64,000 bases of DNA from Stentor roeselii (lineage: Eukaryota > Ciliophora > Heterotrichea > Heterotrichida > Stentoridae). Each line of letters opens with the position of its first letter. Positions within the stretch are counted from its first letter, which is position 1. Below, one piece after another: positions 1 to 64,000 of the stretch. The position numbers were made by a program, and so were the translations under genes. The notes under the pieces are model-generated. The model made no database searches and had not been told where the DNA came from. It saw only the letters and a program-made list of their open reading frames with translations. Where the stretch lies: positions 123,513-187,512 of the forward strand of contig RSEH01000048.1 in NCBI GenBank assembly GCA_006503475.1. Reading direction: 5' to 3'.

Positions 1-1
1 T

Positions 2-1510
2 GATAGTGAAGAAGTCCAGCTGATGGTCAGTTCCTTTCCTGATCTTCACACATTTGCTAAAGCGGAATTGCCTGTTAAAAGAATTCCTGAACATAGCTAC
101 ACCTTAGTCGATACCTCAGAAGGGTCTATCATGATTCAAGTCAATCATTTTAATAAAAGGTCAGACTATGGCACTGTTTATGTCAGCGACTCGAGTGGTA
201 TGAAGTACTCGGTTTCTTTGCTTTATAATGTTAGGGCACGCTCTGGGTATTGCGACTTTCAGAAAGTTAAAGGACTAGAAGGCATTTTCATTGCTAATGT
301 TTATGATAAAGACTTGTATCTTGATAATGTTCCTGATAAAAAAACGAAAAATCAAGCACTTAAGTTTCAAAAAACTGTCATCACTTTTGATAAAGGAGGA
401 GAGTGGAAAAGACTTGATCCTCCTGAAAGGGACTCTGCTGGAAAAAGAATTATTTGTGAAGATGAATGCGCTCTTAATTTACATTCAGTTACTTCGGTTT
501 ATTCTCCGGCTTATTCTACTGATAATGCTGTTGGAATCATCATTGGCACTGGAAATGTTGGAAAGTTTTTATCTTATAAGGAAGATGAACTGAATACTTA
601 CTTGTCTAGAGATGGAGGAGTCACTTGGACTGAGATTAGAACTGGAGAGTTTATTTATGAGTTTGGAGACCATGGAGCTATTATTTTGATGGCTGACTCA
701 CAAAAAGCTACTGATACACTTTTGTATTCTTGGAATGAAGGAATGACTTGGGAAAAATTGAAAATTGATTATCCTATTGAAGTGGAAAATATTGTTATTG
801 AACCTACTGCTACTTCTCAGAGGTTCTTGGTTTATGGAGAAAAGGATGGCAAGGGTGTTGTTGTTGCTGTTGATTTTTCGACTTTTCATGAACCTCTTTG
901 TAAAAATCCTGGAAAACCGGGGAAGGCGGATAGTGATTATGAGATTTGGATTCCTAATACTGGAAATACTAATTCTTGTTTGATGGGCCACATAACCCAA
1001 TACATCAGAAGAAAACAAGAAGCAGAATGTTACAACGGGGAAGAGTTCGAAAGACCTAAATTCATAAAAAACTGCGAATGTACCGAAGAAGACTTCGAAT
1101 GTGACTATGGATATTACCGTGAAACAGGAGGAGTCTGCAAAGAAATGGACTCAATTACTCTGCCAGAACCAGTCTGCAGTTCAGATGGTTTTAAAACAAT
1201 TCCAACAGGTTATCGCCGTGTGTCAGGAAACACGTGTGAAGGAGGAGTGAGTGCAAATCTAGAGCCAAAGCAAATATCCTGCTCAAACATTTCATCTCTC
1301 CTTCTTCCTCTAATCCTGATTCTCATTTGCATATCCATAATATACTTATACCAAAAAGGTCTCCTCAAGATTCCCAGCTGGTCCAAAGAAGACTTCGACA
1401 GGACAGGTTTTTTCAGTGACCTGACAAAAGCTCCAGAAGGTGCAGAAGAACTAACCGACACAGATTTCTCAAAAGGCCTCGAAGAGGAAGAGTTCGACCC
1501 TAGAAGTTAA
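2..1510 (+). CDS. Sortilin/Vps10-domain sorting receptor, C-terminal part (5' end outside window)
   Basis: The frame is open from base 2, so the gene starts upstream; 502 residues are visible. Two BNR/Asp-box motifs (SRDGGVTWTE, then SWNEGMTWEK) belong to the end of a Vps10 beta-propeller. A Cys-rich segment follows (from CKNPGK to SCSN, about bases 890-1290) and matches the Sortilin C-terminal module. A transmembrane helix (about bases 1285-1355, ISSLLLPLILILICISIIYL) and an acidic cytosolic tail of about 50 residues complete a type I receptor layout. The family carries lysosomal or vacuolar cargo between Golgi and endosome and is recycled by retromer. Retromer subunit VPS35 is encoded at 37.8 kb in the same window. 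The acidic, Phe-containing tail is where adaptor or retromer contacts would be expected (inference). Confidence 0.9.
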   Translation, partial: DSEEVQLMVSSFPDLHTFAKAELPVKRIPEHSYTLVDTSEGSIMIQVNHFNKRSDYGTVYVSDSSGMKYSVSLLYNVRARSGYCDFQKVKGLEGIFIANVYDKDLYLDNVPDKKTKNQALKFQKTVITFDKGGEWKRLDPPERDSAGKRIICEDECALNLHSVTSVYSPAYSTDNAVGIIIGTGNVGKFLSYKEDELNTYLSRDGGVTWTEIRTGEFIYEFGDHGAIILMADSQKATDTLLYSWNEGMTWEKLKIDYPIEVENIVIEPTATSQRFLVYGEKDGKGVVVAVDFSTFHEPLCKNPGKPGKADSDYEIWIPNTGNTNSCLMGHITQYIRRKQEAECYNGEEFERPKFIKNCECTEEDFECDYGYYRETGGVCKEMDSITLPEPVCSSDGFKTIPTGYRRVSGNTCEGGVSANLEPKQISCSNISSLLLPLILILICISIIYLYQKGLLKIPSWSKEDFDRTGFFSDLTKAPEGAEELTDTDFSKGLEEEEFDPRS

Positions 1511-1524
1511 TAGTTAGGTCTTAG

Positions 1525-1680
1525 TTATCCTCCAATTGACCAGTTTTCCTTGTCTTTCTTTCCTCGAGGTTTAGGTTTTCCAGGAGTGATCAAGTGTCGG
1601 TTGCTGTAGTAAAGCGTTCCCAGGGTGCCTCCAACGATTCCCAAGACGATCAACAAAAGTACCAAAACAGTGTCTTCCAT
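1525..1680 (-). CDS. Small single-pass membrane protein, 51 aa, unknown function
   Basis: A complete ATG-to-TAA frame of 51 residues sits in the 200-bp gap between the sortilin gene and the CNBD gene. It starts MEDTVLVLLLIVLGIVGGTL, giving one clean hydrophobic helix at residues 5-24 with a Gly-rich face. A short basic, Pro/Gly/Lys-rich tail follows and ends NWSIGG. The layout suggests a small tail-exposed membrane protein, possibly a subunit of a larger complex. I do not recognise a family. It lies tail-to-tail with the sortilin gene (14 bp apart) and 29 bp downstream of the CNBD gene on the same strand. The compact fit in a dense region and the clean topology support a real gene; there is no independent evidence of expression. 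Confidence 0.55.
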   Translation of the reverse strand: MEDTVLVLLLIVLGIVGGTLGTLYYSNRHLITPGKPKPRGKKDKENWSIGG

Positions 1681-1709
1681 TTATTACTTAATCATGGAAC
1701 ACTCTAGAA

Positions 1710-3269
1710 CTAAAGCTCTGGAGAATAAGAGTTTTGAAGACGAGTCCTCGTTTTCAAGATCTTGGAAAACTTCTCAAATGATGAGTTTTTCGCAAGTGAT
1801 GTGTCGACTGTTCTAAAGACTGGGTTTGGAATAGTATTTGAGTGGATTCCTTTTATTTTTTCTTTTTTAGAGTTCTCGATAAGCTGCTTCCGAAGGTTTA
1901 GGTCTTCAGTTTGTTTCCTGGCTTGTAAAACTTCTTTTAACTTTTGAGCCCTTTTTGTGTCATTTCCGATAACTGTCCTTAAAAGTTGCTCACTTTCGCT
2001 TTTTTTTAGAAGGTTTTTCCTGAATTCATTTTCAGTCCTTTCAATGGATTGTTCGTAGTCTTCTTTAATCAGGTTAATTTTTTTTTCATCTCTCATCCAG
2101 AAGTGTTCTTTAATCTCTTCTGAATTAATCACGAGACACTTGCAAGTCTCCATCACAACTGCCCTCATCTTCCTTTCACATCCTTTCAAGATTTCGTACT
2201 CTCCGAAATAATTTCCTTCTTTACAAGTTTTAAAGAGAACAGCGTATTTTTGCTTTATTTGCCTGACGTTCCAAGATCGAGTCCCAACAGGCCACTTGTT
2301 GACTTTTTCTACTTTGACGAAAATTTGCAGTTCGACAGTTCCTTTTTGAATGATGTAAAAAGAGGTGCTAAGTGACTCAATGTCAAAAATTAAGTCATTT
2401 GGGTGGAACACTGCTAAAGCACAGGAGTTGATCAAAGCCTGCATTTTGTTGTAGCTCATTCCAACGAATAGAGGAATATTGACGATTAGTTTAAGGTTCA
2501 GGCTTTTTTCAAGGTTTTTAAGTGAGTAGACTATTCTTTTGTAGTCAATGTCTTTTAATATGAAAAGAGTCGTGTCAGTCTCAGCGATCGCATCAGCTGA
2601 TCGGACTGAGTCCTTATCCAAAGCCATTTCTCCAAAATACCCTCCTGACTCAATATTCGCTTTCCAGTCCCCTGCGATATAAATCCCAATTCTTCCTTTA
2701 TAAACAATAAACAAACAATCAGCCGCTGTCCCTTTTTGAATCACTGTTTAAGTCTTACCTATCGACCCTCTTGAAAACTGTTCACAATACAAATTATTGC
2801 ATAAGTCTCTCACTATTGACTGTGGCAGGGTCTTAAAAAACTCTGACTTCGCCACCCATGAAGAAAAAGCCTCAGATTCTTCAGGAGAACGAAAAACTGC
2901 AGATTTTTTCGCGATTTTTGTTAAGTCAAATGTTGAGGATTGAAGAAGCTGCTGACAGTTCTGACGGAAATCTTCTCTTGCGCTTAGCCATGATGGGATT
3001 ATGTCTGATGTTTCTGGAGTTTCTTGGGTGTTCAGCTGGTCTGATGGCGGCTTTGGAAGAGATTTGCCTTTGGATCTTAAGGCTGTTGTTGAGAGACGTC
3101 TTAGGTACTTTGAAGGGTCACTTCTCTCGGTCAGCTTTCCTTGATCGGCTTGTAAGTGACTTGGATTTACGAGAACTGTGAAACGAGGGTGGTTTGACCT
3201 GCTTTCGAAAACTGCTGGAAGAGTGTTTTTTGGGAATTTTGATCTTATGTTATTGGTTGAGAGAACCAT
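1710..3269 (-). CDS. Protein with two cyclic-nucleotide-binding domains, one 15-nt intron
   Basis: Two exons, 3269-2759 and 2743-1710, joined across intron 2744-2758, give 514 residues. The intron falls inside the first CNBD; splicing turns ...FSRGSI / IQKGTAAD... into a continuous CNBD core. The first CNBD spans about residues 150-260 with YFGEMAL near 206 and an Arg in the phosphate-cassette position (VRSADAIAE). The second spans about 265-390 with YFGEYEILKG near 353 and a more divergent cassette. A charged, probably coiled-coil tail follows. There is no kinase or channel domain, so it is a PKA-regulatory-like or ciliary CNBD scaffold rather than an enzyme (inference). Its start is only 22 bp from that of the divergent gene at 3292. 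Confidence 0.85.
2744..2758 (-). other. 15-nt spliceosomal intron
   Basis: On the minus strand it reads GTAAGACTTAAACAG. It contains an in-frame TAA, and its removal restores the CNBD frame (SI|VIQKGT). Position 10 is A, as in the other introns of this window. Confidence 0.9.
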
Positions 3270-3291
3270 TATAAAGGATTAGTCTTGAATT

Positions 3292-4044
3292 ATGTACTTT
3301 ACTGATAAATTCCCCAGAGCTGAACTCAAAACTTTTCATCCTGGACTTGTTAAACAGAGCCCTGGAAGAAGACAGCCAGCTATACATAAAAATATTACTT
3401 CTGACAATTTCCAATTCCTTTCTAAAGTTTACAGTGACTTGACTTTCTCCAGATACCAAGCAGTCTCTCAACAGCCTCCAAGTAAAGAAACACTTGCCGA
3501 GATCTTCGAGCTCCAAAAAGAAATAAGAGACAAAGACCTAAAAATCAGAGAAATTCAAAATAAACTCGGATCTTCCAGGTCTTCAGGAACATTGTTCAAG
3601 TCGAAAGAAGACTATTTAGAATACGCGAGTGAATTGAAATCGCAGATTAAAGATCATCTAATTGAACAAAACCAGTTGAAGCAAGAAAAACAATCAGAAG
3701 TCAAGAAACGATTAGAAGAATTGAGAAGACTGAAACTTGAACAAGAAGAAAATAGGAAAAAAGAACAAGTGCAGACAATGAGCTATAAAAATATACTTGA
3801 AACTCAGAAGAATTTAAGGAAAAATCTGGAATTCTCGGAATCTCAGATGTTTCCAGCATTGAGAGGCACCCACAGAAGTCTATTCAACGAGCGACAGTTC
3901 GAATCAATAGAAATCCCATCAAAGAAAAACGACAACAAACTAACAATAAGCCTGAGCTCATTACCTGAGTTTTACCAGCCCAAGTTCACAAAACGCCACC
4001 CAAAACTAATGAAAAGAAATCCAATAACTGGAGAAGTTGAGTAA
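3292..4044 (+). CDS. Coiled-coil protein, 250 aa, unknown function
   Basis: A complete single-exon frame. The N-terminal 60 residues are basic and mixed. Residues about 70-180 are rich in Glu, Lys, Gln and Leu with heptad-like spacing (EIFELQKEIRDKDLKIREIQ, later KKRLEELRRLKLEQEENRKK), so a long coiled coil is likely. The C-terminal part is basic and low in hydrophobics. No enzymatic motif or signal peptide is visible. It is divergent from the CNBD gene across a 22-bp gap, so the two must share a very short promoter region. A cytoskeletal or ciliary structural role is possible but is only inference. Confidence 0.75.
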   Translation: MYFTDKFPRAELKTFHPGLVKQSPGRRQPAIHKNITSDNFQFLSKVYSDLTFSRYQAVSQQPPSKETLAEIFELQKEIRDKDLKIREIQNKLGSSRSSGTLFKSKEDYLEYASELKSQIKDHLIEQNQLKQEKQSEVKKRLEELRRLKLEQEENRKKEQVQTMSYKNILETQKNLRKNLEFSESQMFPALRGTHRSLFNERQFESIEIPSKKNDNKLTISLSSLPEFYQPKFTKRHPKLMKRNPITGEVE

Positions 4045-4069
4045 ATCAAGATATTAAGTAATACATTAA

Positions 4070-4408
4070 ATGGACTCAAACGCCAGTTTAAGTGTTTTAT
4101 CTATTTTAAACAAGAGAGGTCTAAGCAGTCAAACAAAATTGAAACCTTTTAAAAAATCGCAATTGTTTCAATCAAAAGTCATTCCTAATCACCGAACAAC
4201 CGCAAGTTACACTTCGTTGATTCAGGAAAGATTGAAAATTGTGAAAAAAATGCAAACTGTGTTGTATTCAGACCTTTCTTTCAAAAAAATTGATTATTTA
4301 AGACAGAAAACTCCGAAACAGGGACTAAAAGTTAATACTAAACTCAAATCGATTCACTATCAATCTCGAGTAGTTAGAATTCCAAGAGTTACTGAGTTAA
4401 GCGGTTAA
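4070..4408 (+). CDS. Small basic protein, 112 aa, unknown function
   Basis: A complete frame starting 25 bp after the coiled-coil gene on the same strand. The protein is strongly basic (many Lys, few acidic residues) and rich in Ser and Gln, with no membrane segment or signal peptide. It lies tail-to-tail with the Lys-rich gene ending at 4435. I do not recognise a family. The short distance on both sides and the absence of any competing frame support it as a gene. Confidence 0.6.
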   Translation: MDSNASLSVLSILNKRGLSSQTKLKPFKKSQLFQSKVIPNHRTTASYTSLIQERLKIVKKMQTVLYSDLSFKKIDYLRQKTPKQGLKVNTKLKSIHYQSRVVRIPRVTELSG

Positions 4409-4434
4409 GTTCTAATAAGTTTAATCTAATCACA

Positions 4435-6927
4435 TTATTTAGTCCATTGAAAACATCTGAACTTACCTGCTGAGGATGTCCTGGGGAGATAAGCTGTGTC
4501 AGTATTAGTCCTACCAACTTCAAACAAGTCATCAATATAATCATGAATATTTTTCGGCTGCGGTAGAATCCTTTTAGCCTTAGGACTCATAAAAGTGGTC
4601 TTAGTGCTACATCCAGACGAAGTCTGAAACTCATTCCTAGTGCTCATCCTATCAGTGGCAGCACCAAAATTACTACCATAAAACCCATGACTAGACCCAG
4701 GCCTTTTATAAATATTCAATTTCTGTTTCTGCCAAAAGTTTTCCCACCGTCTAAATAACCCTTACACAAACGAATAAGCCAACTTGCGAATATAAACTTT
4801 CCTAATCAAATAATCCAGTTTTATCGACCTCACCTTATAATCGCACTGTTTTTTTTTCATATAAGAGCTGATCCGATACCAAACCAACGGCTTAACACCT
4901 AATTTCGCTCGATTTTCTATTTTTTCTAAAGCTTTTCCTAACTTTTTCCCCGCTCTGAGAATAGAAACAGAAGCAAAAATCTTAGAAAAAGCAGGAAAAG
5001 TTCGAGATTTTAAAGCATAACTGAAAATCTTTGAAAGCTTCTGAGCGAAAATAATGTATTTTTTTTGTAAGACATGAGAACGTTGACTGCTGTAACGTTT
5101 GACATTGTGGAAAACTCTGCAGGTCGTTGAGAACTTTTTAGCTTCCAAGACTCGGAAAATTGACCTGAGACCTTTTGAGAAGTTTGATAAATTTTTTTGT
5201 TTTCCTGAATTTTCAGTGATTTTTAAAAAACCCAGGAGCTTGTTTTTCAGGTTTTTTGTCTTCAGCCAGTCAAAAGTTTTTAAGAATTTTTTCGCTTTCA
5301 AGGACTGGTCAGGTACCAGGGGTTTAGGAGATAATGATAAAGGTTGAATAGGCTTTGATGCAGAGTCTTCAGGTCTTGAATTACCTGACCTTAAAATCGG
5401 TTTTTTTGGAGGTTTTTTCATTTCGGACTTTTCTTTGGGTGAGATGTGGAAAGGTTTTTCTTTCGCTTCTTTTTTGATGTCTTGGAACGCTGAATGTTTT
5501 AGTTTTTTCTCACAGGATCTGATACGGAATCCAGACAAATCAGCTAAAAGTCCTGCAGCGTTTTTTTTCCTGGCGTTTTTTTCATCCTGGACAGCCTGAG
5601 TGAGTTTTAACAGAACTTTCCCCTTCACGATTTTCCAATGTGCCAATAATCCCTTTTCCATTTTTCCAATAATTCTTTTAACAGCATGTGTAAGTTCAAT
5701 TTTTTTTTTTCTTTTACAATCTTCATTTTTTTTATCATTTTCCTTATTTCTCTTATTTTCTTCATTTTCTTTACAGTCGGCAGGTCTTCCAGCCCTTAAA
5801 TTTTTTTTTTTAGGATTTTTTTTTCCTTCTTGACTTTCTTTGCTGATATTTTGAGACTCTTCATTTTTATCTCCTGAGTCAGTAGTTCCGAAAGTGTCGA
5901 ATTTCCGAAGAACGCCGACAGTGTTTCTTCGCCCGGCGCCTCTCAGATCAGGAGTCTCTGCGAAAGGGTTTCCGGGGGAGTTGGACTCAGAAGAGTTAAG
6001 CGTGATGAATAAAGAAGGGCGAGTTTCAATTGCTTTGGGACTTTGAAAGCGTACCGGATGTCGTTTTCTCCAGATTTCTCGGTCTTTATTGTCGAAACTT
6101 GGACGACGTGAAAGACTTTCCAGGTTAGAACCGTTTAAAGTCACAGTCGCTGAACGGTTCTCATGTCTTCCGATGAACCTTCGCGAGTCCTTCGCACTTG
6201 AAACAAAATATTTCATTTTCGAGGTGATTCCATTATTTTCATTGGAAAAAGTACTATACCTTAAAATCTTGGTAAAAGAATAACGAAAACTAAGACCCAC
6301 TAATGAATTTACAAAGTTTTTCATTGAATTTTTCATGTTTTCTTTATTTTTCGAGTTATTTTTCAGTTTAGAAAAGTGCTTATCCAAGAACTTGTTAAAA
6401 ATTTTGAATAAAGATCTATAAGTCTGCCTCTGAAGAGTTTCGATTTGAACATTTGACTTTGAACTTTCCCAACTTTTACGAGATTCATCTGGACTTTCAG
6501 GGCGACTTTGGCTTCTAAAGAAGAGATTTTTTTCATTAGTTTGTTTTAAAAATTCTCCGAATTCTGTAAGTTCCGTGTTTTCCGTAAGTACCTGAGTCGA
6601 GTTTCGGTATGACCGACGAGGTGGCTTTTGACGTGGCTTTGATTTGTTTCTGAGGAATTCTTTGTAAAGGCCTCGAAGCATGCCGAAGGAATATTTGACT
6701 AAAGGCTCTGCACGACTGTCGAAGATTAATTTTAAAGATAAACAAAGAATCACGTCTCGTGGACGGTAGGTCAGAGGAGGATTCGCTGAGATGGACTCGA
6801 TGAATGCTCGCGTTTCTACTCGAGATGAGTTCAGAGAAGGCATGTTTATCAAGTTACTTAGTTTTTCATCGAAGTCGTCGTCGTCGAAGAGGTCTGTTGT
6901 TGTTATTACTTTGTATTTTGTTTGCAT
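4435..6927 (-). CDS. Lys/Arg-rich protein, 825 aa, unknown function, one 15-nt intron
   Basis: Exons 6927-4766 and 4750-4435 are joined across intron 4751-4765. Without splicing, the frame would stop at 4762 and leave an orphan reading frame that has no ATG at its start. Splicing joins ...KLAYSFV to RWENFWQKQKLNIYKRP. The protein is very basic, with low-complexity stretches of Lys, Asn, Glu and Ser (about residues 340-420), SPK/SP motifs and several imperfectly repeated F(S/T)K(I/L)..-type helices that may bind IQ or microtubule partners. The C-terminal exon is Ser/Thr-rich and ends QWTK. No known domain is recognised. A cytoskeletal or nuclear role is possible. Confidence 0.75.
4751..4765 (-). 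other. 15-nt spliceosomal intron
   Basis: The minus strand reads GTAAGGGTTATTTAG. It carries an in-frame TAA at its 5' end (TGTAAG), and its removal fuses the 720-residue first exon to the C-terminal exon that otherwise lacks a start codon. A at position 10. Confidence 0.88.
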
Positions 6928-7465
6928 TGTTTATTTATCATTCGCTTATTTAAAAAATTTCAATTGAAGGTAGTGTTGGAGTTGATGAAGGGGAGTTGAA
7001 GGAACATCCTTTTAGTTTTAAGTACTTTTAGATATTTTAGAGTTGAATTAAGGGATAATTTTTACTATTGTCTTGGAAAAATCTTGGAAAATTGAAGGAT
7101 AGAACGGTTAAAATGACTTAAAAACTAAACCTAATCGAAAAAAATTATCTCTTCTTCTAAAAATCATAATTTTTACTATTGTCTTGGAAAAATCTTGGAA
7201 AATTGAAGGATAGAATGGTTAAAATGACTTAAAAACTAAACCTAATCGAAAAAAATTATCTCTTCTTCTAAAAATCATAAGAATTTCTCATAACCCTTTA
7301 ACTTCTACATAAATCCTCTACACCCTTTATTCACTTGTCACTATCAACTCTATCTTCACAGACATTATCTTCATCCTTTCTTTTCCTCTGTATTTTCTTC
7401 ATTTCAATCATTCTTCTCTCTATCATTTCCTCCATTCTCTTCCTTTTTCCAGAGCTAATAAAACA
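6928..7465. promoter_or_regulatory. 538-bp intergenic region between two divergent genes
   Basis: This is the longest gap in the first 15 kb. It separates the divergent starts of the Lys-rich gene and the P4-ATPase and must hold both promoters. It contains a 111-bp tandem duplication (7055-7280) and a pyrimidine-rich stretch just before the ATPase ATG. No coding sequence is visible in it. Confidence 0.6.
7055..7280. repeat. Tandem duplication, 111-bp unit, two copies
   Basis: Copy 1 is 7055-7165 and copy 2 is 7166-7276, plus 4 bp of a third. The copies differ at one base that I can see (gaacggtt versus gaatggtt). Each holds ATTTTTACTATTGTCTTGG and a doubled TCTTGGAAAA motif. Near-identity indicates a recent duplication. 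Confidence 0.95.
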
Positions 7466-10400
7466 ATGGTTGAATCTGCGACTTCAGACTACCAGCGTCT
7501 GCGCAACAGCAACTCAGAAAATATTTCATCGAGCACTTCGGCTCAGAATCGAGTAATTCACTTCAACAAGCCTGAGGCGAAAGCTCTATTCTGCAGCAAT
7601 GAAATAATAACAACTAAGTACACGATCCTCTCCTGGGCTCCTAAAAGTCTTCTAATGCAGTTCCTCAGGGCAGCGAATATTTACTTCTTGGTCATTTCTG
7701 TGCTTACTTGCATGAGTTTCTCACCTAAAAAGCCCTTTTCAATCATTTTCACCTTCGTCATGGTGCTTTTCTTTACTATGATCAAAGAAGGTATCGAAGA
7801 CTATTATAGACATAAGCAAGATGATCAGGAAAATAATAGGACTTCTCATAGGGTAGACCAATTGAGTAATGAAATCATGGACATTCCAAGTAAAGAAATC
7901 AAGGTTGGCGACATAATTAGAGTCAACGAAAACGAGCAGATCCCAGCCGACCTGGCAATGCTTTCAAGCAGCGATCCTAAAGGAATCGCATTTATCAACA
8001 CGATGAACCTTGACGGCGAGACGAACCTAAAAGACAAGATAGCCTCAGAGAGCACAAAAGACAAGAACGACGTGATATCCTTGGCAAGGTACTCCGGAAA
8101 AATCAGTTGTGACAAGCCGAACGAGAACCTAAACAACTGGAAATGCACCTTGGAAGACTCAAACGGAATCCGACCTCTAGGAATGAAGCAGTTGTTACTC
8201 CGAGGATGTGTAATAAAAAACACTGAATTCGTCTTCGGCATCGTGGTCTATACCGGGACTGACACCAAAATTGTGTTAAACTCGAAACCGGCTCCTAGAA
8301 AAGTAAGCAATGTTTTGAATTTGATGAACTTTATTCTTTTCTCAATCTTCGGACTTCAAATTGTGATTTGTGTCGTGTTTTCATTTTTAGGGATTTACTG
8401 GAATAATGAAGTTGGAGTTGAGCATAGCTATATTAACTTGAAGGAAAAGAATTATTTACTTGATTTCTTTGTTGGGATTGGAACTTTCATGGTTGCTTAC
8501 TCGTCTTTGATTCCTATTAGTTTGTATGTGTCGCTGGAAATGGTCAAGATTGGCTTGGCCTACTTCATGAATCATGATAAAGACATGTATTATGAGGAGG
8601 AGGATAAAAGGGCTAATTGCAGAACTTCTGATTTGGTTGAAGAACTGGGGCAGGTTGAGTTTGTTTTTACTGATAAAACTGGAACTCTTACTTGTAATAT
8701 CATGGAATTCAAAAAGTGCTCTATTGGGGGAACTATTTATGGAGGGGGTAAAAGGTCTAGTAATATTGGAGTTGGTCAGGATACACGACCTGCTGATATC
8801 ATTAAGGATAAAAATCACCCAGAACATCAAAGGATTAAAGACTTTTTCAACTTGATGGCCGTCTGTCACTCAGTATTTCCAAACGAAGATGCAAAAGACA
8901 AAAGTAAGCGAAAATATCAAGCAGCTTCACCAGACGAACTTGCACTAGTCGACGGTAGTGTCGACATGGACTTTATCTTCTGGCAACGAGAAGACGGTTT
9001 AGTACGAGTAAAGCATCAAGGCCACCTATCAACCTGGCAGCTCCTAGCCGAGATTCCCTACAGTTCCGAAAGAAAACGAATGAGTTTGATAGTCCGAGAC
9101 CCAGAAACCGACAAAATCGTTCTTTTAATGAAAGGTGCCGATTCAGTGATGATTCCCCTTCTCCACAAAAACGACTCAATAATCGCCCTAGAAGAACATC
9201 TTCGTCAATTCGCAGTAGAAGGCCTTCGAACCTTAGTAATGGCAAAAAGAGTCATAAAAGAAGATAAGTTCAACGAATGGAAAGCTGTTTGGGACCAACT
9301 CTCTCTTTCTCTCGACGAAGACAAAGATAAAAAACTCGAAGATCACGGCAGTCAACTAGAAAAACGCTTGAAACTTGTGGGAGCCTCTGCAATTGAAGAC
9401 CGTTTACAAGATGGTGTCCCCGACGCTATAAAATTCTTAATGAACGCTCATATCCGTGTGTGGATGTTAACAGGCGACAAGCAAGAAACCGCGATAGAAA
9501 TTGGAAAATCCTGCAATTTAGTTCAACCTTTCCATACTTTAGTCGATTTAAGCTCAAGAAGTGACGAAGAGTTCACTTCTCTCTTAGTCTACAACGTGAA
9601 AAAATACGAACTTGAAACAAAATCAATTCCTGAAATCCTTGAAATGAGAAAACGTCTTTCTGAACGCATGGCAATCGTTATCGATGGCAGTACTCTTGCA
9701 ATGGCACTTTCTAGACATAAGGAAAAATTCTTTAAAATGGGACTTCTCGCTGATTCCTGCATTTGTTGCAGAGTCTCTCCTGCTCAAAAGGCTCAAGTCG
9801 TCGAACTCGCCAAGTCCAACGGTCCGTGGATCACTTTGGCAATAGGAGACGGTGCAAATGACGTGAACATGATCCAAACAGCTCACATCGGAGTAGGAAT
9901 CATCGGAAAAGAAGGAGCTCAAGCAGTTCAAAGTTCAGATTACGCCTTAGCTCAATTTAGATATCTTCAAAAGTTACTTTTAGTTCATGGAAGATGGGGA
10001 TATCGTCGAATTTCTTTATTTATTTGTTATTATTTCTACAAGAATGTCGCTGTAGTATTTTGTGAACTTTGCTATGCTTTTTTCAACGGGTTTTCAGGGC
10101 AGATTTACGTGTTGGACACATTGACGATGATGTTTAACGCAGTGTGGACCTCATGGCCCTGTATGTTGACTTTTATATTAGAACAGGACCTTAACGCTGA
10201 AGACTCTTTCAAGCATCCCATCGCTTACAAGGCCGGGCAACTGAGGCAGTACTTTTCAATGAGAGTCTTTTGGAGTTGGATGATTGCTGCCATGTGGCAC
10301 GGGTTTGTCTCTCTTTTCCTTCCTTTCGCAGCGATGGCCTATGCAGTAGACGACGATGGACGCGACACGGGCCTTTGGTGGGTTTCAACTTTAAGCTTCA

Positions 10401-10738
10401 CTCTGATCATCCACATCATCAGCTTTAAGATGCTCATGGTCAGTTCTTATTGGAATAAACTGAGTTTGATTGGAGTTGTTGGAGGACTCGGACTTTATCA
10501 TGTCTCGATGATCTTCTTGAATACAGCACCTGTCGCTTCTAGGATACAACCTGGACTTAACCAGTTGTATTACGCGCTCATGAGTCGACCGAAAAGCTGG
10601 ATCGTTATTTTCTTTGTACCGATCATCGCACTTATACCGGACTTCGTTCTTACCAGCTGGAATAAGATCTTTCATCCGACACCTGTTGACAATTTGATGG
10701 CGATTAAAAGGAAACAAGAGGAACTTAAGAAGAAATAA
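7466..10738 (+). CDS. P4-type ATPase (phospholipid flippase)
   Basis: 1090 residues, single exon, the usual length for P4-ATPases. In order: the N-terminal FLRAANIYFLVIS membrane entry, the actuator motif LDGETNLK (Asp near 183), the phosphorylation motif DKTGTLT (Asp 403), a nucleotide-binding domain with KGADSVM, a P-domain MLTGDKQETA, and the hinge GDGANDVNMIQTAHIGVGI (near 794). A C-terminal block of about six membrane helices follows. DGET instead of TGES marks the P4 class, which moves aminophospholipids or related lipids to the cytosolic leaflet. The start was chosen at the ATG 70 residues before the first membrane segment. No CDC50 partner gene is in the window. Confidence 0.97.
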   Translation: MVESATSDYQRLRNSNSENISSSTSAQNRVIHFNKPEAKALFCSNEIITTKYTILSWAPKSLLMQFLRAANIYFLVISVLTCMSFSPKKPFSIIFTFVMVLFFTMIKEGIEDYYRHKQDDQENNRTSHRVDQLSNEIMDIPSKEIKVGDIIRVNENEQIPADLAMLSSSDPKGIAFINTMNLDGETNLKDKIASESTKDKNDVISLARYSGKISCDKPNENLNNWKCTLEDSNGIRPLGMKQLLLRGCVIKNTEFVFGIVVYTGTDTKIVLNSKPAPRKVSNVLNLMNFILFSIFGLQIVICVVFSFLGIYWNNEVGVEHSYINLKEKNYLLDFFVGIGTFMVAYSSLIPISLYVSLEMVKIGLAYFMNHDKDMYYEEEDKRANCRTSDLVEELGQVEFVFTDKTGTLTCNIMEFKKCSIGGTIYGGGKRSSNIGVGQDTRPADIIKDKNHPEHQRIKDFFNLMAVCHSVFPNEDAKDKSKRKYQAASPDELALVDGSVDMDFIFWQREDGLVRVKHQGHLSTWQLLAEIPYSSERKRMSLIVRDPETDKIVLLMKGADSVMIPLLHKNDSIIALEEHLRQFAVEGLRTLVMAKRVIKEDKFNEWKAVWDQLSLSLDEDKDKKLEDHGSQLEKRLKLVGASAIEDRLQDGVPDAIKFLMNAHIRVWMLTGDKQETAIEIGKSCNLVQPFHTLVDLSSRSDEEFTSLLVYNVKKYELETKSIPEILEMRKRLSERMAIVIDGSTLAMALSRHKEKFFKMGLLADSCICCRVSPAQKAQVVELAKSNGPWITLAIGDGANDVNMIQTAHIGVGIIGKEGAQAVQSSDYALAQFRYLQKLLLVHGRWGYRRISLFICYYFYKNVAVVFCELCYAFFNGFSGQIYVLDTLTMMFNAVWTSWPCMLTFILEQDLNAEDSFKHPIAYKAGQLRQYFSMRVFWSWMIAAMWHGFVSLFLPFAAMAYAVDDDGRDTGLWWVSTLSFTLIIHIISFKMLMVSSYWNKLSLIGVVGGLGLYHVSMIFLNTAPVASRIQPGLNQLYYALMSRPKSWIVIFFVPIIALIPDFVLTSWNKIFHPTPVDNLMAIKRKQEELKKK

Positions 10739-10774
10739 ATTAGTTTCTAGTTGATGAAAATAAGGATTTTGAAG

Positions 10775-11473
10775 CTATTTTAGATTAGGGTCTAATGCTT
10801 TTAGTCTTGCTTCTCGAATGTCGAAGGTGTGTTTTGAAATACCTCGTTTTATGTACCAAAAGGCGAAGAGTGATGAGGCTATGAGAAGGAAGTAAGAGAA
10901 AAATAATAACCAGTTGTTTTTTGACTTTTGGTGTTTTATAGCGCCTTTGGATATTGCGCTTGGAGTCCCTGAAAAACATTGGGTTTCTTGAACTTTGAAC
11001 CCGAAGGCAGTGCATAAAGATTCACCGTCTTTCACGATCTCTTTCAATGAGAAACATATGAGACTGTTCCCGTGGCAGAACTCGATCTCTGCTGTGTTTG
11101 CCATGAAAAAATCGTTCTCGCATGAGGTAAACCATTTCTGGCAAAAGTCAGAACAGAGACCTGTTTTCAGTCCTTCCCCTCTACTTACGGCTTACACGTC
11201 TCCATCGCATTCATGGCAAAAGGCCTTTTGCATGTACTGTAGGCAGTTGTAGGAATAGCCTGAGTACCCGTCGAAGATTGGTGGGTCATTAAAAATCCTA
11301 TAAAACTTTTTATAAATCGCAAGTGCCGAGCTAGTATCACAACAAGTCCTAGAATTATGTTCGCCACAGAAAGGAAGAGCCGTATTGCTGACCTCCTTAC
11401 TGCTAAGGTGCTTAACAAGAGTAGTATTAACACAGACTCCATAAGCCGAAGCAATAAAAAGCGGAAGAATCAT
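10775..11473 (-). CDS. Folate-receptor-like Cys-rich membrane protein, one 15-nt intron
   Basis: Exons 11473-11196 and 11180-10775 are joined across intron 11181-11195, giving 227 residues. A signal peptide (MILPLFIASAYG) is followed by a Cys-rich ectodomain. Splicing creates CHECDGDVGEGLKTGLCSDFC and then QKWFTSCENDFF, which resembles the C..FC..WF.AC..D core of the folate receptor / riboflavin-binding family. Near the C-terminus lies a transmembrane helix (WLLFFSYFLLIASSLFAFWY) and a short basic tail, so it is a type I membrane protein rather than GPI-anchored. Ligand binding is not established. It lies between the flippase (tail-to-tail) and the EF-hand gene (12 bp downstream of it, same strand). 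Confidence 0.75.
11181..11195 (-). other. 15-nt spliceosomal intron
   Basis: The minus strand reads GTAAGCCGTAAGTAG. It contains an in-frame TAA; removal joins GDV to GEGLKTGLC and restores a continuous Cys-rich domain. A at position 10. Confidence 0.88.
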
Positions 11474-11485
11474 ATTTATATCAAA

Positions 11486-13303
11486 TTATTCACGATTTTG
11501 CAGCAGCTTTGAAATCAAGTCAGCCGAGCGAATTTTCAGCAAACCTCCTAAATTTGAGCACCGTGAATAGACAGAAAGACTGTCTTTAAACAATGTCGAA
11601 ATCTCTTCAAAAAACTGCAGCAGTCGAGGAGTAAAAATCTCTGAAAAATCAAACATTCCAGATGAAAAACCAGGAAAAGTCTCTAAAAACTCCTTCAAAG
11701 TCGCGAAATTTAACTCAAAATTCGAACTTCCTAATAAAAAAAATGACAGGATCGGATAAAGTGATGGAAAAAAAGGAAAAGACGTACAAATCACTGACAT
11801 CATCTTATTCCAATGTATCAAAAATCCTGAAATTTTAAAGTCCGTTCCAAGACTAGAGAAAAAATTGCTTCCTTTTAGGAAAAACTTGTGAAAAGGTTCA
11901 ATTGATGCGAGCTGCAGGTCTAAAAAGTCATTAGTTGGAGAAGTCAAAAGCTCATCAAGCTTTAGAAGGAATTTACTAAAAGGTTCCATCGACTCATTTT
12001 CAGTATCCAAGATGAAAGTTAAGAAAAATTCCGAGTCAACGACTTGAACATCAACTTCAATCGCATCTCTCAATTTTTTGCCATCAATGAAATTTCCACT
12101 GATAGATTCAATTAAAATCTCAGCTTGTTGCTTCAGAAAAGACTGACGGGCTTCACTTATTTTTTCATGTAAAAATGAATGCATTGAAATCCAAACCTCT
12201 TGACTGAAAAGTCCGAGTTTAAAGTTGACTTCATTTAAAATCTTTTCTCTCATGCTGCTTTTGCCTAACTTAACCTGCACTTGAGTCTGAGGGAAAAAAT
12301 CTTTTCCTATAACTAAGGAAAATTCTTTTTTGTGGGTTTTTTTATCGATGATTTGCCGGTTTTGAGTCATTTTTCTTAATAAAATTCGAGTTTCAGGAGA
12401 GTTAATCGTGATTTTTTTCGCCCATCCTAAAGCAGATTCAGAGAAACTCAGAGGTCCTTGTCGTCCTTTTTTCCACCAGAAGCAAAACTCTTCAAAGCTG
12501 ATTTTTCCATCTTTATCAACATCAATTCGTTTAAGTCCTTCCCTGATTTCTTCTAAACTGATATCATCTCTAATCTCTTTAAACCCTTTCAACAATTCAC
12601 TAAAGTCGATTTCTCCGTTTTTATTATCGTCTATTTTATTAAACAAGTCTTTCAACATATTCACAAGGTTCAGGTCTTCACTGCAGATCTTTTTAAATAA
12701 ATCTTTGCAGTTCCTCATCACTTGAATTCCAAGAGTTTCTGACATTTCCTCGATTTTCGTGTCTTTTTCTCGAGTTAGCAACGCCTGGACCCATACATGT
12801 TTAAACTGTTGATTAATTCTAAAGATTTCTTTGAAATCCTCAGCTTTTTCAATCAAATACGCAACACAATCAATAATTATAGGAACACTTGAAGAGTAAA
12901 TTGTGAAGCTTGCTTCAATCAGACGGTTATTGATATTTAAAGTTTCATGAAAACTTCGAGAAGGGAAGACTTGTCGAAGAGTTTTTCTGTTTTTTGTCCA
13001 GACGTAAATTTTGTATTCTTTTTGTGAGTTGCTTGATGTTTCTGATGAGTTTTGAAGAAGTTTGATGAATTCTTTTGATGCTGTTAAAGCTTCTTCGGAC
13101 TTGTTTGAACGGTCTGTTCGGGGGTTTCGAGGAGATCCACCTTGATGTAAATCAGGTTGCAACAAGGGTTTGAAGGGCTCTGATATTTGCGAAAAGTTTG
13201 GGTTGTTGGAGAGAAAGGATACGGACTGGTGGACTAGTGTGTCGTCAATGTTGGATGAGAGAGGGACTGATGCTTTGCTTGACTTGCAAGAACCACAACC
13301 CAT
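11486..13303 (-). CDS. EF-hand calcium-binding protein with acylation-type N-terminus
   Basis: 605 residues, single exon. The start MGCGSCKSS has Gly2 and neighbouring Cys, typical of N-myristoylation plus palmitoylation, so membrane attachment is likely. Two canonical EF-hands lie near residues 222 (DDNKNGEIDFSE) and 258 (DVDKDGKISFEE), with Asp at position 1 and Glu at position 12 of each loop. The rest is helical and hydrophobic-patterned with no recognised domain; a Ser-rich N-terminal linker (residues 20-95) precedes it. Probably a calcium-responsive membrane-associated regulator, which fits a contractile ciliate, though that is inference. Its 5' end faces the RDR gene across 248 bp. Confidence 0.85.
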   Translation of the reverse strand: MGCGSCKSSKASVPLSSNIDDTLVHQSVSFLSNNPNFSQISEPFKPLLQPDLHQGGSPRNPRTDRSNKSEEALTASKEFIKLLQNSSETSSNSQKEYKIYVWTKNRKTLRQVFPSRSFHETLNINNRLIEASFTIYSSSVPIIIDCVAYLIEKAEDFKEIFRINQQFKHVWVQALLTREKDTKIEEMSETLGIQVMRNCKDLFKKICSEDLNLVNMLKDLFNKIDDNKNGEIDFSELLKGFKEIRDDISLEEIREGLKRIDVDKDGKISFEEFCFWWKKGRQGPLSFSESALGWAKKITINSPETRILLRKMTQNRQIIDKKTHKKEFSLVIGKDFFPQTQVQVKLGKSSMREKILNEVNFKLGLFSQEVWISMHSFLHEKISEARQSFLKQQAEILIESISGNFIDGKKLRDAIEVDVQVVDSEFFLTFILDTENESMEPFSKFLLKLDELLTSPTNDFLDLQLASIEPFHKFFLKGSNFFSSLGTDFKISGFLIHWNKMMSVICTSFPFFPSLYPILSFFLLGSSNFELNFATLKEFLETFPGFSSGMFDFSEIFTPRLLQFFEEISTLFKDSLSVYSRCSNLGGLLKIRSADLISKLLQNRE

Positions 13304-13551
13304 TTTTTTTGAGTGGAAAGAAGATTAATGGAAGTTTGGTGAACAACTTTAGAAGTTAGAATGGAGAGTTGAGAATTTGGGTTTAAGTAAGTGGCTTTGA
13401 TACATGCGATTTATGTATGGAACTGTTTATTATTCTTCTATGAATTTTAATGGACTTTAACAAGCCCATTAGCTTATAAATGAATAAAGATTCACTTAGA
13501 TATTCACGCGATCAGATGAAGATGTGAAAATCTCACTAAATCCAGCTTATA
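13304..13551. promoter_or_regulatory. Divergent intergenic region (EF-hand gene / RDR)
   Basis: 248 bp separate two divergent start codons. The sequence is AT-rich with no reading frame or repeat that I can support. It presumably holds both promoters. Confidence 0.4.
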
Positions 13552-15933
13552 ATGTCACTTCAAGACTACAGAACCAACTGGGCATACCCAGAATTTTCAT
13601 CAGGATTCACTGTGAATTCGATTTTTTACACATCAAAAATTTTCCCATATGCCGCATCAAAAGACACAAAAACAAATGAACTTAAAATTTCATTCAAAGG
13701 CCCTTCTCAATATTTCCTTAAAATTTCAAAGCAAAACATAAAAGAAGCTATAATGACAGAAGAAAATGAACTTTTTTTAAAACTTCATCAAAGACCATTG
13801 CTCGAAAGTTCGAATTTCCGGGGTCGTATGTCGAGATCATCATACGAAGTACTTTTAAACGACGATTCAGATGAAATAACAAAGATTTTATTTCCTCATT
13901 TTTTGACCCTGAAGCTGAAAAAAGGTATTTTCTTTGAATTGATTTTAAACACAATAGTTGAATGGAAGATTCCAGTTGAATCAGGATTTTTCATTGAAGA
14001 AAACTGGACTTCAAGGCCTTGTTACTCAAATATTTTCGAGAACCCATCAATAGACTCCTCCGTAAAATACACCCTTCTCTGTTTTCTTACAAATTCCTTG
14101 ATGCAGCTGGAAGACCTAAACCAAAGAACCATCGAATCAGTTTCACAAGCCTCAGAAAAATCAATTTCCGACCTTTTCCATTCAAATCAATCATTATCCT
14201 CTAAAAGTCTCAACATTTTCCGAAATTCACAAAAAAACCTCGAAAGCCGCTTCAATCAAAAAAAGCCTGAAAGTCGATTTCAGATAAAAAAAGTCTTCAT
14301 TACCCCATCCTCTATAATTTTCCATCCCCCTTCAAACGAAATCGGAAACCGAGTGATCCGAAAGTACTCAGAACTAACTCAGTTATTCCTAAGAGTAAGT
14401 TTCACTGAAGAAGACCTAGAAAAGCGAAACTGGGCGACAAACAATTTGACAACTTCAAGATTTCGATCATTTTTAGACAGTCTTCGAATTTTAGACCTCG
14501 AATACGAATTTCTCGGTTTTTCCGGCAGTCAGATTAAAAGTCACTCATGTTGGATGATTGTAAAAACAGCTGACTCTTGGGCGGATCAAATCCGTGAAAG
14601 CCTTGGGGACTTTACAGGGTGTAAGACGATTGCAAAGTACTCCGCTCGTCTTGGTCTCTGCTTTTCAGAGACTCAAAAAACACTAAAAGTTCATGATTCA
14701 AGTATAGAAGAAATTCCTGATGTTGAGAGAAATGGATATATTTTCAGTGATGGCATTGGGATGATTTCTCCGGAGTATCTTTTGGAGGCAAGACATATCT
14801 TGAAAGTAAGCGACGATGAAGAAATTTGCGCTGTTCAGATTAGACTTGCTGGGTGTAAGGGTGTACTGGTTTTAGCACCTGAACTTGAAAATTCTATCAA
14901 AATCAGGCCTAGCATGTGTAAATTCGTTTGTAATGAACGAGAACTTGAAGTTTGTAACTTTGCGAAGTACAAAAGAGGATTTTTGAATAGACAGATTATT
15001 TTACTTCTTCATGGACTTGGAGTGCATGAACAGGTCTTTATAAGGATGCAAGAAAAAGAAGTGAATGACGCTCGGAAGATGCTTCAGGAAGATATTGACC
15101 AGGTTTATCGAAAAGTGAAGGAAAAGGGAATTATCACTGATTATCGAACTTTAACTCAAGGGATTCAAGACCAGTTTTTTTTTTATCAGAAGACTTTAAG
15201 AATAATGCAGTTAAAAGCGAGAATCCCTGTAAAAAAATCAGCGCTTTTAATGGGAGTGATGGACGAGTACAGAACTCTAGGACCTAAGGAGGTCTACATC
15301 AGAATCTCTAAAGATGGAAAGTCAACAGTCGTTGAAGGCCCAGTGGTCGTCGCGAAAAATCCTTGCTTACACCCTGGAGACATCAGACTTCTCACAGCAG
15401 TCAACTATCCACAAATCGCTCATCTTGTCAATGTCGTTGTTTTTTCTCAACTTGGGGAAAGGCCTGCTCCTCACATGTGCTCTGGGTCTGACCTTGACGG
15501 AGATGAATATTTCGTCACTTGGAAGTCAAAATTAACTAATATTCGAGAGGAATACCCTCTTGACTATGTTTCTGAAGATGGAAGGCAATATGAAGCTTTA
15601 AATGTTGAGAAGGTCAAGGATTACTTTGTGGATTATATGAGATATGATAGTCTTGGAAAAATCGCTAATTTACATGCACTTTTTGCTGATTTACATGGAA
15701 TTATGGCTTCTGATGCACTTTATTATGCTGAAAAACATGCGAAAGCTGTTGATTATCCGAAAACTGGAATTAAAATTTTTGAAAGCTCGAGTGTTAGTGA
15801 ATGGCCGGATTTCTTGGAAAGAGGATATTTGCCTTCGTATAAATCGCCTGGGATTTTAGGGAAACTTTATAGGAACTTGAATGGGTTTATTGAAAGGACT
15901 GAGGGATTTTCGTATAGGACTTTGGATATGTAG
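13552..15933 (+). CDS. Eukaryotic RNA-dependent RNA polymerase (RDR family, RNA silencing)
   Basis: 793 residues, single exon. The catalytic loop DLDGDEY (residues 647-653) within CSGSDLDGDEYFVTW is the DxDGD signature of cellular RDR/QDE-1 polymerases. Upstream lie the conserved blocks YIFSDGIGMISPEYL (about 400-414) and IRLAGCKGVLVLAPEL. The following GPVVVAKNPCLHPGDIRLL block is also typical. The enzyme copies single-stranded RNA into dsRNA for Dicer-dependent small RNAs. At 793 residues it is shorter than plant RDRs; the N-terminal 250 residues are divergent and the C-terminal tail is short. I see no frameshift or missing core residue. Its partners (Dicer, Piwi) are not in the window. Confidence 0.93.
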   Translation: MSLQDYRTNWAYPEFSSGFTVNSIFYTSKIFPYAASKDTKTNELKISFKGPSQYFLKISKQNIKEAIMTEENELFLKLHQRPLLESSNFRGRMSRSSYEVLLNDDSDEITKILFPHFLTLKLKKGIFFELILNTIVEWKIPVESGFFIEENWTSRPCYSNIFENPSIDSSVKYTLLCFLTNSLMQLEDLNQRTIESVSQASEKSISDLFHSNQSLSSKSLNIFRNSQKNLESRFNQKKPESRFQIKKVFITPSSIIFHPPSNEIGNRVIRKYSELTQLFLRVSFTEEDLEKRNWATNNLTTSRFRSFLDSLRILDLEYEFLGFSGSQIKSHSCWMIVKTADSWADQIRESLGDFTGCKTIAKYSARLGLCFSETQKTLKVHDSSIEEIPDVERNGYIFSDGIGMISPEYLLEARHILKVSDDEEICAVQIRLAGCKGVLVLAPELENSIKIRPSMCKFVCNERELEVCNFAKYKRGFLNRQIILLLHGLGVHEQVFIRMQEKEVNDARKMLQEDIDQVYRKVKEKGIITDYRTLTQGIQDQFFFYQKTLRIMQLKARIPVKKSALLMGVMDEYRTLGPKEVYIRISKDGKSTVVEGPVVVAKNPCLHPGDIRLLTAVNYPQIAHLVNVVVFSQLGERPAPHMCSGSDLDGDEYFVTWKSKLTNIREEYPLDYVSEDGRQYEALNVEKVKDYFVDYMRYDSLGKIANLHALFADLHGIMASDALYYAEKHAKAVDYPKTGIKIFESSSVSEWPDFLERGYLPSYKSPGILGKLYRNLNGFIERTEGFSYRTLDM

Positions 15934-16517
15934 GGATTTTAATTAAGGGTTGAGATTGGAGTTTGGGGTTTTTTTGAAGTTTTATAAGGTTTGAGAAGGT
16001 GCACAACAGTTAATTTATGATGAGATGGTGAGAATTAAGCAACTTCTGAAATTTTATATCAATATTGTTGGATTATTTATTGATACTTATTAAATAATAG
16101 GAGATCTATTTCTTTTATGCAATCAAAGATATGAGGTTAGTTTTAGTGGAAAGCATGATGCAACTTTTAAAAGGTTATGAATCATTTTACCATTATTAAC
16201 TCTTAAAATTGGAAAAATAAGTATCAAAAACTGAAGATCTTGGAAGGAACTCAGAAATATTATACAAAAGTTAGAAAATAAACAAAAAAAAATTTAATTC
16301 TTGTTAAAAATCTTAACATAACCCAAATTTAATCTTAAAAAAACCTCCTTAAAAAAAATATCATAAACTTTGTAATTCCAGTATCTCTATAAAATTCTCA
16401 TCAACTACCTAAATTTAAAATATTCCACTAAAATACCCATTCAATCTGCAAAGCATCCTTCACCTTCCACCCTAAAAATCCAAAATCCCTAAATTTTCCT
16501 ATCTCTAATAAACCATT
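15934..16517. other. 584-bp intergenic region, AT-rich
   Basis: It lies between RDR (3' end) and WDR90 (5' end). It is A/T-rich with poly-A runs and a pyrimidine-rich stretch before the WDR90 ATG. No reading frame, tRNA-like structure or repeat that I can support. Confidence 0.5.
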
Positions 16518-19500
16518 ATGAAAGGTGTTCAAGTCTGGCAACATCCCTACGTAGACGTATTTAAATACGTGTCCCTATCAGACTGGCGTCAAAGTTCAAA
16601 AGAAGGAGACGTGAGCGAAGCGATTGACAAGACATTAGGCAAAAAAGTGTTTAAACTTCAAGGGTCAGTCTCAGCATCGAACTACATCCAAATCCCGCGA
16701 CCGAAGAGTGAATTGAAATCTTTGGCCCTGAACGGAAAATACGTCTACATCGTCATGCAGGTCCCTCCAGGAAAGCTTTTTTCTTTGCACCTCGACCTTC
16801 AGGTGTTCAACACTCGGACAAACTCGGAAGAACCGCTTAAAGTCAGTCTTAGTAACTTGTTTAAAGAAAACAAACTTCAGAGCTTTCTTCAGGTTTCTTG
16901 CAAGATCGCGGCAAAGTGGACTGTTATATGTGTTGACCTTAAAAATCTACTTGCTGAGTATTTTGCTGAACGACTTGTACATAAGGAACTTCGATCTGTT
17001 AATCTTTGTGCGAATATGACTGTTAGAGGGGTTTATACTTCTGATATTTTGTACAGTCCTAAGACCATGCCTAAAGAAATCGCTTTGAAAAGTCCCAAAG
17101 TTGAAGACTGGAGCAAGTTTTACGACTGGATCTTTCTCCCAGAAAGATTCGCGGACGAAAACCTCGAAAGAGCCGAAGAAGATCCACCAAAAGCTCGAAG
17201 TTCAAGTGCAAGTAAGCCAAAAGAACCAAGAAAACTAGAAAAATCTTCCAAACCCCGTTCAAAGCAATTCGAAAAAAAGCCAACAGTTCCAAAACCTCCA
17301 AAAGAAGACTTAAAACCCAACCATTCAGATCCAATAAAAACTCCCTCAACCCCCGAAAACCCTTCAAAAACCTTAGAAAAACCTCCTGAATCCCCATCAA
17401 AGTTTCTTCCTCAAGTCCCAAACTCACAAGAAAGAAAAAAAAATTCAGGAAAATTAGTTCGTGCAATAAAAAAAAGCAATTCAGAGCCAAAGTTAGACAC
17501 AGTCCAAGAGCTAAACGAAAAAGGTCTTTTACCAGACCCGATTCTAGTTCTAGAAAACATCCTGTCAATAAGTCCGAAAGCAAATAGCTTGCTGTGGCTT
17601 CCAGGTGAGTATTTTTCATCATATCCAGGAGACTTCCGCGCTTCCTGCAACAAGATCCTGGTTTACGCTTCCCATTCAACAATAGTTGCGATAAACCCGG
17701 CGAACTCCCGAAAGTCTTTTTTCTTTGCCCATAATTCAGAAGTATCGATTCTTGGCCTTCATCAACATTTTCTAGTCTCAGCTGATGAGTCCTGCTTGAT
17801 TCTCTTCTGGCCGATCAAGTCAAGAAAGCGGCCAGTGCCGCTTTCAATAAAAAAATTCAAAGAAATCACTTTTTTTGCATTTTTTTCTAACAAGATGGTT
17901 GTTTCAGGCAAAGACGACCTGCGAAGGGACTCTTTGATTATTTTCGACACGAGTAAACTAGTGAAAAAACGAGAAATTATTCATATAGCTCAACAGTTAA
18001 GTGATTTCGAGCTAAAAGTCGTGAAGTTCTTTGAAGACACTAAATTAATTTCCTGTGGAAAAGAAGGAATTCGCATCTGGCAACTAAAAGACGATCATTT
18101 TACAAGTTCTTCAATAAATCCAATAGAAAAAGACCAGTCCATCTGCACAGACCTTGCGATATCCAATAAAAAAGCCTATGTGATTAACACGAAATCATCT
18201 GTTCTAATAATCAACTTGACAACTAAAGAATGTGAATCTTGTGTTTTTCTCAACTGTTCCGAACTCTTCAGAATCAAGATCTTAGAAGACATCGTCATGG
18301 TCTCCTCCGCCGACGCCTTCGTCCGGTTCTGGCCGTTGGACTTCAAAGAAGTTTACATGGAAGTCCAGCACAAGTCCAACGTGGTCGCCGCTGACATGCT
18401 CGGGACCAGTGCAGCGACTTTGACTGACTCAGGCGTTTTAGTCGCTATCGACTTAGAAGGCTCTTCTTTAACCTCACTGGGGAAGAACTACCCGGGTTCC
18501 CTTCATGTTTCAACAGGTTCTGATAAGTTTTGTGTTGTCAACAACGCGATTCACGTCTTTCAAAACGATTTTTCTCCTTTTTGTGAATTCGCAGCTGCTA
18601 AGGATGACCCGAAAATCGCTGCTGTTTCGAATTGTGGAAAGATTTTAGCTTGTGGGTTCTTTTCAGGAGCTGTTAGGGTTTTTGACTTGATCAGGATTCA
18701 GATGGTTGACGAGTTCTTGCATTTGAAAAGTCCTGTGGAATGCTTGAACTTTAGTCCTGATGGAAAAGTCTTGCTTTGTATTGTGGAAGATGGAAATTTC
18801 AGCGTTTTTGATGGGAATCAAGCGTTTCAGCCTGTGAAAGATGGAAAAATTGAAGTGCCTTGTGCGTTTAGTTCTGGATTTTCAAGTGATTCGATGTACT
18901 TCGCGATGATTAGCAACTTTAGCATGAGTGTTTCTTTGTTTTCAACGAGTCCTCTTGGGCAGAAGTTTAAAATCAATACAAATAACCCGTTTTTACATCT
19001 TGCGTTTAGTGGGAAGCTTTTGTTGACACTTTTGACAGACCCGAGCCAGATGAACTATTATTCTATTGTGGATAACAAACTGCTTAACTTCAAACAAGTC
19101 CAACTTCCTTGCCAACTGCTTAAATTTTCCGTTTCTAAAAACAATTCTTATATAATCGGGGCAAGTCCAGACTTTTCCCTAAAAGTTTTCGACTTTTTCT
19201 TCAGTTTTCCTTGCCAAGTGTTTTTAGGCCATTCTTCTGAAATCAAAGAAATTGTCTGGAACGATGAAAATTTGGCGACTTTATCAGAAAAGGACGGAGC
19301 ACTTTTCTGGAAGTTCAAAGGCGAGCTTTCTACAATAAAAAGTATTGAAAATGACTGTGAAGAAGTTGAAGAACTCTCAGAAGAAAGTGAAGCTCCTGTT
19401 GAAGTCGACGTAGAAAGAGAGGTAGAAGCTTATTTAAGACATGTTGAAAATATCACTGCGAACATGATGGTAAATTCCAGTCCAAGTCTCAGCTTTTTAT

Positions 19501-21338
19501 TCGGTTTTTCTCCTTTTTTTAACGGAATTTTCTGGGCACAGGAGAAAGGCTTCTTGATCTACACTGTGGGGGCCATAGTCGTGAAGACTCTTCTTGTTGG
19601 TGAAAAGAAGCAGATGGTGATGCACGCTCATTACAACTCAATCACTGTCGCCGCTTTGAGTCCAGATCAAAACATGCTTGCCACAGCTGAAGGCAACGCG
19701 AGTTTTGAAGGAATTGCCAAGATTCACGTATGGAACGTTGAGACTTGCAAAGTGACTAAAGTTCTTGAATTCCACGAAAGGACTGTGACTTGTCTTCAGT
19801 TTTCCCCGTGTTCTTCTTATTTGTGCTCAATAGGAAGTGACCCTGAGTCAATTCTTGTGATATGGGAACTGGTCCTTAATAGACCCATCGCGACTTCAGT
19901 CCTGTCGAGTCCTGGACTGCAGATTAAATGGCTTCCTCAGTCGGCTTCCTTGGAATTCGTGACTTTAACGCGAGATTCAGTTGTTTTTTGGAGACTTAAT
20001 AGTTTAAAGCGGCTGGAGTTTCAACCAAGTGAAAGTTCGCTTCAAGATTTGACTTGTCTTGAATTTTCGCCTTTTTTTGAAGACTTGGCAAGTCATTTGC
20101 TTTTGATGGGAACTTCGATGGGCTCAGTTGTTGTTACTAATGTCAGGACTAATACTTTGGTATTGACGAAACAAGTTGTTTCTGCGAAAATTCAGTTGAT
20201 TTGTAGTAGATTTCAAATTGTTATGGTTGCTGGAGAGTTTCCTGAAGTACTGGCTTGGAAATGGACTGATGGAATTTTTGGATCGGTGGCTTTTAAGGTT
20301 TTGTTTGATGGCGTTCCTGTTGGGTTGAGCTTTAATGAGGATGGGACTGAAGGGACTGTTGCTACTGATTCTGGAAGTATTTGGTATACTGAGTGGATTA
20401 ATGGCAGTGTCAGGATTATTAGCTCGCATATTAAGGATATTACTGCTGTGGCTGGGGGAGAAGTCCTCGCAACCGGTTCATCAGACAACACAATCCGTAT
20501 CTGGAACCCTCTAACATCAGAACAAGTAAGTCACATCTACACAGCGAACACAACCTGCACATGCCTGGCCTTCCACAAGAACCATCCCTACCTAGTAGCA
20601 GGTTTTTCAGACGGTTCATTAAAAGCCTTCGAAGTATACACAAACAAATGTCTCGGTTCAAGTCGAAGTCTATTAACAAAAATAACCTGCTTAGTATTCA
20701 CATCCGATTGTGACAGTTTAATTCTCGGAAGCGAGTCAGGAGTGATGCTCGCCGTGATAATATCAAAATGGAGTCCATTCATAATCGACTTCTTCGAATT
20801 CTGCAACATGCAGACAGAAATCCTCAGCGTTGACTGCAAATCTCGACAAGTCCTTGCAAGTACTTCAACCGGTCTTCTCAACATCTGGGAAAAAAAGTTC
20901 ACAGGAGACTTTCAAGAAAAGTTATTCGAAAAGAGCCAAGAGTTCAACTTGATAGATTTTTTTGACTTCAAAGAGCCTTACGAAAGAACGAAACATGTTT
21001 ATCCTCAGGCTGAGTCTTTAGAGTGCAAAGCGAAATTTGATGTGATTTCTGAGAAACTTGTGTGGATTATTATCAGAGGTGCTCAGTATCTTATACAGAG
21101 GAACTTTTCCAGTCATCAGGTTTTAAGGAAGATTAATTTGGCTGGGTTTCCTCTTTGTTTAGACCTTTTTGAACATCGCATTGCTGTTGGACTTGCTGAT
21201 CGGCGTGTCATGGTTTATGCTGATGGGAATATTCATGAATTTTTAACGCATTCTGCACCTGTTCTGCAACTTGCTTTGTTTAAGAAGGGCCTGGCAACTG
21301 TAAGTGGCAATGAAATCGGGTATTGGTCTATTTATTAA
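16518..21338 (+). CDS. WDR90: WDR90/POC16 centriolar WD40 protein
   Basis: 1606 residues, single exon. The N-terminus (WQHPYVDVFKYVSLSDWRQS, then KEGDVSEAIDKTLGKKVFKL) matches the CFA20/DUF667 domain of WDR90 and Chlamydomonas POC16, including the SASNYIQIP segment. A Pro/Lys/Ser-rich linker follows (about residues 215-325). Two long WD40 blocks fill the rest, with recognisable repeats such as GEVLATGSSDNTIRIWNPLT. They are interrupted by an acidic insert (about 950-970, EEVEELSEESEAPVEVDVER). In animals and algae WDR90/POC16 sits on the inner wall of centriolar microtubules and stabilises the centriole core. In a ciliate with thousands of basal bodies the same role is expected (inference). 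Confidence 0.93.
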   Translation: MKGVQVWQHPYVDVFKYVSLSDWRQSSKEGDVSEAIDKTLGKKVFKLQGSVSASNYIQIPRPKSELKSLALNGKYVYIVMQVPPGKLFSLHLDLQVFNTRTNSEEPLKVSLSNLFKENKLQSFLQVSCKIAAKWTVICVDLKNLLAEYFAERLVHKELRSVNLCANMTVRGVYTSDILYSPKTMPKEIALKSPKVEDWSKFYDWIFLPERFADENLERAEEDPPKARSSSASKPKEPRKLEKSSKPRSKQFEKKPTVPKPPKEDLKPNHSDPIKTPSTPENPSKTLEKPPESPSKFLPQVPNSQERKKNSGKLVRAIKKSNSEPKLDTVQELNEKGLLPDPILVLENILSISPKANSLLWLPGEYFSSYPGDFRASCNKILVYASHSTIVAINPANSRKSFFFAHNSEVSILGLHQHFLVSADESCLILFWPIKSRKRPVPLSIKKFKEITFFAFFSNKMVVSGKDDLRRDSLIIFDTSKLVKKREIIHIAQQLSDFELKVVKFFEDTKLISCGKEGIRIWQLKDDHFTSSSINPIEKDQSICTDLAISNKKAYVINTKSSVLIINLTTKECESCVFLNCSELFRIKILEDIVMVSSADAFVRFWPLDFKEVYMEVQHKSNVVAADMLGTSAATLTDSGVLVAIDLEGSSLTSLGKNYPGSLHVSTGSDKFCVVNNAIHVFQNDFSPFCEFAAAKDDPKIAAVSNCGKILACGFFSGAVRVFDLIRIQMVDEFLHLKSPVECLNFSPDGKVLLCIVEDGNFSVFDGNQAFQPVKDGKIEVPCAFSSGFSSDSMYFAMISNFSMSVSLFSTSPLGQKFKINTNNPFLHLAFSGKLLLTLLTDPSQMNYYSIVDNKLLNFKQVQLPCQLLKFSVSKNNSYIIGASPDFSLKVFDFFFSFPCQVFLGHSSEIKEIVWNDENLATLSEKDGALFWKFKGELSTIKSIENDCEEVEELSEESEAPVEVDVEREVEAYLRHVENITANMMVNSSPSLSFLFGFSPFFNGIFWAQEKGFLIYTVGAIVVKTLLVGEKKQMVMHAHYNSITVAALSPDQNMLATAEGNASFEGIAKIHVWNVETCKVTKVLEFHERTVTCLQFSPCSSYLCSIGSDPESILVIWELVLNRPIATSVLSSPGLQIKWLPQSASLEFVTLTRDSVVFWRLNSLKRLEFQPSESSLQDLTCLEFSPFFEDLASHLLLMGTSMGSVVVTNVRTNTLVLTKQVVSAKIQLICSRFQIVMVAGEFPEVLAWKWTDGIFGSVAFKVLFDGVPVGLSFNEDGTEGTVATDSGSIWYTEWINGSVRIISSHIKDITAVAGGEVLATGSSDNTIRIWNPLTSEQVSHIYTANTTCTCLAFHKNHPYLVAGFSDGSLKAFEVYTNKCLGSSRSLLTKITCLVFTSDCDSLILGSESGVMLAVIISKWSPFIIDFFEFCNMQTEILSVDCKSRQVLASTSTGLLNIWEKKFTGDFQEKLFEKSQEFNLIDFFDFKEPYERTKHVYPQAESLECKAKFDVISEKLVWIIIRGAQYLIQRNFSSHQVLRKINLAGFPLCLDLFEHRIAVGLADRRVMVYADGNIHEFLTHSAPVLQLALFKKGLATVSGNEIGYWSIY

Positions 21339-21357
21339 TTGAAAGTTATTAATTAAG

Positions 21358-22230
21358 TTAGTCCAGGTCGAATGTTTGCAGCTTTTCTGAAATGATTTCG
21401 TCGAAACTGTCGATACTTTCTCGGTTCTGCCTTAAAAATCGAGAGTACACCTTGAATGAATGGAGAAATACAAGAGTTGGTATCAAGTCGGTCAGATGGT
21501 AGGATATGAAAAGGATGATCATGTTGAAAAGTTGAAAAGTATCGTCTTGATCACTGAAGTAAAAGAAAATTTGCTCTCCAGATTTAATGATACTTGTGAT
21601 AGCTCCTATTGTTATCCAGAACAAAAGGTTTTTGGGAACTGAACCCATCATTCTTTTTATTGTTAGTAACAGTTTTACACCACTTATGACTATTCCCAGG
21701 CCAGAAGCCACTTCTATTGAAGCTTTAAATGATCTTGAAATTAACCAAAATTGATTATGTTCACTTGCTACTACAAAGATGATGAGAACTATTAAAAACA
21801 AGTAAAGTAATACATTGAAGGAAAATATCAGGTAAAACTCGAGTTTTTGCTGTTTATTTAAATCTTTTCCTTCGATTTTAGATATTGCATCCATTTGCAT
21901 CACTCGCCTACCTGAATCTTACCATAAATAAATCACGAGAGTCTCACTTGAAATGTAAGGAAGTTCATAAGCTACTATTAAGATCATTGTTACCTCTCCG
22001 AAAGCTACACAGGAGTCAAAAAACATGACAATTTTTAAGAGAGAAGAAGCTGAAATCATATAAATGTAGTTTCTGTACTCAATCAAATTATATAAAGAGT
22101 TTCTGTAAGATCTTTTCCATAAAACAATAAGAGCTATAAGTAAAGCTGTGTATTCTATCATTAATACGAAATAAACAATGCTTCCGAAATATTCAACTTG
22201 ATTACCTTTTCCAAGGTCGCATATATCCAT
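21358..22230 (-). CDS. Seven-helix membrane protein, one 15-nt intron
   Basis: Exons 22230-21923 and 21907-21358 are joined across intron 21908-21922 (285 residues). About seven hydrophobic helices are visible, starting with VYFVLMIEYTALLIALIVLW and ending with ILFISYHLTDLIPTLVFLHS. A short cytosolic Arg/Ser tail follows. The pattern is that of a GPCR-like or TOM1/THH1-like 7TM fold; I cannot assign a ligand or a precise family. There is no signal peptide or long N-terminal ectodomain. It is tail-to-tail with WDR90 (19 bp). The intron falls between helices 3 and 4; without splicing the protein would have only three helices. Confidence 0.75.
21908..21922 (-). other. 15-nt spliceosomal intron
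   Basis: The minus strand reads GTAAGATTCAGGTAG with an in-frame TAA. Removal joins ...VIYLW to RVMQMDAISK in frame. A at position 10. Confidence 0.88.
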
Positions 22231-22353
22231 TTATAATATAGTCTTATGTTCGAAAAATACAAATCCTGATTAGATTAAGAATAATAAATAATAAAATATC
22301 TTTAATTCAAATACTACTTTATAATATTCTTAAACCTTTAAACAATTCCACTC

Positions 22354-22716
22354 TTATCTTGCGATTTTATCAGTGAAAATAAATCTCCATTCATCACTTG
22401 TATTGATTTCCCTGAAATTAAACCCGACAGCTTTAGCAGTTCCGAGGTTTGACTTATAAACAATCTGAGGAGGCCAACTTTTTCCAATTAACTTAAATTT
22501 GATTTCAACGATTTTATCAGTGCGATACACAAGTCGATGCATTCTAGGACTGATAACATGAAGAAGGTCGTCATTCATACCAGAACAAAATCCTCGAATC
22601 GCAAGTTTTAATTTCCTGAAGACAATCATATCCACAAATTTCTGCAAAGGTTTATACTGAACCATGAGTTCTCCGGACCTTGAGTGGCACAAGCCTTTCT
22701 TTTTCCCTTTATTCAT
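22354..22716 (-). CDS. C11orf65/MFI-like small protein
   Basis: 120 residues, complete. The core VFRKLKLAIRGFCSGMNDDL, then ISPRMHRLVYRTDKIVEIKF and GKSWPPQIVYKS, resembles the C11orf65 (MFI) family pattern: helix, S/NPRE, V.IRFRLGG.TFPP.IYYK. The match is by recognition of the pattern, not alignment, so it is moderate. In mammals the protein has been linked to mitochondrial fission, but the family is wide in ciliated protists. It is divergent from the pseudouridine glycosidase with only 12 bp between the start codons, so any promoter must overlap the 5' ends of both. Confidence 0.55.
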   Translation of the reverse strand: MNKGKKKGLCHSRSGELMVQYKPLQKFVDMIVFRKLKLAIRGFCSGMNDDLLHVISPRMHRLVYRTDKIVEIKFKLIGKSWPPQIVYKSNLGTAKAVGFNFREINTSDEWRFIFTDKIAR

Positions 22717-22728
22717 TATTGTAATTAA

Positions 22729-23640
22729 ATGCTTAATTTTAAGTACTCCCCTGAGGTTTCTTTAGCGATTTCGACTGGCAAGCCGGTGGTTGTTTTAGAG
22801 AGCACGATTATATCACATGGAATGCCCTACCCATCAAACTACCAAACAGCTTGCGAAGTCGAGTCAATAATCAGATCAAACGGTGGAGTTCCAGCAACAA
22901 TCGGTATCCTCTTCGGTGAAATCCACATCGGGCTATCCCCCGAATCCCTAGAGACCTTAGCTCAAGCAGGAGTCTCCTGCATCAAATGTTCCAGAAGAAA
23001 CCTTCCCGAAGTTATTCTAAAGAGACAAAACGGTTCAACAACAGTAGCAGCAACGATGTACCTTGCGCATTTAGCCGGTTTAAAGATCTTCGTGACAGGA
23101 GGTATCGGGGGTGTTCATCGAGGAGCAGAAGAAACTTGGGACGTCTCTGCTGACCTGATTGAATTAGGCCGAACTCCAGTGACAGTGATTTGCGCAGGTG
23201 CAAAGTCGATTTTAGACATTCCAAAGACTTTAGAGTACCTCGAGACTCAGGGCGTTCCAGTCATCGGCTTCGGGACTGACTTGTTCCCTGCCTTTTTCTC
23301 TGCGAGTTCTGGATGTCGAGTCATGTGTCGGCTGGACTCAGCGAAAGAATGCGCTCAGTTCATTCAGTGCAGTGAACAACTCAAACTTTCAAGTGGAGTC
23401 TTAATCGCTGTACCTTTGCAAGACGAGCTTCTTGCTAAGGGCGCTGAGGAGGCTATTCAAATAGCGCTTAAAGAAGCTGAAGAATTGAAGATCAGTGGAT
23501 CTGCTGTTACTCCTTTTTTACTTAAAAGAGTGAATGAGTTGAGTGAAGGGGAAAGTTTGAAGGCGAATATTGAACTTATTAAGCAGAATGCGAGGATTGG
23601 GACTTTAATTGCTTGTCAGTTATATCAGGTAGTTAATTAA
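22729..23640 (+). CDS. psuG: Pseudouridine-5'-phosphate glycosidase
   Basis: 303 residues, typical of the PsuG/IndA family. Conserved blocks: VVLESTIISHGMPYPSN near the N-terminus, the glycine-rich FVTGGIGGVHRGAE with the following WDVSADL (about residues 122-143), and VICAGAKSILDIPKTLEYLE. The enzyme splits pseudouridine-5'-phosphate into uracil and ribose-5-phosphate, recycling modified nucleosides from RNA turnover. In many eukaryotes it is fused to a pseudouridine kinase; here it is a stand-alone protein with no kinase nearby. Its stop codon overlaps the stop codon of the convergent gene at 23637. Confidence 0.95.
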   Translation: MLNFKYSPEVSLAISTGKPVVVLESTIISHGMPYPSNYQTACEVESIIRSNGGVPATIGILFGEIHIGLSPESLETLAQAGVSCIKCSRRNLPEVILKRQNGSTTVAATMYLAHLAGLKIFVTGGIGGVHRGAEETWDVSADLIELGRTPVTVICAGAKSILDIPKTLEYLETQGVPVIGFGTDLFPAFFSASSGCRVMCRLDSAKECAQFIQCSEQLKLSSGVLIAVPLQDELLAKGAEEAIQIALKEAEELKISGSAVTPFLLKRVNELSEGESLKANIELIKQNARIGTLIACQLYQVVN

Positions 23641-24338
23641 AGGCTTAGGTTCATGAAACCTGTTGTTCTCATCATCGCTTGTTTTTTTAGCACTGATGAT
23701 GATTTAAAAGAACTGGAAACTCGATTTTTTATTAACATGTTTTTTTTCGCCCGGGCTTCTTGCAGTGATTTTTTCTTGATTGCTTCTTTGTTATTCAGGT
23801 TGTGAAAATAACTGGATTTTCGGTCGTTGATTCTTAAATTAAAATTGATGAGCTGGTTTTTTACGTTTCTTTTGATTTCTTTGAATTCGACTATGTCGAG
23901 TGAGTCGTTGAGGATGGACCAGTTCTGCAAATTATTAACTGACCTGGACACCCTTTTATTACTATTTCTTAAAGGCGAGTCTCGAGACTGTTCAATGCAA
24001 ACTCCCTTCAGCCGTTTAGCAAAAACTTGAAGATTTTCACTGAACTTCGGAAGATTCTGATGAATTCCTTGCTTAAAAGCTGCAGGTTTCTCATAAGTCA
24101 TATGAACTTCAAGAGATTTATGAAAATTTCTTTTTTTCTTACTTTCTTCACCCTGGAAACATGAAAAACTTTCCTGGCTTTGAAGTTTAGTCCTTCTTTC
24201 CACAAGATTCAATTTATTTTCAAATACTTTCGAACTTTCCCTGGCTTGAAGCTTTCTCAACTCAATTAACTGGGTCCTTGTATTGACCTGCTGAAAAAAA
24301 GGGTTTTTGTTGATGACTGGTTGCAGGTCGGAGAACAT
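23637..24338 (-). CDS. Basic protein, 233 aa, unknown function
   Basis: Complete frame, strongly basic, rich in Lys, Asn, Gln and Ser, with a helical segment (about residues 20-45, QLIELRKLQARESSKVFENK). No domain, signal peptide or membrane segment is visible. Its TAA shares bases 23638-23639 with the psuG stop codon within a TTAATTAA palindrome. It starts 33 bp before the 3' end of the coiled-coil gene on the same strand. Unknown function; probably a structural or cytoskeletal protein. Confidence 0.65.
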   Translation of the reverse strand: MFSDLQPVINKNPFFQQVNTRTQLIELRKLQARESSKVFENKLNLVERRTKLQSQESFSCFQGEESKKKRNFHKSLEVHMTYEKPAAFKQGIHQNLPKFSENLQVFAKRLKGVCIEQSRDSPLRNSNKRVSRSVNNLQNWSILNDSLDIVEFKEIKRNVKNQLINFNLRINDRKSSYFHNLNNKEAIKKKSLQEARAKKNMLIKNRVSSSFKSSSVLKKQAMMRTTGFMNLSL

Positions 24339-24371
24339 TTCAATAACTATGGAAGTATCTTTAATGGAAGA

Positions 24372-26126
24372 TTAGTGAGGAGACTGCTTAAAAACAAATT
24401 GACTCAAAAGGTTTTCTCGACATCTTTCAAACTTTTCAAGTACCAAAGAAGTTTCTTTCACGTCCTGCCAGATCTGTCGATAAAGGCCCTTGTCTCGAAA
24501 GCTGCTTGGACTCGCAAGGGTGCCGACTGAGTTGGTTTTAGCGATTTTTGACTGCATTTCTTCAAGTTTGGTTATAAGCCAGGCTTTGTCTTTCAAGGTT
24601 TTTTCTAACAAAAAGACTGAAAATTCGGAGAGAATCAGAATTTCTGCGTGTTCTTGATCTACTTTTAATAAACTTTTTAAGGTGAATTCCTCGTCCCAGT
24701 CTTGCTGATGACTGGAATAGGATAAGTAGATTGGGTGAAGGAGTTCTGCGATGTGCTTTAAACAGTTTTGCATGCTGATCACGCGAGTTTCTAGCTTGAA
24801 TAGTAAGGATTCTGAAGGGATTGATTTTGAGTGCTCGGAAAACTTTTCGTATTGCTGGGAAAGTAGTTCTTTTGATTTGAATAGTTCTAGTTGCAGTGAT
24901 TTTATCATTTGTTTACTGGATTCTTCAGTTTGTGATAGTTGTTTTTTGTAGTGGGTTATTTCGCTGTTTAGGGTTTGAAGAGTGGCTTCGAATTTTAAAA
25001 TTGTTTCTTGAAGTTCTTGCTTGTGGAGATCGGAGAGATTTGATAGGTTTTCTTCTTGGACTTGCTTTAAAGAGGTTTGCTGGTTGAAGAGTTCTTTTTG
25101 GAAGGAAGAAAGATGTAACTCAAAAGTTGATCTTTCGTATTCTAGAGTTTTTTCTAAATCTTTTTCGGAGTCTGAGGACTTTTTTAGCGCTGCTTTTAAG
25201 GAAGCGATTTTTTCTTTTAGTAGATGGTTTGAAGATGATAGCTGGTTGTTTGTTTCTTGAAGAGATTCTGATTTTGAGAGCGACTTGCTTAGGGAAATTT
25301 CGAGATCGGCTTGTTTTTGTTTTAGGGTTACTAGTTCAATAAGAACCTTTTCATGTTTTTCAGTGTTTTCTTTAAATTTTGTATTACTTTCTTCTAGCTT
25401 TACAAATTTTACCTCATCTTTAAGAGACTTTAGCTTTGCTTCATATTCATCTTTCATTATTTCCTGATTTTTTTTCGTCTTTTCAAGTTCCTTCGAGAGA
25501 TTCTGAAACTTTTCATTAAGTTTTTTGTATTCTTCTTGAAAATCTTTCACATTTGGCTCATTTCTTTCCTCAAAGACAGAGTTTTTGAGTCTATTCACTC
25601 TTTCCATGAGAGTTTTTTCAATACTTTCTGATTCCATTTTGATTTCATTCAAATCACTTTTCTTTTCATTCAATTTTTCTTTAATTTTTTCGAGCTGCTC
25701 ATCAAATTCAAGGTTGGACCACAGAGTGAAGTCTTCACTTTTCCTTGCCCGGGCGGATTTTAAATCGATTTTTTCAGGATTGACTGCCAAAGAGTTGAAA
25801 AAGTTTTTCAATGTGACTGTTTTGAATGAAAGTTCTTCTTCAAAGGCTTCAATAAGGAGAAAACTCTGCTGAATAGAGTTCAACAGTTCAAGAATAACGA
25901 TTTTATTCAAAGAAGCTTTTCCCTTTTCTTCTTCAAATAAAGCTGGAGTCATTGGGATCCCATTGTTCCTGATTCTTAGTTTTGTAAAGGTTTCCCCTCT
26001 CATTCTTTCGTACTTAGAACGGAGATCTACAGGGACTGGAAACGAAAAAAGCATTTCTTCAGCGACTATCAACAAATCAACAAGTTTTTTTATCGAAGGT
26101 TTTCTTAGTTTAAGAGTTTTTTCCAT
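24372..26126 (-). CDS. Long coiled-coil protein, 584 aa
   Basis: Complete single-exon frame. Residues about 130-430 are almost continuous Glu/Lys/Leu/Ser heptads (for example EKIKEKLNEKKSDLNEIKME and later EKDLEKTLEYERSTFELHLS). This is flanked by an N-terminal globular part of about 120 residues (basic start MEKTLKLRKPSIKKLVDLL) and a C-terminal globular part (about 450-584). The layout is that of centrosomal, basal-body or flagellar coiled-coil proteins, but no family signature is seen. It faces the TPR-DnaJ gene across a 136-bp divergent gap. Confidence 0.78.
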   Translation of the reverse strand: MEKTLKLRKPSIKKLVDLLIVAEEMLFSFPVPVDLRSKYERMRGETFTKLRIRNNGIPMTPALFEEEKGKASLNKIVILELLNSIQQSFLLIEAFEEELSFKTVTLKNFFNSLAVNPEKIDLKSARARKSEDFTLWSNLEFDEQLEKIKEKLNEKKSDLNEIKMESESIEKTLMERVNRLKNSVFEERNEPNVKDFQEEYKKLNEKFQNLSKELEKTKKNQEIMKDEYEAKLKSLKDEVKFVKLEESNTKFKENTEKHEKVLIELVTLKQKQADLEISLSKSLSKSESLQETNNQLSSSNHLLKEKIASLKAALKKSSDSEKDLEKTLEYERSTFELHLSSFQKELFNQQTSLKQVQEENLSNLSDLHKQELQETILKFEATLQTLNSEITHYKKQLSQTEESSKQMIKSLQLELFKSKELLSQQYEKFSEHSKSIPSESLLFKLETRVISMQNCLKHIAELLHPIYLSYSSHQQDWDEEFTLKSLLKVDQEHAEILILSEFSVFLLEKTLKDKAWLITKLEEMQSKIAKTNSVGTLASPSSFRDKGLYRQIWQDVKETSLVLEKFERCRENLLSQFVFKQSPH

Positions 26127-26262
26127 TATTTGATGACTTGCTGATTATCTTTGAATACTTATCAACTTCAAATCAATAAAATCGTTTTGGGACTGTCTTT
26201 ATTTTTTAAAATCATTTTAATTTGTTTTACTTATTAGATTATAATATTTCTAGAAAAATCTA

Positions 26263-27870
26263 ATGGCAGAAGAGCACAAAGTCAAAGGAAACAATTTTTT
26301 CAAAAACAAGAACTACAAAAAGGCAATAGAAGCTTATTCAACAGCAATCCAACTGAACAACGAAGAACCGACTTACTACACAAATAGAGCCTCCGCCTAT
26401 ATGGCCATCGATGATTACGAAAAAGCCTTAAAAGACTGCAAAAAAGCCTTAGAAATTAACCCAGAACATCCCAGAGCTCTCAGTCGTGGAGCCAGATGCT
26501 TGATAGTCCTCGGTTTTCTCGACGAAGCCAAAGAAATGATGTCAAAAGCTGACAGGGTCCTGCCCAACGACCCTCAAATAAAAGAAGAGTACAAAAACCT
26601 CAGCAATGCAATTCAAGACCTAAGCGACTTTAAGCTGTTCTTAAACCAAAAGAACTACTCCCAAGCTCTTCATTATATCGAGAAACTCACAGAAATTTCT
26701 TCATTCTGTTGGGATTTCCAAAAGCTAAAAATCGAGACTCTTATAATGCAAGGTGACCTTTTTAAAAGTGAAGAAACGATCAAGTTTTACCTTCAAAAAA
26801 ACACATCGAAACCTGAACTTTACCTTTATCTGGGTAAGGTGACTTATTACAAAGGGAACATCACAGAAGCTGAAAAGACTTTAGAAAGATGTCGAGTCAT
26901 TGACCCTACCTTTAAAGCAGGACAAGATTTCATCAAAAGCATCAAAAGATTCGAGCAGGCGAAAGACGAAGCCAACCAGTTATTCTCCGCGAAAAGAACC
27001 TCTGAAGCAATCGCAGCTTACAGCGAGTGTTTAAAGTTCGACGAGTTCAACAAGTACTACAACTCAATCATCCTTTCAAACCGATCCGCCTGTTACATCA
27101 CGAACAAAGAGTACATCAAAGCCCTGACCGACATCAACAAAGCAATTGACCTGAACCCAGACTTCGCCAAGGCCCATGCAAGAAGAGGCAACATCAGGTA
27201 CCACCTGGAAGAATACAGTGAAGCAATGAAAGACTACAACCGAGCAAAAGAACTAAACCCGGCTTACCCTGACATAGAAAATCTTATCTCATCAGCACAG
27301 ACCGCTTCTCAAAACCGGAAACGAAAGGACTATTACGCAATTCTTGGAATTGAAAAAGGCGCCTCTGATGACCAGATCAAAAAGGCTTATCGAAAAATGG
27401 CACTCAAGTGGCACCCTGATAAAAACTCTGAAACTCCTGAACAGAAAATGGAAGCTGAGAAGATTTTTAAAGATGTTAATGAAGCCTATGCTGTTTTAAG
27501 CGATAAGAACAAAAAAGCTATTTTTGATAGTGGCGGGGACCCTGAAGGTGGAAATGGAGGATTCTCGGGATTTGGAGGAGCTGGATTCGATCCTACATCG
27601 ATTTTTCAGACGTTCTTTGGTGGGGGTGGAGAAGGAGGATTCGGTAATATTTTTTCGAATATGGGCAGCGGTGGAAGAGTTTTTATGAGTGGAGGAATGC
27701 CGGGCTTTTCGAATTTCGGAGAATCTGACAGATCTTCTAATGGTTTTTCAGGTTTTGGAGGTGGGTTCCCAGGTGGGTTCCCAGGTAATTTTTCAGGTTT
27801 TTCAGGAGGATTTCCAGAAGGGTTCGGTTTTTCGAGTTCGGGAGGGAAGAAGAAAAGCCGTCGTAACTAA
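26263..27870 (+). CDS. TPR and J-domain co-chaperone (DNAJC7/TPR2-like)
   Basis: 535 residues. An N-terminal block of TPR repeats ([20 protein letters not shown] onward) and a second block near residues 235-345 are followed by a J domain (about 355-420) with HPD at 384-386 ([12 protein letters not shown]). A Gly/Phe-rich tail ends in KKKSRRN. This order matches DNAJC7 (TPR2), which binds Hsp70 and Hsp90 through TPRs and hands clients between them. The Gly/Phe segment is long and repetitive ([20 protein letters not shown]), more like class B J proteins, so it may also bind clients. The gene lies 24 bp upstream of TRIM37 on the same strand. Confidence 0.92.
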
Positions 27871-27894
27871 GTTTAATACCTTTTCATAATTTAA

Positions 27895-29550
27895 ATGATA
27901 AGACCTCAAAATAGTCTGACTCCATCAGCCTTCAGCTTAGAAGAAATCCTGAAGTGCATGATTTGCTTTGAAAAGTGCGTCGACGCGCGAATGTGTCCTA
28001 ATTGTTCAAAACTCTGCTGCAAAACCTGCATCCGCAAATGGCTGACAGAAAATCGTTCTCAATGCCCTCACTGTCGCGGCTCGCTTCGGCCTGAGCAGCT
28101 GGTGTCCTGTCGGTTCATTCAAGATCTCAATCAAGCCATTGAAACCTTGTCAGTTCCCAGGCCGGACCCAATTGAAAAGTGCCTTCAACATGACTGCCCG
28201 CTTAACTACTTCTGCAGCACTTGCGCAAGGGCAGTCTGTTCGGACTGTGCAATGTTTTCTGCTGAGCACAAAGGACACGAGTTTAAACATTTGAATAGTG
28301 TTTACAATCAGCATCTTCAAGAAATCAACTCTGAGTCGAAAGTTCTGGTTAAAAGAATTAATGAGTTAGAAGCTGTTTTGGACTCATTGGATGTGAATAT
28401 TGAGAAGATCAAGGCAGTTAAAAGTGAAAAAAGCAGGGAAATGACTCAGTGCTTTGAACAAATGGTTAATAGACTTGATGAGCAGCTTAGGGTTAAAACT
28501 TTTGAATTGGGGAAGAAACGAGAAATGATTTGTGATGAGATTAAAAAAATGAAGAGTCTTCAGACTGATGTTGACAAGGAACTCGCCCTGGTCAGTAAGA
28601 ACAAGTTGATTGTAAAAAGCAATGATTTGGTTCGAAAATTACAAGAATTTAAAGAAGTTGATGTGAATAAGTTCGATGTTCAACAGTTCAGTTGTGAGTT
28701 CAAATCAGAAGTCGTCCCTCAATATGTCTCTGGAGTTTTTGAACTTAAAGAATTCAGCAAGGCACAGGGCACTGTTGAGGTCGTTTACAGTGAAGTCCTT
28801 GATTATAATGGACTTTTGTGGAGACTTAAAGTTTACCCTAACGGCAACGGGGTCGCGAAAGGCACTTACCTCTCAGTCTTCCTTGAGCTCTTGAAAGGAT
28901 ATGGCGATTCAGCAAAATATGACTATAGGGTTGAAATGGTCAATCATCAAGACCTTGCCCAGCAAGTGATTCGGGAATTCGCTTCAGAATTCGAAACTGG
29001 AGAATGTTGGGGATATAATCGTTTCTTTAAAATTTCTTTGTTGAAAGATGAGGGATATCTGACGGATTCTGATACTTTAGTTATGAAATTTTATGTCAGG
29101 GCTCCGAGTTATTTTCAGCTTTATAAGGATCAGAAAAATTATATCAAGTACTTGCAGGATAAGGAAAATTCTTATAAGTCTAAACTTGCTGAATTCATGG
29201 AAAAAATAGAAGAGTTTGGAGATAATAGAATGATAGAAGATGGAAAAAATGAAGAGGTTTCGAAGGAGTATACACCGAATCCTCCTCATGAACTTAGTAC
29301 TGTCATGCAGAAGTACTTGATGAGTCCCCCTGATGATGATAGTTCGGATGAGTTGACTCCTGTTAATATTGACTGGACGCAGATTCAGGATATGCCAGAT
29401 TTTAATAATTACTCAGACCTCACAGGAAACGACCCAGAAAGTCCCGAAAACCAAGAAGTTCAAAGTCAGGAGTTCTGGCCCCTAGAGTAATACCTAATCA
29501 GTGAAAACCTCATCCAAGCCATCGAGTCAATCCAAGCCTCCTTGAAATAA
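27895..29550 (+). CDS. TRIM37: TRIM37-like RING/B-box/coiled-coil/MATH E3 ubiquitin ligase, one 15-nt intron
   Basis: Exons 27895-29486 and 29502-29550 give 546 residues. The RING (CMICFEKCVDARMCPNCSKL, then CCKTCIRKWLTENRSQCPHC) has the spacing and wording of TRIM37. A B-box (CLQHDCPLNYFCSTCARAVC) follows, then a coiled coil (about 140-260), then a MATH/TRAF domain (about 275-405) with YNGLLWRLKVYPNGNG and NRFFKISLL. An acidic, Ser/Pro-rich tail ends the protein. The last intron replaces an apparent stop (EFWPLE*) with PLDENLIQAIESIQASLK. In animals TRIM37 limits ectopic centriole assembly and acts on peroxisome import; here a basal-body quality-control role is inferred. Confidence 0.9.
29487..29501 (+). 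other. 15-nt spliceosomal intron
   Basis: It reads GTAATACCTAATCAG. The TAA at its 5' end looks like the TRIM37 stop. Removal adds 16 in-frame codons and ends at TAA 29548-29550. A at position 10; it differs by one base from the intron at 29639. Confidence 0.82.
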
Positions 29551-29564
29551 TTAATAACTCTAAA

Positions 29565-30482
29565 ATGGAGCCGGAAAGTCCAATCGAAGAAATCCTGATC
29601 AAGTCAGTCCAAGGCGATGACGAGTTAGAAGAACTAATGTAATCCCTAATCAGCAAGAATCTTGAAGAACAATGCAAAATAAGTGAAAAAGCCGGAAACT
29701 TCTTAGAAGCCGACAAAGTCTACTCCCGGATCCAGGAGTTAAAAAAGCAGGTCCAAAAAAGAAAACAACTGGCGCTTCACTCACGTCAACAACAAGAAAC
29801 TCAAGACCTAGAAGCAGCTTACGAAGAAGAACTCACAGCGCACAACTCACAATGGCAAGAAAAGCTCGGAATGTTTAAACAAAGCTGCAAAGATGCAGAA
29901 GACCAGTTGATTCAAAAGCAAACTGAAGAGTTTTCAACTACGAAGCAAGCTTTAGAAGAGTCTATACCTGTGATACCGAAACATTCTCCTGAACTTTTAA
30001 ATCTCAAGCGGATTCAAGACACGCTTGTCAGGAATAAAGAGTACAAAGAAGCGCATTTCGTACAACAGCAGATGATTGAACTAGAAGAAAAACTTAAAGT
30101 CACTTGGGGAGTCGACAGAGAAAATAAAATAATGCAAGGATTAGCGGTTTTGACGAAAAAGCAGGAAAATGAAGTCTCTTCGTTTAAACAAAAACTACTC
30201 GCTGGAGCTGAAGAACTGAAAAAAATGAGGGCTGTGGAATATGAAGGAATTGTTAAGAAGTACCAGAATTTAAGGAAGGAAATGAAAATCACGCATAATT
30301 TAGAGAAAAATCGATTTGAAGGGAAACATACAACTGGATGTGGCACTTTCAAGACTGACTTGAACCAGTCCTCAAGAGCGATTTTTAATGTCAGGGCTTA
30401 TAGACCTGGAACTTCTGAGGGCAGAAGTTTGATTTCTAATGCCTCGATTAAAAGCTTCAGCTCGCCGAATGGAAAAGTGTAG
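29565..30482 (+). CDS. Coiled-coil protein, 300 aa, one 15-nt intron
   Basis: Exons 29565-29638 and 29654-30482. The start MEPESPIEEILIKSVQGDDE lies 14 bp after the TRIM37 stop. The first exon is only 74 nt, so a plain frame search would start the protein about 100 residues late. After splicing (EEL|IKNLEEQC), residues 30-220 are rich in Glu, Lys and Gln with heptad spacing; they include a UVR-like segment (KRIQDTLVRNKEYKEAHFVQ). The tail is Ser/Arg-rich. I recognise no catalytic domain. The UVR-like pairing motif (LK..KD.LV...EYE.A) recalls protein-interaction helices of ciliary proteins (inference). Confidence 0.78.
29639..29653 (+). other. 15-nt spliceosomal intron
   Basis: It reads GTAATCCCTAATCAG and carries an in-frame TAA. 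Removal joins the 74-nt first exon to the long second exon in frame. A at position 10. Confidence 0.86.
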
Positions 30483-30670
30483 CTAATTATTTATATTGGC
30501 AAGTTTAATGAAAGCTTTCAATTTTATAGGTTTTGAATCATTAATATTTAAAGTTATAGTTTTTTTCATTATAGGACTTTTGATGAGGATTGTTGAGTGA
30601 ATAAGGTTTTCCACTGTAATTCCATGAATTCATTCTTGATGTTAGTTTAAAAAAACAGAAATTTTTATAA

Positions 30671-33600
30671 ATGGATATCGCAGATGATGAATCGTATTTC
30701 TTGTTCAAATCAAAAGAACCTGTCACTGTCGACATGGTTGGCGAGATTTCCCCTGAGAAGATCTCAAAACTTAAAAAAAGCTTATTCGAGTTTTTCCTGT
30801 TAATAAGCAGCAGCTGGGTTAAAAAAAATCTGACAAAAATCAGAAATATTCTCGCGTATTGTGGAATAGGTTTTAAACAACTGCAATTTCAATCACTGGT
30901 CCTTCTTTCAACAACAAAAAAACAGTCATCGTACTATGATAGGCTAGTCGAAAGTATTCTCAATTATATCAGGTTTGACTTGTGTTTTATTCAATACACA
31001 AGTCAAGTCGCTTTGAACTCCTTTTGTCTTAGCGTGATTTTTTTGATGGTTTTTATTTTTTTAGTGGTTTTCTTCCAAATTTACACGAAAAAAAGAATTA
31101 TGACTAAAGTTTTTGTTGTGATTTTTGGAAGTTTGATCTGGGTCATTGAGAATTACTTGATGATCCCGGTAGTGATATATTCAACGATTTATATAAAGCA
31201 CTCTTGGCTCGCTTTTGATGATTTTGTGTCGGTTTATGATAGAAACTTGGTTTTTGATTATAAATTAGGCATTTTTTTCTTGCTTCAGTTGATTTTTTTG
31301 TACATTTTGTTAATATTAAACACCATTTTTAACTATACTTCAGCTTATTCTTATGAAACTGCTTATTCAAGGGCTCATTCTGTGGTTTCATTGAAGCAGA
31401 TCTCGTTTTTGTTCTTTTTAAGCATGGCTCATATCCTGGTGTCGAAACTTTACTTTTTGTATATCAGCATCTTAGTAGGAATTTTCATGGTTTATAATTA
31501 TTTGTATTATATGCCCTATTATTCAAATTTCGATAATTTGGTTGACTCAGGTCTTTGGACTACCTTAACTGTGAGTTCGATACTCTCTCTCGTTAATGAA
31601 TTTATGCCTGGTGGGTTTGAAACGGTTATTTGTTTGGCGTTGATGCTTCCATTCATTTACTTCATACTATGGACGAAGTTGAAAGAAAACCTAAACAAAA
31701 GATCAAATCTAGCAGATGACTCCCCTTACATAAGTGAGCTGAAAATAAGAAAACTTTGTTACATGAAAAAAGAAATCAACGAGTCAACCATCCAAGAAAT
31801 CAGAGAACTCTTCAACGAATACACAAAAAGGTTTATCGAATTCAAACTTTTATTCATCTGGGAATGCAATTTTGAGTTAAAATATTCCCCGAGTTCAGCA
31901 CTGGCAATGATGAAGCTGCTTAAGTCAGTTTTCGCTGAAAAACGACCAGATTTCTTGAAAAAGCCTAAAAATATCTTTAAGAGTTTTCCTGACATCGAAA
32001 GCCAGTTTTTCTATTACAAGCTTTATAAAAAAATCAACGAATCTAATGGAATCAAAGACTTTTCCTTGTTGAAGTACCTAAAAAATTACTCAAAGTCTAA
32101 TAAACTTGACTACCAAGCATGTAGAAAACTTATCAACCTCATTGACTGCAATTTAGAAAGTCTTCGATATAATGATAAAGAAATTGCTAAAAAGGTTCTT
32201 GAGTTTTCAGAAGCGATTCAAGTGAAAGACTCAACTCTTTCCAGATATCTAAAAAAATATAATGATGAGTCGGACTACCTTTCTCAGTATAAAAATTTCA
32301 AAGAACAGCTTTTTTATTCAAATGATCCTAATAGCAAGTCTCAACAAGACAAAAGACGAGAGAGTTTCATCGACAAGCTAATGGGTTTCAACTCAGAGCA
32401 AAAAGTAGCGAAACTAATAATCAGCGGTTCTCCAAAAGAAGTCGGCAAAATAATCTACTTGAACCGAAACTGTTTAGACTTACTAGGTGCGAACTCATCA
32501 GCTGAAGTCCTAGGAAGAAACTTCACATTCATAATCCCAGCGCCTTACGACCATGTCCATTGCGACATTCTTCAAAAATTTTTACTATTCGGTCAAAAGA
32601 CTGACTTACGAAGAAACCATTTGATTATCACCGACATCGAAGGTTATTCCCTTGAAGTTTCAATGCACATGAGCATCGCTTTTCACTCTCAAGTTCCTTA
32701 CTTTGTATTAGACCTGGTCCCGAAGTCTCCAAAAGAATGCATCGCGTTTTTAGACCAGGATGGAAAAATTCTTTGTTTTTCTGAAGAGCTGAACATGATA
32801 ATCAAGCCAAATTTCAAGTATATCCAAGAGTTACTTCCTTGCATTGACAAGTATTTTGAAAGATATTCGACGAATCAGTGTTTTTTTTATCAGGAAAATG
32901 GAACCAATGAATTACTGAAAAGAGTTGAAATCGATATTGATAAAGTAAAGTTCAACATTTTGTACTTTTTTGAAGATGAATGTTCTTTCAAGTTTAACCA
33001 TCAACTGCATAATATTCCGATTAGGTTCAGCAGGCAAAATTCGATTTTAATCAAATCCCGGACGAGAGAATCTGAAGGAATCAGGTCAAAAAAGTCTTCT
33101 TTTGTGAAGAGAAAAGTGAGGACTAATGAAGTAGTTAATGACAAGATTCGGGTGAAACTTTCTGACAATTCTTCAAAAATCGAGAAATTTTCTAGTATTT
33201 TATTGTTAAGTCAAAAAATCATCTTTTGTTCCTTGGCGGTTTTAGTTCTTGCTTTTACTATTTCAGAGATGTCGATCACTGACAACCAGAAGCTTTGTGA
33301 GATCATGAATAAAATAGGCCTGATTCGCTTTTCCCTGACAGAAATCTCGAAAAATACGAGATCTGCTCAATTAAATCGAGAAGGTGTTGAAACTTTTTAT
33401 GATTTTAATACTTATCTCTCGTTAATTGTCAACAGTTCTGAGCTAATTGAAGAAAGTTTGGATGATCTTAAAAGTTACTCGAAAGTTTATCCTATAATCA
33501 CTCGTTTTAAGGACTTTCGACTGGTTGTTACTCGGTATTTGAATGGATACTACTTGCAAGAACCTGCGAATTTGTATCAATCACTGTTAGAAGTGTCTAC

Positions 33601-34783
33601 TTCAGCGAAAATGTTGGTAAATTCTAACTTTTCAGATGAAGTTTCATTGTTTTTCATTTATAACAACTGCTTTCAAAGGATTTTCTCTGCTCTAAACAGT
33701 TCGGCATATAAAAGTCTTGAAGGAATGATGATGAAGAGTAGCGATGTTTATGAATTTATCAGATCTATCAAGTCAATCCTGTTCATTCCGTTGTTTATAC
33801 TAGCGGTTTTGAGTGTTGCTGTTCTGATAGTCCTGGAAAAGGTGAACATCCAGCAATGGGAGGCCATCAGCAATATCTCAACAACTCAACTCCAGATAAT
33901 TCGCAGTAAAGCAATAGAAAGAGTGAAAAACATTCACTCAAATGAAGAGATTTTAGATGTTTTTGTGACGAGAAAGGCAAAACTTTATTGTAAATGCTGG
34001 AAACGTTATGTTTTTTGTACTGCATTACTTTGTAGCTTTGTTATTTTGTATTATATTGTCACTGCAAATGCCATTGAAAAGCCACTTTCTTACATCATTC
34101 ATATGAAACTTAATCATCGCTTTTGGGGAGGACTGAGAAGGTCGCTGCTGAGCCGGTCTTTTATCTGGGCAAGAGAAAGTCAGATGGCGATTTTAAATCA
34201 TTCTTACTTCAACTTGATCACTGATTATGTATCGCTTGGGTCCTTTAGTGATTTCTTTGAAAAAGAGACAAATTTGGTTTTAGACATTCAAAAATATGAC
34301 TATCTTCAAAGCTTGGAATTGAAGGCGATGGACTTGGACTATGGATATTATTTTAATTATATGTCGAAAGACGGGTGTCTCCTCAGTGCAACTCAGAATT
34401 GCTCATTACTCGCTATTTCAAAAGGAATCCATTTAGCTATTCTGGGTCAACTCAATGACTTACATACTTTAATTGACAAGCCTTTAAACCCAAGCCTTTT
34501 GAAAAACTTGGAATTTAATAACAACCTTCTCCTGGCCTCAATAAAACTCGCAAATAAAGAGCATGAATCAACAAGCAACAAATACTTCTCTATTTTCAGC
34601 AACTATTTTATAGTAGCCTGTTCATTTTGCCTTTGTTTTCTCTTACTTTTTTATCATATTCTCCAGAAACCATCAGTTTTATCTCTAAAAACCAATCTAT
34701 TAAGCAGAAATCAGATGATTCTAATGTTTCAAGAAACACTTCAAAACAAATCAACTTCATTAAACTCCACATCAAATCATTAA
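30671..34783 (+). CDS. Large multi-pass membrane protein with PAS domain
   Basis: 1370 residues, single exon. The N-terminal third holds about eight to ten hydrophobic helices (about residues 115-345, for example VIFLMVFIFLVVFFQIY). A soluble region with a PAS fold follows (about 575-700, with NRNCLDLLGANSSAEVLGRN and FIIPAPYDHVH). The C-terminal half has four more helices (near 855, 1040, 1115 and 1330). The same layout is common in ciliate membrane PAS proteins of the TmcB type. PAS domains sense small ligands, redox state or light, so a membrane-linked sensor is the best guess. There is no kinase or cyclase domain, so the output is unknown. It is tail-to-tail with CDC14 (13 bp). Confidence 0.85.
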   Translation: MDIADDESYFLFKSKEPVTVDMVGEISPEKISKLKKSLFEFFLLISSSWVKKNLTKIRNILAYCGIGFKQLQFQSLVLLSTTKKQSSYYDRLVESILNYIRFDLCFIQYTSQVALNSFCLSVIFLMVFIFLVVFFQIYTKKRIMTKVFVVIFGSLIWVIENYLMIPVVIYSTIYIKHSWLAFDDFVSVYDRNLVFDYKLGIFFLLQLIFLYILLILNTIFNYTSAYSYETAYSRAHSVVSLKQISFLFFLSMAHILVSKLYFLYISILVGIFMVYNYLYYMPYYSNFDNLVDSGLWTTLTVSSILSLVNEFMPGGFETVICLALMLPFIYFILWTKLKENLNKRSNLADDSPYISELKIRKLCYMKKEINESTIQEIRELFNEYTKRFIEFKLLFIWECNFELKYSPSSALAMMKLLKSVFAEKRPDFLKKPKNIFKSFPDIESQFFYYKLYKKINESNGIKDFSLLKYLKNYSKSNKLDYQACRKLINLIDCNLESLRYNDKEIAKKVLEFSEAIQVKDSTLSRYLKKYNDESDYLSQYKNFKEQLFYSNDPNSKSQQDKRRESFIDKLMGFNSEQKVAKLIISGSPKEVGKIIYLNRNCLDLLGANSSAEVLGRNFTFIIPAPYDHVHCDILQKFLLFGQKTDLRRNHLIITDIEGYSLEVSMHMSIAFHSQVPYFVLDLVPKSPKECIAFLDQDGKILCFSEELNMIIKPNFKYIQELLPCIDKYFERYSTNQCFFYQENGTNELLKRVEIDIDKVKFNILYFFEDECSFKFNHQLHNIPIRFSRQNSILIKSRTRESEGIRSKKSSFVKRKVRTNEVVNDKIRVKLSDNSSKIEKFSSILLLSQKIIFCSLAVLVLAFTISEMSITDNQKLCEIMNKIGLIRFSLTEISKNTRSAQLNREGVETFYDFNTYLSLIVNSSELIEESLDDLKSYSKVYPIITRFKDFRLVVTRYLNGYYLQEPANLYQSLLEVSTSAKMLVNSNFSDEVSLFFIYNNCFQRIFSALNSSAYKSLEGMMMKSSDVYEFIRSIKSILFIPLFILAVLSVAVLIVLEKVNIQQWEAISNISTTQLQIIRSKAIERVKNIHSNEEILDVFVTRKAKLYCKCWKRYVFCTALLCSFVILYYIVTANAIEKPLSYIIHMKLNHRFWGGLRRSLLSRSFIWARESQMAILNHSYFNLITDYVSLGSFSDFFEKETNLVLDIQKYDYLQSLELKAMDLDYGYYFNYMSKDGCLLSATQNCSLLAISKGIHLAILGQLNDLHTLIDKPLNPSLLKNLEFNNNLLLASIKLANKEHESTSNKYFSIFSNYFIVACSFCLCFLLLFYHILQKPSVLSLKTNLLSRNQMILMFQETLQNKSTSLNSTSNH

Positions 34784-34796
34784 CTCTAAAACTTAG

Positions 34797-36035
34797 TTAC
34801 TTATGAAAAGGCGACCTGTTTTGTTTTAAACTTGCAGGTGTCAGATTTCTTGGAGGCGTTCTTGTCTGATAGCCTAAAATTCCTTTAGCAGGTCCATTGC
34901 TCGAAGTCCTCTGGCCTGCCAAGAAAGGACTGACAGGCGAGTTTTGGTTCTGTTTTTTTGCATTGACCAGTCTTTCAGCTTGTCCAGCATCTCCATAAAC
35001 CGAGATAAACTTTTCTTCAGGACTCATAGTGATCGACTTGTCACGTTCCCGATACTCTTCTCCCCATCTTCTACATTTACTTTCCATTTCCACCAGATAC
35101 TGTTGCTGAGGTCCTAAAACACTTCCAGGTCTACAAAGCCTGGCATATCCAATAAACAAAGGTGCAGGAAAATTGTGATGTTTCATCGCATAACACCCTA
35201 TAAGTGTGCCAGTCCTTCCTAGTCCCGCTTTACAATGAACAGCAACTCCTTTTTCCTTTTCCGAAATAGCTAAAAATTCATGTACAATATTTTCACTCGG
35301 TACACTTCCGTCAACGAAATAAAGATCATAATGTCTGATTCCCAGTCTTCTGAACCTTTCAGCGTCATAAGTGATATTATTCAGCCTGACAACAGCAGTG
35401 ACTCCGATTTGATGAAATAAAGGCGCGTAGTCCTCAGGTGTCCAGACCTTGAACCCTTCAGAGTCAGTGGAAGTGGGCGAAGGACATGCAAAGGCGAGCA
35501 TTTTATTTGGAATGATCCAGTTCCAGTCACCGTTTTCCACTTTTTCATAAAACTCGTATTCACGTAAGTTGAAACTCCTCAAGTTAAACCAGCTGAGTCT
35601 TACAGCGTATTCAAGTCCAGCCAAAACATGAAACAAAGAACATTTATAAGTGCATCCTCCATATCCCGCATCTCTAAAATCAGGAAAACTCGGAAGACTC
35701 GAAAAGACTTCAAAGGACTCCTGCGCTGAACGGTCAAGGACGAGGATTTGAAAAGCGCCCATCAAGTACGCCGCATTGACTCGTTTCTGGGGAAGAAGAG
35801 ATGTGTAATGGTAAATTTTGTAATTTGAGTAAAGCTGGTTCTTGAGCAGTCGCTCGAGTTCTATGCAGAACTTGTAAGTCATTCCTAGGTTCAACGGGCC
35901 GAAATCAGAACAAAAGGGCTGGTAGACCAGTTCGTTGTCGATGCAGAAGTAATAAGAACTGGCCTGGTTCTTTGGAGGGGTCTTGTCTGAGATCCAGAAA
36001 AGCTTGTTAGGGATGATTTCAACCGCAGAGTTCAT
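34797..36035 (-). CDS. CDC14: CDC14-type dual-specificity phosphatase
   Basis: 412 residues from the ATG at 36035 (MNSAVEIIPNKLFW). An in-frame ATG at 36245 would add 70 residues but overlaps the divergent tectonic gene and does not look like CDC14. The N-terminal DSP-like domain (SDFGPLNLGMTYKFC) is followed by the catalytic domain with the P-loop HCKAGLGRTG (Cys268) and the general-acid region around residues 235-245 (YFVDGSVPS). CDC14 removes phosphate from CDK sites (pSer-Pro) at mitotic exit. In ciliates and oomycetes it is also linked to basal bodies and cilia. The tail after residue 340 is Asn/Pro/Ser-rich. It is divergent from the tectonic gene across 36 bp. Confidence 0.93.
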   Translation of the reverse strand: MNSAVEIIPNKLFWISDKTPPKNQASSYYFCIDNELVYQPFCSDFGPLNLGMTYKFCIELERLLKNQLYSNYKIYHYTSLLPQKRVNAAYLMGAFQILVLDRSAQESFEVFSSLPSFPDFRDAGYGGCTYKCSLFHVLAGLEYAVRLSWFNLRSFNLREYEFYEKVENGDWNWIIPNKMLAFACPSPTSTDSEGFKVWTPEDYAPLFHQIGVTAVVRLNNITYDAERFRRLGIRHYDLYFVDGSVPSENIVHEFLAISEKEKGVAVHCKAGLGRTGTLIGCYAMKHHNFPAPLFIGYARLCRPGSVLGPQQQYLVEMESKCRRWGEEYRERDKSITMSPEEKFISVYGDAGQAERLVNAKKQNQNSPVSPFLAGQRTSSNGPAKGILGYQTRTPPRNLTPASLKQNRSPFHK

Positions 36036-36071
36036 TTTTAAGGTATTAACTGAATAGGGATAATTTTTATT

Positions 36072-37706
36072 ATGTTTTTGTTTTTTACTTTGGCGGCTTT
36101 CGCAAGTGCTACAGAAAGTAATGATATTGCTGATCATGTTGATGTTGATCAGTGCATCTGTGACTTGACTAGGTACTCTTGTGATTCTTTTTGTTGCTGT
36201 GATTCTGAATGCATTTCTCAGGTCGTTCAGACCTGGCAGGACCAAGACTTATGTGAAGCTGAAAAGTTTACAAGTTACTCACGACTTTACTGTTACAAAA
36301 AAGGGAAGTTTTTCCAGGAAAGTACTGAAAAAGACACGATCGATCCTTTATTTAAACTTCTTTGTGTGCAGTATAACAATGCACCTGACTGGGGAATATA
36401 CCATGAGTTAATAGACGACTCTAACAGTTACTCTTCAGATGTGATTGAAAAGTTGAAGGAAAAGACTTATTATCCAAGTAAACTTTTCTTTGCGGATCCT
36501 GCATCGTCTGAGTCTTCTTTATCCCCTGGAGACAAAATGAGGGTCGTTTATCTCCAGGACGAAAATGATTGGCAACCTTTGAACGGCTTCTGGGTCCTGC
36601 CCACTTCCAACTCTGCTGGACTCTGTGACTTTGCCTCACCTGTTCGGTGGATGTTGTCCCAGGCGGCAAGGACTTGCCGAGTTGATGAAGAACTTGAAGC
36701 TGCTTGTTCGACTTATTTTGACATCAGCAAGTACTCTGATATTGAAGTGTCGTCATTGAAAATGATTGACTATCTAAAGGGAGTTGGGGTCACTGTCAAG
36801 AAATGGTTTAAAAGAGTTGATAGTCAAGATAGTCCTTTCTCTGGCAAAGATATCATCACCTCGTTTTCAAAGGGAAAGTGCTCCAATGCTGTGGTTCAGG
36901 CGGACTTCAGGGTCTTTTCGAATGCGGATATGAATGGGGTTGAAAGTATTGAAGTTGATTTGATTGTGCAGGACTTAACTTCTAATAATGTCACTCAAAG
37001 CTTTTCTGTTAAGTTCTTTACTTCGACTGATGCGAAAGAGTTATCAGGAAATCCTGGATATGTGAAGGGAAAACCTCTGATCACGGGAAAGACAGTTGAT
37101 GGAAACATTGAAATTTTAAGTAATTTCACGATATTCGGAATTGACTCAGAAGGCAAATGTGAAAAATCTTCAGTTTTTTACTCGAAGACGGTGAACTACG
37201 GTCAAGACACACTTATTTCATGTTTCAAGTCTTTTGACTCTTTAGAAAGCTTTTGTAAAACTGAGAATTTAGAAAGTCTAGAACTTTTCACCGGTGCAAG
37301 TATCACTCACATCGCAAAATACGGGAATATCGACACCTCAAAATCAGATGACTGGGTAAAGATCTCTTCAAGTGACATGCCAAGTGCGTCTTTCTCTGAA
37401 AATTCCTGCACTTTGCCTACTTTGCTGGTGTTTGACGTGCTTTTCACCCAAGTAGGTCCTTATTCGAACCCTCAAGACAAGATCGTTTACGTTCGAAAGT
37501 CGTTTAAAACCTCGACTTTAACGGAAGGTTCTTCAAAAAGGTTGTTATTCGGAGTTTCTTTCAACTTCATCCACTATGATGAAGACTTTGACCCCTACAC
37601 GCCTGACACTTCTTCTTCTGTTCGAACTACTCCTGATGACGTGGTTTATGTGGTTCGAAGTCATGCTTTAGTCCTTTCTTTAATTGTCTTACCTCTTCTC
37701 TTCTAA
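36072..37706 (+). CDS. TCTN: Tectonic (transition-zone protein)
   Basis: 544 residues. A signal peptide (FLFFTLAAFASATES) is followed by the tectonic hallmark near residues 29-48 (CICDLTRYSCDSFCCCDSEC). The body then resembles the tectonic domain (FASPVRWMLSQAARTC, CSNAVVQADFRVFSNADMNG). A hydrophobic C-terminus (ALVLSLIVLPLLF) is either a TM helix or a GPI signal. Tectonics are part of the MKS/B9 module at the ciliary transition zone, which gates membrane proteins entering the cilium. Which paralogue (TCTN1, 2 or 3) cannot be told. It is divergent from CDC14 and 65 bp upstream of VPS35. Confidence 0.88.
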   Translation: MFLFFTLAAFASATESNDIADHVDVDQCICDLTRYSCDSFCCCDSECISQVVQTWQDQDLCEAEKFTSYSRLYCYKKGKFFQESTEKDTIDPLFKLLCVQYNNAPDWGIYHELIDDSNSYSSDVIEKLKEKTYYPSKLFFADPASSESSLSPGDKMRVVYLQDENDWQPLNGFWVLPTSNSAGLCDFASPVRWMLSQAARTCRVDEELEAACSTYFDISKYSDIEVSSLKMIDYLKGVGVTVKKWFKRVDSQDSPFSGKDIITSFSKGKCSNAVVQADFRVFSNADMNGVESIEVDLIVQDLTSNNVTQSFSVKFFTSTDAKELSGNPGYVKGKPLITGKTVDGNIEILSNFTIFGIDSEGKCEKSSVFYSKTVNYGQDTLISCFKSFDSLESFCKTENLESLELFTGASITHIAKYGNIDTSKSDDWVKISSSDMPSASFSENSCTLPTLLVFDVLFTQVGPYSNPQDKIVYVRKSFKTSTLTEGSSKRLLFGVSFNFIHYDEDFDPYTPDTSSSVRTTPDDVVYVVRSHALVLSLIVLPLLF

Positions 37707-37771
37707 TCAAAGTACTTAATTACCAAGGCTCTAAGGAGAATAATTAAACAGTTCAGACCATTGGTGAAATA

Positions 37772-40078
37772 ATGGAGGAAGATCAGGACAAAATCCTTGA
37801 AGACGCTGTCAGAGTCGTCAAAAATGAATCTTTTGCGATGCAGAAAGCTTTAGATGCTTCAGATATGAGAGAAGCTCTTAAAAATGCCTCTAATATGATT
37901 GGAGAGATGAAGTCTTCCTCGATGTCTCCTAGGACTTACTATCAACTCTACATGCAGGTTTTTGATCAGATGTCGAGACTGGAAAACTACTTTTTAGAAG
38001 AGTACCGAAGAGGGCGAAAGATTTCAGACCTATACGAGAAAGTGCAACACGCGAGTGCGATTTTACCCCGACTCTACCTTCTAGTGGCAGTGGGTTCAGT
38101 ATACATCCAGACCCGTGAACTTCCAGCAAAGGCGATATTAAAAGACCTGATCGAGATGGTGAAAGGTGTACAACACCCAATGCGAGGTCTCTTCCTTCGA
38201 TACTACCTAAACAAAGTCTGCAAAGACAAGCTTCCAGACAAAGGATCCGAGTACGACACCGACGGTGAAGGCATAAACGACGCAATAGACTTTTTACTAA
38301 CAAACCTTTCAGAAATGAACCGTCTCTGGGTCCGAATGCAGCACACAGGAAGCATCAAAGACAAGGCAAAGCGCGAAAAAGAAAGAAACGACCTTCGAGT
38401 GACAGTCGGTGAAAACATTGTAAGACTCAGTTCCTTACAAGGTCTAAACATCCAGCTTTACACTGTGAACGTCCTTCCAAAGATCCTGGAAGTGATCGTT
38501 TCCAGTAAAGACGCGATTTCCCAGCAGTACCTTGTCGACTGCATCATTCAGGCCTTTCCAGACTCGTATCATCTGCACACTTTAGAACCATTTTTAGAGT
38601 CTCTGCCTCAACTCCAGCCCACAGTCGATATCAAATCAATTCTCGTCAATCTTTTCACGAGACTCGCTGACTACGCCGAAGAAGGCGACTTGGACGCGGT
38701 GGACTCGATTGACATTTTCGGCCTGATAAAAAAAGCAGTGGACCAGATCATCACTGAGCAGGCAGGAAGCGGAGAAACTAAAGCCTTGCTACAGCTTCAA
38801 GTGGCTTTCATCAGACTTTCACTGAAGTGCTACCCGCACAACACTGACCATGTCAACGCGATTTTGAATGCAAGTGTGACCATTGTTGATAAAGGAAGTT
38901 CTGCAGGGACTTTAGACTCTGAGTCTTTGAAGTTGATTGTAAAGCTTTTGTCACATCCTCTTGAAACTATGTCACTTGCGATTCTTTCGATGAATCATTA
39001 TCCGAAACTTATGGGATTTCTTCAGTTTTCATCACGGAAACAAGTCGCTTTTAAGATTGTAGAAGCTGTTGTGACTAGCAAGAAAACATTGAATTCTCTT
39101 GAGACTACTGAACAGCTACTGCATTTTATCACCCCGCTCGTTGTGGAATGCTCTGACTCGGAACCCAGTGAAAGTTATGAGTTTGAAGACGAGCAGCAGA
39201 ATGTGTCGAAACTTGTCCATCTTGTAGCTGCTGAAAGTCCTGAAGACTACCTCAGCATCTTAAACGCGTTTTTCAAGGTCTTTGCGAAAGGTGGCGAAGG
39301 ACGAATCAAGTTTACTTACCCTTCATTGTTATTCGCTTATTTGAAGTTTTTGAAGATGTTGGACTCTGCTGGTATGTCGATGGACTTGATGGAGATTTTG
39401 AAGACTATTCATGATATTTTGACGGAAATCGCCAAGGCCAATGCGGACCAGGCGATTAAATTGGGACTTCAGATTGTTTTATGCATTAATTCTTTCACTA
39501 CTAACTCGAGTTACGGCCAAGCTGCTGCTGAGTTTGTAAGACAAGCGACGACTCTTTACACTGTTGAACTGGCTGACACGAACTCCAAGAATTCAACAGT
39601 CAATCTCTTGACAGGCACCCTGGCCAACGTCCACTGCATTGACAGTCATGAAAGTGATGAACTTTTGAATGTTGTTCTTCAGTTCGCTTCGAGACAACTC
39701 AAGAAATCTGACCAGTGTCATAGTCTCACCTTTTGTGGATACCTCTTTCATAATCATCATGTTCAGGATAGCAGCAAAGTCTCTTATTGTCTTGATCGAG
39801 CTGTCAAAATCGCTCAGATCTGCGCTAGTAATATCAGGAATATTGGACTTTTTGTTAGTCTACTCAATCAGCTCTTGCATTTTTATGTCGTCGCTCCTGG
39901 AAGTATTGACTCGTCACTTATTAATAATTTGATTGAGTTTGTTGCTGGAAAACTTGCTGAAGATGTTGAAAGTGACTTGAGAGCTGTTGTTTCGGAAGCT
40001 AGGAATTATATGAAAAATACTCAGAAGTTTGTTAAGAGTCGACATGGGGAAGGAAAACTTACGGAGATTACGGCTTAA
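37772..40078 (+). CDS. VPS35: Retromer subunit VPS35
   Basis: 768 residues, close to the usual length of about 790. The N-terminal block with ILPRLYLLVAVGSVYI (PRLYL motif near residue 98, the VPS26-binding site) and HPMRGLFLRYYLNKVCKDKL identify VPS35 with little doubt. The rest is an all-helical HEAT-like solenoid to residue 768. An acidic loop lies near residue 460-480 (SDSEPSESYEFEDEQQ). With VPS26 and VPS29 it forms the cargo-selecting retromer that returns receptors such as the Vps10/sortilin protein at the start of this window. VPS26 and VPS29 are not in the window. Confidence 0.96.
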   Translation: MEEDQDKILEDAVRVVKNESFAMQKALDASDMREALKNASNMIGEMKSSSMSPRTYYQLYMQVFDQMSRLENYFLEEYRRGRKISDLYEKVQHASAILPRLYLLVAVGSVYIQTRELPAKAILKDLIEMVKGVQHPMRGLFLRYYLNKVCKDKLPDKGSEYDTDGEGINDAIDFLLTNLSEMNRLWVRMQHTGSIKDKAKREKERNDLRVTVGENIVRLSSLQGLNIQLYTVNVLPKILEVIVSSKDAISQQYLVDCIIQAFPDSYHLHTLEPFLESLPQLQPTVDIKSILVNLFTRLADYAEEGDLDAVDSIDIFGLIKKAVDQIITEQAGSGETKALLQLQVAFIRLSLKCYPHNTDHVNAILNASVTIVDKGSSAGTLDSESLKLIVKLLSHPLETMSLAILSMNHYPKLMGFLQFSSRKQVAFKIVEAVVTSKKTLNSLETTEQLLHFITPLVVECSDSEPSESYEFEDEQQNVSKLVHLVAAESPEDYLSILNAFFKVFAKGGEGRIKFTYPSLLFAYLKFLKMLDSAGMSMDLMEILKTIHDILTEIAKANADQAIKLGLQIVLCINSFTTNSSYGQAAAEFVRQATTLYTVELADTNSKNSTVNLLTGTLANVHCIDSHESDELLNVVLQFASRQLKKSDQCHSLTFCGYLFHNHHVQDSSKVSYCLDRAVKIAQICASNIRNIGLFVSLLNQLLHFYVVAPGSIDSSLINNLIEFVAGKLAEDVESDLRAVVSEARNYMKNTQKFVKSRHGEGKLTEITA

Positions 40079-40351
40079 TATAAGTTAGGATAGTGTTTTT
40101 AGATGATGATTTGTGAGGTTAGGATTTTGGAGTAGTTTAGAAGAATTGATTAAGATGCTTGAAAAAATAAAAAGAATACACTTTGGATTAATCTAGTAAA
40201 TATATTTCACATAATCTAAGTAAAAATACACTCATACAATAGGTAATTGAGGATATTAGATTATTGATAATATCAGGCATTTCTAGAAATATCAAGCATT
40301 TGATTATTATAAGAATGAAATATATTAATCTATTATCTAATACTAAAGTAA

Positions 40352-40987
40352 ATGAAAGTCACCAGAACTGAAGAAGAAATAATCATTCATCCTGAAAATC
40401 ACAAAAGAACTCTTATCTGGCTTCATGGTTTTGCCTCATCAGGCGAGATGTACCTTGACGACTTCTTAAAAACTCCTCCATTACCTGATTGTAAAATAAT
40501 TATGCCAACTGCTAAGCCTAAATCAATTCCTTCTCTGCCTGGCCAACTTCACAGCGCTTGGTACGCAAGACTAGGATTTACTTATCATGATTCAATTGAG
40601 GAAAGTGTTCAAAGAATAAACTTAATCATAGAAAAAGAGTTGGGACTTACCAGCCAACTGATATTAGGAGGATTTTCCCAGGGAGCAGTATTAGCTCTAA
40701 TGTGTGGGCTGAGTAGATATCCTGGAAAAATAGATGCGATTATAGCATTTAGTGGATTTGCTATGCCAATGAACATCCCATCCTACAAAAGAAACATTCC
40801 AGTTTTAACCTATCACGGTTTAAAAGACCCTCTAATCCCCTGGTCAAAAGCGATTTCAACATATAGACTTTATCTAATCCACTGCAATTCTGAAGTCTTT
40901 CTCGACGATGAAACCGGTCATGAGATTAACGAAAGAGGAATAATCTACGCAAGAAACTGGTTAAATCAAAGACTATCACTAGACTAA
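40352..40987 (+). CDS. Acyl-protein thioesterase / carboxylesterase (alpha/beta hydrolase)
   Basis: 211 residues, the usual size of APT1/2 and bacterial carboxylesterase family members. The first strand block is RTLIWLHGFASSGEMYLDDF. The catalytic Ser lies in GGFSQGAVLAL (Ser near 108). The Asp is in GLKDPLIPW and the His in DDETGHEIN. There is no signal peptide or membrane anchor. It probably removes palmitate from cytosolic proteins, or hydrolyses lysophospholipids. It follows VPS35 after 273 bp and is tail-to-tail with the Cys-rich gene. An unusual short active-site loop or insertion is not evident. Confidence 0.9.
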   Translation: MKVTRTEEEIIIHPENHKRTLIWLHGFASSGEMYLDDFLKTPPLPDCKIIMPTAKPKSIPSLPGQLHSAWYARLGFTYHDSIEESVQRINLIIEKELGLTSQLILGGFSQGAVLALMCGLSRYPGKIDAIIAFSGFAMPMNIPSYKRNIPVLTYHGLKDPLIPWSKAISTYRLYLIHCNSEVFLDDETGHEINERGIIYARNWLNQRLSLD

Positions 40988-41026
40988 AGTCTTTAGAACT
41001 AATAACCTTTAACCAAACTCTATAAT

Positions 41027-42676
41027 CTAAATCCCTAAACAAAGATATAAAAGCCCAGCAGCCAAAGCATCTCCAAAACTACATCTTTCGTCATCTTCTT
41101 CATAGCAGAGGTCATCTTCAATACAATAGCCGTCATTACATTCATCACAAACAGAGGTGGATTGACAAGACTTACACCCTTGAGAACAACTTTTACAATT
41201 TTCTCCATTCCAAAAATAACCCTGAGAACATCGACTAGCAGAAGTACTCTGTCCTCGGTTGATATCTGATTGACTGTGAAAATATTTATAGTCACATCCC
41301 ATTTCATTCATGCACTCACAGTTCCCATCTACTAAAGTATACAAATACCAACAAGCCTTACAGCCACTTTCATCACACACGTCGCAGTGATCAGGGCAAG
41401 ACTTGCATTTTCCATCTTCAGTTTTGTAAGTCTGGTAATAGCAGCTGATGCATGTTTGCTTATCTTTGCAAAAAGCGCAAAGAGGACTGCAGCTTTTGCA
41501 GTACCCTGCTTCATTGAGGAAGTAGCCGTATTCGCATTGGAAGCATCGGTCTGAGTAGTACTGGCTTGTTACGCAGGGATATGAGTTTTCGTAGCATAGT
41601 CCATTTTTTTGGTAATAAGAAGAAATGCATACTTTGCAGTCTTCTTCTGGTATTGGATTAAGGCAGAAGTTATCATATAGTTCACAACCGTTTTCTGTTA
41701 GTCGGTAGCCGGTGGAGCAGATATAACATGAATCTTTTGAGCAGGCTTCGCAGTTACTTATATCACATTTCAAACAATCACCTTCTTTTAGGTAGAAACC
41801 GTAACTACAGTAATCGCAGCTTGTTGAGTTTGAACAAAATTCACAGTTTTCCACGCAGGGATTACAATTACCTTCAGAGATAAAGTAACCTATTTCACAG
41901 TATAGGCATTCTGAAGATGTACAGCTTAAACATGGGCTTTTGCATATTTCACAAGAATTTTCAGATGTTTTGAAGTAATTCCAGTGGCATTGAATACATC
42001 CATTTGAATCGCACTCATAACAATTATCTTCACATTTAAAACATTCAGTACCTTCAAGTGCATAGCCATAATTACACAAAGAGCAAGAATTTTCACTTTT
42101 GCATGAAATGCAATGATCTTCACAAATGATGCATTTACCAGAATCAAGATAATATCCAGTTTGACATGATTGACAGATTCCAGATTCTTTAGATTCACAT
42201 GCTTCATATTCACATTGTGAATCAATTTTGTTGAAGCCTTCATAACAAACCTCACAAGATTCCAAAGAAGAGCATTGTGAGCATCCTATACTGCACCTTA
42301 AGCAGTCATGTCCATCAGCATAAGTTGCTTCTCCACAGCTGAGACATCCTTTCTGATCACATTGATAGCACCCATACCCACACTGATAACAGAATCCATC
42401 TTTAAGGTATGCATCATCATAACAAGAAGTGCACCGATCATAAGAGTCGCATATCGAGCATAGCGATGAACACATGAAGCACTCTCCAGTGTCTGGATTC
42501 AAAAACGACCCTTTTTCGCATTCAGAACATTTGGTGTCTGACTCGCATTTAAGGCATGAAACTCCACAAGTAAGATCTTCAGTTGAGTTTGAAGACGAAC
42601 TTGTATCATTGCCAGACGATTTCTCTCCGATGGTAGACTGGATGACTAGACAGACGAATATTAAACTAGTGATCAT
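41027..42676 (-). CDS. Secreted/surface protein with furin-like Cys-rich repeats
   Basis: 549 residues. A signal peptide (MITSLIFVCLVIQSTIG) leads into about twelve repeats of roughly 35-40 residues built on CxxCxxxxxCxxCxxGYxL (for example CIICEDHCISCKSENSCSLC). These are the growth-factor-receptor/furin-like repeats abundant on ciliate cell surfaces. The C-terminus (ALAAGLLYLCLGI) is hydrophobic and ends without a cytosolic tail, so a GPI anchor is likely. No kinase domain or extra transmembrane helix follows. It is the last gene of the dense region; beyond its 5' end the sequence changes character. Confidence 0.85.
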   Translation of the reverse strand: MITSLIFVCLVIQSTIGEKSSGNDTSSSSNSTEDLTCGVSCLKCESDTKCSECEKGSFLNPDTGECFMCSSLCSICDSYDRCTSCYDDAYLKDGFCYQCGYGCYQCDQKGCLSCGEATYADGHDCLRCSIGCSQCSSLESCEVCYEGFNKIDSQCEYEACESKESGICQSCQTGYYLDSGKCIICEDHCISCKSENSCSLCNYGYALEGTECFKCEDNCYECDSNGCIQCHWNYFKTSENSCEICKSPCLSCTSSECLYCEIGYFISEGNCNPCVENCEFCSNSTSCDYCSYGFYLKEGDCLKCDISNCEACSKDSCYICSTGYRLTENGCELYDNFCLNPIPEEDCKVCISSYYQKNGLCYENSYPCVTSQYYSDRCFQCEYGYFLNEAGYCKSCSPLCAFCKDKQTCISCYYQTYKTEDGKCKSCPDHCDVCDESGCKACWYLYTLVDGNCECMNEMGCDYKYFHSQSDINRGQSTSASRCSQGYFWNGENCKSCSQGCKSCQSTSVCDECNDGYCIEDDLCYEEDDERCSFGDALAAGLLYLCLGI

Positions 42677-45252
42677 TATTTATCTGGAAATGGTGAATGG
42701 GAGAAGATCAGTAGTCGAAAGATTTTAAAAGTATTAGATTTTAAGTATCTTCATATGATCGAACTTTTGAAAAGGGAGAATTGATTAATTTTATTAGATT
42801 TAGATTCCTGAAATGCTTAAGATTAGCGTATTTTCTTAAAGGAGAGAGAGGTAAAGGGTTTAAAGAAATTGGCACTTTAAATAGAAGGCTTTTTTTATTA
42901 GATGAAGGGAAAAACCTATTTGTTTAAATAAATATCAATACCATATTAGATTATGTTTAAGATGAATAAGATTAATTTTTTAAGTGAACCTATTCAATAT
43001 TTTTTAGGTTGATTAGAATAGTTTAGTAATTGAAGATAAATATCAAAAAGTTTTAACTTATCATCTAGATAAAATAGACGAATTTCAGTGCAAAAATAAA
43101 AATTTTAGCAATTTAATAAAAATTGGGCTGTCTTTGGGTTTAATCGGTCTCATATAAATTTATTCGTTGTATATCCTAAACAGCCTTATGCATCTGATTT
43201 GTTTAAAGGCAGTTATCTTAAAAAATGAAAGAGAATTATTTATATTTCGTTAAAAATATGCAAAACAGTTTATATATTGTTTGAATTTCTTTGAACTAAA
43301 AATATTTCAGAGTGTATTCTTCAATCTTTTATAATTATTTTTATAAAATATATAAAGGTTATAAAATGATAAGTATAATAATTTATGAATGATTATGATT
43401 GATTTTTTAGTTAATTTGAAGGAAAAAGGTAATAATATTAACTTTATGAGCTTATAAAGATTCTATCATGTAATATTATATTTTATTGATTGATTATTAT
43501 TATAAAAGCTTGATGCCGCATGAACAATAAACAAAAGTAAATTTAATAAAATAGTTATAATTAATAATTCAAATCTTTCCATGAAATGAATAGATTATAT
43601 AGACTTAATCCCTGAAATAGTGCAGCGCGATTGCTTGACATCGTTAAATAATACTTTTATTAATTACTCTATTACATTAGATACCTTTGAAAAAAATAAA
43701 CATATTTTTTCACTTTCTAAATAGATGAAAAGATTTAAAATCAATTTAATATCCAAAGAATTATCAAACTCTGAATTCAGTCTATGATAAATGAATTAGA
43801 AATAAAAACGAATATCTTAAATGTATAAATCAATCATCAACTGATCAAAATTGATCCAAGCTAAGTCTTTATTAAACATAATTCAATTTTTATTTTTTCC
43901 TCTTTTAAATGTACAAGAAATACTTTCCTATAATATTTTTAAAGGAAAGTTAACTTAAAAAGTATTAATAATACTTAGAAATCACCTCAACTATTAACCT
44001 AAAATTCTCCTCATCATTATAAATTTAATCTCTTCCAGAGATTCCTTGAATTCTCTGTTGAATAATATAAATGCTATTTGTTATTCTCACCCATGTTCTT
44101 TCCGAGAACTTACACTTCAAACATCATCATGCAAGACCTGCCAAGTTAAACTTATAAAGATCTTTTCTTGGCCTGTGATCAACTAACTATCTACCAACCA
44201 GCTCTCATCTCTATGCAAAGTGATCAAATCAAGTATTTTATTCGATTTATTCTTTCTCTGCTTCTCAAAATTCAAGCCGAATCAATCGTAGCTTTTTCAC
44301 ATCCAAAGAAACTTTCATTAATTGATCTTTCATAAATGAATCAATTGCCGACACTTCATTCTGGATTTAATTTGTAAAAAAGAGTTAGTTATCTTAAGAG
44401 ACTTCATAGATCCAGCTCTTAACTTCACAGTGTAAGTTTGCTTATGTTCAGTCGACAAGTGGAAAATTTTTCAGGAAAAAAAGATTTAACTGGATTATTG
44501 TTTTTGGGTTGACTGAGATATTAAAGCAAAATGGTCAACTTCTTTCAGTTAGAGTTATTCAAATAATTTTATTATTGAATGGGAGTGGATGAATTTAGTT
44601 CAATCAGTAGATAATTTTACTACAAATCGTTAATTTAAGTGTAAAGAAATTCAACTTGAAAGAAAGAGAGTTTAGAGGTCAGTATTTTAAGATAAATTCG
44701 TGATTGGTGATGAAACTCATAATTTAAAGGATTTATTTTATAGCTTTCAGTAGAAAACTCAAGTTTCAATAAATATTATATTTTGAGATTGTTTTGGAAG
44801 GATATTAGATGAAAAGTGGTGTACACTGAACTGATAATTCATGTACTTTCCATGTTAAAGAATTGAAAAGAAACCAATTGACTGTGGTTTAAAATTATAA
44901 AAAAGTTAGAAAAACAATTAAACTGAAATATTTATGAAAATAATGAGTTCAATTTATATTTAATTAATCTAAATTCTGATAACATCAAAATAGTTTAGTT
45001 TATTATTTCAATCTCAACCCATCATTCATTAAAATAAAAAGTTGGCACTCATATATAAAGCCTTAATTTAGAATGAATGATTCCAGGAATAATGAGATAC
45101 TAAAAATGATACGAATAGGCAATAAATTATTAAACTAACTAAAGTCTTAGTATTCCTTATTTCGATAAATATAAAAAAAATGACTACAAGAAATGACTAT
45201 AAATTTAAAAGATTTCGTTCGAGTCAATGAATTTACATCTCTGATGCTAGTC
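42677..45252. other. 2.6-kb gene-free AT-rich region
   Basis: No frame longer than about 60 codons, no recognisable protein, no tRNA signature and no tandem repeat that I can support. It marks the switch from compact to sparse, AT-rich sequence. Short pieces near 44.0-44.3 kb read as weakly protein-like in one frame, but with no family I recognise. Confidence 0.6.
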
Positions 45253-46683
45253 TCAAACAATTTTTTTTTTGGGATTTAAATTCCAAATACAATACTCTAA
45301 ATTATTTGTAGATGTAGCAAGTAAATCAAAAGTTGAACAAGTTTTATAAATGATTATGTTCTTCGTATATATATCAGATTGAATCCAAAAATTTTCTCTA
45401 GTAGAGTACTTGTATAGACAATTCCTTTGTCCTCCTGCTATAATCTCTGAAGAATCCTGGTTGAATTTAAAACTTAAAATAGAAAAATAGCCATTGAAGA
45501 TAGTTTTGATTATTGATTTTTTAAGAAGATCCCAAATGAAAATTTTTGATTTTCCAGCAGTTGCAATCAAAGAATCGTTATTTGAAAGATCAACAATAAA
45601 AATTTTTTCCGAATGCTCAGTCAAATATATCTTAGTTTTTAACTGAATATTATAGATCATAATTTTACTGTCAGAAACACCAGAAACAATGAAAGTTTCT
45701 TTATGACTCAAACAAGCGCATAATGAAAACAAATTTTTCTCTTTTATTTCCATTTCCAAAGTTTGTGAATCCAAGTCAAATATTCCAAAAAGATTTTCAT
45801 GAGATGTGAAATAAATTTTACTATCACTCAAATTTAAATGAACTGAAGTTATGTAAGAATTACTAAGGAATAAATTTTGGATTGTCTTATCACGAAGATT
45901 CAACACTCTTATTGAATAATCTGAGCGAACAAAGATTAAAAACTGTTCATTGTGGCTCAGGTCTAAACAGTTTATCTTGGATTTAACTGTGCCTTTTACT
46001 TTGTAATCAATATCTCCATTAAATCTCCAGAAAATGATGCAACCATCAATAGATGCAGAAATAATCATTTTATTTGAGTTTTGAAAAACAACTGCTGTAA
46101 TTTCTTTTTTGTGTTTGTAATAAGAGTTTATTAATTCAAAATCATTGTATTTCCAAAGTTTCACAGAGGCATCTATTGAACCTGTAACTATGAATTTTTG
46201 ATCTTTCGAAATATTTAAACATGTAATAAAATTCAAATGTCCTTCAAAATTTAAGCCAAGTCTCTCAGTCAATAAAAATTTTACTTTTAGGTCACCCTTG
46301 TGGTCTTTAGATGTCATTCGCACAGATTCTAGAAACTTTTGGGAAAAAAAGTCATTAAAATTGTCTACATTTTTGAAGCAAGCCCTTAATTTATAGTTTA
46401 GCATTTTATTCCGTATCCAGTACATCGAGTAGCCAAACTTACTTATGTCAAATTTTAACATAAAATCATAAAACTCTTGCTTCTTCAAAAGTGAGTCTAA
46501 CACTTTTGAATACATGCTATACCATGGTTGGGTCTCTAAAAGGTTTTGAAAAGTTCTCAGCTTGTTATTTAATGCATCTAAACATTGTTTGACAACTTTT
46601 TTTCTTTTGAGGATCATATTTTGAATCTGAATTTGTTCTCTAGGGTCGATAAGATATTTTTCCGAATTATAAAAATGATACAT
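45253..46683 (-). CDS. WD40-repeat protein, 476 aa
   Basis: A complete frame of 476 residues. After a helical, basic N-terminus (about 150 residues), WD40 repeats run to the end, for example LNISKDQKFIVTGSIDASVKLWKYND and, later, ATAGKSKIFIWDLLKK. Codons are more AT-rich than in the genes left of 42.7 kb. A 65-codon open frame (46684-46881) continues upstream in the same phase, separated only by one TAA directly before the ATG. This could be the decayed or read-through N-terminus of a longer ancestor. No GT-AG 15-mer spans that TAA. Function unknown; this is a common scaffold class. Confidence 0.8.
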   Translation of the reverse strand: MYHFYNSEKYLIDPREQIQIQNMILKRKKVVKQCLDALNNKLRTFQNLLETQPWYSMYSKVLDSLLKKQEFYDFMLKFDISKFGYSMYWIRNKMLNYKLRACFKNVDNFNDFFSQKFLESVRMTSKDHKGDLKVKFLLTERLGLNFEGHLNFITCLNISKDQKFIVTGSIDASVKLWKYNDFELINSYYKHKKEITAVVFQNSNKMIISASIDGCIIFWRFNGDIDYKVKGTVKSKINCLDLSHNEQFLIFVRSDYSIRVLNLRDKTIQNLFLSNSYITSVHLNLSDSKIYFTSHENLFGIFDLDSQTLEMEIKEKNLFSLCACLSHKETFIVSGVSDSKIMIYNIQLKTKIYLTEHSEKIFIVDLSNNDSLIATAGKSKIFIWDLLKKSIIKTIFNGYFSILSFKFNQDSSEIIAGGQRNCLYKYSTRENFWIQSDIYTKNIIIYKTCSTFDLLATSTNNLEYCIWNLNPKKKIV

Positions 46684-46686
46684 TTA

Positions 46687-46881
46687 TAGGATTATTATGT
46701 GTAATGGTATAGATTTTATTTTAAACTTATATTTTTCATGAAGATTTTTAATATTAAAGCAAAACACCTTAATTAAATCAATCCCTAAAATCATGAAATC
46801 TTGAAGGAATTTAGAAATTTTATTTAGCACCACATCATAAATCGAATACCTCATTTTGGTAAGAAACTGAATATACAACAC
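46687..46881 (-). pseudogene. Possible N-terminal remnant of the WD40 gene
   Basis: 65 codons in phase with the WD40 gene at 45253-46683 and separated from it by one TAA (46684-46686). It starts with ATG (MLYIQFLTKMRYSIYD) and reads as helical and Lys/Ile-rich. No intron fits over the TAA. It may be a lost N-terminus or chance in AT-rich DNA. Confidence 0.3.
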
Positions 46882-47262
46882 ACAATTATACTAGAATTAT
46901 GAATATCTTACAGTTTTCAAAATCATGTTTATATATTATATTTTAATAAATAGAATATTACTATCAGAAAGACTTAGCTTAAGTCATTTAAATCTATTCT
47001 TACTCATTATACTTGTTTTAATTACTTATAATTATTTTTGAAGCATGAATTTAATAGAATTAATTACTGATTTTGATATTATCATTCGTAGAGATGTAAT
47101 TTAGTATAAGAGCATCTCTGATTTTACTCAATATTCAAATGAATCTTTAATTTAATATATAAATAATTCAAGCTTAATCTCTTAGTGCTTCTTCGCCTTT
47201 GGAGAAACTTGAGCTTCTTTTCTAAAGATTTGATTGACATCTTCAAAGTGTCTATAATTATC

Positions 47263-48186
47263 ATGGATGCCTTAGATGGGTGTGTCTTGCTTCTGTTTAA
47301 TGCTAGTTTGGTTGCTGGAGTTCATTTGCTTTCATTGATTATTGCCAAAAGAAGAGAAAAACAAATTTTGGTTTTAAATGTTGATCAGGTTTTAAGTCAA
47401 TCTGATAAGCTTTTAGGAAAAAGGGTGAAAGTACTGGGAAATGCGAATGGCAGAACAAACTTTGAAGAAGCTGTTTCTGTTTTAATAAGACCTTTTAAAT
47501 CAATCAGCCAATACTTTAGCAAAGGATCAGGAAAACCGGCCAGTTATTCAAAAAATTATTTTGTAAGTTTTAACTAGAAAAAGTTTGAGTTATCGGGAAA
47601 TTTGGAAAATCTTAAAGTTTGTATGAGTTCCGATACTATTGTTTCTGGAAATATGCAGCCTCTTTCAACAAGGAAAGGCTTTTATATTGGCATTTCTAGT
47701 CTTTATAATATTTTTACATCAAAAGATATAAAATTCGATGGGCAGTTTACACTTTCATCAACTAGAGAAGTGATTCAAGATAAATCAAAATGTATAGTCA
47801 GAGGGATATTAATCCAAGGAAAAAAAGGTCTAAAAATAATCTCTGACCACATTTCAAGTCATTCAGATTTGATGAATGCAGAATTAGCCCAAAAAATTCA
47901 TGTTTCATTCCAGAGGTTTGCCTTTATTACAACCTCCCTTGCAATTCTTTGGATCTTTAAAAAATGCATAAAAGGTGAGTTGAAAGTTTTAGGAAGTACT
48001 AAAGTCCAAGAAATTGAACCTAAGCATGAAAATCTTTGCATTATTTGTTATGAAAGACCAGTTGATATGATAATAGAGCCTTGTAATCATTTTGTAATAT
48101 GCCACAAATGTGCTCGTTTAAACTTTTGCATAATATGTCGATCAGCGATTGAGAACTTCAAAGAGGTAAAATTCATCCAAAATTAG
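47263..48186 (+). CDS. MUL1/MAPL-like mitochondrial RING E3 ligase, one 15-nt intron
   Basis: Exons 47263-47562 and 47578-48186 give 302 residues; the apparent TAG at 47575 lies in the intron. An N-terminal transmembrane helix (LLLFNASLVAGVHLLSLIIA) is followed by a GIDE/BAM-type domain (about 30-240; STRKGFYIGISSLYNIFTS). A second helix (FAFITTSLAILWIF) leads to a C-terminal RING with C-x2-C...C-x-H...C-x2-C and C-x2-C (CIICYERP, then EPCNHFVICHKCARL, then FCIICRS). This order is that of MUL1/MAPL, an outer-mitochondrial or peroxisomal ligase; plant SP1 is the plastid version. The start was chosen at the first ATG before the first helix. It is intact although the neighbourhood is full of remnants. 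Confidence 0.87.
47563..47577 (+). other. 15-nt spliceosomal intron
   Basis: It reads GTAAGTTTTAACTAG and ends with an in-frame TAG. Removal joins SKNYF to KKFELSGN in phase 0. A at position 10. Confidence 0.9.
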
Positions 48187-49099
48187 GCTTATCCGAAATT
48201 CAATCATTAAATTCATTCTTCCATTAACATCTTACGTTTATTCATATAAATCATGAAATAATGTCAATCTTTTATTAAATCGAGAAAAAAACTAAGAATA
48301 TTTGAGACAAACCTGATTAATAAGTTAATCTATCAAAACCAAAACTCGTTTTTCATTTCTGTTATTTCAATATATTTTGCATTTAAATTCTATATCCAAG
48401 AAAATTTAATTATCACCAATAATTTAAAGTATTTGGATGAATAAGATAGAGTAATAAATAAATTAATATTACTAACAGAAATCATACTAGTGATGGATTA
48501 TATATTAATTAATGTGATGATAATTTCAGTATTTCATTTTTTAATATTTCAGAGAACATAGAAGATTTCCTTATATTTTATGTAACTTCTATACTTTTAG
48601 GTCTATACCTTCTCAAGGAATTCGATATACAAAAAATTCTAAGATTGATCGGATTTATCTAAATATTGTAAAATTCGCAAAGTTGGATTATAGAATGCAC
48701 TATTTTAACAAAAGATCTGGAACAATCCTTATAAAATTTTATTCTGAAACCGAAAAGAATAATGTTGAGATCAAGGAACTATAAGAATAACAGATTTTAA
48801 TGTTTTTATCTATTACGATAACTGAATTTGATGATAGTGTCTTTTAAATCATCTCTTTATATTAAAATTTCTCAAAATCTTTTGAAAAAAATACAATTCA
48901 ATAAAAATATAAAAAATTAAGATATTATTACGCATGAAAATTTCATAAAACAAGCCATGAAAAATCACCGATGAAAATAATTTTCAAGGATTTGAAAGCT
49001 CTATCTATTTTCTAATTACCTTCTCGAAGTAACTTATCTGTAAGTTCTAGAGTAAGTGTGAGGAGTCAAACGATTTCCTAAGCACTTATATTCTCAATA
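48187..49099. other. AT-rich region without a callable gene
   Basis: About 0.9 kb between the MUL1-like gene and the aldo-keto-reductase remnant. All six frames carry stops at the density expected of AT-rich non-coding DNA. No RNA gene or repeat was recognised. Confidence 0.5.
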
Positions 49100-49533
49100 G
49101 AACTGAAGAGTCTAGCTTCCCAAGCGCCTTTACTACTCGAATACTCTCTTCTGCTTGAGCCAAATATTCACTACTGTAATCATTGTGCACAAACATGATA
49201 CTAACATACTCTAGCTGAAGTCTTTCCTTATGGCCTTAACTAATCTTTCTCTATATAGTCCGACTCCATGGCCCTGATATGTTTAAAATGAATAATTTTT
49301 TTAATTTCACCCTTCAGTCTTCAAAGCCTTTTCAAAGATAGTCTCCAGGTTGCCGAATCCATAATTTGAGCGGTGTGCCAAAATTTGACCCCTGCGTCAA
49401 GGAACTTGGAAAATAGCTCCATATGGGTTTCTTCGATATTCAAATTGTGCCTGTTCAGGCCTATTGATAGTGTTGAGACTTTTGGACATGAGATACCCAG
49501 GTTCTTGTACACCATCGTGTTTTTCTTAACCAT
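49100..49533 (-). pseudogene. Remnant of an aldo-keto reductase (Kv-beta-like) gene
   Basis: The 5' end is clear: MVYKNLGISCPKVSTLSIGL is the start of the family of aldo-keto reductases that includes potassium-channel beta subunits, followed by LDAGVKFWHTAQI (family pattern GVNFFDTAE.Y). The frame then shifts: GFGNLETIFEKALKTEG continues in another frame, then GVGLYRERLVKAI, and after a further shift KERLQLEYVSIMFVHNDYSS (family pattern RLQLDYVDVV..HRPD). At least two frameshifts and several stops separate these pieces, and the C-terminal half of the barrel is missing. The catalytic Tyr and Lys cannot be read in one frame, so it cannot encode an active enzyme. Confidence 0.75.
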
Positions 49534-50058
49534 TATTCAACAAATTTGATTTTTAAGATGAGAGGATTTTGGGAGGTTGGTGGAAGATGGTTTATGAAAG
49601 GATTTAAGGGCTTTCAATTTCGGATTAGCTATTTTTAATATATGGAATATAGATACCTTAATGTTTATACAGAATAATACTAGATAGGAATTAATAATTA
49701 TAATTTGAAAGCGAATTTACTAAATAGTTTTCTTTCTCTCGATAACCATTATTTTTTAAGTTCATTAAAATTATTTAGGAAAACTTTTAAAGGAAAAAAA
49801 AATATGATTTGGATTTGGACTCAAAGTATTTATATCACTCTTAATAAAAGCATTATTTGATTTTTTTATTTAACAATCTCTGATGAATATACTCAGTATC
49901 ATTCCTTAAATAAGTCTTTCCTAAAGAATCCACTAATAAAAAAACATACCAAGTGTTTCATTGTTGAAAATATTTATTCCTGATAATTTTCAAGAAATCT
50001 TTAAAATATTCGAAATTGCAAGTAAAAAAATTTATCATATTCAGTAATCAGATAATTA
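49534..50058. other. AT-rich intergenic region
   Basis: 525 bp between the divergent aldo-keto-reductase remnant and the kelch pseudogene. Poly-A/T runs only; no frame, repeat or RNA that I can support. Confidence 0.45.
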
Positions 50059-53000
50059 ATGTTGATCATTCTTTTCGTCCTTTGCAACTCGTTGAGCTTA
50101 AACTTCATTCCAAACACTAAAACTCCTCCAAACAGCCGATACAATTCATTCCTAGATCACCTGAAGCCCAGATCTTCATTAATTTTATTTGGAGGCTGGT
50201 TAGGTTCTTCAGGTTTCAACGATATCTGGGAATTTTCTTTACTTTCAATGACCTGGCAAGAAATCATTCCCTTATCAAGCGAAAATCCCAGTATTGCTTA
50301 TAAAGAACCAAGAAGAAGCCCGGCAGGTCTGACAAGTCTCTCGAAGCCGAAATTTTACATTTTTGGAGGACAAACAACTGAAGGTCCTGAAAATGATTTT
50401 TGGGAATTCGACTTTGACCAAATGAAATGGGAAAAAAAAAATACTTTTAATACTCCATCTTCGAGATTTAGTTTTGGATTTGCTAGTTTCGTGGAAGGGG
50501 ATCATCAAGTTTTGGTTATTCAGGGTGGAACCACTTTTTATGATCTTGTTAATGAGATGTGGAGGTATCAGATATTCAGATTTAATTTAAGTAGCTTTGA
50601 GTGGACTTCAATGAAAAATGATGGAGAAGTGCCGTTGCCTAGTAATTTGCCAGTTTTGTTTTATTATGAAGGGGATTTGATCCAAACTGCTGGCTATGTA
50701 GCTGAAGACTATTGCTTCCCATATCTCTATAGATATTCTTTAACAAACGAAAAATGGGAAGTTATTTCAGACAAAAAAAGCGATTTTGCATGCAGATTTC
50801 TTTGCCAAGGTTTTATCCATGACCATAAATTATTCATCCTCTACGGCTGGCTGACTCACATAGAAGAAGAATCCCAAGATGTCCTAATCTTCGACCTAAA
50901 AAGCAAAAACCAGTACTGAGAAAAGACCCAAGACTTTCCTTCCCTTGCATCCTCAGAATATTCCTTAGTAAAAGTTGAAAACACGATTTTCCACTTCGGA
51001 GGATACCACTTTTCACTAGGCGACTACACAAATAAATTATCCAAACTTGACATGAAAACCTTGTAAGTGACAGAAATCCATGACAACCTGATATTTCCCT
51101 AACAAAGAACTTTCCATTCAATGGTTTTAATCAGTGAAAAAATATTCCTTTTCGGAGGGATTCACAAAGACCAAATTTTCAACGATCTCTGGACTTTCGA
51201 CCTTTCTTCTTCAAGATGGGACCAAATTTCAACGAAAGGATCAATCCCTTCTCCCAGATACCTTCACGCGACTTGTGCTGAAGGAAACTCATTCGTCGTC
51301 TGGGGCGGGGAGGACAGTTCTGGCTTTAGGAATGATTTTTTTATCTTCAACTCTTTGACTTAAACCTGGACTGAACTAGTTTCTTCTTCAGCCTCGACCA
51401 GCGAAAGGAACTTGTCTTGTGATGAAAGACTTCAAAGTTTTTTTATACGGAGGAAGGACCAGCTCTGAAGTTTCGAATGAACTTTGGGAGTACCGCTTTG
51501 GAAGTAATAGTTTTCACCTGGTTTCTCATTCAACAGATCACGCGGTCGCTTATTGTCAATGCTGGGTCAAGGGTTACTTGCTGTTTGTGTCTTTAGGAAC
51601 TTTCGTCAATGAAGAGCCTTCAGGTTTAAACTAAGTTTTTAAATTGTCTTCACTTAAGTGGAGTGACTTTCATAGTCATGAAAATAAAAATACTGACTCA
51701 AGCCAGTCGGTTCAGGTCTTTGTCGGGGATCAGGTCGTAAGCGTCGGGGGTCATCTCTGGGGACAAGAAACTTTAAAGAAAATATCAATTTTAGGACCTG
51801 GGAATCAATTGAAAGTCTTTCCAATCGGTTTTGATTTGGTTGTCGTTGGATTTGCCTCGGTTTATTATGGAAAAAAATTGTTTTTGTTTGGAGGAGGAAT
51901 TCAAGTTGGAAATAGTTTTTTACCCACTGTCGGGCATAACCTTTTCTTTTATATTAACGTGAAAGAGATTTGTGGAAAAGGAAATTGTCAGGCTCTTTGT
52001 TCTGCTGGTACTTTTAATGATAGAAAAAATTGCAGAGGTTGTAAAGCAGGGAGTTTTAGTGAAAAAATTGGAGGCTTGAAGTGTGTCGAGTGTGGACCTG
52101 GCACTTTTAATAAAAATTCAAGTGCTTCGAGTTCTCAGCAGTGTATTCCTTGCCATGAAGGAAGTTATATTAATGAAAAAGGAGCAGAGGCTTGCAGAGT
52201 TTGTCCTAAGGACAAGTATTGTCCAGTGGGGAGCACAGGTTATTTAGATGTAAAGATCAATGAAATCAAGGGATCTGTTCAGCCACCTTTATACGAAGAT
52301 CCTGATTTATCACAGTCGAAAAATATTTATCAAACTTTAGTCAGTGTGCCGTTGTTTTTGGTTTTTGTTATTTTGTTTCCTTTTAAAAAACTCAGGGTTT
52401 ATGCGAGAAAACTTGACCTTTTTAATGAGAAACATGATAACCCGGGTAATGATTATATGATTAGGAAAAAAACTCTTATTGGAGCTTGTTTTTCATTTTT
52501 AGTTGTTATTGGAGCTTTGCTTTTAACGTGTTCTACGATTTTAAAATACTTTAAGGCGAATATACAGGAGACTAAAGGACTTATCACGCTTGCTGTTCTT
52601 GAGTCAGAGGCTAGTGTGTTTGAAGCTGATAAGCTTATTATGGAAATTTCACTTTTTTCCTATGGAGGACCATGCAAATCAGAGTTCAAAAACTGGTTGA
52701 ATGTAACTACTAGGAACATCGAATATGCAAATCAACTAATCACCTGCGAAAAGCTTAAAAATAGTTTGTGTAGAATTCGAATTAGTTCTAATAGAGCATT
52801 TATCAATACTGGAGCCTTTTTTACAATTACTCTAACTGAAAATCCATGCTTTTCATTCGGAATCGAAGTAAACATAACCTCTAGTTCTCCTATTCCTGAT
52901 AAAATAAGTTCAGTTTTTTCTTATATTCGGCCAGAAAATAATTCAGTGTTTATTGGATCTGTTCTAACTGAGTTTTACTTTCTAGCATCTCCTTCTTTAT

Positions 53001-53371
53001 TTAAATCTGAATCAAACAGGTGGGACAGTAAATCAACTGGCTACCATATCTCAGAAAGAAACAGTCCTAAATCTGGAAGTCAGTATAGTGCTCAGGATTT
53101 ATCTTCAGTTTCTTATCTAAATCTAAAAGTCAGTATTGAAAAAGGCTCTACAGGACTTCTGACACAAAGAAAGCTCAAACAGGATTTCATATTTTTTGTT
53201 GGAAGTTGACTTGGAACAATATCAGGACTATTTGGAATTGTTGGGTTCATCATGGCATATTTTGAAGCTTTCACTAATAAATTTTTCAATAAATGCATAT
53301 CAGAAGATAAGGTTCAAAAGATTAGCGCTATAGATACTGATTTAAACTTTACAACTGTTACAAAAATTTAA
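50059..53371 (+). pseudogene. Kelch / Cys-rich / multi-pass membrane protein gene, disabled
   Basis: A signal peptide (MLIILFVLCNSLSLNF) is followed by kelch repeats (LILFGGWLGSSGFNDIWEF; FYIFGGQTTEGPENDFWEF; KIFLFGGIHKDQIFNDLWTF; VFLYGGRTSSEVSNELWEY). Next come Cys-rich GCC2/GCC3-type repeats (CKAGSFSEKIGGLKCVECGPG) and membrane helices (VSVPLFLVFVILFPF; FSFLVVIGALLLTCSTIL; a last one near 53.25 kb). Reading is broken by TGA 50917, TAA 51064, TAA 51100, TAA 51361, a one-base frameshift between about 51380 and 51419, TAA 51632 and TGA 53207; the natural end is TAA 53369-53371. None of the stops is covered by a 15/16-nt GT-AG segment. Protein similarity continues across every break, so it is a young pseudogene of a family common in ciliates. 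Confidence 0.8.
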
Positions 53372-55183
53372 GAAAATTATAGTTAATGATGGAGAGATAG
53401 ATTTTTGGGGATTAATAAGGAATAGTTTAAAAAAATATTAGTAATTCATCCTTGTTATATATTTCTTATATAACTTAATTAAAAGTTATTTATTTTTTAT
53501 AGAAATGTTTGTATAATATATATATCTGCTATTGTCTAAATGATGATTAATCATATGTATGCTACTTTTTATGAAATATCAAAGATAATCATGGTAAATG
53601 AATTAATGACTAATTAATTCATAAAATTCTTCAAAAATTCATTTGATTTATAATATTGATATTCATAATTTGATAGTCTTCATATTAAAGCCAAGGGCTG
53701 TTGCTTTGGTCGAATTTTCTTATTTTCCCTAATTTCGGTTTCCTCGGCACAAAATTTTGAAATAACTTTAGAAAAATACAAAGAAAGATTACATCACAAT
53801 GAAATCAATCAGCATGAAAACTAGAAGATATTGAAGGAATAACTGATGTAAATGTTTAAAGCATATAAGGTAAAGCACCGAATTGTCCTTGTTCAATTTA
53901 AGCGAATATTTCAAAAACGAAATTCATTGAAAGTGGACTAATTAGTGAAGCTCCTATTTTAGAATCTATGAAACATCAGGGTCATCACTGAGAATTAAAG
54001 ATTCATTTTATTAGGAAAAATACTATTGAAAAAATCAATGCTAACTTTGATTTGGAAAAGAATCAACTAACTAAAATGCTAAATGAAATGCAAGTAAAAC
54101 CGCCGGAGATGTAAAATAAGTTGCTCTAAAGTCACTGTGCTTGAGATCTTTTACTTTTTTTTAAATAATTGTTGGATCAGTGAAAAAAGTTGTAGTAAAT
54201 GAAATAGATTGTTATAATCGATGTGTTATAATTATTTTCAAGAGGTAATTTATGATTTGGCTTAATTTTCTCATAATACAAACAGAATCTGCAGGATGGT
54301 AACCTTTATTAAGAAATTATCATTAAAATTACTTTAATTATTTTAAAATCCTGAATGGACTTGGTAATTTCAGAATAAGGTTCTTGTATAAAGGTAATAT
54401 TCCTTTTCTTATTATGTCTATTTATTATTAAAAAATTTAAGTGTTTTATTCAATTTTCTGATTCATACTATTCTAGTCTAACCCTTAAATACTATTTAAC
54501 CTTTGAATAGGGGTAGAATTAGTAGACTAAGAAATGAATTTCCTATCTTCGAAGTACCAAGTGTTAATAAGATTAATTTTTTGACCTAATCTTGAAATTT
54601 ATACCCTTCTAAGCTTTCATCGCAGGAATAAATTTATGCAAATATCGTCAGCTTTTTAATACACTGATTTTCAATTCAGCCTAGAGAGTACTTATTGAAC
54701 TGAGCACATCCAACAAGTTTTCTTGAAAGGAATGCATGAAGCATCATCTCTAGACAGAGTTTCCACAACATATCAAAGCATTCAAAAATTAAAGACTTCT
54801 GATAAGGAAGACAGTCATTCCCAAAGGCCAAACAATCATTACATTAGTAAAGATTTAATTTCAAATTCAATAAAGTTCATATCAGAAACTCCATTAATCT
54901 TGGGGAAAACTCACTACTAAACTTAGTAAAATTCTAAAGATTATCATCTTAAAATTGGCATTCAATATTCCAAACCATCAAGAAATCTATTATTTCTGTT
55001 TCAAAATTTAATAAGTATCAGATAAAAAAAATTTTCTATTAGAAAATTTGTTTCTTGCTGCAAAATAATGCTTAATTCCATTCAGAATCTTATTGGCTTA
55101 GAAAAATATCTAATTATAACAAATATTTCTTCCACCTGATTAAAGATGATATAACCTATTAATCAAAATGGTGATTTATAAAA
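53372..55183. other. 1.8-kb AT-rich region with faint coding remnants
   Basis: No complete gene. Two pieces are protein-like: about 53930-54110 (+), where KTKFIESGLISEAPILESMK continues after an in-frame TGA as ELKIHFIRKNTIEKINANFD; and 54699-54920 (+), TEHIQQVFLKGMHEASSLDR followed by a Ser/Gln-rich tail ending at TAA. Neither belongs to a family I recognise. They look like eroded genes. Confidence 0.4.
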
Positions 55184-56275
55184 ATGGGTCACTGTATTTC
55201 GAAATCATCTAATAAGGAACACCTTATAAAACGAGAAGTGAAAGCTAATGAAAATGGTATTCTTAAGATTATAACAGAACAAAACAATCAAAACCTTTCC
55301 CAAATTCCAGAAGATTGCCTCAGATTAGAATTATTTTTGGAAAAAAACTTAGTTGATTCAGGGGAAACTCTCAAAGGGCATATTCATATCCAAATACTTG
55401 ATACTTTAATGAATTGCGAATTGATTATGAAATTCACAGGAGAAGTTCTGATAGGTAGTCTGCATGGTCAGCGAAATGCTTTATTTTTTTTAAAGAACTG
55501 GATTGAGCCTATTAATCCTAGCCAAATTTGCATTCCCTTTGAATTCATCATACCGAAAAATATCAAGCGAAGTGTGTGTTCCTTCGGAGATATAAAACGA
55601 TTTTTGAAATACTACTTGGAACCTGTATTCAAATCCCATAAAGGGATATATAGCATAAAGGAATTACTCAATATTGAATATGATGAATTGGAGTTAAAGA
55701 ATACCCCGTTGTATCAAACCCGAGAGCATCAGATTGGCAGATGTAGAGGAGAGATTTTGATTAAGAGAACTTGGATTAATAGAATTTCTAATTCTGGATC
55801 TCCAGTTGAATTTGCACTCGAAATTAATAATCAGAGAAGCCTTGTCAATATAATTTCTGTCGAATTTGAAGTATCATTATGGGATTCTAAAAATAATACG
55901 AAACATGTAGAAAATCTAAAAAACTGGGAATCGAAAATTTCAATTGAAAAAGGTACTCTTTTCTTGTTAGAAAATCAAAGGATTAAATTTGACTCTCCTG
56001 AAAATTTGAAATATTTTAAAGGAGAATATTGGCTTTCAATTACTATTAAAACTAGTCCAGAATGTGAGAAAGAATTAAAGCTGTTGACACGGTTTGGTAT
56101 GAGACCTTTGATTTCTCAAACCGAAATTTCACTAAAAGAACTTTCTCACTTAAACTCAACTATTTTACCAACTGCAGTTTTAACTTATGATCCTGAAATT
56201 AAAATCGACAGAGAAGTGATATATACGAATAGAAATGATTATTTCATCTATAGCAAAGCACTTACAAGGGATTAA
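55184..56275 (+). CDS. Arrestin-domain-like protein with acylation-type N-terminus
   Basis: 363 residues, complete. The start MGHCISKSSN offers Gly2 for myristoylation and Cys4 for palmitoylation. From residue 45 the protein reads as an arrestin N-lobe (LELFLEKNLVDSGETLKGHI, then CELIMKFTGEV). From about 185 it reads as a C-lobe (RGEILIKRTWINRISNSGSP, EYWLSITIKTS). Arrestin-domain proteins act as adaptors in endocytosis and ubiquitin-ligase recruitment. No PPxY motif is visible. Codon use is AT-rich like its neighbours, yet the frame is fully open, which argues for continued selection. Confidence 0.7.
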   Translation: MGHCISKSSNKEHLIKREVKANENGILKIITEQNNQNLSQIPEDCLRLELFLEKNLVDSGETLKGHIHIQILDTLMNCELIMKFTGEVLIGSLHGQRNALFFLKNWIEPINPSQICIPFEFIIPKNIKRSVCSFGDIKRFLKYYLEPVFKSHKGIYSIKELLNIEYDELELKNTPLYQTREHQIGRCRGEILIKRTWINRISNSGSPVEFALEINNQRSLVNIISVEFEVSLWDSKNNTKHVENLKNWESKISIEKGTLFLLENQRIKFDSPENLKYFKGEYWLSITIKTSPECEKELKLLTRFGMRPLISQTEISLKELSHLNSTILPTAVLTYDPEIKIDREVIYTNRNDYFIYSKALTRD

Positions 56276-57765
56276 CTTAGATTTAATTGTTTTCAAAATT
56301 TTGTGTTTTGATATAATAAGTGTGGTTATATAAATAAAATTATCCTTGATATGGTTGAGAATAAATAGAGATCTTTTGATTATTTTCATATAAAATTTTG
56401 CTATTAATTTGTTGATGACTAGATACATAATACTCATTTAAAGTGCCATAGAGCATAAAAAGTTGCTTCAGTAATGGGTGATAAACTACAGATATGATAC
56501 TTTCCTCAGGTTCAGATCCAGTCCTATTTGAACCTCTCCATTCTTACTGGAACCCAAATAAAAACAGATCCAAATAAAACCTCATATCGAAGCATATTTT
56601 TTGCTGCTTTCATCAATTACTCTGGTATTCCCCAATTACTCTATATCTGTGGTGACTACCTTTCTTACAACATTCGCCAGCTGCTTGAATAAGCAAAGAC
56701 TTAAAGTAAACAATTCATTCTCCTACAGTGCTTCTTTTTTTACACTAAGAGTTAAAATAGCTCAGGATGCAGCATTTCTACTCAATTTTTATATTCCCTA
56801 AGACTTTTTGCCTTGTCAAAAGTCTTTCTCAGTGGTTTTCTCTACATGCAGATATCTTTCCCCTTGTTTGGAAGTGTTTTCGGTCTCAAGTTCATCAATT
56901 GGTTTTTTCCTTAAAGGAAAAATTGATCGGGCTCAGTTATTTTTTAGGTGAACTTTATACTTAAGGTATTTTGATTTTTTCTTTGCATTTCTTGGGACCA
57001 CCCGATGATGAAACTGTTTCTCACCTTGAAAAAGCGATTGTGTATTGTGGAATCGGTATTATTATAGTCCAGATGAGTTGCAAAATATCAGTTAATTAAT
57101 TTATACTATCTTCAAGATCTTTCGAGATAACTGCATGAAGATAAGCTAGATAAGGCCACGCAGTTGTTGATTTAAACACTTTAAGAATTCCAATTGGTTT
57201 ATCAATTTCATTAGAAAAAAGGGTGGATTCCTTAGTAAGTTTGAATTAATTTTTGCTGTTTGATTATGGAATTGCAAAGATAAGAGTTTACCATGAATAT
57301 AATAATATATGCTTTCATCTGAATCAACTCTAATATTGTCAATAAGAATCAGTCCTTACTCAAGACCAATTAAATTCAAAATATTTGGTCTTCGCTGACT
57401 TTAGTCCTTGAACTACTTTGAAAAATTTTCTAATTCTTCTGAAATATCGAAACTGATATTATATGCTATCTAAGCATCTAAAGATTACAAATGTAAAATG
57501 ATTTTGTTTTAAGCTGTTATTAGCAGAGTCATAAATCATTTAGCAAGTTTGAGCCACTTTATTCATTATTAATAATTATATAAATAAAAATCAATTGATC
57601 AAACAACCCTTAGCTTGTAATCTACCTTTTATTTATTATCTTTCATCACTCAAGTTTTATTTAATTATATTTAAACGAATTTTAGACTGTCTAGATGTTA
57701 AACTTATAATTAAAAAGAAAGGAAACTCAGATTAATTTTTTCGAATAATAATCTAATTACCTAAA
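56276..57765. other. 1.5-kb AT-rich region with a possible membrane-protein remnant
   Basis: Near 56767-57099 (+) one frame reads KEKLIGLSYFLGELYT, an in-frame TAA, then GILIFSLHFLGPPDDETVSH and LEKAIVYCGIGIIIVQMSCK. This looks like a membrane-protein fragment, but I cannot name the family. The rest shows no supported feature. Confidence 0.35.
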
Positions 57766-57918
57766 CTAATAGCCCCAACTTTCATAGATGCACTCCTCGT
57801 AACGATCTTTCCATTCTCTTGCATCGTCACTTTCATGGAAGTCGTCAAACTCAAATTGTTTTGTTTCAAGGTTCCAAATAGCCACTAGGTAAATGATACT
57901 CCCTTCTATATCCCTTAC
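57766..57918 (-). pseudogene. Coding-like 3' fragment, 50 codons
   Basis: The minus strand reads VRDIEGSIIYLVAIWNLETK followed by QFEFDDFHESDDAREWKDRY and EECIYESWGY, then TAG. It is well formed, with acidic and aromatic residues and no stop, but has no start codon. It lies just beyond the 19-bp tandem repeat that separates it from the zinc-binding/coiled-coil gene on the same strand, so it may be that gene's detached C-terminus. Confidence 0.45.
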
Positions 57919-57924
57919 CTAAAT

Positions 57925-58070
57925 GTAGGTTACAATCTTCGATGTAGGTTACAACCTTCAATGTTTGTTACTAACTTCAATGTAGGTTACATCCTTCGAC
58001 GTAGGTTACCTTTGACTTCATTGTAGCTTACAAACTTCGTTGTAGGTTACAATCTTTTTCGAAGATTACC
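57925..58070. repeat. Minisatellite, 19-bp unit, about seven copies
   Basis: The unit is GTAGGTTACAACCTTCAAT-like. Copies start at 57925, 57944, 57963, 57982, 58001, 58023 and 58042; one copy is 22 bp. The unit is not a multiple of three and several copies carry stops in every frame, so it is not translated as a repeat protein. It exactly fills the gap between two minus-strand coding segments. Confidence 0.95.
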
Positions 58071-58796
58071 TCAATATTGATTACAAAAAAAACAATATTT
58101 TGCATCGTTTGAAAATAAGAGTTGCCGATACACGTTTTCCAAATCTTCTTCTGAGCATTTCAAAGTCTTTAAATCATGGCAAAAGTTTTCCAATAAGAAT
58201 TTAATCTTTTGACTATCAGTCATAGCTCGAAGCTCTACCTAAGTATAACCTTTCACTCTTTCCCCTCTACTTTGCTTAACCCTTTCGCTTTCGCTTTCTT
58301 TTTCTTCTAGGGGTGCCAAGGTTTTTTTTAGGCTCTCGATATTTTGGTCCTTTTCATAAATTTCTCGATTTAAATCACTTATTTTGCTTAGTGTGCTGAT
58401 TTTTATGTCATTTGAGATCTCTCCTACCTCAGCTACTAAAAAAGAGATTCTTTCTTGTGAGAATAGATATCCTTCTAATTCGGAGATGTTCTTGATATTC
58501 TTTGCTGTTTTTTTCAGGCTCTTTATTGCTTCACTTGAGGCCTTTTTCAAAGTCATGATTACTTTTTCAGTATCATTGACCATCTGAACTATATAATTTT
58601 GGATTTTTGAATTCAAATCACTTACAAATATAAGTTTCAAGTCCTTCTTTTTGATACGTATAAGTTCGTGATTTGTTTCATTTTCATGATCTATTGAGTG
58701 ATTATAGCACCAATATGTCATTTTAGGGCAAACTTCACAGGAATTGTCGATTCCGAGAGGACAGCCATTGTAAGAGCAAGACATATTTATAGCCAT
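58071..58796 (-). CDS. B-box-like zinc-binding and coiled-coil protein, tentative 15-nt intron
   Basis: The N-terminus has a Cys/His pattern (CSYNGCPLGIDNSCEVCPKM, then YWCYNHSIDHENETNHEL) like a B-box or similar zinc ligand set. A coiled coil follows (residues 60-175). The frame meets TAG at 58239. An intron 58235-58249 would remove it and continue as ELRAMTDSQKIKFLLENFCH, ending CFFCNQY with TGA at 58071 (236 residues). The coding length fits (711 nt). If the intron is not real, the protein ends at 58239 with 185 residues, or the gene is decaying. It lacks a RING, so a ligase role is not supported. Confidence 0.6.
58235..58249 (-). other. Tentative 15-nt intron with GTTAT 5' end
   Basis: The minus strand reads GTTATACTTAGGTAG. 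Length, terminal TAG, TTA before the branch position and A at position 10 match the other introns, but the 5' end is GTTAT instead of GTAAG/GTAAT. It would remove an in-frame TAG and keep the frame. Confidence 0.5.
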
Positions 58797-59000
58797 GATT
58801 TAATTTAAAATTTATACTTATTAGACCTAAAGCTTAATCATTCTATAACATAAGACAATAATTTTTCTATTTACATATTGCAATTTCATCTCAAATAGTT
58901 ATCTATAGTCCGGTTTTTAATTCACCCTCCAATATCATAAGTCTTCAGGATTTCTTACTCCTTAACCATCCTCAAAAGGGTTTTAACTATTGAATTGATG
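58797..59000. other. AT-rich spacer
   Basis: About 200 bp upstream of the zinc-binding gene with no supported feature; it would hold that gene's promoter. Confidence 0.3.
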
Positions 59001-60101
59001 AAGGAAAGGTAGACAGAATAGACAAGAACAAAAATTTCAGATCTGGTATAGATGGCGAAGGCAGAAAGGATTCCACAAACAATATTAAGACTTTAGACAA
59101 GACAGAGCCATTGATTTACTAGTTAAGTACTATTCTGATACCAAGCAGGCCCTATTAGTTAAGTGACTAAAAACAGACTTGCAGAGCCTACAGACTAATG
59201 TTGAACCTTAAGACTGATGTGGAAGCAGGTCTATTAAGGAAAGAAGAAGAAATTTCGAATGAAACCAGCTGCCCTGGAATCTAGGCTGATATTAAAGTGC
59301 CAGAAATGAAGTGTAAAACTGATGTCCATGCACACGTGGACGTTCATACACCGAGTCTTCCTGGGCTCCAAAAGTTTAAGTTAAAGCAGATGTGAAGGTC
59401 CTTTCGGTAGGACTAAAAAAAAGTCCTCAAGCTCATCTTCAAGCAGCTCAAAGAAGAAGAAATCGAAGTCAAGGCTCATATTCCAAAACATGATAAGTAA
59501 AATTGGCCTTAAAAAGAAATCTTCATCATCCTCTTCAACCAGTTCAAAGAAGAAGACGATTGAAATCAAACCTCAAATTCCAAAGCCTGATATTTTCGGT
59601 AAAATCAAAAAAACTGATACTCCTAAGGGTGAAGTTCAAATTGGTCGAGGAATCGGCCTTGAAAATAAATCATCTTCATCAAGTATCTAAAAAGAAGAAG
59701 GCATGTGTTAATCTTCCTAAGGTTGATGTTTTAGGTAAAATCACTAAGCCTGATACCCTTAAAGGTGAAATTAAAGTAGGAGGTAGAACCGGATTAAAAA
59801 AGAAGTCCTCCACCTGAAGTAGTTTGAAAAGAAAAAAAATTGAAGATAAGACAACTTCCAAAAGCTGAAATTTCTGGAAAATGAAAAAATTGACACTGCT
59901 AAGGGAGGTATTATAATCGGAGGAGGAATAGGGCTCAAAAAGAAATCATCTTAATCACCCAGCAGTTCAAAAAAAAAGTTGAAGTAAAGGCTAAACTTCC
60001 GAAGGCAGAAATTTCGACAAATATAAAAAAATCTGACACTTCCAAAGGAGAGATGAAAGTGGAAAGTTTGAACAAGAAGTCATATAATTCATCTTGCAGT
60101 A

Positions 60102-60320
60102 GTTTCAAAGAATAAGATCGATGTCATGGCTCAAATTCTTAGGGCAGAAATTGTGGCAAATATAAAAAAACCTCACACTCCTAAAGGAGGTTTTTAATCG
60201 GCAATAGGGCTTTCAAAAGAATAAGATCGATGTCAAGCTCAAATTCTTAGGGCAGAAATTGTGGCAAATATAAAAAAACCTCACACTCCTAAAGGAGGTT
60301 TTTAATCGGCAATAGGGCTT
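60102..60320. repeat. Tandem duplication, 109-bp unit, two copies
   Basis: AATAAGATCGATGTCA occurs at 60111 and 60220, and each is followed by the same block through AGGAGGTTTTTAATCGGCAA. The copies are near identical. It lies inside the decayed Lys/Ser-rich gene, and 109 is not a multiple of three, so it arose after the frame was lost or broke it. Confidence 0.9.
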
Positions 60321-61244
60321 AAAAGAAATCATCTTCATCATCAATTAGTTCAAAAAAGTAAAAGATTGATGTCAAGACTCAATTTCCTAAGGCAGAAATC
60401 TTGGCAAGTATCAAAAACCCTGAGCGATATCAACATCGGAAGAGGAATAGGCCTCAAAAAGTTTTCATCATTTTCATCCAGTAGTTCTAAAAGAAAAAAT
60501 TTGAAGTAAACTTCCTAAGGCAGAAATTTCGGCAAAAATAAAAAGACCTGACACTCCAAAGGAGAGATAAAAAGTGTGAGGTGGAGTAAGTCTGAAGAAG
60601 AAGTCTTCGAGTTCATCGTCTAATAGTTTCAAAAATAAAAAAATTGGTAGAAAAACCCAATTTATTAAGGCTGAAATTCATCAAATATTAATAAGCCTGA
60701 TATTCAAAACGATAATGTAAAAATTGGTGCAGCCATCGGCTGGAAAAAGAAGAGTTCGAGCTCATCCTTAAGCAGTTCTAAAAGAAGAAAGTCTCGCGAA
60801 ATATAAACATTGATTCTAAGGGGCCAGGTAATATTGATGCGAAATTAGGTAGTAATGCTGATGTTAAGGTTGATGTGAAAGCAGGTGGTAAAATTGACTC
60901 TAAAATTGATCCGAAACTAGATGTTAAAGCTGGTGTCAAAGTTAATGCGAAACTAGATGCCAAGGCTGGTGATAAGCTTGATGCAAAGCTCAATCCTAAA
61001 ACTGATGTGAAAATTAAAAAGAAGTCAAGCTCCTTCAGCTTTTCTTAAAGGAAAAAAGGAAAGACTCCAGGTGAAATTCTTTCTAAACTAAAGATGTAAT
61101 TACTCCGAAGATTCACGTCCCTGATGTTGTGAAACCTGCGATCGATGTCATCAAAGATATTACAAAGAAAAAATCATCGCCAAGCTCGTCCAGTTCAAAG
61201 AAGAACAAAAGAAAAAGTCAGATCAAAAAGTAACTCCACCTATC

Positions 61245-61340
61245 AAAGTAGACGATAAAAAGACCCCTATTGAGCCGAAGAAGTCTGAAATCAAAGTTGA
61301 CGATAAAAAGACCCCTATTGAGCCGAAGAAGTCTGAAATC
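61245..61340 (+). repeat. Tandem duplication, 48-bp unit, two copies
   Basis: Two copies (61245-61292 and 61293-61340) encode the 16-residue unit KVDDKKTPIEPKKSEI in frame; the start of a third, divergent copy follows. It is a multiple of three, so it could have arisen while the gene was still coding. Confidence 0.93.
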
Positions 61341-62236
61341 AAAGTCGATGACAAGAAAAAAGTACCTGAAATTAAACCCGATACTCCTTCTGTGAAACCA
61401 ATAGTAATTCCGACACATCCCAATCAAATTTGACAAGCCAAAGGTTGGTAAAAAGTCTTTCAGTTCTTCATCCTCGAGTTCTGGATAGAAGGCAACCGCA
61501 AAGAAGCCTGACATCGAAGTTGATGATAAAAAAACTGAGGTGAAGAAATCTGAAGTCGCTCAATCAAAGCCAGACCTTAAACCTGCTGATAAAGGCAAAA
61601 AATCCAGCTCTTACAGCTCCTCATCTTCAAGAAAAGCATCAAAATCGAAATTTGTCCAGCCCAAGCTACTCGATGTGAAACAATCTAAAATAACAGAAAA
61701 GTCGAAGAAATCCTCATCTTCATTATGTAGTTCAAAAGACAAATCAAAGAAACCGTTTGAAGATGTGAAAATTCAGAAAAAAGCAGCGGATTCAAAATTA
61801 TCAAATCTTGGAAAGAAAATCCCTGTTGCGATCCTAGAAGTAACTCATCCAAACCGGAAGAAATCAAATAAAACTCAAGAAAAAGTCTTTCAGTTCATCT
61901 TCTAGCTCTAAAATGAAAGCATCTGTTAAACCACGAGAGAAAAGTAAAGATATTGTGAAAAAGGCAGAAGAAAAAGCAGCAAAGCCAGTTGTTAAAGTTG
62001 AAAAAAATTCTCAACCAGCGAAACCTGCTGTTAAAGAAGCTGAGAAGAAAGATAAAAAGAAGATTAATGATCCTAAGGCTGATCAAAATATTAAACCTGC
62101 AGAGCCGAAACAATCTTCGAAAATCTTGCTTTCTAGCTCTTCGTCTGAAAGATCAGGACATATGCCAGGTCCTCCTCTTTATAGTAACATGTTTAATTCT
62201 ATTGTTAAAATTATCTCTCAAAAAAGTGTTAATTGA

Positions 62237-64000
62237 TAAAAGTGTTTTATATAATACCACAAATTCAAGAGAAATTGAATCTCCTCACTTCTTATCAAGA
62301 ACCATTTTTACAATCAAATAAATCTTAATCACTAGTATAGTACAATATTATAATTTGAGAGCACATAAAGAAATATTCAAAGATTGAATTTATAATTTTT
62401 TAATCTCACTGTGAAGATACTTAGAGAGTTATATTTTGAAGCTATTTAAAGAAAATTGATTATTGAAGAAATAGAAAATGACAAAATTTATGGATCTAAC
62501 TTTGATTATAAGATATTCTGAGGAATTATTAAACTTAAATATATTATTCAGAGTTTTAAATTCAGAAAATCAGCGATAAACAGTATAATTCAAATAGATA
62601 CCTTTAAGTATATGCTTTGGCAAGAAGTATGCTTGGATAGTAGCAACTTGAAGTGATTTTAAAACAAAAACTCATAATTGCTTTCAAATTGCTTAAACCT
62701 ATTTAAGATAAATTATTAGTATTAATTTAGAATAAGAGTATTTTGTAATTCATGTATTATTATTGAAAGACAAACTAAGAGATGCCCAAGATGAATTTTC
62801 CAAGAAGATATAAACCTAGCTACTTCAACAAGGTGCATTTTTTAGAAGCTTTTAATATTTTGATCCTTTCTATATGATTAATTAAGGAGAATAGTTATTT
62901 TCTCTTGCTATAAAATATATTATTCCTAAGTCAAAGTAAAATATGAATATTAAAGAAAACAGGCATTAAGGAATGTGCCAGTAAAATCTTCGTTTTCAAT
63001 AGGACTATAAGATTTTCATTATGAAAGAATTTGAGTGAGTTTAAAGGATATCGGGAAGTTTTTGGAAGGATTTTAAATAAGATCATTAGAAATAAAAGGC
63101 TGGCTACCTAGGCTAATTCAAGTCGAGAATATATTAAATAAAACCTAAAGGCAAAGCTTAAAGAAATTTTATTTAATTCATCATATTCCTTGATTCGACA
63201 CTGAAATTGTAAGAGATTCGTTTAGAGTTGTCGTATTCGAAAAGCAAATGCCAGATAAAATCTATGATAAACGGTATTCATAAAATTCCTATTAATTTTA
63301 TGTAATTACCAAGGATACCAACTCAGTTATTACGGTTAAGAACGAAATTAACAAAGTTCCAGATCTTGCAAGAAAAATTTCGAAGATCGATAATCAGACC
63401 ATGAAAATAGATTCAAAATATAAAAAATTAAATTATAGATCAATTCTTTAGAAGATAAATAAACAAGATCAGTCAATAGGTCTGGATTAAAAATCAATGC
63501 AAAAAATATGACAGTTTAGCTCAATTCCACTGGATACCTAAAAAAATGCTTGAGTATTCACATTTAGTCAACCACTTAATAATTCAGCATTCTAGTGAAG
63601 TTGTAGAATCCTTTTAAATGAGAAATATGATTTTAGGTTATAAAATTAACGAAAAGGAAGATTTAATGATTCTAAGATCCATCATCTTAGGAAAAATTGA
63701 TGGATCACTTGAATTCTTCATGCAATACTTTAAACTTAAGAGTAGCCTTAATTTATAAAACTCAAAAGAAGAGCAGCTTTAAGTTTATAATAAGGAAGCA
63801 AATGTGATCTTGTAAAAAAGAGCTAAATATAAATTAGTTATGTTTTAATTTTCAGCCACATATAAATTTAATAATATTACAGATTTTATTATACTAAAAG
63901 AAATATATTTACATTATTTAAAATTCATAAAGTAGTTTATCAAATAAATCTATGGCCTTGTGCCAAAATTGAATTCAAGAAAAGCTCAGAATTCTTAATA
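62237..64000. other. 1.8-kb AT-rich region with coding-like, stop-containing stretches
   Basis: No complete gene. Near 63300-63450 (+) a 60-codon open stretch reads FYVITKDTNSVITVKNEINK and VPDLARKISKIDNQTMKIDS. From about 63600 to 63990 another frame reads GKIDGSLEFFMQYFKLKSSL and continues through several TAA/TAG codons as protein-like sequence (FNNITDFIILKEIYLHYLKF). Stop density over the whole region is near that expected for AT-rich non-coding DNA, so these are at best eroded genes. Confidence 0.4.

Follow-up and report, generated by a model that had tools for sequence, protein, structure and literature searches.

The 15-nt segments that interrupt open frames in the window (the whole stretch of 64,000 nucleotides of Stentor roeselii DNA that was analyzed) are very probably spliceosomal introns, U2-type and like those of heterotrich ciliates, with this one fixed length and the consensus GTAAG-N3-(T/C)-A-N2-(T/C)-AG. 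The rules of length and of an A at position 10 (A10), the protein domains joined by removing the segments and the presence of U2 and U6 genes all fit with introns of this type. We infer that they are spliced as RNA with A10 as branch point, in the following order: the GTAAG start would be read by U1 and then by U6, A10 would be presented by U2 and would attack the first G, the product being a 10-nt lariat that carries a 5-nt tail, whose terminal AG would be the sole 3' splice site within reach.

A first-pass annotation of the window had listed eight such sites, and checking their coordinates showed all of them to be exact 15-mers having A10 and a (C/T)AG end (8/8 for both). The start is GTAA(G/T) in seven, the remaining one (58235) being GTTAT with A10 kept, as had been noted; T usually precedes A10, as was also claimed (7/8). 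Counted from the 3' end, A10 comes sixth, which leaves five bases after it. Each 15-mer holds an in-frame stop and lies in a frame open on both sides; the stop is TAA at positions 2-4 in the phase 2 introns (4751, 11181, 21908, 29487 and 29639), TAA or TAG at positions 9-11 in those of phase 1 (2744 and 58235) and TAG at positions 13-15 in that of phase 0 (47563). The sites are:

2744..2758, minus strand: 15-nt intron GTAAGACTTAAACAG, phase 1, TAA at 9-11; cyclic-nucleotide-binding gene, coding from ~3269 to 1710
4751..4765, minus strand: 15-nt intron GTAAGGGTTATTTAG, phase 2, TAA at 2-4; frame open for 2163 nt upstream and 315 nt downstream
11181..11195, minus strand: 15-nt intron GTAAGCCGTAAGTAG, phase 2; interrupts a folate-receptor-like domain; recovered by the scan
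21908..21922, minus strand: 15-nt intron GTAAGATTCAGGTAG, phase 2, position 9 is C; membrane-protein gene; recovered by the scan
29487..29501, plus strand: tentative 15-nt intron GTAATACCTAATCAG, phase 2; late in a gene with RING, B-box and MATH
29639..29653, plus strand: 15-nt intron GTAATCCCTAATCAG, phase 2; follows a 74-nt first exon (ATG at 29565)
47563..47577, plus strand: 15-nt intron GTAAGTTTTAACTAG, phase 0, TAG at 13-15; RING-finger gene, the RING downstream of the junction
58235..58249, minus strand: probable 15-nt intron GTTATACTTAGGTAG, phase 1, TAG at 9-11; frame open for 549 nt upstream and 162 nt downstream

Removal of the 2744 segment gave a cNMP-binding domain of 82.4 bits in the joined frame, against 72.4 for the second piece alone and none for the first, and an ungapped alignment to cGMP-dependent kinases spans the junction. 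For 11181 the folate receptor domain scored 43.6 bits when joined, the pieces apart giving 32.5 and none. A THH1/TOM1 match at the 21908 junction was below the cut-off (20.5 vs 25). At five of the eight window sites no Pfam domain above cut-off was found across the junction; the genes at 4751 and 29639 showed no Pfam domain, and that at 58235 none above cut-off.

To look at length and A10 without the annotated sites as a guide, 303,942 bases (the window plus 26 loci, 3 of them fetched for spliceosome genes) were scanned for GT..AG segments of 10-30 nt that contained an in-frame stop and whose removal left 300 or more open bases on each side, with no condition imposed on position 10; an earlier unfiltered scan had been too noisy. 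This strict scan gave 41 candidates, of which 15 were of 15 nt, 1 of 16 nt and at most 6 of any other length, while with nine other pairs of end dinucleotides the totals were 7-45, of which 0-5 were of 15 nt. Looser settings raised the background at every length, but the 15-nt peak persisted (for example 26/135, against 0-8 for other pairs). Six of the eight window sites were recovered (47563 in five of five settings, 58235 in three and 29639 in one); 4751 was missed, presumably because of its coding score, and 29487 because only 48 nt are open downstream of it.

The annotation had named a lack of the A10 rule across many genes as one observation that would speak against it; A10 was found instead in 14 of the 15 strict 15-nt candidates, compared with 12/26 at the equivalent position of candidates of other lengths (p=0.003), in 11/12 of those outside the window, in 24 of the 28 distinct 15-nt places pooled from five scan settings, and in 783 of 1315 matches genome-wide. 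The four pooled places lacking it are in L013, L016, L014 (this one overlapping a better site) and the window (34786-34800, minus strand). The genome-wide counts, which are independent of stop codons, were made in 44.4 Mb with the reversed pattern as control: GTAAGNNNNANNCAG (GTAAGN4-A-N2CAG, 15 nt) occurs 783 times vs 281 for the control, and the same pattern with C, G or T at position 10 occurs 532 times in all (control 1063), so that the A10 share is 60% against a base frequency of 32%. Heterotrichs also have a minority of 16-nt introns with A at position 11; here the 16-nt version of the GTAAG..CAG subtype showed no genome-wide excess (154 vs 274), and the broader pattern GTAAGNNNNANNNAG was barely over its control (2544 vs 2427).

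TGA is used as a stop in this genome and the code is the standard one: 76 frames of at least 300 codons end in TAA (38), TAG (29) or TGA (9), and among the 25 longest frames bounded by TAA or TAG, 20 are without TGA and the other 5 have 1-4. The 15-nt, A10 rule is found in a standard-code genome, which its intron composition, the missing 16-nt excess and the code probably set apart from Stentor coeruleus and Blepharisma stoltei. The first-pass annotation had also warned that stop-free 15-nt introns would go unnoticed, rightly so, as six further loci yielded four stop-free candidates among five decidable sites, four more being undecidable. With stop-free 15-nt candidates taken out, the score for TsaD rose from 20.4 to 26.9 bits; in L041 the gain of a TRP match stayed below the Pfam cut-off, and in L040 removal of the candidate gave no domain gain. 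Within the 304 kb, no stop-free GTAAG..(C/T)AG match was seen in 126 long frames, 0.8 being expected from codon shuffling, and GTAAG sites between open frames held stops in 14/14 cases (GTAA in general, 18/20, a count leaving out 37 further 15-mers with no frame open on both sides). A rule that every 15-nt intron holds a stop in its own frame, likely at first from the 304 kb, is not established, stops being present in 19 of the 25 pooled sites with 15.3 expected (P=0.07).

Ciliates eliminate DNA and several of them reassign stops, so the 15-mers might be handled at another level, as short internal eliminated DNA that the assembly still contains, by ribosomal bypass or by stop read-through. We regard this as extremely improbable: GT..AG ends, a fixed A10 and the U2 and U6 genes form a spliceosomal signature, the frame ends given above show stops functioning as stops, and eliminated segments in Blepharisma have a median of 255 bp (PMC9942856). 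Less easily set aside, though we would still bet against it, is a chance resemblance to introns at some of the eight, above all 29487 and perhaps also 58235, which would then simply be where genes end. Site 29487 is the weakest; it adds only 16 codons, and with so short an open stretch downstream its TAA may be a true stop. Site 58235, with its GTTAT start and 54 codons added, is also weaker than the others but less so than 29487, and chance 15-mers do occur in open frames, as the 0-5 found with other end pairs in the strict scan indicate. Nevertheless, both sites keep A10 and (C/T)AG, and 58235 was recovered in three of the five scan settings.

Genes for U2, U6, Slu7, Prp18, Cwc25 and Isy1 were found, those of the U2 and U6 snRNAs carrying GTAGTA and ACAGAGA. 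Slu7 and Prp18, reported as undetected in Stentor, are detected here by profile search, which is new. The putative Slu7 (C310, L028:1492-2379) has a Slu7 domain and zinc knuckle (120.9 bits) and aligns with human SLU7, CxxCxxxxHxxxxC motif included (132.4 bits). The putative Prp18 (C45, L029:754-1803) has a PRP4-like motif (35.7 bits) followed by a Prp18 domain, which alone scores 24.2 bits, covers positions 29-85 of the 143 in the profile and passes the cut-off of 32.5 only with neighbouring stretches (35.7). Loss of both proteins, suggested by the published Stentor table and the short distance, was rejected, Slu7 being plainly present and Prp18 partly. What seems to be lost, judging from the predicted protein, is the Prp18 loop used elsewhere in the last splicing step: in the conserved region (profile 84-109, reaching the active site) 5/26 residues are as in yeast, with a score of -7 against 133 for yeast vs itself. 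This region was not found in the six frames of the L029 locus, nor elsewhere in the genome in a search that had no positive control. In searches of the PDB, whole Prp18 matched human Prp18 in the PRP4-like motif only (E 0.015), while for the C-terminal domain no Prp18 chain came up. Fyv6/FAM192A had no match here, nor in any control genome, so that it may still be present.

For yeast, the importance of Slu7 and Prp18 begins at a distance of ~12 nt between branch point and 3' splice site (PMC11651659); where five bases follow the branch A, as here, the Prp18 loop may be unneeded, and the genome would offer a natural test of that old result. It is conceivable, if rather doubtful, that exon ligation in this lineage no longer needs the loop, which decayed while the Prp18 scaffold and Slu7 persist and the Cwc25 plug is altered, the spliceosome having been remodelled for a single geometry of intron. 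We think it somewhat more likely than not that the Prp18 change is unrelated to intron size, being old in ciliates or belonging to a side copy with the normal Prp18 missed; this genome is the only ciliate searched, Slu7 is well kept despite obeying the same distance rule in yeast, and the Prp18-domain score alone is under cut-off. There is, on the other hand, a single Prp18 match, bearing the PRP4-like motif of Prp18, and the conserved region was not matched elsewhere in that uncontrolled search.

So extreme an intron length, 15 bases, was known before from Stentor and Blepharisma, and the annotation's attribution to heterotrichs such as Stentor agrees with the length and A10 published for S. 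coeruleus, where 8173/8806 annotated introns are of 15 nt, 8005 of those with A10 (PMC9505925). The two species share GT..AG ends, conserved U2 and U6 and a Cwc25 without the glycine plug (PMC9505925). They differ in that 7% of S. coeruleus introns are of 16 nt, whereas no 16-nt excess is seen here for the GTAAG..CAG subtype, in intron AU (75.6% there, 66% here in a hand-picked set of 23), in Slu7 and Prp18, undetected by BLAST there (PMC9505925) and found here by profile, and in the start of Isy1, described as strikingly non-conserved in S. coeruleus (PMC9505925) but aligned from residue 11 here. Blepharisma stoltei likewise has introns mainly of 15 and 16 bp (PMC9942806), although UGA is tryptophan in Blepharisma and TGA is a stop here. 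In Paramecium, Tetrahymena and other ciliates, as here, a retained short intron often meets a stop, stops being enriched in short introns with lengths divisible by three; such lengths are mostly under-represented in those ciliates (PMC5014332), while here one of them is the sole common length and an excess of stops over chance is not established. Loxodes magnus, of the sister group of heterotrichs, also has very short introns, but their lengths are spread around a mode of 17 bp with almost none under 16 (PMC11441545), in contrast to the fixed 15 nt of S. roeselii.

The first-pass annotation had proposed seven, perhaps eight, introns of 15 nt with an invariant A at position 10 (A10, the putative branch point) and an in-frame stop. 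A 15-mer of that form is present at all eight positions, listed by start:

2744, minus strand: intron inside a cNMP-binding domain
4751, minus strand: intron
11181, minus strand: intron inside a folate-receptor domain
21908, minus strand: intron inside a THH1/TOM1 match
29487, plus strand: tentative intron, the weakest of the eight
29639, plus strand: intron
47563, plus strand: intron
58235, minus strand: probable intron

On the coding strand all eight carry A10 and end in CAG or TAG; seven start with GTAA(G/T) and one with GTTAT. At every site removal of the 15-mer leaves one frame open on both sides, and the same frame meets a stop within the 15-mer: TAA at 2-4, within the donor, in five phase-2 introns, a stop at 9-11 in two phase-1 introns, and TAG in the acceptor of the single phase-0 intron. 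The 15-mers, A10 and internal stops were thus confirmed at 8/8 sites; the observation is real and its reading correct, the kind being already known. Site 29487 is the weakest: the reading frame continues for only 16 codons beyond it, and the TAA within it may be where the gene really ends. It lies 152 bases from the intron at 29639 (29487-29653), apparently in a neighbouring gene, and the two introns differ at 1/15 bases though their flanks are dissimilar.

A cNMP-binding domain becomes continuous when 2744 is removed: the whole protein scores 82.4 bits, the second piece by itself 72.4, and the first gives no match. Across the junction this domain aligns without gaps to cGMP-dependent kinases of solved structure. 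A folate-receptor domain is likewise joined when 11181 is taken out (43.6 bits; pieces 32.5 and none). Site 21908 falls within a match of 20.5 bits, under the cut-off of 25, and at the other five sites no domain above cut-off spans the junction.

The genetic code is standard: among the 76 frames of at least 300 codons the terminators are TAA (38), TAG (29) and TGA (9), and of the 25 longest frames bounded by TAA/TAG, TGA is absent from 20 and occurs 1-4 times in each of the remaining five. The host is probably a heterotrich that uses this standard code. GC per kb is about 33-46% over the first 43 kb and falls to 21-32% in most of 43001-64000, where some kb remain at 34-40%. At 62500-64000, the AT-rich end of the contig, reading TAA/TAG as glutamine gives a 198-aa frame with 12 reassigned codons running to the contig end; similar-sized frames occur in other reading frames, so these may reflect composition only. 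Plus-strand frames at 59300-62300 are rich in serine and lysine, with a repeated IKVDDKKTPIEPKKSE-like unit.

Length and A10 were also examined in 303,942 bases (the window and 26 loci), scanned for GT..AG candidates of 10-30 nt with A10 not required. With at least 300 open bases on either side there were 41 candidates, 15 of them at 15 nt and one at 16 nt; at that 15-nt length the counts for nine alternative end pairs were 0, 0, 1, 0, 2, 0, 1, 1 and 5. A10 was present in 14/15 at 15 nt, whereas candidates of other lengths had A at the corresponding position in 12/26 (p=0.003). Relaxing the settings raised the background at every length and the 15-nt peak persisted; the loosest placed 26/135 GT..AG candidates at 15 nt (other end pairs 0-8). 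Pooling five settings gave 28 distinct 15-nt places, 24 with A10. The scan recovered six of the eight annotated sites, 4751 and 29487 not being among them.

Lack of the A10 rule across many genes had been named as a possible refutation; the rule holds genome-wide (44.39 Mb), where GTAAGNNNNANNCAG occurs 783 times versus 281 for the reversed pattern, and 532 times with C, G or T at 10 together (about 177 per base). The count for these three bases and that for the 16-nt version (154) each fall below their own control, so that both the A and the length are fixed. The excess amounts to some 500-630 introns of this GTAAG + CAG subtype, to which the count is limited; without C13 there is hardly an excess (2544 versus control 2427). 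As 6/23 introns of a hand set picked for A10 belong to the subtype, scaling from this biased set gives roughly 2,000 introns in the genome.

It had also been anticipated that detection by stops would miss stop-free introns, and examples were indeed found. Among 25 GTAAN5ANN(C/T)AG 15-mers lying between open coding frames in the sequence examined (six loci were picked for holding the CAG subtype), 19 contain stops and six none, random phase predicting 15.3 with stops (P=0.07); a strict rule of a stop in every 15-nt intron is thus unsupported. Removing the stop-free 15-mer takes the TsaD match at locus L043, which scores 20.4 bits with the 15-mer in place, past the cut-off of 24.8 to 26.9 bits, and at L041 brings up an otherwise unlisted TRP match of 19.4 bits, under the cut-off of 28.5; at L040 the domain scan was unaffected, and at L039 it covered the joined form only. 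These counts and domain-score effects indicate that stop-free 15-nt introns exist. L041 (about 351) and L008 (about 2225) encode related membrane proteins with stop-free candidates at the same aligned place; the candidates differ in inner bases, and their five residues may simply be coding in both proteins.

The genome yielded single matches to U2 (142.6 bits, with GTAGTA), U6 (97.1 bits, with ACAGAGA), Slu7 (profile 124.2 bits; 132.4 bits against human SLU7), Cir_N or Cwc25, and Isy1. One match for each argues against the assembly containing another eukaryote, although these counts are lower bounds. Prp18 was found by profile search as a 349-residue frame (L029:754-1803). It carries a PRP4-like motif (35.7 bits), preceded by a run of EKNNTLE-like repeats, and matches the Prp18 domain at 24.2 bits as far as position 85 of the 143-position profile. 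At the Prp18 conserved region (profile positions 84-109, yeast letters as reference) an equal-length stretch shares 5/26 residues with yeast and scores -7, versus 133 for yeast against itself. The region is absent from every frame of the L029 locus, and searching the whole genome for the yeast sequence of this region, without positive control, gave no match.

In yeast this region extends to the active site and stabilises the docked 3' splice site (PMC8022279, in part), and Slu7 and Prp18 matter at branch point-3' splice site distances of at least 12 nt (excerpts of PMC11651659). Because A10, the inferred branch point, lies five bases from the 3' splice site, we infer that the Prp18 region may be under relaxed constraint. 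Against relaxation by short introns, however, Slu7 is well preserved and the Prp18 identity is based on moderate scores; as the region was compared with yeast, its change may also predate the shortening of the introns.

For Stentor the 15-nt length, A10 and the 5-nt tail have been published before (PMC9505925), in whose available text stop codons or in-frame are not mentioned. Excerpts of PMC11441545 give heterotrich introns as about 95% 15 bp and the remainder 16, those of PMC9942806 give 15 and 16 bp for Blepharisma, and the conserved A is discussed in PMC10946202, also available in part. Intron length and A10 are therefore known, and in the literature searched on Prp18, Slu7, ciliates, introns and the conserved region no earlier report of the Prp18 change was found. 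According to Table 1 of PMC9505925, as excerpted, BLAST detected neither Slu7 nor Prp18 in Stentor, whereas both were found here by profile (Slu7 at L028:1492-2379). Cwc25 starts with MGLAFLNKKSWH and so lacks the Gly2-Gly3-Gly4 plug, as the same source describes for Stentor, while the Isy1 start, aligning with a nematode protein from residue 11, is less altered than that source, in the part available, states for Stentor.
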